Below are positions 1 to 64,000 of a stretch of 64,000 nt of DNA, in pieces. The notes under the pieces are model-generated. The model was not told the DNA's origin. It made no database searches and worked only from the letters and a program-made list of their open reading frames with translations. This DNA is from Chamaelirium japonicum (taxonomy: Eukaryota > Streptophyta > Magnoliopsida > Liliales > Melanthiaceae): NCBI GenBank assembly GCA_947650365.1, contig CANTAL010000002.1, positions 2,797,501 to 2,861,500 on the forward strand, written 5' to 3'. Made by a program: the position numbers and the translations under genes. Position 1 is the stretch's first letter. Each line of letters begins with the position of its first letter.

Positions 1-828
1 TGAATTAGAATGGATCTTACGAATGAATTAGAATGGAACGTATAGATTGTGCGAATGAATTAGAATGGATCGTACGAATGAATTAGAATGGATCGTACGA
101 ATGAATTAGAATGGATCGTACGAATGAAATAGAATGGATCATATGAATGAATTAGAATGGATACGTGCGAATGAATTAGAATTGATCGTACGAATGAATT
201 AGACTAGATTGTGCGAATGAATTAGAATGGATCGTAAAAATGAATTGGAATGGATACATTCGTGCGAATGAATTAGAATGGATCGTACGAATGAAATAGA
301 ATGGATCGTGCGAATGAATTAGAATGGATCGTACGAATGAATTAGAATGGATCGTACGAATGACTTAGAATGGATCGTTCGAATGAATTAGAATAGATTG
401 TGCGAATGAATTAGAATGGATCATACGAATGAATTAGAAAGGATACATTCGTGCGAATGAATTAGAATGGATCGTATGAGTGTGAATGAATTAGAATGGA
501 TTGTGCGAATGAATTAGAATGGATCGTACAAATGAATTAGAATGGATCGTACGAATGAATTAGAATGGATACATTCGTGCAAAAGAATTAGAATGGATTG
601 TATGAATGAATTAGAATGGATCGTTTGAGTGAATGCGAATGGATCGTGTAATTGAATTAGAATGGAATGAATTAGAATGGATTGAATTAGAATGAATCGT
701 ACGAATGAATTAGAATGGATCGTACGAATGAATTAGAATGGATCGTACGAATGAAATAGAATGGATCGTATGAATGAAATAGAATGGATCGTATGAATGA
801 ATTAGAATGGATACATTCGTGAGAATCC
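1..828 (+). repeat. Satellite block, plus orientation
   Basis: About 35 consecutive units read GAATGAATTAGAATGG on the plus strand. Variants include the 28-bp form with GATACATTCGTGC at about 240-270 and 560-590, and the GTTTGAGTGAATGCG form near 625. The block ends at a flip near 828, inside a GATACATTCGTG variant that runs directly into ATCCATTC. Confidence 0.9.
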
Positions 829-1267
829 ATTCTATTTCATTTGTACGATCCATTCTAATTCATTCGCACGATCCATTCTAATTCATTCATACGATCCAAT
901 TAGAATGGATCGTATGAATGAATTAGAATGGATCGTGCGAATGAATTAGAATGGATCGCATGAATCCATTCTATTTCATTCATACGATTCATATTAATGA
1001 ATTAGAATGGATCGTGCGAATGAATTAGAATGGATCGTACGAATGAGTAAGAATGGATCGTGCGAATGAATTAGAATGGATAGTACGAATGAAATAGAAT
1101 GGATTAGTACGAATGAATTAGTATGATCTATTCTTATTCATTCGCACAATCTATTCTAATTCATTCGTACGATCCATTCTAATTCATTCGCACGATCCAT
1201 TCTAATTCATTCATAGGATCCATTCTAACTCATTCGCACGATCCATTCTAATTCATTCGCACGATCC
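829..1267. repeat. Satellite, rapidly alternating short blocks
   Basis: Five short blocks alternate: minus about 829-897, plus about 898-964, minus about 965-993, plus about 994-1125 and minus about 1126-1267. Some blocks hold only one to three units, so the flips are close together and could form local foldbacks. Confidence 0.85.
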
Positions 1268-2950
1268 TACGAATGAATTAGAATGGATCGTATGAATGAA
1301 TTAGAATGGATCGTGCGAATGAATTAGAATGGATCGTACGAATGAATTAGAATAGATCGTACGAAGGAATTAGAATGGATCGTACGAATGAATTAGAATG
1401 GATACGAATGGATCGTATGAATGAATTAGAATGGATCGTATGAATGAAATAGAATGGATCGTACGAAGGAATTAGAATGGATCATATGAATGAATTAGAA
1501 TGGATCGTATGAATGAATTAGAATGGATCGTGCGAATAAATTAGAATGGATCGTATGAATGAATTAGAATGGATTGTACGAATGAATTAGAATGGATCGT
1601 GCGAATGAATTAGAATGGATCGTGCGAATGAATTAGAATGGATCGTACGAATGAATTAGAATGGATGGTACGAAGGAATTAGAATGGATCGTACGAATGA
1701 ATTAGAATGGATCGAACGAATGAATTAGAATGGATACGAATGGATCGTATGAATGAATTAGAATGGATCGTACGAATGAAATAGAATGGATCGTACGAAG
1801 GAATTGGAATGGATCATATGAATGAATTAGAATGGATCGTATGAATGAATTAGAATGGATCGTGCGAATAAATTAGAATGGATCGTATGAATGAATTAGA
1901 ATTGATCGTACGAATGAATTAGAATAGATTGTGCGAATGGATTAGAATGGATCATACGATTGAGTAAGAATGGATTGTACGAAGAAATAGAATACATCGT
2001 ACGAATGAATTAGAATGGATCGAATGAATGAATTAGAATGGATCGTGCGAATGAATTAGAATGGATCGTACGAATGAATTAGAATGGATCATATGAATGA
2101 ATAAGAATGGATCGTAGTAATGAATTAGAATAGATCGTACGAATGAAATAGACTGGATTGTACGAATGAGATAGAATGGATCGTACGAATGAATTAGAAT
2201 GGATACATTCATGCGAATGAATTAGAATGGATCATACGAATGAATTAGAATGGATTCATTCGTGCGAATGAATTAGAATGGATCGTACGAATGAGTAAGA
2301 ATGGATCGTACGAATGAATTAGAATGGATTGAATTAGAATGAATCGTATGAATGAATTAGAATGGATCGTACGAATGAATTAGAATGGATCGTACGAATG
2401 AATTAGAATGGATGGAATTAGAATGAATCGTACGAATGAATTAGAATGAATCATACCGTACGAATGAATTAGAATGGATTATACGAAGGAATTAGAATGG
2501 ATCGTACGAATGAATTAGAATGGATCGTACGAATGAATTAGAATGGATCGTACGAAGGAATTAGAATGGATCGTACGAAGGAATTAGAATGGATAGTACG
2601 AATGAATTAGAATGGATCGTACGAATGAATTAGAATGGATCGTACGAATGAATTAGAATGGATCGTACGAATGAATTAGAATGGATTGTACGAATGAATT
2701 AGAATGGATCGTGCGAATGAATTAGAATGGATCGTACGAATGAATTAGAATCGATTGTGCGAATGAATTAGAATGGATCGTACGAATGAATTAGAATGGA
2801 TCGTATGAATGAATTAGAATGGATCGCATGCATGAATTAGAATGGCTCGTGCGAATGAATTAGAATGGATCGTACGAATGAATTAGAATGGATCGTACGA
2901 AGGAATTAGAATGGATCGTATGAATGAATTAGAATGGATCATCCGAATGA
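1268..2950 (+). repeat. Satellite block, plus orientation
   Basis: About 70 plus-strand units. A short composite variant (GAATGGATTGAATTAG, then GAATGAATCGTAC, then GAATGAATCATACCGTAC) lies at about 2320-2462. The block ends in a perfect 10-bp palindrome, ATGAATTCAT at 2947-2956, where the orientation flips. Confidence 0.9.
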
Positions 2951-4810
2951 ATTCATACGATCCATTCTATTTCATTCGTACGATCCATTCTATTTCATTC
3001 GTACGATCCATTCTTACTCATTCGTACGATCCATTCTAATTCATTTGCATGATCCATTCTAATTCATTCATACGATCCATTCTAATTCCTTCGTACGATC
3101 CATTCTAATTCATTCGTACGATCCATTCTAATTCATTCGCACGATCCATTCTAATTCATGCATACGATCCATTCTAATTCATTACTACGATCCATTCTAA
3201 TTCATTCGTACGATCCATTCTAATTCCTTCGTATGATCCATTCTAATTTATTCGCACGATCCATTCTAATTCATTCGTACGATCCATTCTAATTCATTCG
3301 TACGATCCATTCTAATTCATTCGCACGAATGTATCCATTCTAATTCATTCGTACAATCCATTCTTACTCATTCGTAATAAATTAGAATGGATACATTCGT
3401 GCAAAAGAATTAGAATGGATTGTATGAATGAATTAGAATGGATCGTGCAAATGAATTAGAATGGATTGTGCGAATGAATTAGAATGGATCGTACGAATGA
3501 ATTAGAATAGATCGTACGTATGAATTAGAATGGATACATTCGTGCGAATGAATTAGAATGGATCGTGCGAATGAATTTGAATGGATCGTACGAATGAATT
3601 AGAATGGATCGTACAAAGAAATTAGAATGGATACACGATCCAGATCCATTCTAATTCATTCGCACGATCAATTCTAATTCGTTCGTACGATCCTTTCTAA
3701 TTCATTCGTACGATCCATTCTAACTCATTCGCACGATCCATTCTAATTCAATCGCACGATCCATTCTAATTCATTCGCACGATCCATTCTAATTCATTCA
3801 TACGATCCATTCTATTTCATTCGTACGATCCATTCTTACTCATTCGTACGATCCATTCTAATTCATTTGCACAAAGGTATCCATTCTAATTCATTCGTAC
3901 TATCTATTCTAATTCCTTCGTACGATCCATTCTAATTCATTCGAACGATCCATTCTAAGTCATTCGTACGATCCATTCTAATTCATTCGTACGATCCATT
4001 CTAATTCATTCGCACGATCCATTCTTACTCATGCGAATGAATTAGAATGGATCGTATGAATGAATTAGAATGGATTGAATTAGAATGAATCGTACGAATG
4101 AATTAGAATGGATCGTATGAATGAATTAGAATGGATCGTACGAATGAATTAGAATGGATCGTGCTAATGAATTAGAATGGATTGTGCGAATGAATTAAAA
4201 TGGATCGTATGAATGAAATAGAATGGATCGTATGAATTAGAATCAATCGTACGAATGAAATAGAATGGATCGTACGAATGAATTAGAATAGATTGTGCGA
4301 ATGGATTAGAATGGATCATACGAATGAATTAGAATGGATCGTACGAATGAATTAGAATGGATTGAATTAGAATGAATCGTACGAATGAATTAGAATGGAT
4401 CGTATGAATGAATTAGAATGGATCGTACGAATGAATTAGAATGTATCGTAGTAATGAATTAGAATGGATCATACGAAGGAATTAGAATGGATCGTACGAA
4501 TGAATTAGAATGGATCGTACGAATGAATTAGAATGGATCGTACGAAGGAATTAGAATGGATCGTACGAAGGAATTAGAATGGATAGTACGAATGAATTAG
4601 AATGGATACCTTCGTGCAAATGAATTAGAATGGATCGTACGATTGAGTAAGAATGGATCGTACGAATGAAATAGAATGGATCGTATGAATGAATTACAAT
4701 GGATCGTGCGAATGAATTAGAATGGATCGTACGAATGAATTAGAATAGATTGTGCGAATGAATTATAATGGATCGTGCGAATGAATTAGAATGGATCGTA
4801 CGAATGAATT
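2951..4810. repeat. Satellite, four alternating blocks
   Basis: Minus about 2951-3372, plus about 3373-3640, minus about 3641-4031, plus about 4032-4810. The plus-to-minus flip near 3640 reads GATACACGATCCAGATCC, a junction form seen again near 7064. The flip at 4804-4813 is again the palindrome ATGAATTCAT. Confidence 0.85.
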
Positions 4811-6573
4811 CATTTGCACGAAGGTATCCATTCTAATTCATTCGTACTATCCATTCTAATTCATTCATACGACCCATTCTATTTCATTCGTACGATCCAT
4901 TCTAATTCATTCGCACGATCCATTCTAATTCATTCGCACGATCCATTCTAATTCATTCATACGATCCATTCTATTTCATTCGTACGATCCATTCTTACTC
5001 ATTCGTACGATCCATTCTAATTCATTTGCACGAAGGTATCCATTCTAATTCATTCGTACTATCCATTCTAATTTCTTCGTACGATCCATTCTAATTCCTT
5101 CGTACGATCCATTCTAATTCATTCGTACGATCCATTCTAATTCATTCGTACGATCCATTCTAATTCCTCCGTATGATCCATTCTAATTCATTCGTACAGT
5201 ATGATTCATTCTAATTCATTCGTACGATTCATTCTAATTCAATCCATGCTAATTCATTCGTACGATCCATTCTAATTCATTCATACGATCCATCCTAATT
5301 CATTCGCATGAATGTATCCATTCTAATTCATTCGTACAATCCATTCTATTTCATTCGTACGATCCATTCTTACTCATTCGTACGATCCATTCGTATCCAT
5401 TCGAATTCATTCGTACGATCTATTATAATTCATTCGTACGATCCATTCTAATTCATTCGCACGAATGTATCCATTCTAATTCATTCGTACAATCCATTCT
5501 ATTTCATTCGTACGATCCATTCTTACTCATTCGTACGATCCATTCGTATCCATTCTAATTCATTCGTACAATCTATTCTAATTCATTCGTACGATCCATT
5601 CTAATTCATTAATACAATCCAATCTAATTCATTCATACGATCCATTCTAATTCATTCGTACGATTCATTCTAATTCATTCGCACGATCCATTCTAATTCA
5701 TTCGCACGATCCATTCTAATTCATTCACACGATCCAATCTTACTCATTCGTACGATCCATTCTAATTCATTTGCACGAAGGTATCCATTCTAATTCATTC
5801 GTACTATCCATTCTAATTCCTTCGTACGATCCATTCTAATTCCTTCGTACGATCCATTCTAATTCCTTCGTATGATCCATTCTAATTCATTCGTATGATC
5901 CATTCTAATTCCTTCATATGATCCATTCTAATTCATTCGTACGGTATGATTCATTCTAATTCATTCGTACGATTCATTCTAATTCAATCCATTCTAATTC
6001 ATTCGTACGATCCATTCTAATTCATTCGTACGATCCAGTCTTATTCATTCGTACGATTCATTCTAATTCAATCCATTCTAATTCATTCGTACGATCCATT
6101 CTTACTCATTCGCACGATCCATTCTAATTCATTCGTACGATCCATTCTAATTCATTCGTACTATCCATTCTAATTCCTTCGTACGATCCATTCTAATTCA
6201 TTCGTACGATCCATTCTAATTCATTCGTACAATCCATTCTAATTCATTCGCACGAACCATTCGCATTCACTAGAACGATACATTCTAATTCATTCATATG
6301 ATCCATTCTAATTCATTCGCACGAATGTATCCATTCTAATTCATTCGTACGATCCATTCTTACTCATTCGTACGATCCATTCTAATTCATTCGTTCGATC
6401 CATTCTAATTCATTCGTACGATCCATTCTAATTCATTCGTACGATCCAGTCTTATTCATTCGTACGATTCATTCTAATTCAATCCATTCTAATTCATTCG
6501 CACGATCCATTCTAATTCATTCATACGATCCATTCTATTTCATTCGTACGATCCACTCTAATTCTTTTGCACG
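4811..6573 (-). repeat. Satellite block, minus orientation
   Basis: About 75 units read as CCATTCTAATTCATTCG on the plus strand. The composite variant occurs twice (GTATGATTCATTC followed by CGATTCATTCTAATTCAATCC, near 5197 and 5942). Several longer variants carry GAAGGTATCC or GAATGTATCC. Confidence 0.9.
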
Positions 6574-7350
6574 AATATATCGAACGAATGAATTAGAATG
6601 GATCGTACAAATGAATTAGAATGGATCGAATGAATGAATTAGAATGGATCGTACGAATGAGTAAGAATGGATCGTACGAATGAATTAGAATGGATACATT
6701 CGTGCGAATGAATTAGAATGGATCATATGAATGAATTAGAATGTATCGTTCTAGTGAATGCGAATGGTTCGTGCGAATGAATTAGAATGGATTGTACGAA
6801 TGAATTAGAATGGATCGTACGAATGAATTAGAATGGATCGTACGAAGGAATTAGAATGGATAGGACGAATGAATTAGAATGGATCGTACGAATGAATTAG
6901 AATGGATCGTGCGAATGAGTAAGAATGGATCGTACGAATGAATTAGAATGGATTGAATTAGAATGAATCGTACGAATGAATTAGAATGGATCGTACGAAT
7001 GAATTAGAATGGATCGTGCGAATGAATTTGAATGGGTCGTTCGAATGAATTAAAATGGATACACGATCCAGATCCATTCTAATTCATTCATACGATCCAT
7101 TCTAATTCATTCATACGATCGTACGAAGGAAATTGAATGGATCATGCGAATGAATTAGAATTTGGATCGTACAAAGGAATTAGAATGGATCGTATGAATG
7201 AATTCGAATGTATCCTTTCTAATTCATTTGTACGATCCATTCTAATTCATTCGTACGATCCATTCTAACTCATTCGTATGATCCATTCTAATTCATTCGC
7301 ACGATCCTACGAATGAATTAGAATAGATTGTGCGAATGAATTAGAATGGA
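6574..7350. repeat. Satellite, mixed orientation
   Basis: Plus about 6574-7064, then short minus, plus, minus and plus blocks up to 7350. One flip (near 7205) goes through GAATTCGAATGTATCC, so the AATT core of the unit sits at the junction. Confidence 0.85.
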
Positions 7351-8373
7351 TCTGGATCGTGTATCCATTCTAATTCATTCGTACGACCCATTCTAATTCA
7401 TTCGTACGATCCATTCTAATTCATTCATACGATCCATTCTATTTCATTCGTACGATCCATTCTTACTCATTCGTACGATCAATTCTAATTCATAAGCATG
7501 ATCCATTCTAATTCATTCGTACGATCTATTCTATTTCATTCATACAATCCATTCTTACTCAATCGTACGATCCATTCTAATTCATACGATGCATTCTAAT
7601 TCATTCACACGAATGTATCCATTCCAATTCATTCGTACGATCCATTCTAATTCATTCGCACAATCTATTCTAATTCATTCGTACGATCAATTCTAATTCA
7701 TTAGCATGATCCATTCTAATTCATTCGTACGATCTATTCTATTTCATTCGTACAATCCATTCTTACTCAATCGTATGATCCATTCTAATCCATTCGCACA
7801 ATCTATTCTAATTCATTCGTACGATCCATTCTAATTCATACGATTCATTCTATTTCATTCATACGATCCATTTTACTTCATTCGCACGATCCATTCTAAT
7901 TCATTCGTACTATCCATTCTAATTCATTCGTGCTATCCATTCTAATTCCTTCGTACGATCCTTTCTAATTCCTTCGTACGATCCATTCTAATTCATTCGT
8001 ACGATCCATTCTAATTCATTCGTACGATCCATTCTAATTCATTCGTACGATTCATTCTAATTCAATCCATTCTAATTCATTCGTACGATCCATTCTTACT
8101 CATTCATGCGATCCATTCTAATTCATTCGCACGAATGAATCCAGTCTAATTCATTCGTATGATCCATTCTAATTCATTCGCATGAATGTATCCATTCTAA
8201 TTCATTCGTACGATCCATTCTATCTCATTCGTACAATCCATTCTATTTCATTCGTACGATCCATTCTAATTCATTCGCACGATCCATTCTAATTTATTCG
8301 CATGATCCATTCTAATTCATTCGTACGATCGATTCTAATTCATTCATACGATCCATTCTAATTTTTTCGCACG
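7351..8373 (-). repeat. Satellite block, minus orientation
   Basis: About 44 minus units with frequent GCAC and ATAC forms in place of GTAC. Starts after the junction GATCTGGATCGTGTATCC and ends where CGCACGATTAGAATGG restores the plus reading. Confidence 0.88.
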
Positions 8374-9643
8374 ATTAGAATGGATCGTGTGAATGAATTA
8401 GATTGGATCGTATAAATGAATTAGAATGGATCGTACGAATGAATTAGAATGGATCGTGCTAATGAATTAGAATGGATCGTGCGATACATTCGTGCGAATG
8501 AATTAGAATGGATCATACGAATGAATTAGAATGGATTCATTCGTGCGAATGAATTAGAATGGATCGTACGAATGAGGACGAATGACTTAGAATGGATCGT
8601 ACGAAGGAATTAGAATGGATCGTACGAAGGAATTAGAATGGATAGTACGAATGAATTAGAATGGATACCTTCGTGCAAATGAATTAGAATGGATCGTACG
8701 AATGAGTAAGAATGGATCATACGAATGAAATAGAATGGATCGTATGAATGAATTAGAATGGATCGTGCGAATGAATTAGAATGGATCGTACGAATGAATT
8801 AGAATGGCTCGTACGAATGAATTAGAATGGATCGTGCGAATGAATTAGAATGGATCCTACGAATGAATTAGAATAGATTGTCCGAATGAATTAGAATGGA
8901 TCTGGATCGTGTATCCATTCTAATTCATTCGTACGACCCATTCTAATTCATTCGCACGATCCATTCTAATTCATTCGTACGATCCATTCTAATTCATTCG
9001 TCCGTATGGATCGTACGATTCATTCTAATTCAATCCATTCTAATTCATTCATACGATCCATTCTATTTCATTCGTACGATCCATTCTAATCCATTCGCAC
9101 AATCTAGTCTAATTCATTCGTACGATCCATTCTAATTCATTCGTACGATCCATTCTAATTCATTCGCACAATCTATTCTAATTCATTCGTACGATCCATT
9201 CTAATTCATTCGCACGATCCATTCTAATTCATTCATACGATCCATTCTAATTCATTCGTACGAATGAGTAAAAATGGATCGTACGAATGAAATAGAATGG
9301 ATTGTACGAATGAATTAGAATGGATACATTCGTGCGAATGAATTAGGATGGATCGTATGAATGAATTAGAATGGATCGTACGAATGAATTAGCATGGATT
9401 GAATTAGAATGAATCGTACGAATGAATTAGAATGAATCATACCATACGAATGAATTAGAATGGATCATACGAAGGAATTAGAATGGATCGTACGAATGAA
9501 TTAGAATGGATCATACGAATGAATTAGAATGGATCGTACGAATGAATTAGAATGGATCGTATGAATGAATTAGATTGGATGGTGCGAATGAATTAGAATA
9601 TAGATCGTATGAATGAATTAGAATGGATCGTACGAATGAATTC
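8374..9643. repeat. Satellite, plus/minus/plus
   Basis: Plus about 8374-8908, minus about 8909-9262, plus about 9263-9643. The first junction repeats the form GATCTGGATCGTGTATCC seen at 7350. The minus-to-plus flip is the perfect palindrome CATTCGTACGAATG at 9253-9266. Confidence 0.87.
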
Positions 9644-10850
9644 GAATGTATCCTTTCTAATTCATTCATACGATCAATTCTAATTCATTCGTACGATCCA
9701 TTCTAATTCATTCGCACGATCCATTCTAATTCATTAATACGATCCATTCTAATTCATTCACACTCATACGATCCATTCTAATTTATTCGCACGATACATT
9801 CTAATTCATTCGCACGATCCATTCTAATTCATTCATACGATCCATTCTAATTCATTCCTACGATCCATTCTAATTCATTCGTACGATCCATTCTAATTCA
9901 TTCGCACAATTTATTCTAATTCATTCGTACGATCCATTCTAATTCATTCGCACGATCCATTCTAATTCATTCATACGATCCATTCTATTTCATTCGTACG
10001 ATCCATTCTTACTCATTCGTACGATCCATTCTAATTCATTTGCACGAAGGTATCCATTCTAATTCATTCGTACTATCCATTCTAATTACTTCGTACGATC
10101 CCTTCTTATTCCTTCGTACGATCCATTCTTTTTCATTCGTACGATCCATTCTTACTCATTCGTACGATCCAGTCTAATTCATTTGCACGAAGTTATCCAT
10201 TCTAATTCATACAATCCATTCTAATTCATTCATACGATCCAATCTAATTCATTCATACGATCCATTCTAATTCATTCGCACGAATGTATCCGTTCTAATT
10301 CATTCGTACGATCCATTCTAATCCATTTGTACGAATGTATCCACTCTAATTCATTCATACGATCCATTCTAATTCATTCGTACGAATGTTTCCATTCTAA
10401 TTCATTCGCACGATCCATTCTAATTTATTCGTACGATCGATTCTAATTAATTCATACGATCCATTCTAATTCATTCGCACGAATGTATCCATTCTAATTC
10501 ATTCGTACGATCCATTCTAATTCATTCGCACAATCTATTCTAATTCATTCATACGATCCATTTTAATTTATTCGCACGATCCATTCTAATTCATTCATAC
10601 GATCCATTCTACTTCATTCATATGATCCATTCTAATTCATTCGCACGATCCATTCTTACTCATTCGTACGATCCATTCTAATTCATTCACACGATCCATT
10701 CTAATTCATTAATACGATCCATTCTAATTCATTCGCACGATCCATTCTAATTCATTCACACTCATACGATCCATTCTAATTCATTCGCACGAATGTATCC
10801 TTTGTAATTCATTCGTACGATTCATTCTAATTCAATCCATTCTAATTCAT
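9644..10850 (-). repeat. Satellite block, minus orientation
   Basis: About 52 minus units. It enters through GAATTCGAATGTATCC and leaves through TAATTCATTAGAATGG. It includes the longer CATTCACACTCATACG variant near 9765 and 10755. Confidence 0.88.
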
Positions 10851-11465
10851 TAGAATGGATCGTATGAATGAATTAGAATGGATCGTACGAATGAATTAGA
10901 ATGGATCGTACGAATGAATTAGAATGGATCGTGCGAATAAATTAGAATGGATTGTATGAGTGTGAATGAATTAGAGTGGATCGTGCGAATGAATTAGAAT
11001 GGATCGTATTAATGAATTAGAATGGATCGTGCGAATGAATTAGAATGGATCGTACGAATGAGTAAGAATGGATCGTGCGAATGAATTAGAATGGATCATA
11101 TGAATGAATTAGAATGGATCGTATGAATGAATTAGAATGGATCGTGCGAATAAATTAGAATGGATCGTATGAATGAATTAGAATAGATTGTGCGAATGAA
11201 TTAGAATGGATCGTACGAATGAATTAGAATGGATACATTCGTGTGAATGAATTAGAATGGATCATATGAATGAATTAGAATGGATCGTTTGAGTGAATTA
11301 GAATAGATTGTGCGAATGAATTAGAATAGATCGTACGAATGAATTAGAATGGATCGTGCGAAAAAATTAGAATGGATCGTATGAATGAATTAGAATGGAT
11401 CGTGCGAATGAATTATAATATAGATCGTACGAATGAATTAGAATGGATCGTACGAATGAATTCGA
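10851..11465 (+). repeat. Satellite block, plus orientation
   Basis: About 26 plus units, including the GTATGAGTGTGAATG long variant, ending in a GAATTCGAATGTATCC junction like those at 7205 and 9643. Confidence 0.88.
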
Positions 11466-12152
11466 ATGTATCCTTTCTAATTCATTCGTACGATCCATTC
11501 TAATTCATTCGTACGATCCATTCTAATTCATTCGTACGATCCATTCTAATTCATTCGTACGATCCATTCTAATTCATGCGCATGATCCATTCTAATTCAT
11601 TCGTACGATTCATTCTAATTCAATCCATTCTAATTCATTCGTACAATCCATTCTTACTCATTCGTACGATCCATTCTAATTCATTCGCACGATCCATTCT
11701 AATTCATTAATACGATCCATTCTAATTCATTCGCATGATCCATTCTAATTCATTCACACAGTCAATTCTATTTCATTCGTACGATCCATTCTAATTCATT
11801 CGCACGATCCATTCTAATTCATTCATACGATCCATTCTAATTCATTCATACGATCCATTCTAATTCCTTCGCACAATCCATTCTAATTCATTCGCACGAT
11901 CCATTCTAATTCATTCGCATGATCCATTCTAATTCATTCGTACGATCGATTCTAATTCATTCATATGATCCATTCTCATTCATTCGCACGAATGTATCGA
12001 TTCTAATTCATTCGTACGATCCATTCTAATTCATTCGCACAATCTATTCTAATTCATCCATACGATCCATACTAATTCATTCATACAATCCATTCTAATT
12101 CGTTTGTACGATCCTTTCTAATTCCTTCGTACGATCCATTCTATTTCATTCG
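11466..12152 (-). repeat. Satellite block, minus orientation
   Basis: About 30 minus units with GTAC, GCAC and ATAC variants interspersed. No other sequence is present. Confidence 0.88.
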
Positions 12153-14003
12153 TACCAATGAATTAGAATGGATCGTACGAATGAATTAGAATGGATCGTA
12201 CGAATGAATTAGAATGCATTCATTCGTGCGAATGAATTAGAATAGATCGTACGAATGAGTAAGAATGGATCGTACGAATGAATTAGAATGGATTGAATTA
12301 GAATGAATCGTACGAATGAATTAGAATCGATCGTACGAATGAATTAGAATGGATCGTACGAATGAATTAGAATGGATTGAATTAGAATGAATCGTACGAA
12401 TGAATTAGAATGAATCATACCGTACGAATGAATTAGAATGGATCAAACGAAGGAATTAGAATGGATCGGGCGAATAAATTAGAATGGATCGTACGAATGA
12501 ATTAGAATAGATTGTACGAATGAATTAGAATGGATCGTACGAATGAATTAGAATGGATCGTACGAATGAATTAGAATGGATCGTATGAATGAATTAGAAT
12601 GGATCGTGCGAATGAATTAGAATGGATCGTACGAATGAAATAGAATGGATTCGCACGAATGTATTCATTCTTATCCATTCGTACGATCCATTCTAATTCA
12701 TTCGTACAATCCATTCTAATTCATTCGCACGATCCATTCGCATTCACTCAAACGATCCATTCTAATTCTTTCATACGATCCATTCTAATTCATTCGTACG
12801 ATCCATTCTAATTCATTCGTACGATCCATTCTAATTCATTCGCACGATCCATTCTATTTCATTCATACGATCCATTCTTACTCATTCGTACGATCCATTC
12901 TAATTCATTCGTACGATCCATTCTAATTCATTCGCACGTCCATTCTAATTCATTCGTACGATCCATTCTAATTCATTCGCACGATCCAATCTAATTTATT
13001 CGTACGATCCATTCTAATTCATTCAAACATGTACGAATGAATTAGAATGGATACATTCGTGCGAATGAATTAGAATGGATCGTATGAATGAATTAGATTG
13101 GATCGTATGCATGAATTTGAATGGATCGTGCGAATGAATTGGAATGGATCGTACGAATGAATTACAATGGATCGAACGAATGAATTAGAATGGATACATT
13201 CGTGCAAAAGAATTAGCATGGATAGTATGAATGAATTAGAATGGATCATACGAATGAATTAGAATGGATCGTACGAATGAATTAGAATGGTTCGAATTAG
13301 AATGGATCGTGCGAATGAATTAGAATATGGATCGTACGAATGAATTAGAATGGATCGTGCGAATGAATTAGAATGGATCGTACGAATGAATTAGAATAGA
13401 TTGTGCGAATGAATGAGAATGGATCGTACGAATGAATTAGAATGGATCGTACGAATGAATTAGTATGGATCGTACGAATGAATTGGAATGGATACATTCG
13501 TGCGAATGAATTAGAATGGATCGTATGAATGAATTAGATTGGATCGTATTAATGAATTAGAATGGATCGTGCGAATGAATTAGAATGGATCGTACGAATG
13601 AATTAGAATGGATAGATTCATGCGAATGAATTTGAATGGATCATACGAAGGAATTAGAATGGATCGTACGAATGAATTAGAATGGATCGTACTAATGAAT
13701 TAGAATGGATCGTACGAAGGAATTAGAATGGATCGTACGAAGGAATTAGAATGGATAGTACGAATGAATTAGAATGGATACCTTCGTGCAAATGAATTAG
13801 AATGGATTGTACGATTGAGTAAGAATGGATCGTACGAATGAAATAGAATGGATCGTATGAATGAATTAGAATGGATCGTGCGAATGAATTAGAATGGATC
13901 GTACGAATGAATTAGAATAGATACATTCGTGCAAAAGAATTAGAATGGATTGTATGAATGAATTAGAATGGATCGTGCGAATGAATTAGAATGGATTAGA
14001 ATG
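12153..14003. repeat. Satellite, plus/minus/plus
   Basis: Plus about 12153-12650 (with a composite variant at about 12285-12424), minus about 12651-13030, plus about 13031-14003. The first flip reads GGATTCGCACGAATG, a near-palindrome. Confidence 0.86.
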
Positions 14004-15780
14004 AATCCATTCTTACTCATTCGTACGATCCATTCTTACTCATTCGTACTATCCATTCTAATTCATTCGTACTATCCATTTCTAATTCCTTCGTACGATC
14101 CATTCTAATTCCTTCGTACGATCCATTCTAATTCATTCGTACGATCCATTCTAATTCATTCGTACGATCCATTCTAATTCCTTCGTATGATCCATTCTAA
14201 TTCATTCGTACGGTATGATTCATTCTAATTCATTCGTACGATTCATTCTAATTCCATCCATTCTAATTCATTTGTACGATCCATTCGAATTCATTCGTAC
14301 GATCCATTCTAATTCATTCGTACGATTCATTCTAATTCAATCCATTCTAATTCATTCGTATGATCCATTCTTACTCATTCGTACGATCCATTCTAATTCA
14401 TTCGCACGAATGAATCCATTCTAATTCATTCGTATGATCCATTCTAATTCATTCGCATGAATGTATCCATTCTAATTCATTCGTATGATCCATTCTATCT
14501 CATTCGTACAATCCAGTCTATTTCATTCGTACGATCCATTCTAATTCATTACTACGATCCATTCTAATTCATTCATACGATCCATTCTAATTCATTCGCA
14601 CGATCCATTCTAATTCATTCATACGATCCATTCTAATTCATTCGTACGATCTATTCTATTTCATTCGTACAATCCATTCTTACTCAATCGTATGATCCAT
14701 TCTAATCCATTCGCACAATCTATTCTAATTCATTCGTACGATCCATTCTAATTCATTCATACGATCCATTCTAATTTATTCGCACGATCCATTCTAATTC
14801 ATTCATACGATCCATTCTAATTCATTCATATGATCCATTCTAATTCCTTCGTACGATCCATTCTATTTCATTCGTACGATCCATTCTAATTCATTCATAC
14901 GATCCATTCGTAATCATTCTAATTCATTTGTACGATCCATTCTAATTCATTCGTACGATCAATTCTAATTCCTTCGTACGATCCATTCTAATTCATTCGT
15001 ACGATCCATTCTAATTCATTCGCACTATCCATTCTAATTCATTCGCACGATCCATTCTAATTCATTCGTACGATCCATTCTAATTCATTCATACGATCCA
15101 TTCTAATTTATTCGTACGATCCATTCTAATTCATTCATATGATCCATTCTAATTCCCTCGTACGATCCATTCGAATTCATTCATACGATCCATTCTAATT
15201 TATTCACACGATCCATTCTAATTCATTCATACGATCCATTCTAATTCATTCGCACGATCCATTCTAATTCATTCGTACGATCCATTCTATTTCATTCATA
15301 CGATCCATTCTAATTCATTCATACGATCTATTCTAATTCTTTCGCACGAATGCATCCATTCTAATTCATTCGTACGATCCATTCTAATTCATTCGCACTA
15401 TCCATTCTAATTCATTCATACAATCCATTCTAATTCTTTTGCACGAATGTATCCATTCTAATTCATTCGTTTGATCCATTCTAATTCATTCGTACGATCC
15501 ATTCTAATTCATTCGGACGATCCATTCTAATTCATGCATACGATCCAATCTAATTCATTCATACGATCCATTCTAATTCATTCGTACGGTCCATTCTAAT
15601 TCATTTGTACGAATGTATCCACTCTAATTCATTCATACGATCTATTCTAATTCATTCGCACGAATGTATCCATTCCAATTCATTCGTACGATCCATTCTA
15701 ATTCATTCGCACAATCTATTCTAATTCATTCGTACGATCAATTCTAATTCATTAGCATGATCCATTCTAATTCATTCGTA
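14004..15780 (-). repeat. Satellite block, minus orientation
   Basis: About 77 minus units. The composite variant lies at about 14208-14270 and again near 14320. Stretches of this block translate without stops for up to about 70 codons, but only as the repeat read through (see rejected items). Confidence 0.9.
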
Positions 15781-16975
15781 TTAGAATGGATCGTACGAAT
15801 GAATTAGAATGGGTCGTACGAATGAATTAGAATGGATCGTACGAATGAGTAAGAATGGATCGTACGAATAAGTAAGAATGGATCGTACGAATGAATTAGA
15901 ATGGATACATTCGTGCGAATGAATTAGAATGGATCATATGAATGAATTAGAATGGATCGTTTGAGTGAATGCGAATGGAACGTGTGAATGAATTATAATG
16001 GATCGTATGAATGAATTAGATTGGATCGTATGAATGAATTAGAATGGATTGTATGAATTAGAATGGATACCTTCGTGCAAATGAAATAGAATGGATCGTA
16101 CGAATGAATTAGAGTAGATTGTGTGAATGGATTAGAATGGATCATACGATTGAGTAAGAATGGATTGTACGAATGAAATAGAATAGATCGTACGAATGAA
16201 TTAGAATGGATCGTGCAAATAAATTAGAATGGATCGTACGAATGAATTAGAATGGATCGTACGAATGAATTAGAATGGATCGTATGAATGAATTAGAATA
16301 GATTGTACGAATGAATTAGAATGGATCGTACGAATGAATTAGAATGGATACATTCGCACGAATTAGAATGGATACATTCGTGCGAATCCATTCTATTTCA
16401 TTCGTACGATCCATTGGATAGTACGAATGAATTAAAATGGATACCTTCATGCAAATGAATTAGAATGGATCGCACGAATGAGTAAGAATGGATCGTACGA
16501 ATGAAATAGAATGGATCGTATGAATGAATTAGAATGGATCGTACGAATGAATTAGAATAGATTGTGCGAATGAATTAGAATGGATCGTACTAATGAATTA
16601 GAATGGATCGTACGAATGAATTAGAATGGATCGCATGAATCAATTAGAATGGATCGTGCGAATGAATTAGAATGGATCGTATGAATGAAATAGAATGGAT
16701 CGTACGAATGAATTAGAATGGATCGTACGAATGAATTAGAATGGATTGAATTAGAATGTATCGTACGATAAGAATGGATCGTACGAATGAAATAGAATAG
16801 ATCGTACGGATAAATGAATTTGGATCGTACGAATGAATTAGAAAGGATATATTCGTGCGAATGAATTAGAATAGATCGTATGAATGAATTAGATTGGATC
16901 GTATTAATGAATTAGAATGGATCATGCGAATGAATTAGAATGGATCGTACGAATGAATTAGAATGGATCTGTATC
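15781..16975 (+). repeat. Satellite, mostly plus orientation
   Basis: Mainly plus units with one very short minus insert at about 16385-16420. Ends at a GATCTGTATCGTGTATCC junction related to those at 7350 and 8908. Confidence 0.86.
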
Positions 16976-17855
16976 GTGTATCCATTCTAATTCATTCGTA
17001 CGACCCATTCTAATTCATTCGTACGATCCATTCTAATACATTCGCATTCTAATTCATTCGGACGATCCATTCTAATTCATTCATACAATCCATTCTAATT
17101 CTTTTGCACGAATGTATCCTTTCTAATTCATTCGTACGATCCAAATTCATTTATCCGTACGATCTATTCTATTTCATTCGTACGATCCATTCTTATCGTA
17201 CGATCCATTCTAATTCAATCCATTCTAATTCATTCGTACGATTCATTCTAATTCATTCGTACGATCCATTCTATTTCATTCGTACGATCCATTCTAATTC
17301 TTTTGCACGAATGTATCCATTCTAATTCATTCTAATTCAATCCATTCATACTCATTCGTACGATCCATTCTAATTCATTCGTACGATCCAATCTAATTCA
17401 TTCGTACGATCCATTCTAATTCATTCGCACAATCTATTCTAATTCATTCGTACGATCCATTCTAATTCATTCGCACGATCCATTCGCATTCACTCAAACG
17501 ATCCATTCTAATTCATTCATATGATCCATTCTAATTCATTCGCACGAATGTATCCATTCTAATTCATTCGTACGGTCCTTTCTAATTCATTCGTACAATC
17601 CATTCTAATTCATTCGCACGATCCATTCTAATTCATTCATACGATCCATTCTATTTCATTCGTACGATCCATTCTTACTTATTCGTACGATCCATTCTAA
17701 TTCATTCGTACGACCCATTCTAACTCATTCGTACGATCCATTATAATTTATTCGTAAGATCCATTCTAATACATTCGTACGATCCATTCTAATTCAATCC
17801 ATTCTAATTCATTCGTACGATCCATTCTAATACATTCGTACGATCCATTCTAATG
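16976..17855 (-). repeat. Satellite block, minus orientation
   Basis: About 38 minus units. Around 17140-17215 it carries an irregular passage (CCAAATTCATTTATCCG, then ATTCTTATCGTACG) that recurs near 20650, 26390, 29060 and 34800. It is therefore an ancestral relative of the duplicated blocks further right. Confidence 0.86.
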
Positions 17856-18901
17856 CGAATGAATTAGAATGGATCGTACGAATGAATTAGAATGGATCGT
17901 ATTAATGAATTAAAATGGATCGTGCGAATGAATTAGAATGGATCGTACGAATTAATTAGAATGGATCGTGCGAATGAATTAGAATGGATCGTACGAATGA
18001 ATTAGAATAGATTGTGCGAATGAATTTGAATGGATCATACGAATGAATTAGACTCGATTGTGCAAATGGATTAGAATGGATCATACGATTGAGTAAGAAT
18101 GGATTGTACGAATGAAATAGAATAGATCGTACGAATGAATTAGAATGGATCATACGAATGAATTAGAATGGATCGTACGAATGAATTAGAATGGATTGAA
18201 TTAGAATGAATCGTACGAATGAATTAGAATGAATCATACCGTACGAATGAATTAGAATGGATCATACGAAGGAATTAGAATGGATCGTACGAATGAATTA
18301 TAATGGATCGTACGAATGAATTAGAATGGATCGTACGAAGGAATTAGAATGGATCGTACGAAGGAATTAGAATGGATAGAACGAATGAATTAGAATGGAT
18401 GCCTTCGTGCAAATGAATTTGAATGGATCGTACGAATGAGTAAGAATGGATCGTGCGAATGAATTAGAATGGATCGTACGAATGTATCCATTCTAATTCA
18501 TTCGTATGATCCATTCTAATTCATTCATACGAATGAATTAGAATGGATACATTCGTGCGAATGAATTAGAATGGATCGTGCGAATGAATTAGAATGGATC
18601 GTACGAATGAATTAGAATGGATACATTCGTGCGAATCCATTCTATTTCATTCATACGATCCATTCTAATTCATTCGCACGATCCATTCTAATTCATTCAT
18701 ACGATCCATTCTATTTCATTCGTATGATCCATTCTAATTCATTCGTACGGTATGTTTCATTCTAATTCATTCGTACGATTCATTCTAATTCAATCCATTC
18801 TAATTCATTCGTACGATCCATTCTAATTCATTCGTACGATCCATTCTAATTCCTTCGTACGATCCATTCTAATTCATTCGTACGATCTATTCTAATTCAT
18901 T
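17856..18901. repeat. Satellite, mixed orientation
   Basis: Plus about 17856-18485 with a composite variant near 18190-18243, then short minus, plus and minus blocks to the start of the large duplication. Confidence 0.84.
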
Positions 18902-21900
18902 CGCACGGTGCATTGAATTAGAATGGATACATTCGTGCGAATCCATTCTATTTCATTCGTACGATTCATTCTAATTCATTCGCACGATCCATTCTAATTC
19001 ATTCATACGATCCATTCTATTTCATTCGTACGATCCATTCTAATTCATTCGTACGATCCATTCTAATTCATTCGTACGATCTATTCTAATTCCTTTGTAC
19101 GATCCATTCTAATTCCTTCGTACGATCCATTCTAATTCATTCGAACGATCCGTTCTAAGTCATTCGTACGATCCATTCTAATTCATTCGTACGATCCATT
19201 CTAATTCATACGCACGATCCATTCTAATTCATTAATACGATCCAATCTAATTCATTCATACGATCCATTCTATTTCATTCGTACGATCCTTTCTAATTCA
19301 TTCGCACGATTCATTCTAATTCATTCGAACGATCCATTCTATTTCAATCGTACGATCCATTCTTACTCATTCGTACGATCCATTATAATTCATTCGTACG
19401 ATCTATTCTAATTCCTTCGTATGATCCATTCTAATTCATTCGTACGGTATGATTCATTCTAATTCATTCGTACGATTCATTCTAATTCAATCCATTCTAA
19501 TTCATTTGTACGATCCATTCTAATTCATTCGTACTATCCATTCTAATTCATTAGTACGATTCATTCTAATTCAATCCATTCTAATTTATTCGTACGATAC
19601 ATTCTAATTCAATCCATTCTAATTCATTCGTACGATCCATTCTTACTCATTCGTACGATCCATTCTAATTCATTCGCACGAATGAATCCATTCTAATTCA
19701 TTCGCATGAATGTATCCATTCTAATTCATTCGTACGATCTATTCTATCTCATTCGTACAATCCATTCTATTTCATTCGTACGATCCATTCTAATTCATTC
19801 GCATGATCCATTCTAATTCATTCGCATGATCCATTCTAATTCATTTGTACGATCGATTCTAATTCATTCATACGATCCATTCTAATTCATTCGCACGAAT
19901 GTATCCATTCTAATTCATTCGTACGATCCATTCTAATTCATTCGCACAATCCATTCTAATTCATTAATACGATCCAATCGAATTCATTCATACGATCTAT
20001 TCTAATTCATTCGCACGAATATATCCTTTCTAATTCATACGTACGATCCATTCTAATTCATTCGCACAATCTATTCTAATTCATTCGAACGATCCATTCT
20101 AATTCATTCGTGCGAATCCATTCTATTTCATTCGTACGATCCATTCTAATTCATTCGCACGATCCATTCTAATACATTCATACGATCCATTCTATTTCAT
20201 TCGTACGATCCATTCTAATTCATTCGTACAATCCATTCTAATTCAATCCATTCTAATTTATTCGTACGATCCATTCTTACTCATTCGTACGATCATTCTA
20301 ATTCATTCGTATGTATCGATTCTAATTCATTCATATGATCCATTCTAATTCTACGATCCATTCTTACTCATTCGTATTATCCATTTTAATTCATTCACAC
20401 GAATGTATCAACTCTAATTCATTCGTATGATCCATTCTAATTCATTCGCACGAATGTATCCATTCTAATTCATTCGTACGATCATACGAATGAATTCGTA
20501 CGATCCATTCTAATTCATTCGTACGATCCATTCTAATTCATTCGCACGATCCATTCTAATTCATTAATACGATCCAATCTAATTCATTCATACGATCTAT
20601 TCTAATTCATTCGCACGAATATATCCTTTCTAATTCATTCGTACGATCCAAATTCATTTATCCGTACGATCTATTCTATTTCATTCGTACGATCCATTCT
20701 TATCGTACGATCCATTCTAATTCAATCCATTCTAATTCATTCGTACGATCCATTCTAATTCATTCGTACGATCCATTCTAATTCATTCGTACGATTCATT
20801 CTAATTCAATCCAGTCTAATTCATTCGTACGATCCATTCTATTTCATTCGTACGATCCATTCTTACTCATTCGTACGATCCATTCGTATCCTTTCTAATT
20901 CATTCGTACGATCTATTCTAATTCATTCGTACGATCCATTCTAATTCCTTCGTACGATCCATTCTAATTCATTCGTACGATCCATTCTAATTCATTCGCA
21001 CGATCCATTCTAATTCATTCGTACGATCCATTCTATTTTATTCATACGATCCATTCTAATTCATTCATACGATCTATTCTAATTCTTTCGCACGAATGTA
21101 TCCATTCTAATTCATTCGTACGATCCATTCTAATTCATTCGCACGATCCATTCTAGTTCATTCATACAATCCATTCTAATTCTTTTGCACGAATGTATCC
21201 ATTCTAATTCATTCGTTCTATCCATTCTAATTCATTCGTACGATCCATTCTAATTCATTCACACGATCCATTCTAATTCATGCATACGATCCATTCTAAT
21301 TCATTTGTATGATCATTTCTAATTTTTTCGTACGATTCATTCTATTTCATTCGTATGACCCATTCTAATTCAAAAGTACGATCCATTCTAATTCCTTCGT
21401 ACGATTCATTCTAATTCCTTCGTACGATCCATTCTAATTCATTCGTACGATCCATTCTAATTCCTTCGTACGAATGAATTAGAATGGATCATACGAAGGA
21501 ATTAGAATGGATCGTACGAATGAATTAGAATAGATTGTTTGAATGAATTAGAATGGATCGTACTTATGAATTAGAATGGGTCGTTTGAGTGAATGCGAAT
21601 GGATCGTGCGAATGAATTAGAATGGATCTTGCGAATGAATTAGAATGGATCGTACGAATAAGTAAGAATGGATCGTACGAATGAAATAGAATGGATCGTA
21701 CGAATGAATTAGAATGGATCGTACGAATGACTTAGAATGGATCGTTCGAATGAATTAGAATGGATCGTACGAAGGAATTAGAATGGATCGTACGAATGAA
21801 TTAGAATGGATCGTACGAATGAATTAGAATGAATTAGAATGGATCGTACGAATGAATTAGAATGGATCGTACGAATGAAATCGAATGGATCGTATGAATG

Positions 21901-24900
21901 AATTAGAATTGATCGTGCGAATGAATTAGAATGGATCGAACGAATGAAATAGAATGGATTCGCACGAATGTATCCATTCTAATTCAATGGATCGTGCGAA
22001 TGAATTAGAATGGATCTTACGAATGAATTAGAATGGATCGTACGAAGGAATTAGAATGGATCGTACGAATGAAATAGAATGGATTGAATTAGAATGAATC
22101 GTACGAATGAATTAGAATGAATCATACCGTACGAATGAATTAGAATGGATCATACGAATGATATAGAATGGATCGTATGAATGAATTAGAATGGATCATG
22201 CGAATGAATTAGAAGGGATCGTACGAATGAAATAGAATGGATTCGCACGAATGTATCCATTCTAATTCATTCGTACGATCCATTCTAATTCATTCACACG
22301 ATCCATTCTAATTCATTCGCACGAATGTATCCATTCTAATTCATTCGTATGAATGAATTAGAATGGATCATACGAATGAATGAGAATGGATACATTCGTG
22401 CGAATGACTTAGAATGGATCGTGCGAATGAATTACAATGGATCGTACGAATGAATTAGAATGGATACATTCGTGCGAATCCATTCTATTTCATTCGTACG
22501 ATCCATTCTAATTCATTAGCACGATCCATTCTAATTCATTCATACGATCCATTCTAATTCATTCGTACGATCCATTCTAATTCATTCGTACGATCCATTC
22601 TAATTCATTCGCACAATCTATTCTGATTCATTCGTATGAATGTATCCACTCTAATTCATTCATACGATCCATCCTAATTCATTTGTACGAATGTATCCAC
22701 TCTAATTCATTCATACGATCCATTCTAATTCATTCGCACGAATGTATCCATTCTAATTCATTCGTACGATCCATTCTATCTCATTCGTACAATCCATTCT
22801 ATTTCATTCGTATGATCCATTCTAATTCATTCGCACGATCCATTCTAATTCATTCATACGATCTATTCTAATTCTTTCGCACGAATGTATCCATTCTAAT
22901 TCATTCGTACGATCCATTCTAATTCATTCGCACGATCCATTCTAATTCATTCATACAATCCATTCTATTTCATTCGTACGATCCATTCTAATTCATTCGT
23001 ATGATCCATTCTAATTCATTCGCATGAATGTATCCATTCTAATTCATTCGTACGATCCATTCTATCTCATTCGTACGATCTATTCTAATTCATTCATTCA
23101 TACGATCCATTCTATTTCATTCGTACGATCCATTCTTACTCATTCGTACGATCCATTCTAATTCATTCGCACGATTCATTCTAATTCATTCGTGCGAAAG
23201 AATTAGAATAGATCGTATGAATGAATTAGAATGGATCGTACGAATGAAATAGAATGGATCGTGCGAATGAATTAGAATGGATCGTACGAATGAATTAGAA
23301 TGGATACATTCGTGCGAAAGAATTAGAATAGATCGTATGAATGAATTAGAATGGATCGTATGAATGAAATAGAATGGATCGTACGAACGAATTAGAATGG
23401 ATCGTGCGAATGAATTAGAATGGATCGTACGAATGAAATAGAATGGATCGTACGAAGGAATTAGAATGGATTGAATTAGAATGAATCGTACGAATGAATT
23501 AGAATGAATCATACTGTACGAATGAATTAGAATGGATCGTGCGAATGAATTAGAATGGATCATGCTAATGAATTAGAATTGATCGTACAAATGAATTAGA
23601 ATAGATTGTGCGAATGAATTAGAATGGATCGTACGAATGAATTGGAATGGATACATTCGTGCGAATGAATTAGAATGGATCGTATGAATGAATTAGAGTG
23701 GATACATTCGTACAAATGAATTAGGATGGATCGTATGAATGAATTAGAGTGGATACATTCGTACGAATGAATTAGAATAGATTGTGCGAATGGATTAGAA
23801 TGGATCGTACGAATGAATTGGAATGGATCGTATGAATGAATTAGAATAGATCGTATGAATGAATAAGAATGGATCGTGCGAATGAATTAGAATGGATCGT
23901 ACGAATAAAATAGAATGGATTCGCACGAATGTATCCATTCTAATTCATTCGTACGATCCATTCTAATTCATTCGCACGATCCATTCTAAGTCATTCGCAC
24001 GAATGTATCCATTCTAATTCATTCGTATGATCCATTCTAATTCATTCATACGAATGAATTAGAATGGATACATTCGTGCGAATGAATTAGAATGGATCGT
24101 GCGAATGAATTAGATTGGATCGTATGAATGAATTAGAATGGATACATTTGTGCGAATCCATTTTATTTCATTCGTACGATCCATTCTAATTCATTCGCAC
24201 GATCCATTCTAATTCATTCATACGATCCATTCTATTTCATTCGAATGATCCATTCTAATTCATTCGTACGGTATGATTCATTCTAATTCATTCGTACGAT
24301 TCATTCTAATTCAATCCATTATAATTCATTCGTACGATCCATTCTTATTCATTCGTACGATCCATTCTAATTCCTTCGTACGATCCATTCTAATTCTTTC
24401 GTACGATCCATTCTAATTCATTCGCACGATCCATTGAATTAGAATGGATACATTCGTGCGAATCCATTCTATTTAATTCATACGATCCATTCTAATTCAT
24501 TCGCACGATCCAATCTAATTCATTCATACGATCCATTCTATTTCATTCGTACGATCCATTCTAATTCATTCGTACGATCCATTCTAATTCGTTCTAATTC
24601 ATTCGTACGATCCATTCTAATTCATTCGTACGATCCATTCTAATTCCTTCGTACGATCCATTCTAATTCATTCGAACGATCCATTCTAAGTCATTCGTAC
24701 GATCCATTCTAATTCATTCGTACAATCCATTCTATTTCATTCGTACGATCCATTCTTACTCATTCGTACGATCCATTCTAATTCATTCGCATGATCCATT
24801 CTAATTCATTCGCACGATCCATTCGCATTCACTCAAACGACCCATTCTAATTCATAAGTACGATCCATTCTAATTCATTCAAACGATCCATTCTAATTCC

Positions 24901-26746
24901 TTCGTACGATCCATTCTAATTCCTTCGTATGATCCATTCTAATTCATTCGCACGATCCAATCTAATTCATTCATACGATCCATTCTATTTCATTCGTACG
25001 ATCTATTCTAAATCATTCGTACGATCCATTCTAATTCATTCTAATTCATTCGTACGATCCATTCTAATTCATTCGTACGATCCATTCTAATTCCTTCGTA
25101 CGATCCATTCTAATTCATTCGAACGATCCATTCTAAGTCATTCGTACGATCCATTCTAATTCATTCGTACGATCCATTCTATTTCATTCGTACGATCCAT
25201 TCTTACTCATTCGTACGATCCATTCTAATTCATTCGCAAGATCCATTCTAATTCATTCGCACGATCCATTCGCATTCACTTAAACGACCCATTCTTATTC
25301 ATAAGTACGATCCATTCTAATTCATTCAAACGATCCATTCTAATTCATTCGTATGATCCATTCTAATTCCTTCGTACGATCCATTCTAATTCCTTCGTAC
25401 GATCCATTCTAATTCATTCGAACGATCCATTCTAAGTCATTTGTACGATCCATTCTAATTCATTCGTACGATCCATTCTATTTCATTCGTACGATCCATT
25501 CTTACTCATTCGTACGATCCATTCTAATTCATTCGCAAGATCCATTCTAATTCATTCGCACGATCCATTCGCATTCACTCAAACGACCCATTCTAATTCA
25601 TAAGTACGATCCATTCTAATTCATTCAAACGATCCATTCTAATTCATTCGTACGATCCATTCTAATTCATTCGCACAATCCATTCTAATTCATTAATACG
25701 ATCCAATCTAATTCATTCATACGATCTATTCTAATTCATTCGCACGAATATATCCTTTCTAATTCATTCGTACGATCCATTCTAATTCATTCGCACAATC
25801 TATTCTAATTCATTCGAACGATCCATTCTAATTCATTCGTGCGAATCCATTCTATTTCATTCGTACGATCCATTCTAATTCATTCGCACGATCCATTCTA
25901 ATTCATTCATACAATCCATTCTATTTCATTCGTACGATCCATTCTAATTCATTCGTACAATCCATTCTAATTCAATCCATTCTAATTCATTCGTACGATC
26001 CATTCTTACTCATTCGTACGATCATTCTAATTCATTCGTATGTATCCATTCTAATTCATTCATACGATCCATTCTAATTCTACGATCCATTCTTACTCAT
26101 TCGTATTATCCATTTTAATTCATTCACACGAATGTATCAACTCTAATTCATTCGTATGATCCATTCTAATTCATTCGCACGAATGTATCCATTCTAATTC
26201 ATTCGTACGATCATACGAATGAATTCGTACGATCCATTCTAATTCATTCGTACGATCCATTCTAATTCATTCGCACGATCCATTCTATTTCATTAATACG
26301 ATCCAATTTAATTCATTCATACGATCTATTCTATTTCATTCGCACGAATATATCCTTTCTAATTCATTCGTACGATCCAAATTCATTTATCCGTACGATC
26401 TATTCTATTTCATTCGTACGATCCATTCTTATCGTACGATCCATTCTAATTCAATCCATTCTAATTCATTCGTACGATCCATTCTAATTCATTCGTACGA
26501 TCCATTCTAATTCATTCGTACGATTCATTCTAATTCAATCCAGTCTAATTCATTCGTACGATCCATTCTATTTCATTCGTACGATCCATTCTTACTCATT
26601 CGTACGATCCATTCGTATCCTTTCTAATTCATTTGTACGATCTATTCTAATTCATTCGTACGATCCATTCTAATTCCTTCGTACGATCCATTCTAATTCA
26701 TTCGTACGATCCATTCTAATTCATTCGCACGATCCATTCTAATTCA
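18902..26746 (+). repeat. Large segmental duplication, copy A
   Basis: This stretch of about 7.85 kb reappears nearly base for base at 27311-35154, at an offset of 8,409 falling to 8,408 bp after a 1-bp difference near 20595/29003. It is made of the 23-bp satellite, with an internal orientation pattern (minus to about 21475, plus to about 22245, short alternations, minus 22465-23190, plus 23190-23922, short alternations, minus 24153-26746 with a one-unit plus insert) that is reproduced in the copy. Its last 400 bp resemble 20590-21000, so there is also an inner period of about 5.7 kb. Confidence 0.9.
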
Positions 26747-26794
26747 TTCGCACGATCCATTCTAATTCATTCGTACGATCCATTCTAATTCATT

Positions 26795-27310
26795 CGCACG
26801 GTGCATTGAATTAGAATGGATACATTCGTGCGAATCCATTCTATTTCATTCGTACGATTCATTCTAATTCATTCGCACGATCCATTCTAATTCATTCATA
26901 CGATCCATTCTATTTCATTCGTACGATCCATTCTAATTCATTCGTACGATCCATTCTAATTCATTCGTACGATCTATTCTAATTCCTTTGTACGATCCAT
27001 TCTAATTCCTTCGTACGATCCATTCTAATTCATTCGAACGATCCGTTCTAAGTCATTCGTACGATCCATTCTAATTCATTCGTACGATCCATTCTAATTC
27101 ATAAGCACGATCCATTCTAATTCATTAATACGATCCAATCTAATTCATTCATACGATCCATTCTATTTCATTCGTACGATCCTTTCTAATTCATTCGCAC
27201 GATTCATTCTAATTCATTCGAACGATCCATTCTATTTCATTCGTACGATCCATTCTTACTCATTCGTACGATCCATTATAATTCATTCGTACGATCTATT
27301 CTAATTCATT
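26795..27310 (+). repeat. 516-bp duplicated unit between copies A and B
   Basis: Starts with CGCACGGTGCATTG and matches the opening of copy A (18902 onward) and of copy B (27311 onward). The three share a one-unit plus insert (GAATTAGAATGGATAC) just inside the start and a CATTATAATTC variant near the end. The tandem placement next to copy B suggests unequal exchange. About 48 bp of ordinary minus satellite lie between copy A and this unit. Confidence 0.85.
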
Positions 27311-30300
27311 CGCACGGTGCATTGAATTAGAATGGATACATTCGTGCGAATCCATTCTATTTCATTCGTACGATTCATTCTAATTCATTCGCACGATCCA
27401 TTCTAATTCATTCATACGATCCATTCTATTTCATTCGTACGATCCATTCTAATTCATTCGTACGATCCATTCTAATTCATTCGTACGATCTATTCTAATT
27501 CCTTTGTACGATCCATTCTAATTCCTTCGTACGATCCATTCTAATTCATTCGAACGATCCGTTCTAAGTCATTCGTACGATCCATTCTAATTCATTCGTA
27601 CGATCCATTCTAATTCATACGCACGATCCATTCTAATTCATTAATACGATCCAATCTAATTCATTCATACGATCCATTCTATTTCATTCGTACGATCCTT
27701 TCTAATTCATTCGCACGATTCATTCTAATTCATTCGAACGATCCATTCTATTTCATTCGTACGATCCATTCTTACTCATTCGTACGATCCATTATAATTC
27801 ATTCGTACGATCTATTCTAATTCCTTCGTATGATCCATTCTAATTCATTCGTACGGTATGATTCATTCTAATTCATTCGTACGATTCATTCTAATTCAAT
27901 CCATTCTAATTCATTTGTACGATCCATTCTAATTCATTCGTACTATCCATTCTAATTCATTCGTACGATTCATTCTAATTCAATCCATTCTAATTCATTC
28001 GTACGATACATTCTAATTCAATCCATTCTAATTCATTCGTACGATCCATTCTTACTCATTCGTACGATCCATTCTAATTCATTCGCACGAATGAATCCAT
28101 TCTAATTCATTCGCATGAATGTATCCATTCTAATTCATTCGTACGATCTATTCTATCTCATTCGTACAATCCATTCTATTTCATTCGTACGATCCATTCT
28201 AATTCATTCGCATGATCCATTCTAATTCATTCGCATGATCCATTCTAATTCATTTGTACGATCGATTCTAATTCATTCATACGATCCATTCTAATTCATT
28301 CGCACGAATGTATCCATTCTAATTCATTCGTACGATCCATTCTAATTCATTCGCACAATCCATTCTAATTCATTAATACGATCCAATCGAATTCATTCAT
28401 ACGATCTATTCTAATTCATTCGCACGAATATATCCTTTCTAATTCATACGTACGATCCATTCTAATTCATTCGCACAATCTATTCTAATTCATTCGAACG
28501 ATCCATTCTAATTCATTCGTGCGAATCCATTCTATTTCATTCGTACGATCCATTCTAATTCATTCGCACGATCCATTCTAATACATTCATACGATCCATT
28601 CTATTTCATTCGTACGATCCATTCTAATTCATTCGTACAATCCATTCTAATTCAATCCATTCTAATTTATTCGTACGATCCATTCTTACTCATTCGTACG
28701 ATCATTCTAATTCATTCGTATGTATCGATTCTAATTCATTCATATGATCCATTCTAATTCTACGATCCATTCTTACTCATTCGTATTATCCATTTTAATT
28801 CATTCACACGAATGTATCAACTCTAATTCATTCGTATGATCCATTCTAATTCATTCGCACGAATGTATCCATTCTAATTCATTCGTACGATCATACGAAT
28901 GAATTCGTACGATCCATTCTAATTCATTCGTACGATCCATTCTAATTCATTCGCACGATCCATTCTAATTCATTAATACGATCCAATCTAATTCATTCAT
29001 ACATCTATTCTAATTCATTCGCACGAATATATCCTTTCTAATTCATTCGTACGATCCAAATTCATTTATCCGTACGATCTATTCTATTTCATTCGTACGA
29101 TCCATTCTTATCGTACGATCCATTCTAATTCAATCCATTCTAATTCATTCGTACGATCCATTCTAATTCATTCGTACGATCCATTCTAATTCATTCGTAC
29201 GATTCATTCTAATTCAATCCAGTCTAATTCATTCGTACGATCCATTCTATTTCATTCGTACGATCCATTCTTACTCATTCGTACGATCCATTCGTATCCT
29301 TTCTAATTCATTCGTACGATCTATTCTAATTCATTCGTACGATCCATTCTAATTCCTTCGTACGATCCATTCTAATTCATTCGTACGATCCATTCTAATT
29401 CATTCGCACGATCCATTCTAATTCATTCGTACGATCCATTCTATTTTATTCATACGATCCATTCTAATTCATTCATACGATCTATTCTAATTCTTTCGCA
29501 CGAATGTATCCATTCTAATTCATTCGTACGATCCATTCTAATTCATTCGCACGATCCATTCTAGTTCATTCATACAATCCATTCTAATTCTTTTGCACGA
29601 ATGTATCCATTCTAATTCATTCGTTCTATCCATTCTAATTCATTCGTACGATCCATTCTAATTCATTCACACGATCCATTCTAATTCATGCATACGATCC
29701 ATTCTAATTCATTTGTATGATCATTTCTAATTTTTTCGTACGATTCATTCTATTTCATTCGTATGACCCATTCTAATTCAAAAGTACGATCCATTCTAAT
29801 TCCTTCGTACGATTCATTCTAATTCCTTCGTACGATCCATTCTAATTCATTCGTACGATCCATTCTAATTCCTTCGTACGAATGAATTAGAATGGATCAT
29901 ACGAAGGAATTAGAATGGATCGTACGAATGAATTAGAATAGATTGTTTGAATGAATTAGAATGGATCGTACTTATGAATTAGAATGGGTCGTTTGAGTGA
30001 ATGCGAATGGATCGTGCGAATGAATTAGAATGGATCTTGCGAATGAATTAGAATGGATCGTACGAATAAGTAAGAATGGATCGTACGAATGAAATAGAAT
30101 GGATCGTACGAATGAATTAGAATGGATCGTACGAATGACTTAGAATGGATCGTTCGAATGAATTAGAATGGATCGTACGAAGGAATTAGAATGGATCGTA
30201 CGAATGAATTAGAATGGATCGTACGAATGAATTAGAATGAATTAGAATGGATCGTACGAATGAATTAGAATGGATCGTACGAATGAAATAGAATGGATCG

Positions 30301-33300
30301 TATGAATGAATTAGAATTGATCGTGCGAATGAATTAGAATGGATCGAACGAATGAAATAGAATGGATTCGCACGAATGTATCCATTCTAATTCAATGGAT
30401 CGTGCGAATGAATTAGAATGGATCTTACGAATGAATTAGAATGGATCGTACGAAGGAATTAGAATGGATCGTACGAATGAAATAGAATGGATTGAATTAG
30501 AATGAATCGTACGAATGAATTAGAATGAATCATACCGTACGAATGAATTAGAATGGATCATACGAATGATATAGAATGGATCGTATGAATGAATTAGAAT
30601 GGATCATGCGAATGAATTAGAAGGGATCGTACGAATGAAATAGAATGGATTCGCACGAATGTATCCATTCTAATTCATTCGTACGATCCATTCTAATTCA
30701 TTCGCACGATCCATTCTAATTCATTCGCACGAATGTATCCATTCTAATTCATTCGTATGAATGAATTAGAATGGATCATACGAATGAATGAGAATGGATA
30801 CATTCGTGCGAATGACTTAGAATGGATCGTGCGAATGAATTACAATGGATCGTACGAATGAATTAGAATGGATACATTCGTGCGAATCCATTCTATTTCA
30901 TTCGTACGATCCATTCTAATTCATTAGCACGATCCATTCTAATTCATTCATACGATCCATTCTAATTCATTCGTACGATCCATTCTAATTCATTCGTACG
31001 ATCCATTCTAATTCATTCGCACAATCTATTCTGATTCATTCGTATGAATGTATCCACTCTAATTTATTCATACGATCCATCCTAATTCATTTGTACGAAT
31101 GTATCCACTCTAATTCATTCATACGATCCATTCTAATTCATTCGCACGAATGTATCCATTCTAATTCATTCGTACGATCCATTCTATCTCATTCGTACAA
31201 TCCATTCTATTTCATTCGTATGATCCATTCTAATTCATTCGCACGATCCATTCTAATTCATTCATACGATCTATTCTAATTCTTTCGCACGAATGTATCC
31301 ATTCTAATTCATTCGTACGATCCATTCTAATTCATTCGCACGATCCATTCTAATTCATTCATACAATCCATTCTATTTCATTCGTACGATCCATTCTAAT
31401 TCATTCGTATGATCCATTCTAATTCATTCGCATGAATGTATCCATTCTAATTCATTCGTACGATCCATTCTATCTCATTCGTACGATCTATTCTAATTCA
31501 TTCATTCATACGATCCATTCTATTTCATTCGTACGATCCATTCTTACTCATTCGTACGATCCATTCTAATTCATTCGCACGATTCATTCTAATTCATTCG
31601 TGCGAAAGAATTAGAATAGATCGTATGAATGAATTAGAATGGATCGTACGAATGAAATAGAATGGATCGTGCGAATGAATTAGAATGGATCGTACGAATG
31701 AATTAGAATGGATACATTCGTGCGAAAGAATTAGAATAGATCGTATGAATGAATTAGAATGGATCGTATGAATGAAATAGAATGGATCGTACGAACGAAT
31801 TAGAATGGATCGTGCGAATGAATTAGAATGGATCGTACGAATGAAATAGAATGGATCGTACGAAGGAATTAGAATGGATTGAATTAGAATGAATCGTACG
31901 AATGAATTAGAATGAATCATACTGTACGAATGAATTAGAATGGATCGTGCGAATGAATTAGAATGGATCATGCTAATGAATTAGAATTGATCGTACAAAT
32001 GAATTAGAATAGATTGTGCGAATGAATTAGAATGGATCGTACGAATGAATTGGAATGGATACATTCGTGCGAATGAATTAGAATGGATCGTATGAATGAA
32101 TTAGAGTGGATACATTCGTACAAATGAATTAGGATGGATCGTATGAATGAATTAGAGTGGATACATTCGTACGAATGAATTAGAATAGATTGTGCGAATG
32201 GATTAGAATGGATCGTACGAATGAATTGGAATGGATCGTATGAATGAATTAGAATAGATCGTATGAATGAATAAGAATGGATCGTGCGAATGAATTAGAA
32301 TGGATCGTACGAATAAAATAGAATGGATTCGCACGAATGTATCCATTCTAATTCATTCGTACGATCCATTCTAATTCATTCGCACGATCCATTCTAAGTC
32401 ATTCGCACGAATGTATCCATTCTAATTCATTCGTATGATCCATTCTAATTCATTCATACGAATGAATTAGAATGGATACATTCGTGCGAATGAATTAGAA
32501 TGGATCGTGCGAATGAATTAGATTGGATCGTATGAATGAATTAGAATGGATACATTTGTGCGAATCCATTTTATTTCATTCGTACGATCCATTCTAATTC
32601 ATTCGCACGATCCATTCTAATTCATTCATACGATCCATTCTATTTCATTCGAATGATCCATTCTAATTCATTCGTACGGTATGATTCATTCTAATTCATT
32701 CGTACGATTCATTCTAATTCAATCCATTATAATTCATTCGTACGATCCATTCTTATTCATTCGTACGATCCATTCTAATTCCTTCGTACGATCCATTCTA
32801 ATTCTTTCGTACGATCCATTCTAATTCATTCGCACGATCCATTGAATTAGAATGGATACATTCGTGCGAATCCATTCTATTTAATTCATACGATCCATTC
32901 TAATTCATTCGCACGATCCAATCTAATTCATTCATACGATCCATTCTATTTCATTCGTACGATCCATTCTAATTCATTCGTACGATCCATTCTAATTCGT
33001 TCTAATTCATTCGTACGATCCATTCTAATTCATTCGTACGATCCATTCTAATTCCTTCGTACGATCCATTCTAATTCATTCGAACGATCCATTCTAAGTC
33101 ATTCGTACGATCCATTCTAATTCATTCGTACAATCCATTCTATTTCATTCGTACGATCCATTCTTACTCATTCGTACGATCCATTCTAATTCATTCGCAT
33201 GATCCATTCTAATTCATTCGCACGATCCATTCGCATTCACTCAAACGACCCATTCTAATTCATAAGTACGATCCATTCTAATTCATTCAAACGATCCATT

Positions 33301-35154
33301 CTTATTCCTTCGTACGATCCATTCTAATTCCTTCGTATGATCCATTCTAATTCATTCGCACGATCCAATCTAATTCATTCATACGATCCATTCTATTTCA
33401 TTCGTACGATCTATTCTAAATCATTCGTACGATCCATTCTAATTCATTCTAATTCATTCGTACGATCCATTCTAATTCATTCGTACGATCCATTCTAATT
33501 CCTTCGTACGATCCATTCTAATTCATTCGAACGATCCATTCTAAGTCATTCGTACGATCCATTCTAATTCATTCGTACGATCCATTCTATTTCATTCGTA
33601 CGATCCATTCTTACTCATTCGTACGATCCATTCTAATTCATTCGCAAGATCCATTCTAATTCATTCGCACGATCCATTCGCATTCACTTAAACGACCCAT
33701 TCTTATTCATAAGTACGATCCATTCTAATTCATTCAAACGATCCATTCTAATTCATTCGTATGATCCATTCTAATTCCTTCGTACGATCCATTCTAATTC
33801 CTTCGTACGATCCATTCTAATTCATTCGAACGATCCATTCTAAGTCATTTGTACGATCCATTCTAATTCATTCGTACGATCCATTCTATTTCATTCGTAC
33901 GATCCATTCTTACTCATTCGTACGATCCATTCTAATTCATTCGCAAGATCCATTCTAATTCATTCGCACGATCCATTCGCATTCACTCAAACGACCCATT
34001 CTAATTCATAAGTACGATCCATTCTAATTCATTCAAACGATCCATTCTAATTCATTCGTACGATCCATTCTAATTCATTCGCACAATCCATTCTAATTCA
34101 TTAATACGATCCAATCTAATTCATTCATACGATCTATTCTAATTCATTCGCACGAATATATCCTTTCTAATTCATTCGTACGATCCATTCTAATTCATTC
34201 GCACAATCTATTCTAATTCATTCGAACGATCCATTCTAATTCATTCGTGCGAATCCATTCTATTTCATTCGTACGATCCATTCTAATTCATTCGCACGAT
34301 CCATTCTAATTCATTCATACAATCCATTCTATTTCATTCGTACGATCCATTCTAATTCATTCGTACAATCCATTCTAATTCAATCCATTCTAATTCATTC
34401 GTACGATCCATTCTTACTCATTCGTACGATCATTCTAATTCATTCGTATGTATCCATTCTAATTCATTCATACGATCCATTCTAATTCTACGATCCATTC
34501 TTACTCATTCGTATTATCCATTTTAATTCATTCACACGAATGTATCAACTCTAATTCATTCGTATGATCCATTCTAATTCATTCGCACGAATGTATCCAT
34601 TCTAATTCATTCGTACGATCATACGAATGAATTCGTACGATCCATTCTAATTCATTCGTACGATCCATTCTAATTCATTCGCACGATCCATTCTATTTCA
34701 TTAATACGATCCAATTTAATTCATTCATACGATCTATTCTAATTCATTCGCACGAATATATCCTTTCTAATTCATTCGTACGATCCAAATTCATTTATCC
34801 GTACGATCTATTCTATTTCATTCGTACGATCCATTCTTATCGTACGATCCATTCTAATTCAATCCATTCTAATTCATTCGTACGATCCATTCTAATTCAT
34901 TCGTACGATCCATTCTAATTCATTCGTACGATTCATTCTAATTCAATCCAGTCTAATTCATTCGTACGATCCATTCTATTTCATTCGTACGATCCATTCT
35001 TACTCATTCGTACGATCCATTCGTATCCTTTCTAATTCATTTGTACGATCTATTCTAATTCATTCGTACGATCCATTCTAATTCCTTCGTACGATCCATT
35101 CTAATTCATTCGTACGATCCATTCTAATTCATTCGCACGATCCATTCTAATTCA
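27311..35154 (+). repeat. Large segmental duplication, copy B
   Basis: Near-identical to copy A with the same succession of block orientations. Landmarks: the 62-codon open stretch at 22683 reappears at 31091, and the minus-strand one at 23186-23563 reappears at 31594-31971. Differences are scattered single bases plus a 1-bp deletion. Near 35154 it passes into copy C rather than repeating the copy A tail. Confidence 0.9.
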
Positions 35155-38100
35155 TCCGTACGATCCATTCTATTTTATTCATACGATCCATTCTAATTCA
35201 TTCATACGATCTATTCTAATTCTTTCGCACGAATGTATCCATTCTAATTCATTCGTACGATCCATTCTAATTCATTCGCACGATCCATTCTAGTTCATTC
35301 ATACAATCCATTCTAATTCTTTTGCACGAATGTATCCATTCTAATTCATTCGTTCGATCCATTCTAATTCATTCGTACGATCCATTCTAATTCATTCGCA
35401 CGATCCATTTTAATTCATGCATACGATCCATTCTAATTCATTTGTACGATCATTTCTAATTCCTTCGTACGATCCATTCTATTTCATTCGTATGACCCAT
35501 TCTAATTCATAAGTACGATCCATTCTAATTCCTTCGTACGATCCATTCTAATTCCTTCGTACGATCCATTCTAATTCCTTCATACGAAGGAATTAGAATG
35601 GATCGTACGAATGAATTAGAATAGATCGTTTGAATGAATTAGAATGGATCGTACTTATGAATTACAATGGGTCGTTTGAGTGAATGCGAATGGATCGTGC
35701 GAATGAATTAGAATGGATCTTACGAATGAATTAGAATGGATCGTACGAATAAGTAAGAATGGATCGTACGAATGAAATAGAATGGATCGTACGAATGAAT
35801 TAGAATGGATCGTACGAATGACTTAGAATGGATCGTTCGAATGAATTAGAATGGATCGTACGAAGGAATTAGAGCGGATCGTACGAATGAATTAGAATGG
35901 ATCGTACGAATGAATTAGAATGAATTAGAATGGATCGTACGAATGAATTAGAATGGATCGTACGAATGAAATAGAATGGATCGTATGAATGAATAAGAAT
36001 GGATCGTGCGAATGAATTAGAATGGATCGAACGAATGAAATAGAATGGATTCGCACGAATGTATCCATTCTAATTCAATGGATCGTGCGAATGAATTAGA
36101 ATGGATCTTACGAATGAATTAGAATGGATCGTACGAAGGAATTAGAATGGATCGTACGAATGAATTAGAATGGATCGTACGAATGAATTATAATGGATTG
36201 AATTAGAATGAATCGTACGAATGAATTAGAATGAATCATACCGTACGAATGAATTAGAATAGATCATACGAATGATATAGAATGGATCGTATGAATGAAT
36301 TAGAATGGATCGTGCGAATGAATTAGAATGGATCGTACAAATGAAATAGAATGGATTCGCACGAATGTATCCATTCTAATTCATTCGTACAATCCATTCT
36401 AATTCATTCGCACGATCCATTCTAATTCATTCGCACGAATGTATCCATTCTAATTCATTCGTATGAATGAATTAGAATGGATACATTCGTGCGAATGACT
36501 TAGAATGGATCGTGCGAATGAATTAGAATGGATCGTACGAATGAATTAGAATGGATACATTCGTGCGAATCCATTCTATTTCATTCGTACGATCCATTCT
36601 AATTCATTCGCACGATCCATTCTAATTCATTCATACGATCCATTCTAATTCATTCGTACGATCCATTCTAATTCATTCGTACGATCCATTCTAATTCATT
36701 CGCACAATCTATTCTAATTCATTCGTACGAATGTATCCACTCTAATTCATTCATACAATCCATCCTAATTCATTTGTACGAATGTATCCACTCTAATTCA
36801 TTCATACGATCCATTCTAATTCATTCGCACGAATGTATCCATTCTAATTCATTCGTACGATCCATTCTATCTCATTCGTACAATCCATTCTATTTCATTC
36901 GTATGATCCATTCTAATTCATTCGCACGATCCATTCTAATTCATTCATACGATCTATTCTAATTCTTTCGCACGAATGTATCCATTCTAATTCATTCGTA
37001 CGATCCATTCTAATTCATTCGCACGATCCATTCTAATTCATTCATACAATCCATTCTATTTCATTCGTATGATCCATTCTAATTCATTCGTATGATCTAT
37101 TCTAATTCATTCGCATGAATGTATCCATTCTAATTCATTCGTACGATCCATTCTATCTCATTCGTACGATCTATTCTAATTCATTCATTCATACGATCCA
37201 TTCTATTTCATTCGTACGATCCATTCTTACTCATTCGTACGATCCATTCTAATTCATTCGCACGATTCATTCTAATTCATTCGTGCGAAAGAATTAGAAT
37301 AGATCGTATGAATGAATTAGAATGGATCGTATGAATGAAATAGAATGGATCGTACGAATGAATTAGAATGGATCGTGCGAATGAATTAGAATGGATCGTA
37401 CGAATGAATTAGAATGGATACATTCGTGCGAAAGAATTAGAATAGATAGTATGAATGAATTAGAATGGATCGTATGAATGAAATAGAATGGATCGTACGA
37501 ACGAATTAGAATGGATCGTGCGAATGAATTAGAATGGATCGTACGAATGAAATAGAATGGATCGTACGAAGGAATTAGAATGGATTGAATTAGAATGAAT
37601 CGTACGAATGAATTAGAATGAATCATACCGTACGAATGAATTAGAATGGATCGTGCGAATGAATTAGAATGGATCATGCTAATGAATTAGAATTGATCGT
37701 ACGAATGAATTAGAATAGATTGTGCGAATGAATTAGAATGGATCGTACGAATGAATTGGAATGGATACATTCGTGCGAATGAATTAGAATGGATCGTATG
37801 AATGAATTAGAGTGGATACATTCGTACAAATGAATTAGGATGGATCGTATGAATGAATTAGAGTGGATACATTCGTATGAATGAATTAGAATAGATTGTG
37901 CGAATGGATTAGAATGGATCGTACGAATGAATTAGAATGGATCGTACGAATGAATTAGAATGGATCGTATGAATGAATAAGAATGGATCGTGCGAATGAA
38001 TAAGAATAGATCGTACGAATAAAATAGAAGGGATTCGCACGAATGTATCCATTCTAATTCATTCGTACGATCCATTCTAATTCATTCGCACGATCCATTT

Positions 38101-38885
38101 TAAGTCATTCGCACGAATGTATCCATTCTAATTCATTCGTATGATCCATTCTAATTCATTCATACGAATGAATTAGAATGGATACATTCGTGCGAATGAA
38201 TTAGAATGGATCGTGCGAATGAATTAGATTGGATCGTATGAATGAATTAGAATGGATACATTTGTGCGAATCCATTCTATTTCATTCGTACGATCCATTC
38301 TAATTCATTCGCACGATCCATTCTAATTCATTCATACGATCCATTCTATTTCATTCGAATGATCCATTCTAATTCATTCGTACGGTATGATTCATTCTAA
38401 TTCATTCGTACGGTATGATTCATTCTAATTCATTCGCACGATCCAATCTAATTCATTCATACGATCCTTTCTATTTCATTCGTACGATCCATTCTAATTC
38501 ATTCGTACGATCCATTCTAATTCATTCTAATTCATTCGTACGATCCATTCTAATTCATTCGTACGATCCATTCTAATTCCTTCGTACGATCCATTCTAAT
38601 TCATTCGAACGATCCATTCTAAGTCATTCGTACGATCCATTCTAATTCATTCGTACGATCCATTCTATTTCATTCGTACGATCCATTCTTACTCATTCGT
38701 ACGATCCATTCTAATTCATTCGCAAGATCCATTCTAATTCATTCGCACGATCCATTCGCATTCACTCAAACGACCCATTCTAATTCATAAGTACGATCCA
38801 TTCTAATTCATTCAAACGATCCATTCTAATTCATTCGTACGATCCATTCTAATTCCGTCGTATGATCCATTCTAATTCATTCGTA
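35155..38885 (+). repeat. Large segmental duplication, copy C (truncated)
   Basis: Corresponds to about 29425-33270 plus part of 33600-34060 of copy B, at an offset of about 5.73 kb at its start and 5,683 bp further on, because two 23-bp units are missing in C near 35570. It is more diverged from B than A is, and also lacks internal pieces near 38400. It ends at a minus-to-plus flip at about 38885. With B it forms a tandem pair of period about 5.7 kb. Confidence 0.85.
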
Positions 38886-40445
38886 CGAAGGAATTAGAAT
38901 GTATCGTACGAATGAATTAGAATGGATCGTACGAATGAATTAGAATGGATCGTACGAAGAAATTAGAATGGTTCGTACGAAGGAATTAGAATGGATCGTA
39001 CTTATTAATTAGAATGGGTCATACGAATGAAATAGAATGGATCGTACGAAGGAATTAGAAAGGATCGTACAAACGAATTAGAATGGATCGTATGCATGAA
39101 TTAGAATGGATCGTGCGAATGAATTAGAATGGATCGTATGAATGAATTAGAATGGATCGTATGAGTGAAATAGAATGGATCGTACGAATGAATTAGAATG
39201 GATCGTGCGAATGAATTAGAATGGATCGTACGAATGAATTAGAATGGATCGTACGAAGAAATTAGAATGGATCGTATGAATGAATTAGAATGGATCGTGC
39301 GAATGAGTTAGAATGGATCGTACGAATGAATTAGAATGGATACATTCGTGCGAATGAATTAGAATGGATCATACGAAGGAATTAGAATGGATCGTACGAA
39401 TGAATTAGAATGGATCGTACGAATGAATTACAATGGATTGTACGAATGAATTAGAATGGATACATTCGTGCGAATGAATTAGAATGGATCATACGAATGA
39501 GTAAGAATGGATCGTGCGAATGAATTAGAATGGATCATATGAATGAATTAGAATGGATCGTATGAATGAATTAGAATGGATCGTGCGAATAAATTAGAAT
39601 GGATCGTATGAATGAATTAGAATAGATTGTGCGAATGAATTAGAATGGATCGTACGAATGAATTAGAATGGATACATTCGTGCGAATGAATTAGAATGGA
39701 TCGTATGAATGAATTAGAATGGATCGTACGAATGAATTAGAATAGATCGTACGAAGGAATTAGAATAGATCGTACGAATGAATTAGAATGGATCGTTTGA
39801 GTGAATGCGAATGGATCGTGCGAATGAATTAGAATGGATCGTATGAATGAAATCGAATAGATCTTACGAATGAATTAGAATGGACCGTACGAATGAATTA
39901 GAATGGATCGTTCGAATGAATTAGAATAGATTGTGCGAATGAATTAGAATGGATCGTACGAATGAATTAGAATGGATCGTACGAATGAATTAGAATGGAT
40001 TCGTGGAATGAATTAGAATGGATCGTATGAATGAATTAGAGTGGATATATTCGTACAAATAGATTAGAATGGATCGTACGAATGAATTAGAATGGATACA
40101 TTCGTGCGAATGAATTAGAATGGATCGTATGAATGAATTAGATTGGATCGTACGAATGAATTAGAATGGATCGTGCAAATGAATTAGAATGGATCGTACG
40201 AATGAATTAGAATGGATTGAATTAGAATGAATCGTACTTATGAATTAGAATGGATCATACGAATGAATTAGAATGGATCGTACGAATGAATTAGAATAGA
40301 TTGTGCGAATGAATTAGAATGTATTGTGCGAATGAATTAGAATGGATCGTACGAATGAATTACAAAGGATACATTCGTGCGAATGAATTAGAAAGGATCG
40401 TATGAGTGTGAATGAATTAGAATGGATCATGCGAATGAATTAGAA
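38886..40445 (+). repeat. Satellite block, plus orientation
   Basis: About 66 plus units with the 28-bp variant recurring. The plus run continues unbroken into the 1,905-bp tandem duplication, so the full plus block reaches about 41016. Confidence 0.9.
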
Positions 40446-42350
40446 TGGTTCGTATTAATGAATTAGAATGGATCGTGCGAATGAATTAGAATGGATCGTA
40501 CGAATGAGTAAGAATGGATCGTGCGAATGAATTAGAATGGATTGTACGAATGAATTAGAATAGATCATACGAATGAATTAGAATGGATCGTAGGAATGAA
40601 TTAGAATGGATACATTCGTGCAAAAGAATTAGAATGGATTGTATGAATGAATTAGAATGGATCGTTTGAGTGAATGCGAATGGATCGTACGAAGGAATTA
40701 GAATAGATCGTACGAATGAGTTAGAATGGATCGTTTGAGTGAATGCGAATGGATCGTACGAATGAATTAGAATGGATCGTACGAATGAATTTGAATGGAT
40801 CGTACGAATGAATTAGAATGGATCGTACGAATGAATTAGAATGGATCGTACGAATGAATTAGACTAGATTGTGCGAATGGATTAGAATGGATTATACGAT
40901 TGAGTAAGAATGGATTGTACGAATGAAATAGAAAAGATCGTACGAATGAATTAGAATGGATCGTATGAATGAATTAGAATCGATCGTACGAATGAGTAAG
41001 AATGGATCGTACGAATGTATCCATTCTAATTCATTCATACGATCCATTCTAATTCATTACTACGATCCATTCTAATTCATTCATACGATCCATTCTAATT
41101 CATTCGTACGATCCATTCTAATTCATTCGTACGATCCATTCTAATTCATTCGCACAATCTATTCTAATTCATTCTAATTCATTCGTACGATCCATTCTAA
41201 TTCCTTCGTATGATCCATTCTAATTCCTTCGTACGATCCATTCTAATTCATTCGTACGATCCATTCTATTTCATTCGTACGATCTATTCTAATTCCTTCG
41301 TATAATCCATTTTAATTCATTCGTACGATATGATTCATTCTAATTCATTCGTACGATTCATTCTAATTCAATCCATTCTAATTCATTCATACGATACATT
41401 CTAATTCATTCGTATGTATCCATTCTAATTCATTCATACGATCCATTCTTACTCATTCGTACGATCCATTCTAATTCATTCGTTCGATCCATTCTAATTC
41501 ATTCGTACGATCCATTCTAATTCATTCGCACGATCCATTCTAATTCATGCATACGATCCATTCTAATTCATTCGTACGATCCATTCTAATTCATTCATAC
41601 GATCCAATCTAATTCATTCGTACGATCTATTCTATTTCATTCATACAATCCATTCTTACTCAATCGTATGATCCATTCTAATCCATTCGCACAATCTATT
41701 CTAATTCATTCGTACGATCCATTCTATTTCATTCGTACGATCCATTCTAATTCATACGATCCATTCTATTTCATTCATACGATCCATTTTAATTCATTCA
41801 AACGATCCATTCTAATTCATTCAAACGATCCATTCTTACTCATTCGTACGATCCATTCTAATTCATTCGCACGATCCATTCTAATTCATCCGTACGATCC
41901 ATTCTATTTCATTCGTACGATCCATTCTAATTCATTCGCACAATCTATTCTAATTCATTCGTACGATCCATTCTAATTCATTCGCACGATCCATTCTAAT
42001 TCATTCATACGATCCATTCTAATTCATTCGTACGATCCATTCTAATTTCTTCGTATGATCTATTCTAATTCCTTCGTACGATCCATTCTAATTCATTCAT
42101 ACGATCTATTCTAATTCTTTCGCACGAATGAATTAGAATAGATTGTGCGAATGAATTAGAATGGATCGTACGAATGAATTAGAATAGATTGTGCGAATGA
42201 ATTAGAATGGATCGTACGAATGAATTGGAATGGATACATTCGTGCGAATGAATTAGAATGGATCGTACGAATGAAATAGAATGGATCGTGCGAATGAATT
42301 GGAATGGATCGTACGAATGAATTAGAATGGATCATACGAATGAATTAGAA
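40446..42350 (+). repeat. 1,905-bp tandem duplication, copy 1
   Basis: Begins at TGGTTCGTATTAATG. It consists of plus satellite to about 41016 and minus satellite to about 42125, then plus again. The next 1,905 bp repeat it almost exactly, so the duplicated unit spans an orientation flip. Confidence 0.92.
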
Positions 42351-44255
42351 TGGTTCGTATTAATGAATTAGAATGGATCGTGCGAATGAATTAGAATGGA
42401 TCGTACGAATGAGTAAGAATGGATCGTGCGAATGAATTAGAATGGATTGTACGAATGAATTAGAATAGATCATACGAATGAATTAGAATGGATCGTAGGA
42501 ATGAATTAGAATGGATACATTCGTGCAAAAGAATTAGAATGGATTGTATGAATGAATTAGAATGGATCGTTTGAGTGAATGCGAATGGATCGTACGAAGG
42601 AATTAGAATAGATCGTACGAATGAGTTAGAATGGATCGTTTGAGTGAATGCGAATGGATCGTACGAATGAATTAGAATGGATCGTACGAATGAATTTGAA
42701 TGGATCGTACGAATGAATTAGAATGGATCGTACGAATGAATTAGAATGGATCGTACGAATGAATTAGACTAGATTGTGCGAATGGATTAGAATGGATTAT
42801 ACGATTGAGTAAGAATGGATTGTACGAATGAAATAGAAAAGATCGTACGAATGAATTAGAATGGATCGTATGAATGAATTAGAATCGATCGTACGAATGA
42901 GTAAGAATGGATCGTACGAATGTATCCATTCTAATTCATTCATACGATCCATTCTAATTCATTACTACGATCCATTCTAATTCATTCATACGATCCATTC
43001 TAATTCATTCGTACGATCCATTCTAATTCATTCGTACGATCCATTCTAATTCATTCGCACAATCTATTCTAATTCATTCTAATTCATTCGTACGATCCAT
43101 TCTAATTCCTTCGTATGATCCATTCTAATTCCTTCGTACGATCCATTCTAATTCATTCGTACGATCCATTCTATTTCATTCGTACGATCCATTCTAATTC
43201 CTTCGTATGATCCATTTTAATTCATTCGTACGATATGATTCATTCTAATTCATTCGTACGATTCATTCTAATTCAATCCATTCTAATTCATTCATACGAT
43301 ACATTCTAATTCATTCGTATGTATCCATTCTAATTCATTCATACGATCCATTCTTACTCATTCGTACGATCCATTCTAATTCATTCGTTCGATCCATTCT
43401 AATTCATTCGTACGATCCATTCTAATTCATTCGCACGATCCATTCTAATTCATGCATACGATCCATTCTAATTCATTCGTACGATCCATTCTAATTCATT
43501 CATACGATCCAATCTAATTCATTCGTACGATCTATTCTATTTCATTCGTACAATCCATTCTTACTCAATCGTATGATCCATTCTAATCCATTCGCACAAT
43601 CTATTCTAATTCATTCGTACGATCCATTCTATTTCATTCGTACGATCCATTCTAATTCATACGATCCATTCTATTTCATTCATACGATCCATTTTAATTC
43701 ATTCAAACGATCCATTCTAATTCATTCAAACGATCCATTCTTACTCATTCGTACGATCCATTCTAATTCATTCGCACGATCCATTCTAATTCATCCGTAC
43801 GATCCATTCTATTTCATTCGTACGATCCATTCTAATTCATTCGCACAATCTATTCTAATTCATTCGTACGATCCATTCTAATTCATTCGCACGATCCATT
43901 CTAATTCATTCATACGATCCATTCTAATTCATTCGTACGATCCATTCTAATTTCTTCGTATGATCTATTCTAATTCCTTCGTACGATCCATTCTAATTCA
44001 TTCATACGATCTATTCTAATTCTTTCGCACGAATGAATTAGAATAGATTGTGCGAATGAATTAGAATGGATCGTACGAATGAATTAGAATAGATTGTGCG
44101 AATGAATTAGAATGGATCGTACGAATGAATTGGAATGGATACATTCGTGCGAATGAATTAGAATGGATCGTACGAATGAAATAGAATGGATCGTGCGAAT
44201 GAATTGGAATGGATCGTACGAATGAATTAGAATGGATCATACGAATGAATTAGAA
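42351..44255 (+). repeat. 1,905-bp tandem duplication, copy 2
   Basis: Offset 1,905 bp from copy 1. I noticed only a handful of differences by eye, for example CTATTC/CCATTC near 41284/43189 and CATAC/CGTAC near 41643/43548. Near-identity points to a very recent event or to an assembly duplication. Confidence 0.92.
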
Positions 44256-44988
44256 TGGATGCGAATGAATTAGAATGGATCATATGAATGAATTAGAATG
44301 GATCATACGAAGGAATTAGAATGGATCGTGCGAATAAATTAGAATGGATCGTATGAATGAATTAGAATGGATCGTATGAATGAATTAGAATGGATCGTAG
44401 TAATGAATTAGAATGGATCCTATGAATGAATTAGAATAGATTGTGCGAATGAATTAGAATGGATCGTACGAATGAATTAGAAACGATACATTCGTGCGAA
44501 TGAATTAGAATGGATCGTATGAGTGTGAATGAATTAGAATGGATCGTGCGAATGAATTAGAATGGATCGTATTAATGAATTAGAATGGATCGTGCGAATG
44601 AATTAGAATGGATCGTACGAATGAGTAAGAATGGATCGTACGAATGAATTAGAATGGATCTTATGAATGAATTAGAATGAATCGTATGAATAAATTACAA
44701 TGGATCGTGCGAATAAATTAGAATGGATCGTATGAATGAATTAGAATGGATCGTACGAATGAATTAGAATGGATTGTGCGAATGAATTAGAATGGATCGT
44801 AAGAATGAATTAGAATGAATTAGAATGGATACATTCATGCTAATGAATTAGAATGGATCATACGAATGAATTAGAATGGATTCATTCGTGCGAATGAATT
44901 AGAATGGATCGTGCGAATGAATTATAATGGATTGTACGAATGAATTAGAATGGATCGTACGAATGAATTAGAATGGATATATTCGTAT
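44256..44988 (+). repeat. Satellite block, plus orientation
   Basis: About 31 plus units, including GTAGTAATG and GTATGAGTGTGAATG variants. The flip at the end passes through GATATATTCGTATGAGTCC. Confidence 0.87.
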
Positions 44989-45755
44989 GAGTCCATTCTA
45001 TTTCATTCGTACGATCCATTCTAATTCATTCGTACGATCCATTCTAATTCATTCGTACGATCCATTCTAATTCATTCGTACGATCCATTCTAATTCATTC
45101 GCACAATCTATTCTAATTCATTTGTACGATCTATTCTAATTCATTCGCACGATCCATTCTAATTCATTCATACGATCCATTCTATTTCATTCATACGATC
45201 CATTCTTACTCATTCGTACGATCCATTCTAATTCATTTGCACGAAGGTATCGATTCTAATTCATTCGTACTATCCATTCTAATTCCTTCGTACGATCCAT
45301 TCTAATTCCTTCGTACGATCCATTCTAATTCATTCGTACGATCCATTCTAATTCCTTCGTATGATCCATTCTAATTCATTCGTACGGTATGATTCATTCT
45401 AATTCATTTGTACGATTCATTCTAATTCAATCCATTCTAATTCATTCATACGATCCATTCTATTTCATTCGTACAATCCATTCTAATACATTCTAATTTA
45501 TTCGCACGATCCATTCTAATTCATTCATACGATCCATTCTAATTCATTCATATGATCCATTCTAATTCATTCGCACGATCCAATCTAATTCATTCGTACG
45601 ATCCATTCTAATTCATTCGCACAATCTATTCTAATTCATTCGTACGATCCATTCTAATTCATTCGCACGATCCATTCTAATTCATTCATATGATCCATTC
45701 TATTTCATTCGTACGATCCATTCTTACTCATTCGTATGATCCGTTCTAATTCATT
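44989..45755 (-). repeat. Satellite block, minus orientation
   Basis: About 33 minus units, with the composite variant near 45384-45430. Confidence 0.88.
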
Positions 45756-47941
45756 GTACGAATGAATTAGAATGGATCGTACGAATGAATTAGAATGGAT
45801 CGTATGAATGAATTAGAGTGGATACATTCGTACAAATGAATTAGAATGGATCGTACGAATGAATTAGAATGGATACATTCGTGCGAATGAATTAGAATGG
45901 ATCGTACGAATGAAATAGAATGGATCGTACGAATGAATTAGAATGGATCGTGCGAATAAATTAGAATGGATCATACGAAGGAATTAGAATGGATCGTACG
46001 AATGAATTAGAATGGATCGTAGTAATGAATTAGAATGGATCGTATGCATGAATTAGAATGGATCGTGCGAATGAATTAGAATGGATCGTACGAATGAATT
46101 AGAATGGATCGTATGAATGAATTAGAATGGATCGTGCGAATGAATTAGAATGGATCGTACGAATGAAATAGAATGAATTCGCACGAATGAATTAGAATGG
46201 ATCGTACGAATGAATTATAATGGATACATTCGTGCGAATGAATTAGAATGGAACGTACGAATGAATTAGAATGGATCGTAGAATGGATCGTATGAATGAA
46301 TTAGAATGGATCGTATGAATGAGTAAGAATGGATCGTACGAATGAATTAGAATGGATTGAATTAGAATGAATCGTACGAATGAATTAGAATGGATCGTAC
46401 GAATGAATTAGAATGGATCGTACGAATGAATTAGAATGGATCGTACGAATGAATTAGAATAGATTGTGCGAATGAATTAGAATGGATCGTGCGAATGAAT
46501 TAGAATGGATCGTACGATTGAATTAGAATAGCTTGTGCGAATGATTTAGAAAGAATCGTACGAATGAATTAGAATGGATCATACGAATGAATTAGAATGG
46601 ATCGTGCGAATGAATTAGAATGGATCGTACGAATGAATTAGAATAGATTGTGCGAATGAATTAGAATGGATCGTACGAATGAATTAGAATGGATCGTACG
46701 AATGAATTAGAATGGATCGTATGAATGAATTAGAATAGATTGTGCGAATGAATTAGAATGGATCGTACGAATGAATTAGAATGGATCGTACGAATGAATT
46801 AGAATAGATTGTGCGAATGAATTAGAATGGATCGTACGAATGAATTAGAATGGATCGTACGAATGAATTAGAATGGATCGTATGAATGAATTAGAATGAT
46901 CGTGCGAATGAATTAGAATGGATCATATGAATGAAATAGAATGGATTCGCACGAATGTATCCGAATGGATCGTACGAAGGAATTAGAATGGATCGTACGA
47001 AGGAATTAGAATGGATAGTACGAATAAATTAGAATGGATACCTTCGTGCAAATGAATTAGAATGGATCGTACGAATGAGTAAGAATGGATCGTACGAATG
47101 AAATAGAATGGATCGTATGAATGAATTAGAATGGATCGTGCGAATGAATTAGAATGGATCGTACGAATGAATTAGAATAGATTGTGCGAATGAATTAGAA
47201 TGGATCGTACGAATGAATTAGAATGGATCGTACGAATGAATTAGAATGGATCGTACGAAGGAATTAGAATTGATCGTATGAATGAATTAGAATAGATTGT
47301 GCGAATGAATTAGAATGGATCGTAGGAATGAATTGGAATGGATACATTCGTGCGAATGAATTAGAATGGATCGTATGAATGAATTAGAGTGGATACATTC
47401 ATACAAATGAATTAGAATGGATCGTACGAATGAATTAGAATGGATCGTACGAATGAGTAAGAATGGATCGTACGAATGAAATAGAATGGATCGTATGAAT
47501 GAATTAGAATGGATACGTGCGAATGAATTAGAATTGTGAATTAGAATGGATCATACGAAGGAATTAGAATGGATCGTGCTAATGAATTAGAATGGATTGT
47601 GCGAATGAATTAGAATGGATCGTACGAATGACTTAGAATGGATCGTTCGAATGAATTAGAATAGATTGTGCGAATGAATTAGAATGGATCGTACGAATGA
47701 ATTAGAAAGGATACATTCGTGCGAATGAATTAGAATGGATCGTATGAGTGTGAATGAATTAGAATGGATCGTGCGAATGAATTAGAATGGATCGTATTAA
47801 TGAATTAGAATGGATCGTGCGAATGAATTAGAATGGATCATACGAATGAGTAAGAATGGATCGTGCGAATGAATTAGAATGGATTGTACGAATGAATTAG
47901 AATGGATCATACGAATGAATTAGAATTGATACATTCGTGCG
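45756..47941 (+). repeat. Satellite block, plus orientation
   Basis: About 94 plus units and one of the most homogeneous stretches of the array. A single partial minus fragment (CGCACGAATGTATCCG) lies near 46950. It flips at a 28-bp variant (GATACATTCGTGCG then AATCCATTC). Confidence 0.9.
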
Positions 47942-49652
47942 AATCCATTCTATTTCATTCGTACGATCGATTCTAATTCATTCGCACGATCCATTCTAAT
48001 TCATTCATACGATCCATTCTAATTCATTCATACGATCCATTCTAATTCATTCGTACAATCTATTCTAATTCATTCGTACGATCCATTCTAATTCATTCAT
48101 ACGGTCTATTCTAATTCATTAGCACAATCTATTCTAATTCATTCGTACGATCCATTATAATTCATTCGCACGATCCATTCTAATTCATTCGCACGAATGT
48201 ATCCTTTCTAATTCATTTGTATGAATGTATCCACTCTAATTCATTCGTACGATCCATTCTAATTCATTAGCACGATCCATTCTAATTCATTCGTACGATC
48301 CATTCTAATTCATTTATACGATCCAATCTATTTCATTCATACGATCCATTCTAATTCATTCGTACGATCCATTCTAATTCATTCGTACGATCCATTCTAA
48401 TTCGTGCGAATGTATCCATTCTAATTCATTCGTACGATCCATTCTAATTCATTCGTACGAATGTATCCATTCTAATTCATTTGTACGAATGTATCCACTC
48501 TAATTCATTCGTACGATCCATTCTAATTCATTAGCACGATCCATTCTAATTCATTCGTACGATCCATTCTAATTCATTTATACGATCCAATCTAATTCAT
48601 TCATACGATCCTTTCTAATTCATTCGTACGATCCCTTCTAATTCATTCGTATGATCCATTCTAATTCGTGCGAATGTATCCATTCTAATTCATTCGTACG
48701 ATCCATTCTAATTCATTCGTACAATCCATTCTAATTCATTCGCACGATCCATTCGCATTCACTCAAACGATCCATTCTAATTCATTCATATGATCCATTC
48801 TAATTCATTCGCACGAATGTATCCATTCTATTTCATTCGTACGATCCATTCTAATTCATTCGCATGAATGTATCCATTCTAATTCATTCGCACGATCCAT
48901 TCTAATTCATTCGCACGATCCATTCTAATTCATTCATACAATCCATTCTACTTCTTTTGCACGAATGTATCCATTCTAATTCATTCGTACGATCCATTCT
49001 AATTCATTCGTACGATCCATTCTAATTTATTCGCACAATCCATTCTAATTCATTCACACTCATATGATCCATTCTAATTCATTCGCACGAATGTATCCGT
49101 TCTAATTCATTCGTACAATCCATTCTAATTCATTCGCACAATCTATTCTAATTCATTCGAACGAACCATCCTAAGTCATTCGTACGATCCATTCTAATTC
49201 ATTCGCACGGTCCATTCGCATTCACTCAAACGATCCATTTTAATTCATTCATATGATCCATTCTAATTCATTCGCACGGATGTATCCATTCTATTTCATT
49301 CGTACGATCCATTCTAATTCATTCGCACGATCCATTCTAATTCATTCATACGATCCATTCTAATTCATTCGTACGATCCATTCTAATTCATTCGCACAAT
49401 CTATTCTAATTCATTCGTACGATCCATTCTATCTCATTCGTACGATCCATTCTAATTCATTCGTACGATCGTATCCATTCTAATTCATTCGTACGATCCA
49501 ATCTAATTCATTCGTACGATCCATTCTTACTCATTCGTACGATCCATTCTAATTCATTCGTACGATCCATTCTATCTCATTCGTACGATTCATTCTATTC
49601 TTACTCATTCATACGATCCATTCTAATTCATTCGCACGAATGTATCCATTCT
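47942..49652 (-). repeat. Satellite block, minus orientation, with a local 264-bp duplication
   Basis: About 73 minus units. A segment starting CCACTCTAATTC at 48231 is repeated from 48495 (offset 264 bp, homology to about 48722). 264 is not a multiple of 23 because the segment contains longer variant units. Confidence 0.87.
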
Positions 49653-52600
49653 AAATGAATTAGAATGAATCGTGCGAATGAGTAAGAATGGATCGTACGA
49701 ATGAATTAGAATGGATCGTATGAATGAATTAGAATGGATCGTATTAATGAATTAGAATAGATCATACGAATGAATTAGAAAGGATCGTATGAATGAATTA
49801 GAATGGATCGTATGAATGAAATAGAATGGATCCATTCTTACTCATTCGTACGATTCATTCTAATTCAATCCATTCTAATTCATTCGCATGATCCATTCTA
49901 ATTCATTTGTACGATCGATTCTAATTCATTCATACGATCCATTCTAATTTATTCGCACGATCCATTCTAATTCATTCGTACGATCTATTCTATTTCATTC
50001 GTACAATCCATTCTTACTCAATCGTATGATCCATTCTAATCCATTTGCACAATCTATACGTGCGAATGAATTAGAATGGATCGTATGAGTGTGAATGAAT
50101 TAGAATGGATCGTGCGAATGAGTAAAAATGGATTGTACGAATGAGATAGAATGGATAGTACGAATGAATTAGAATGGATACATTCATGCGAATGAATTAG
50201 AATGGATCATACGAATGACTTAGAATGGATTCATTCGTGCGAATGAATTAGAATGGATCGTATGAATGAATTAGAATGGATTGAATTAGAATGAATCGTA
50301 CGAATGAATTAGAATGGATTGTATGAATGAATTAGAATGAATGAATTAGAATGAATGAATTAGAATGGATCTTACGAATGAATTAGAATGGATCGTACGA
50401 ATGAATTAGAATGGATCGTTCGAATGAATTAGAATAGATTGTGCGAATGAATTAGAATGGATCGTACGAATGAGCAAGAATGGATCGTAGAATTAGAATG
50501 GATCGTATGAATAAATTAGAATGGATCGTGCGAATGAATTAGAATGGATACATTCGTGCGAATGAATTAGAATGGATCGTATGAATGAAATAGGGTGGAT
50601 ACATTCGTACAAATGAATTAGAATGGATCGTACGAATGAATTTGAATGGATCATACGAATGAATTAGAATGGATCATTTGAGTGAATGCGAATGGATCGT
50701 GCGAATGAATTAGAATGGATTGTACGAATGAATTAGAATGGATCGTACGAATGAAATAGAATGGATCGTACGAATGAATTAGAATGGATCGTATGAATGA
50801 ATTAGAATGGATCGTGCGAATGAATTAGAATGGATCGTACGAATGAAATAGAATGGATTCGCACGAATGTATCCATTCTAATTCATTCGTACGATCCATT
50901 CTTATTCATTCGTACAATCTATTCTAACTCATTCGTACGATCCATTCTAATTCATTCGCACGATCCATTCTAATTCATTAATACGATCCATTCTAATTCA
51001 TTCGCACGATCCATTCTAATTCATTCACACTCATACGATCCATTCTAATTCATTCGCACGAATGTATCCTTTCTAATTCATTCGTACGATCCATTCTAAT
51101 TCATTCGCACAATCTATTCTAATTCATTCGAACGATACATTCTAATTCATTCGTACGATCCATTCTAATTCATTCACACGATCCATTCTAATTCATTCGC
51201 ACGATCCATTCTAATTCATTAGCACGATCCATTCTAATTCATTCGTACGATCCATTCTAATTCATTTATACGATCCAATCTAATTCATTCATACGATCCA
51301 TTCTAATTCTTTCGCACGAATGTATCCATTCTAATTCATTCGTACTAATGAATTAGAATGGATCGTACGAATGAATTAGAACGGATACATTCGTGCGAAT
51401 GAATTAGAATGGATCGTATGAGTGTGAATGAATTAGAATGGATTGTGCGAATGAATTAGAATGGATCGTACGAATGACTTAGAATGGATCGTTCGAATGA
51501 AATAGAATAGATTGTGCGAATGAATTAGAATGGATCGTACGAATGAATTAGAACGGATACATTCGTGCGAATGAATTAGAATGGATCGTATAAGTATGAA
51601 TGAATTAGATTGGATTGTGCGAATGAATTAGAATGGATCGTACGAATGAATTAGAATGGATCGTACGAATGAATTAGAATGGATACATTCGTGCAAAAGA
51701 AGTAGAATGGATTGTATGAATCAATTAGAATGGATCGTGCGAATGAATTAGAATGGATCGTGCGAATGAATTAGAATGGATACATTCATGCGAATGAATT
51801 AGAATGGATCATACGAATGAATTAGAATGGATTCATTCGTGCGAATGAATTAGAATGGATCATACGAATGAATTAGAATGGATCGTACGAATGAATTAGA
51901 ATGGATCGTATGAATGAATTAGAATGGATCGTGCGAATGAATTAGAAAGGATCTTATTAATGAATTTGAATGGATCGTACGAATGAATTAGAATGGAACG
52001 TACGAATGAATTAGAATGGATTGTAGAATGGATCGTATGAATGAATTAGATTGGATCATACGAATGAGTAAGAATGGATCATACGAATGAATTAGAATGG
52101 ATCGTACGAATGAATTAGAATGGATACATTTCGTACAATCCATTCTAATTCATTCGTACGATCTATTCTAATTCATTCATGCAATCCAGTCTAATTCATT
52201 CGTACGAAGGAATTAGAAAGGATCGTATGAATGAATTAGAATGGATCGTACGAATGAAATAGAATGGATCCATTCTTACTCATTCGTACGATTCATTCTA
52301 ATTCAATCCATTCTAATTCATTCGCATGATCCATTCTAATTCATTCGTACGATCGATTCTAATTCATTCATACGATCCATTCTAATTTTTTCGCACGATC
52401 CATTCTAATTCGTTCGTACGATCTATTCTATTTCATTCGTACAATCCATTCTTACTCAATCGTATGATCCATTCTAATCCATTCGCACAATCTATACGTG
52501 CGAATGAATTAGAATGGATCGTATGAGTGTGAATGAATTAGAATGGATCGTGCGAATGAGTAAGAATGGATTGTACGAATGAAATAGAATAGATCTTACG

Positions 52601-53436
52601 AATGTATTAGAATGGATCGTACGAATGAATTAGAATGGATCGTTCGAATGAATTAGAATAGATTGTGCGAATGAATTAGAATGGATCGTACGAATGAATT
52701 AGAATGGATCGTACGAATGAATTAGAATGGATCGTACGAATGAATTAGAATGGATCGTGCGAATGAATTAGAATGGATTCGCACGAATGTATCCATTCTA
52801 ATTCATTCGTATGATCCATTCTAATTCATTCGTACAATCCATTCTAATTCATTCACACGATCCATTCGCATTCACTCAAACGATCCATTCTAATTCATTC
52901 ATACAATCCATTCTAATTCTTTTGCACGAATGTATCCATTCTAATTCATTTGTACGATCCATTCTAATTCATTCGTATGATCTATTCTAATTCATTCGCA
53001 TGATCCATTCTAATTCCTTCGTACGATCCATTTTAATTCATTCGCACGATCCATTCTAATTCATTCATACGATCCATTCTAATTCATTCGTACGATCCAT
53101 TCTAATTTCTTCGTATGATCTATTCTAATTCCTTCGTACGATCCATTCTAATTCATTCATACGATCTATTCTAATTCTTTCGCACGAATGTATCCATTCT
53201 AATTCATTCGTACGATCCATTCTAATTCCTTCATACGATCCATATTCTAATTCATTCGTACGATCCATTCTAATTTATTCGTACAATCCATTCTAATTCA
53301 TTAGAATGGATCGTATGAATGAAATAGAATGGATCGTACGAATGAATTAGAATGGATCGTACGAATGAAATAGAATGGATCGTATGAATGAATTAGAATG
53401 GATCGTATGAATGAATTAGAATGGATCGTGCGAATG
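49653..53436. repeat. Satellite, mixed orientation, with local duplications
   Basis: Blocks: plus to about 49830, minus to 50058, plus to 50866, minus to 51345, plus to 52131, short minus and plus, minus about 52269-52496, plus to 52780, minus to 53304, plus to 53436. About 330 bp starting at the palindrome GAATGGATCCATTC (49824) recur from 52262 (offset 2,438). A 172-bp tandem duplication marked by GAACGGATACATTCG lies at about 51380-51720. Confidence 0.85.
53432..53436. repeat. Left target-site duplication of the LTR insertion
   Basis: GAATG immediately before the TG end. Its partner is GAATA at 56993-56997 (4 of 5 match). Removing the insertion restores a normal satellite unit (GTGC GAATG AATTAG), which fits a 5-bp duplication on integration. 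Confidence 0.7.
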
Positions 53437-53438
53437 TG

Positions 53439-53455
53439 TAACACCTGAGGTGTTA
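53439..53455 (+). other. Perfect hairpin at the LTR 5' tip
   Basis: Arms TAACACC and GGTGTTA are exact complements around a 3-base loop, starting two bases inside the element end. Confidence 0.8.
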
Positions 53456-54195
53456 AATTTGAGAATAATAAAAAAATCCTCCCAGGGCTCTTTTCATCCT
53501 TTTACCGTTAGACTTTTTAGCTGAGCTTTTTCCAGAATAATGGGTCGTAAACCCATGAGATGTTTTACGTTCACTTTTTCTATATTTTCGAGCACGTCGT
53601 ATTGGTGCGTCCCGTGCAAGGATCGGGTGTATGCGCAGCCTGTTTCGGCAACCCGGTAGTTAAAACCCTAGAATTTCGATGATCAGCCCACTGTCGGTAT
53701 TGTTTGGTTTACTACAGGAGATCGGTTGATTGGATCGTAGCAAGGCTGGATACGTTGGGTGAGGCTCTGAAAGAGATTTCCAACAAGCCTGAGCGGGGGT
53801 CGATCCGACACCTTGACAATGAGTTATTACTATTTTAAAATTTAGAGTATTTCCTTTATTGTGGGAGATCTGCAAGTCAGAAAAATATGTACCAAGCACC
53901 TTTGTGTTCGCATCGATAAGACCTTTCCAACGGATCATTCCGTGCCCATTTCTGACCTCCGATTTGTAACTTATGGTTGATTGTTCTTTTCAGCCAGATA
54001 AGGCGACGGTTTGCACCCGGGTTCTAACCGAGCACAGTTCAGGGCTCGGGACCAAGCCCGACCAGCCATAGGACCTTTCTTTCAACCTTTTGGCTTGGTT
54101 TAGACCCTCTCGATCGTCCTCCCTGATATTTAAAATTTGAATTTCGGATGGGGAGGATATGGCGGGCTTCGGGATGATAACAACCGGATCTTTCT

Positions 54196-54206
54196 GCTAT
54201 AACCAC
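54196..54206 (+). promoter_or_regulatory. Possible TATA-type site of the LTR
   Basis: CTGCTATAACC lies about 90 bp upstream of the GA-rich leader-like tract, a plausible spacing for an LTR promoter. The match is weak and nothing else supports it. Confidence 0.25.
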
Positions 54207-54293
54207 CCCTCTTTGTTAGGAAGTCCTTAACCAACCCGATTCCCCAGCTCACTTACCATAACCGCAGCGCCCCTTCCCTGTTTATCATGGACT

Positions 54294-54296
<3 letters not shown>

Positions 54297-54326
<30 letters not shown>
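54297..54326 (+). repeat. GA dinucleotide microsatellite in the LTR
   Basis: About 15 uninterrupted GA repeats, followed by further GA-rich sequence to about 54375. The related element at the right edge has a long GA-rich tract (on its own strand) in the equivalent position. Confidence 0.95.
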
Positions 54327-54329
<3 letters not shown>

Positions 54330-54436
54330 GAGCGGAGTAGAGAGAGAGAAAGCGGCACAAGAGAGAAGGAGAAGAGATAGTGGGAGGAAGGATCTGCAGC
54401 AGCCGGCAATCCAAGCACCGGTGAGCCACTCAGAAA

Positions 54437-54835
54437 CTAAACCCCGAACCCATCAGGTTGGTCTCCCCCTCCTCTTTCTTTTCTCTCCTCCTCCACCCGA
54501 ACCGGACCTCCAACCCGACCACACCCTCCTCCTCCTCCCTTACCCGCGAACCCGACCTCACCCTCTCCTCCTTTGCCGCCGACCTGCGTAGTCACCGGCG
54601 GCTGGCGCCGCACCCGAGCCCCTCCCCGGAAGCCGTCGGTGCAACCGAGCACCTCCAACGCCGGCCCAAACCCGTGGACCCTCCTCCGGCCAAGGTCTTT
54701 CCGGACTTCGACGGCACACCGGCCACCTCCTCCCGCGCCTCCCCTGCGAGGGTGATGCGGGGGAGACCGATCGGGCACCGTCGGCGCACCCAAACCCGGT
54801 CACCCCGTCGCCGGTGTTGCGCTAAAACCAGAGCT
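54437..54835 (+). other. GC-rich, proline/arginine-codon-rich stretch of the LTR, not called as a gene
   Basis: High GC content makes several overlapping frames open on both strands (the longest is 148 codons on plus, 54458-54904). The products would be low-complexity Pro/Arg/Ser-rich sequence with no recognisable domain. Simultaneous openness of several frames is what base composition alone would give. Confidence 0.7.
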
Positions 54836-54916
54836 CTGGTTTTTGTTGAGAAGAAACAGAGCAGGGACCCATCCGTAATTATAGATCTTTCCCAGGTCAT
54901 TTAGAACATATTAATA

Positions 54917-55025
54917 CTGCAGACCCGACCCGAACTGCAACCCGACCCGACTGCACTGCAACCCGACCCGACTGTACAGCAACCCGACCCGCTTAAGTGC
55001 ACAGCAGACCCGCAGACCCGGCCCA
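54917..55025 (+). repeat. ACCCGACCC short tandem repeats
   Basis: Roughly four to five degenerate units of about 20-25 bp, each with ACCCGACCCG followed by a CTGCA-like spacer. The minus strand of the right-hand element has a shorter GACCCGACCCG tract at the matching place (63160-63180 region). Confidence 0.85.
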
Positions 55026-55083
55026 ACAGTGAACCGGTCTGGTTCACTTGAACCAGACCCGTAAACCGTCTAGAATTGGTTCA

Positions 55084-55291
55084 GCCGCCATTTCTTCGTC
55101 CGATCTCGGAATCGAATGAAACCAGCGGCATTTCGACCGGATCGGAAGAGATCCACTTGTTGAATTAGAATTGGTACAGTAATTTTACTATCTAGGATCC
55201 CTTTTTAGCTATGAGCCCGATCTAGTTGGTGCACTGTGGTTTGACCGCCAAGTCTCCGTCCGATCTCGGAATTGGACGAAACCAGTGGCAT
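55084..55291 (+). repeat. Duplicated ~48-bp motif in the LTR
   Basis: 55084-55131 and 55244-55291 share CCGCCA, CGTCCGATCTCGGAAT, CGAAACCAG-like and GGCAT blocks at an offset of 160 bp. Diverged relatives occur three times on the minus strand of the second element (about 62997-63049, 62851-62895 and 62693-62733), which helps to fix that element's orientation. Confidence 0.8.
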
Positions 55292-55299
55292 CGTACTTA

Positions 55300-55930
55300 G
55301 ATCATCGATGCCGATGTATTGAACTTAGTTTGGGACCCTAGAGACCCATTTACCCTATTGAACCGATCATAGACCGGTTTTTACCGGTTCGACCCTAAAA
55401 CCTCCGACCGAAGTTGGATTCGAGCGAGACCGGATCCCATGGGTCCCTCATCCCTAAACCAACCTTTTTAGAACCCTAGTTTGAGTAATTTATGAATGTA
55501 ACAACTTATACATTTCAAACCATGATGGTCAGTTTCTTCTTCGACGGTACACCGGACCGATAGACGTGAGGAACATGGACTACCGAGCTATTCTCCAGGT
55601 GAACATGATTAATTCTATTCTAGTTAGAGTAGATTGTAGTTGTATCTGTAAAATAATAAATAAAACCGTATGTGGCATAGTATGTCCAATGCATGCAGGC
55701 GGGAAACCGGTACTGTATGTGGGAGGTGGGCATACTATCCCTTGCCTCTGAACAATCATACATGATGTAACACTTTGATAGCTGTAACAGTGATTGACTC
55801 AACCTAGATTCACACTAGGATGCATGCAAACAAGTAGATGCTTGTACTGATTATTTATTAATATTCTGTTGAATGACTGTGTTTGGTGACCATGGGTCGC
55901 ATGGTGCAGTCTAGTTGCTATTGAGCAACG
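55300..55930 (+). other. LTR interior with no recognisable feature
   Basis: Mixed-composition sequence containing short runs such as ACCGGTTTTTACCGGTT near 55373. Short open frames exist on both strands (about 60 codons each) but overlap each other and show no domain. Confidence 0.6.
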
Positions 55931-55932
55931 AA

Positions 55933-55982
55933 GACTGGTGGTCTCGGTGGAGAGACCGGTGGTCTCAATGGAGAGACTGGTG
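55933..55982 (+). repeat. 21-bp tandem repeat with GGTCTC/GAGACC arms
   Basis: Two full 21-bp units at 55933-55953 and 55954-55974 (GACTGGTGGTCTC, then a spacer, then GGAGA) plus a partial third. GGTCTC in each unit can pair with the following GAGACC, giving successive stem-loops. Confidence 0.85.
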
Positions 55983-56057
55983 ATTGTACTTCCTCAGTTG
56001 AGGTTCTCTTCCCAGAGGGAAGACTTACTACTCACGGGCATGGGTAGGGGACCCGAG

Positions 56058-56091
56058 TGCACAGGATGGGAGGTGAACCACCGCCTGTGCA
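56058..56091 (+). other. Stem-loop in the LTR
   Basis: Perfect 8-bp arms TGCACAGG (56058-56065) and CCTGTGCA (56084-56091) enclose a second GGTG/CACC pair. It sits in a purine-rich region of 56030-56220 with no coding evidence. Confidence 0.75.
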
Positions 56092-56750
56092 TAATCCGAA
56101 TCAAGTAGGTAGGGTCACAGGGTTGGGTAGGCGGTAAAGCCCCTAGTGGCCTAGTAGTCCACCCCTGGGTAATGACCCCTAAAAGCAAGGTGGGCGAGAG
56201 TGCCCCGTGGTGAAAGACCAAGCCCCCTTATGGCCATATGGGTATTTCTGGCTCTCCAAGTACACTTGGACCCAGGTTCTGTTGGCAGACCCAGTTAGAA
56301 AACTGCCGGTTCACTTTAGGAGTAGGTAGAACTAACATTCGGTGATTTGTTGCATATTTTTAATCTGGATGATTATTTGTCTTACATTTATTAGTTGTAG
56401 TTGTACCACAGTAGAACTGTCATATTAGTTAGCTGAACTATCTTATTTGCAATATATGTATGTATATGTTGTCGCCCTCGTAGCCTTCTAGAAGGGCAAG
56501 GTATGTCTATGGTTTACCCTAGCTAGTTTAGGTTTAACGGTTCACTGAGTTTACCTAGTAAACTCACCCCGTTGTTGCACACTCTTTTCAGGTACCATAG
56601 ATCCTCCTCAGGCGCTTCCTAGAGGAGCTTGATTAGCTATCGAGGGAGGATATTAGAGGTGTTAACTAGTTTTATTATTTTCAGTTGATTATATAATAAC
56701 TGCAGAACCATGTTCTAGATGCTCTGAATAATACCAGAATCAATAATATT
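56092..56750 (+). other. LTR interior, 3' part
   Basis: No gene seen. 56535-56610 (ACTCACCCCGTTGTTGC, then CTTTTCAGGTACC) has a counterpart in the second element on minus (about 59865-59805: a GACTCAGG stretch, then TTCAGGTATCG), supporting common descent of the two elements. Confidence 0.65.
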
Positions 56751-56753
56751 TCT

Positions 56754-56838
56754 TTGGTAAGCTTCTCCTCAAAACTTCATGCTTGGTAGGCCTTTCCTCA
56801 AGGCCAAGTTATTGGTAGGCTTCTCCTCAAAGCCGTCC
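56754..56838 (+). repeat. 29-bp tandem repeat of mini-hairpins
   Basis: Three units start with TTGGTARGC at 56754, 56783 and 56812. Each has the core CTCCTC or TTCCTC between complementary arms: GGCCTT with AAGGCC in unit 2, GGCTT with AAGCC in unit 3, and a weaker pair in unit 1. The arms differ between units but stay complementary in units 2 and 3. Confidence 0.85.
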
Positions 56839-56940
56839 CTCATCAGCTAGTAAGTAGTTAATGATAAATTAGTAATAAATAACTAAATAATAAAAATCAA
56901 CCTCGCAACCTTATAACATTGACTTACCCTTAAAACCCCA

Positions 56941-56990
56941 TCACGCCCGGGTTTGACTTGTTTACCCTTGTAGTTAGATCCGGGGCGTGA
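56941..56990 (+). other. Terminal inverted pair at the LTR 3' tip
   Basis: TCACGCCCGGG (56941-56951) is nearly the complement of CCGGGGCGTGA (56980-56990), so the last 50 bases can fold back, mirroring the hairpin at the 5' tip. The sequence between 56839 and 56940 is AT-rich and otherwise featureless. Confidence 0.7.
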
Positions 56991-56992
56991 CA

Positions 56993-56997
56993 GAATA
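56993..56997. repeat. Right target-site duplication of the LTR insertion
   Basis: GAATA, partner of GAATG at 53432-53436. GAATAAATT is also a natural satellite variant seen elsewhere, so the single mismatch may predate or postdate the insertion. Confidence 0.65.
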
Positions 56998-59191
56998 AAT
57001 TAGAATGGATCGTACGAATGAATTAGAATGGATCGTACGAATGAATTAGAGTGGATCGTACGAATGAATTAGAATGGATTGAATTAGAATGGATACATTC
57101 GTACAAATGAATTAGAATGGATCGTACGAATGAATTAGAATGGATCGTGCGAATGAATTAGAATTGATCGTATGAATGAATTAGAATAGATTGTGCGAAT
57201 GAATTAAAATGATTCGTATAAATGAATTAGAATGGATCGTATGAGTGAATTAGAATGGATACAAAGGAATTAGAATGGATCATATGAATGAATTAGAATG
57301 GATCGTATGAATGAAATAGAATGGATCGTACGAATGAATTAGAATGGATCATGCGAATGAATTAGAATGGATCGTACGAATGAATTAGAATGGATTGTAC
57401 GAAGGAATTAGAATGGAAAGTACGAATGAATTAGAATGGATACCTTCGTGCAAATGAAATAGAATGGTTCGCACGAATGAATTAGAATGGATTGTACGAA
57501 TGAATTAGAATGGATAGTATGAATGAATTAGATTGGATCGTATTAATGAATTAGAATGGATCGTACGAATGAATTAGAATAGATCGTACGAATGAATTAG
57601 AATGGATACGAATGGATCGTACGAATGAGTAAGAATGGATCGTACGAATGAAATAGAATGGATTGTACGAATGAATTAGAATGGATACATTCGTGCGAAT
57701 GAATTAGGATGGATCGTATGAATGAATTAGAATGGATCGTACGAATGAATTAGAATGGATACATTCGTGCGAATGAATTAGAATGGATCGTATGAATGAA
57801 TTAGAATCGATCGTACGAATGAATTAGAATGGATCATGCGAATGAATTAGAATGGATCGTGCGAATGAATTAGAATGGATCGTATGAATGAATTAGAATG
57901 GATCGTGCGAATGAATTAGAATGGATCGTACGAATGAATTAGAATAGATTGTGCGAATGAAATAGAATGGATCGTACGAATGAATTAGAATGGATCGTAC
58001 GAATGAATTAGAATGGATCGTATGAATGAATTAGAATGGATCGTGCGAATGAATTAGAATGGATCGTACGAATGAAATAGAATGGATTCGCACGAATGTA
58101 TCCATTCTAATTCATTCGTACGATCCATTCTAATTCATTCGTACAATCCATTCTAATTCATTCGCACGATCCATTCGCATTCACTCAAACGATCCATTCT
58201 AATTCATTCATATGATCCATTCTAATTCATTCGCACGAATGTATCCATTCGAATTCATTCGTACGATCCATTCTAATTCATTTGTACGAATGTATCCACT
58301 CTAATTCATTCATACGATCCATTCTAATTCATTCGCACGAATGTATCCATTCCAATTCATTCGTACGATCAATTCTAATTCATTCGCACGATCTATTCGA
58401 GAATGGATCGTATTAATGAATTAGAATGGATCGTGCGAATGAATTAGAATGGATCGTACGAATGAGTAAGAATGGATCGTGCGAATGAATTAGAATGGAT
58501 CGTGCGAATGAATTAGAATGGATCGTACGAATGAATTAGAATGGATACATTCGTGCGAATGAATTAGAATGGATCGTATGAATGAATTAGAGTGGATACA
58601 TTCGTACAAATGAATAAGAATGGATCGTACAAATGAATTAGAATGGATACATTCGTGCGAATGAATTAGAATGGATCATATGAATGAATTAGAATGGATC
58701 GTTTGAGTGAATGCGAATGGATCGTGCGAATGAATTAGAATGGATTGTACGAATGAATTAGAATGGATCGTACGAATGAATTAGAATGGATCGTATGAAT
58801 GAATTAGAATGGATCGTACGAATGAATTAGAATGGATCGTACGAATGAATTAGAATGGATTGAATTAGAATGAATCGTACGAATGTATTAGAATGGATCG
58901 TATGAATGAATTAGAATGGATCGTGCGAATGAATTAGAATGGATCGTGCGAATGAATTAGAATGGATCGTATGAATGAATTAGAATGGATCGTATGAATG
59001 AATTAGATTGGATCGTATTAATGAATTAGAATGGATCGTACGAATGAATTAGAATAGATCGTACGAATGAATTAGAATGGATACGAAAGGATCGTACGAA
59101 TGAGTAAGAATGGATCGTACGAATAAAATAGAATGGATTGTACGAATGAATTAGAATAGATACATTCGTGCGAATGAATTAGGATGGATCG
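56993..59191. repeat. 23-bp satellite array, continuation right of the LTR
   Basis: Same unit and same variants as the main array. It is plus to about 58095, minus about 58096-58398, and plus to 59191. It resumes in the orientation in which the left array stopped, as expected if the LTR simply inserted. It contains no gene. Confidence 0.95.
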
Positions 59192-59350
59192 TGTCACGCC
59201 CCGGATTTTCCTGCGCATAGAAAACACGAGGTGTGATAATTTTGATGATTTTTTTTTTTGAAAATATTTTTATTTATTCTCCCTTGCTCGGATGGTCCCA
59301 TCCTCGCAAGGAAGAACCAAAAGATTAAAATAGAAGGAGAATCACTCGAC

Positions 59351-59453
59351 CATCAAGAGTATCACCTTTGGTGATCAGGAAACCATCTCCCCAACCAAAC
59401 AAGGACAGGAGACAGTTCTTGATCACGTAACAGTGTTACTCTTATGGGAGCAC
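59351..59453 (-). other. Stem-loop module, copy 1
   Basis: AAGAGTATCAC and GGTGATC on the left face GATCACGTAAC and GTTACTCTT on the right, giving an imperfect stem of about 20 bp. The loop holds a 28-bp core (CTCCCCAACCAAAC, then AAGGACAGGAGACA) at 59387-59414 that is repeated exactly in copy 2. Confidence 0.8.
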
Positions 59454-59907
59454 GTAGCTCAGCCTGCAGGGCGAACTGGACATCACATCTACTCAACTGG
59501 CCTAAAGGCCCCACGCTCAGTGTAAGGTTATTAATATTAGAGAGCAGCCGGTATTCAAACGCTTCAGTCCATTTCCACTAAAAGATCACAACTTACATGG
59601 ACAATCGGTTAAAATAAATACAGGACTTTCATATGCAACACTTTACAACTATTTACAACTCTCGACCTCTATACGACTGACGACTGCTCCACTTCCGCTC
59701 CTACTCTGGCATACCAGCTCCACGATTGCTCCAGTCTTCAGGGTACACTGCTGCTCCAGTTACAACTCGTCATCCTTTTGCTCTTACTCCATGCCAACGA
59801 ACATCGATACCTGAATTTGGTACATGATAATTCCCAAACCCTGAGTCACTTCGAAAAGGAACGAAGTGACGCAGCGATCACCCCTAAAATATCTTGCATT
59901 CTTGTAT
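59454..59907 (-). other. Element interior between the two stem-loop modules
   Basis: No gene seen. CTCCA-rich short repeats occur around 59685-59760 (GCTCCACTTCCGCTCC and CAGCTCCACGATTGCTCC), and a TTCGAAAAGGAACGAAGTGA foldback at about 59850-59869. Confidence 0.55.
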
Positions 59908-59991
59908 GAATACTCTTGGTGATCGTGAAATGCGCTCCCCAACCAAACAAGGACAGGAGACACACTTCTTGATCACGCAAGAGTATTACTA
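59908..59991 (-). other. Stem-loop module, copy 2
   Basis: TACTCTTGGTGATC (59911-59924) pairs with GATCACGCAAGAGTA (near 59971-59985) with a single bulge. The loop includes the same 28-bp core as copy 1, at 59935-59962. The offset between cores is 548 bp. Confidence 0.85.
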
Positions 59992-60900
59992 AAAATGCGA
60001 AGTAAGATGGCTAATAAAAATACTTAAACTATAAATCAAGTATGTATGATGATCATATTCAAGCCATGCCATAATGTCTACTAATAACTATTATTATCCC
60101 TTTCATCATTTGATTTCATCTAATGGTCAGTAACCAGTACTGTTGATCTCTTATTCAAATTGCATAACCTTAATTTACCAACCCTTCAATATTCTTTGCA
60201 ACATCAAACCCTTTTTATCATCATTAATAATTACTCAACAAATACGACTCAAGGTTATCCACACACCCCTAAATCACTATGCATTGCTTTCACTCATCAA
60301 CACTTAACCATAATTGAGTCAATCACTAAAAGCCTTACAATATTTGTGGTAAAACCTCAATCTCTGTAACACAGTTTAAACTCAACGATATAATCCATGA
60401 TCATCGGCCCACGACCGATATCACCTATGTCTCGTCTTTGAGTCAACAATTCATAACCACAATCCATCGTGGTCGATACTACCACAACTTACCATGCGAA
60501 CGCACTTAGGATAAGGATCTTGCCGAAGCCACAGAAACACAAAAGCTAGGGCGCACCCTTGCTTTCCTTCGGGCCCGTCGACCCGGAAAAATCGCGACAG
60601 TGCACACTCCCGAGCACTCGCGCCCTCACAACCACGGTCCGGTAGCGGCGTCATACAGACCAAGCCCCGCCTCCCAACGTCTCATCGGACCACTACTCCC
60701 AGCGACATGTCTGATCAAGGCATTCACTAACTCCGGACTTTCTTGTGTCCGAACAGGCATGCCTCTCAGGTAAAACAACTAACCGTCCTCGAGTGCCATG
60801 CCTGGGACCCGTAGGTCCCCAAGACTCAGTACCGCAGTACTAGCCCACTAGTGTCAACGACACTCTGCTCTGGCTTCGCAATTCCTTATACTAAAGATAG
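59992..60900 (-). other. Element interior, no gene recognised
   Basis: AT-rich to about 60460, then GC-richer to 60720. Open frames of about 70 codons occur on both strands (60160-60369 plus, 60451-60663 minus) but show no domain, no codon signature and no counterpart in the first LTR. Confidence 0.55.
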
Positions 60901-60922
60901 GTACGGGATCCCGACTTTACAT

Positions 60923-61012
60923 TAGATGACCTACTGTCATCTAAACGATACAAGGATTCTAACGTTACAATACAACCACACAAGTGTACACTAGGTAACC
61001 TATTATCACCTA
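60923..61012 (-). other. Pair of related 21-nt hairpins
   Basis: 60923-60943 has perfect 8-bp arms TAGATGAC and GTCATCTA with a 5-base loop. 60992-61012 has the same layout with TAGGTAAC and ATCACCTA. Position 4 of the stem has changed on both arms (A with T to G with C). Confidence 0.75.
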
Positions 61013-61065
61013 GAACTGTTGAAATTCTGGCATGCACAGTACAAACAAACAAGGGGCCCATTACA

Positions 61066-61128
61066 TACATACACGGGTACAAACATGCACACAGGGGTAC
61101 AATACACACATACAAGGGTATAACACAC
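61066..61128 (-). repeat. Short degenerate tandem repeat (about 22 bp x 3)
   Basis: Three units of the type ACATACACGGGTACAA, ACACAGGGGTACAA and ACATACAAGGGTATAA. The following 61129-61421 hold no recognised feature. Confidence 0.7.
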
Positions 61129-61421
61129 TCAAGTCATGGCCTGTACTAAGCCTATCATTAGGTACCGATCAACTCATCATTTCATCTCTTAGATTCATGC
61201 ATCAATTGGAAATCTTTCAAAATCTTAATTATATCTTCTCAAATCCTAAACCATCCGGCTGTAATAACGACCTACCGTTCCTTTTGGAAGATTCGCCGAA
61301 ACTTAGTTTAGACAATCATTTAGATATAATTTTAACATAACTCTATGTCGATATAGCCTGACTCACAGGGCTAACGAATCTATCACGACACCCAATAGGG
61401 TTAACATCATTGAAACTGTGC

Positions 61422-61549
61422 TACGTGGTAGGTTCAATTATTTGCATGTGACTACCTGACCATCATCCGTGTGCGATTATGGATCCACCCCCATCCCGCA
61501 CACGATGATCATGCAGCATTCCGCATGCATGGATTGAACCTACCACGTA
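61422..61549. repeat. 128-bp nested foldback
   Basis: Perfect 17-bp arms TACGTGGTAGGTTCAAT (61422-61438) and ATTGAACCTACCACGTA (61533-61549). Inside, ATCATCCGTGTGCG (61462-61475) pairs with CGCACACGATGAT (61497-61509) apart from one bulged base, and GCATG/CATGC pairs lie between. It may be a small foldback insertion or a structured RNA region of the element. Confidence 0.88.
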
Positions 61550-61715
61550 CTTTACATGCCTATGCATCTATAGACGTGGTTTGATTCTTTCTAGTCCTAG
61601 CACGAATGCTAGTAGATCAGTCCTGGCCGAAGCCACACTTGTCCTTAACCTAAACGAATTATCTACTATTTCGATTCGTGCTTTCGTCATGCTTATCAGC
61701 TTAATCCAATCATTA

Positions 61716-62478
61716 GGGTCATGGACCCTCAAAATTTGTGTAGGGCCATTGGCCCTTAATTCTAACCTAGGGTCATAGACCCTCAAGGAATCACAGGGTT
61801 ATTAGCCCTTAAACAAATATAGGGGGATAAGCCCTCAACAATCATAGGTCCCTTGACCTTATCATAGTCATGGCATTTACAAACATTCATATATCATTTA
61901 TCCTAAACATGGCATCATCACATTCAAGTGTAATTAATTATAGTGTCATAAATCCTAAACATGGCATCATCCTAAACATGTCATCTACTATCTTATACAT
62001 GTCATTAATTTCTAATTATAGTATCATCATTTTCAGTTGTTATTTATTAATTATAAACACAGCATCATCATATCTTAATTACATACGGGTCATCAGACCC
62101 TAATTGCACATGGGTTGTCAAACCCTAACTGTCGTATGGGTCACCAGACCTTGACTACACTTAAGTTAAACCCTATTTACATATGGGTTCTCTGAGCCTA
62201 ATTACCTAAGGGTTTTCAAACCCTGATGTACTTGGGTTGTCGGATCTTAATCGCATTTGGGTCAACTAGACCTAGGGTACATAGGGGCAAAACCCTAATT
62301 CTTGTATGGTTCTCACAACTCTAGTTACATATGGGTCATCAGACCCTGGTTATTTATGCGTCATTAAACCATGGTTATCTATGGGCCATTAGACCCTAGT
62401 TGTACATGACTCATTAGACCCGGGGTATACATGAGTCATTAGACCCTCGTCAGACATGGGTCATTCAACCCTGGCTAT
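61716..62478 (-). repeat. Array of about 20 mini-hairpin units (GGGTC...GACCC type)
   Basis: Units about 25-30 bp apart have a 5-bp stem and 3-4 base loop. Clean examples: GGGTC/GACCC at 61716-61728, 61770-61782 and 62087-62100; GGGCC/GGCCC at 61743-61755; GGGTT/AACCC at 62112-62125. Others are partly decayed. The regular part is 62081-62478. Between 61850 and 62060 is an AT-rich insert with three copies of CCTAAACATG (61902, 61954, 61971). Confidence 0.85.
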
Positions 62479-63262
62479 GGAATCTATTTCAAACTTCTAA
62501 GTAGGGTACACCATTCCTAACGATATCAGTTAAGATTTTTATACGGTGTAGTGTACGGGGAAACTCGGCCCCAAAATAGGTTCAGCCCTCAAAAGGACAA
62601 GTCTTATAGGTCAAAGTGGACCCCTAAGTCTTAGAGGGTACTCACTAGATTCTAGTAACATAGTTGGGTAGGTTTTGAGAATTAGGACCCGTTGTTGCTA
62701 GTTTTGCGACAATCAGAGTCCGAACCGCAAGTCTGCGATCGATGCGAGAGCAGCTGAACAGGGGCCCGCAGTAGGGGCATTTTGGTAACTATCACTAGTT
62801 GGGTTCAACCTACTATCAATTAGTAGGTCCCAAAATTTAGGACTCATTGCCGTTGGTTTCACAGTAAATCGGGGTCCATCCTAAAAGTTACGGTCAATGA
62901 AAGATTTACTGAACCGGGCCCCATATAGGGGCATTTTGGTAATTAATTATTTTCTAAATAAACCTATCGTAAACAGGTAGGTCTATTCAAAATGGTTCCG
63001 TTGTCGTCAGTTTCGCTGAATTCCGACTCCGGACAGTAAAATGGTGGCCCAACCAAAATCAGCGGGTTCAACAGTCTGGCTCAAGTGGACCGGACGGGGT
63101 TCACTATACAGTCTGAAGCAGACTGGATCCACTAAGCAGTTGGGTCGGATTCAGAGGATAAACGGGTCGGGTCGGATCTGTAACTCAAGTGGCCATTCAC
63201 AACTCATAAATATATATATTTTTCAAACTTAATTTGCTTACTAATAAGCCCTTACAAGCCAC
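62479..63262 (-). other. Element interior with diverged repeats shared with the first LTR
   Basis: Read on minus, it contains the repeated CGAAACTGACGAC / GAAACCAACGGCA / AAAACTAGCAACA motif (three places between 62693 and 63049), the GACCCGACCC tract and the CACTTGAGCCAGAC block. No coding evidence. Confidence 0.65.
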
Positions 63263-63740
63263 CTAATTTCCTAATGGTGCCCCCCTCCTTCCTCTCACTG
63301 TAACAGTGGGCGTTGGGGTAGGGGTTGCTCTACCCCAGCGCCGTCCCGTTGGCCGGCCGGCCTCCCCCGCACCACCAACAAGTGTGGGGTACAGAGAAGA
63401 GCCGCCTAGTGGTGGCCGTGACTCACGGAAGGAGGGAGAGGAGGCCGTGGTTTCGGTGGTGGTTCTCGGAGGTGGTGTCGCCGGCGGAGTCACCGGAGGA
63501 CGGGGCACGGTTCAGTCTGGGTTGGCGGGGGAGCCTCGAGGTTCGACGAGGATTTCAGGCCCGGCTCGGAAAAGCCGGGTGTTCACATAAACGGAAAGAG
63601 GAGTGTGTGTAGGGGCTTGCCTTGGGGTATCGGGGAGAAGCTGCCGGAGTTGAGTTTGGGGTCGCCGTGCGCTCCGTCTGTGGTGCCGTCGCCGAGGGCC
63701 GCCGGGTTCGTCGCCTTTGGTGTGCGTAGGTGGTCGGGGC
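63263..63740 (-). other. GC-rich stretch, not called as a gene
   Basis: Several frames on both strands are open at once (80-95 codons), giving low-complexity Pro/Arg/Gly-rich products. It occupies the same relative place as the GC-rich stretch of the first LTR, just downstream (on minus) of the GA-rich tract. Confidence 0.65.
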
Positions 63741-63754
63741 TCGGCTGCCGTGCG

Positions 63755-64000
63755 CCTTCCACTCCTCTCCTTCTACTCCTTCCTCTCTCCTCTCCTTCTT
63801 CTTCTTCCTCTCTCCTCTGGTTTCTCTCTCTTTTCTCTCTTCAGGTCCCTCTCTCTTTCCTCTCCTCTCTTTCTGGTCTCTCATCCGAGCCCACTCTCTC
63901 TCTGGTTCTCTCTCCTTCTTCTCTCTTTTCCTCTCTTCTCTCTCCCGAACTCCCTCTCTTGCTCTCTGGTTCTCCCTTCTCTCTTCTTCTTTCACTGAAG
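63755..64000 (-). repeat. Long CT-rich (GA-rich on minus) low-complexity tract
   Basis: Almost uninterrupted CTCTCT, CTTCTTC and CTCTTTC runs up to the window end. Its Lys/Glu/Arg-rich translation on minus is a by-product of the GA composition. Corresponds to the GA microsatellite region of the first LTR but is much longer. Confidence 0.85.

Follow-up and report, generated by a model that had tools for sequence, protein, structure and literature searches.

Contig C14 (3,285,581 bp) carries, between positions 2,797,501 and 2,861,500, the 64,000-bp stretch analyzed here, hereafter the window. A two-strand, 23-phase HMM run at a flip prior of 1e-4 assigned 55,636 bp of it to a satellite of short units, 24,921 bp in forward and 30,715 bp in reverse orientation, and two non-satellite insertions interrupt the array (Table 1). 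A 23-bp monomer was recovered both by TRF and by counting units between exact cores. The HMM returned 102, 96 and 78 flips (104, 98 and 82 satellite blocks) at priors of 1e-3, 1e-4 and 1e-6, respectively, and 80 blocks at both 1e-8 and 1e-12, priors under which the path mostly passes through the background state; a prior of 1e-2 gave 414 flips and was not used because of over-splitting. Block lengths at 1e-4 range from 12 to 2721 bp with a median of 380 bp, 90 of the 98 blocks reaching at least 23 bp. No flips were called in three simulated single-orientation arrays at either of the two priors tried; these arrays, in which 7.8% of positions received a randomly drawn letter (so that ~5.9% were truly changed) and indels were absent, are somewhat milder than the real array.

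Table 1 Features located in the window (positions count from its first base).
Position	Strand	Feature	Evidence
1..53436	.	Chio1/Chio2-type satellite in alternating forward and reverse blocks	TRF, HMM blocks
5989..7035	.	Local inverted duplication	
18486..35587	+	Direct tandem duplication, offset ~8.4 kb, with internal flips	
29854..29893	.	Most frequent reverse-to-forward junction type (one instance, flip at 29873), lying at the TTCGTACGAA dyad	
40240..44817	+	Direct tandem duplication, offset ~1.9 kb, also flip-bearing	
47912..47951	.	Most frequent forward-to-reverse junction type (one instance, flip at 47931), ...GATACATTCGTGCGAATCC...	
53437..56992	.	3,556-bp insertion with ends TGTAACACC...GGGGCGTGACA and near-matching 5-bp flanks GAATG/GAATA	
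56993..59191	.	Satellite continuation: forward, 297-bp reverse block, forward	HMM blocks
58102..58398	-	Whole reverse block, a 98% inverted copy of forward 58493-58791, 94 bp apart	
59192..64000	.	Second insertion (~6.18 kb), which runs on as far as L029 base 1372; ends TGTCACGCCCC...CTCTTACA, GATCG on both sides	

The initial annotation had described about 55 kb of a 23-bp satellite with some 90 flips, in blocks of 25 bp to 2.5 kb, and had proposed a tandem-repeat finder with strand-aware mapping as the check. TRF and the HMM confirm the satellite, and the HMM its alternating orientation, and the figures hold well: 55.6 kb, 78-96 flips depending on the prior, and a block size range that is right when set against the HMM blocks at 1e-4. 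The span it gave, 1 to 59191, ends correctly at the last satellite base before the second insertion, but it takes in the non-satellite DNA at 53437-56992, and 59191 is not the array edge; the array restarts about 6.18 kb past that base.

The first insertion is probably a solo LTR lying inside the centromeric satellite. The reverse complement of the second starts with TGTAA and ends with GGGGCGTGACA, like the first. Neither of the two contains a long open frame, the longest stop-free stretches being 159 and 216 codons, respectively. Insertions were also seen at other sampled loci. Two of 5,932 bp (L029:3292-9223 and L024:2658-8589) are 98% alike, carry direct terminal repeats of ~1.15 kb and have identical adjoining satellite bases at a distance of ~0.86 Mb from each other; they may be either two insertions or one segment copied over a long range. 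A further insertion of 6.5 kb (L034:2758-9273), with a T run at its start and a 996-codon stop-free stretch on the minus strand, is perhaps, at a guess, a putative non-LTR retrotransposon.

Relation to the Chio satellites

Among units lying between exact cores, the commonest 23-bp unit is GAATTAGAATGGATCGTACGAAT (209 of 614) and the commonest 28-bp unit is GAATTAGAATGGATACATTCGTGCGAAT (34 of 73), which has, relative to the former, 5 bp inserted and a single A-to-G substitution. The sequence TTCGTACGA is present directly in the reverse unit, and comparing the unit with its own reverse complement gives the 8-bp TCGTACGA as the longest match. In the literature, Chio is the CENH3-bound centromere satellite of the holocentric lily relative Chionographis japonica (Kuo et al. 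2023, PMC10264360; PMC12722358). Its two forms, Chio1 (23 bp) and Chio2 (28 bp), are separated by a 5-bp indel and one substitution (PMC10264360), the 23-bp monomer contains TTCGTACGA (PMC12722358), mixed forward and reverse orientation is stated in both papers, and the arrays are described as frequently alternating in orientation (PMC12722358). An 8-bp dyad, mixed arrays and megabase-scale units complete the likeness (PMC10264360), and the published dyad would correspond to TCGTACGA. No tested feature differs in the window, the comparison with PMC10264360 being one by description, as the published monomer letters stand in a figure; four pieces of the window unit were not found in the available main text of that paper.

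The extent of the array is also of the published order. Satellite was present in 13 of 16 sampled 10-kb stretches of the contig, from 1.50 to 3.01 Mb, and was not found in the other three, all at or below 1.01 Mb, so that the array spans ~1.5 Mb as judged from spaced, non-continuous samples. In the whole assembly used for genome-wide counts (1,518,659,071 bp in 3253 contigs; the published C. japonica primary assembly has 1,526,137,861 bp in 3786 contigs, PMC10264360), exact pattern counts of the satellite dimer gave 162,480 forward and 164,476 reverse matches, with 0 for a backward control. Near parity of the two strands is therefore a property of the whole assembly.

Taken together, these features indicate that the window very probably belongs to a Chio1/Chio2 centromere unit of megabase scale in the holocentric C. 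japonica, a species named here by inference. What appears as a striking oddity in the raw sequence would thus be a published holocentromere; both the satellite and the mixing of its orientations are already known, and the view that the repeat belongs to no described family is not supported, given the 23- and 28-bp units, the indel and substitution, TTCGTACGA, the dyad and the mixed orientation. It is very improbable that the array is instead an undescribed satellite of another plant that is merely Chio-like: this could be argued from the published letters standing in a figure and not in the text (PMC10264360), but it would have to account for simultaneous agreement in the 23-bp unit, the 28-bp unit with a like indel and substitution, TTCGTACGA, an 8-bp dyad, orientation mixing and megabase arrays. 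By analogy with the published function of Chio, the array is likely to serve as a site of CENH3 chromatin assembly.

Two other centromeric satellites are of interest for comparison. Chama, the 60-bp satellite of the macro-monocentromeres of Chamaelirium luteum (Kuo et al. 2025, PMC12722358), has the 9-bp TTCGTACGA in common with Chio and likewise shows dyad symmetry. It differs in its 60-bp unit and in its arrays, described as homogeneous, consistently oriented and without interspersed retrotransposons, whereas the window has units of 23 and 28 bp and 78-96 flips. FabTR-10 of pea centromere 6 (PMC10027222) is likewise centromeric and shows no preferred orientation over the whole centromere, but its monomers are reported to be uniformly oriented inside each array, with the exception of one inversion-bearing array.

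Position and reality of the strand flips

The window and 22 further loci together provided 174 kb of satellite, in which we scored 271 junctions (~1.55 per kb), keeping junctions with both blocks of at least 23 bp and dropping those beside shorter blocks. Six of 20 loci of contig C1 were used and 14 left out, L001 and L005 overlap by ~1.5 kb, and three of the 16 C14 loci in the set are without satellite. Out of 23 possible registers, 49 of 136 reverse-to-forward flips fell in that of the TCGTACGA dyad, and 74 of 135 forward-to-reverse flips in a single Chio2-derived junction register with the typical sequence GGATACATTCGTGCGAATCC. The unit model comprises Chio1 only, and the registers of junctions involving Chio2 are therefore approximate, while the raw counts are inflated by copying. 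Collapsing look-alike junctions with similar flanks, with 5 of the 271 excluded as lying near a locus end, left 100, 131 or 155 clusters depending on the threshold; the bias stayed, with 0 of 20,000 uniform draws as extreme for either flip type. Under the loosest clustering the reverse-to-forward peak was 20 of 71, and the forward-to-reverse peak at the Chio2 junction went down to 6 of 29, below the GATC register (8 of 29).

The same motifs were counted over the assembly. Exact perfect-dyad 16-mers numbered 9,117 and 10,489 for TCGTACGA, 3,670 for GATC, and 2,915 and 161 for AATT, and the Chio2 junction 20-mer GGATACATTCGTGCGAATCC has 13,786 exact copies; these counts cover those dyad forms only, the reverse-to-forward GATC form being left out, and the copies are non-independent. 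The window contains no instance of the perfect-dyad form GGATCGTACGATCC, which occurs twice in the 22 other loci, yet TGGATCGTACGATCCA accounts for 10,489 sites genome-wide.

The flips give the DNA a strong predicted capacity to fold. A 300-nt DNA strand over the flip at 47931 has a predicted fold of -108.6 kcal/mol (z -20.6), against -30.5 kcal/mol (z -4.5) for a single-orientation piece, and the window holds 83 perfect inverted pairs with arms of at least 40 bp and spacers of up to ~300 bp. The earlier interpretation of the array as a dense field of inverted repeats is thus supported as regards the flips and the inverted-repeat potential, though not as regards an undescribed family.

The initial annotation had also raised the concern that the flips might come from assembly or from foldback reads. 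The comparison of flanks does not support it. Mirror similarity across the 42 window junctions whose flanks reach 150 bp averaged 0.69, against 0.66 for 400 random pairs, and only 5 of the 42 scored above the random 95th percentile (0.76); aligned mirror identity for 70 window junctions with flanks of at least 60 bp (70 of 80 kept) was 86-98%, not near 100%. Most flip flanks are therefore not mirror copies, which is evidence against foldback reads, and if foldback did make the flips, most of them are old. An artefactual origin is, in our judgment, very improbable. Satellites are difficult to assemble, and the mirror test compares flanks touching the flip, so that foldbacks with a spacer would escape it, as does the spacer-separated pair at 5989-7035. 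Against this, besides mirror identities below ~100%, (i) the published HiFi libraries (means of 14, 15, 20 and 26 kb, 58.5x; PMC10264360) exceed in mean length every block called at 1e-4, the largest being 2,721 bp, (ii) identical junction motifs are found thousands of times over genome-wide, the rarest counted motif lying on contigs C1 to C8 among the matches listed, and (iii) orientation mixing is stated in two papers (PMC10264360; PMC12722358).

Copies, duplications and the origin of the flips

Several duplications in the window carry flips with them. In the larger one, 18486-27179 matches 26903-35587 at 98.2% over 8,713 bp, with an ungapped stretch of 6,201 bp at 99.8%; in the smaller one, 40240-42909 matches 42151-44817 at 95.05% over 2,687 bp, with an ungapped stretch of 1,944 bp at 99.8%. 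Inverted copies are also present. The segment 5989-6445 matches 6579-7035 in inverted orientation at 98.2% over 457 bp, across a 133-bp spacer, with perfect 232-bp arms within 6161-6863. The reverse block at 58102-58398 is bounded by flips at both ends, whereas its donor is not. An earlier blastn result of no inverted repeat of at least 300 bp at 95% is contradicted by these later inverted copies and was left unused.

In 124 contiguous kb we counted 256 direct and 231 inverted non-redundant pairs of copies with a length of at least 150 bp and an identity of at least 96%. The search dropped repeated k-mers above set limits and self-overlapping pairs, and its seed limits differ slightly between the direct and inverted searches; the claim is therefore one of near-equality and not of exact parity. 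The youngest copies are distributed differently: with redundant pairs included, there were 30 direct vs 11 inverted at 98% or more and at least 300 bp, and 53 direct vs 18 inverted at 98% or more and at least 150 bp. Direct stretches reach 6,201 bp at most and inverted ones 1,482 bp. Recent copying is therefore mainly direct. Of the 231 inverted pairs, 124 had at least one of their four copy ends at a flip or array edge, as had 120 of the 256 direct pairs, against a chance expectation of ~24% for either class (6.6% of positions lie near a flip), so the ends of inverted copies show no clear excess over the direct-copy control in these 124 kb.

The observations that bear on the origin of the flips are their positions, the register bias, the near-equal numbers of copies at 96% or more, the flip-bearing duplications and one inverted block beside its donor. 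The likeliest account, whose chances we consider roughly balanced, is dyad-prone copying from either strand, by template switching or conversion, together with direct duplication of flip-bearing segments. The 8-bp dyad TCGTACGA, or its longer, imperfect equivalent in Chio2, would allow a strand that has broken or stalled to pair again with a copy of either orientation; repair would then copy some hundreds of bases from the re-annealed template, so that new blocks could be inverted, and flip-bearing segments would afterwards be duplicated head to tail, multiplying the same junctions. We infer that the trigger would be a hairpin or a break and the pathway template switching or conversion. According to a published suggestion, hairpins may arise at the shared 9-bp motif, causing breaks and mobilizing repeats (PMC12722358).

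A bolder version, which we offer tentatively and consider unlikely on present evidence, is that TCGTACGA itself seeds strand switching through hairpin breaks or stalls, that copying is largely blind to orientation, and that the Chio2-derived "flip monomer" GGATACATTCGTGCGAATCC has spread genome-wide as a unit of its own. This reading is weakened because the youngest copies favor the direct class and because copies filling a whole block are as rare among inverted pairs (5 of 231) as among direct ones (5 of 256).

Somewhat less probable still are simple balanced inversions, arising by crossing-over between inverted copies within the array and requiring no copying. High-identity inverted copies are abundant and can pair, flips cluster in registers where the two strands share sequence, and the direct excess at 98% or more would be expected if young copying were mainly direct. 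Inversions do not duplicate, however, and the block at 58102-58398 has its 98% donor in place 94 bp away; the inverted duplication at 5989-7035 speaks against them as well. The similar numbers of inverted and direct copies at 96% or more also suggest copying, although the same picture would result from copying with a later inversion. As inverted copies occur with the donor still present, template switching or conversion fits better than plain inversion.

The register bias of the flips and the balance of direct and inverted copies are modest additions to what has been described; neither was found in the available text of PMC10264360 and PMC12722358. They make the published hairpin-break suggestion (PMC12722358) testable, with thousands of flip junctions open to classification in a single assembly, and Chamaelirium, the sister genus with the same 9 bp in constant orientation, provides a natural contrast for the origin of the flips. 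By extrapolation, ~1.55 flips per kb over the published Chio share of 17% of the genome would amount to some hundred thousands of flips. Their density is uneven among the sampled stretches, with 27-32 flips per 10 kb in L031, L035 and L036 and 12-19 per 10 kb in the remaining five stretches with at least 99% satellite.
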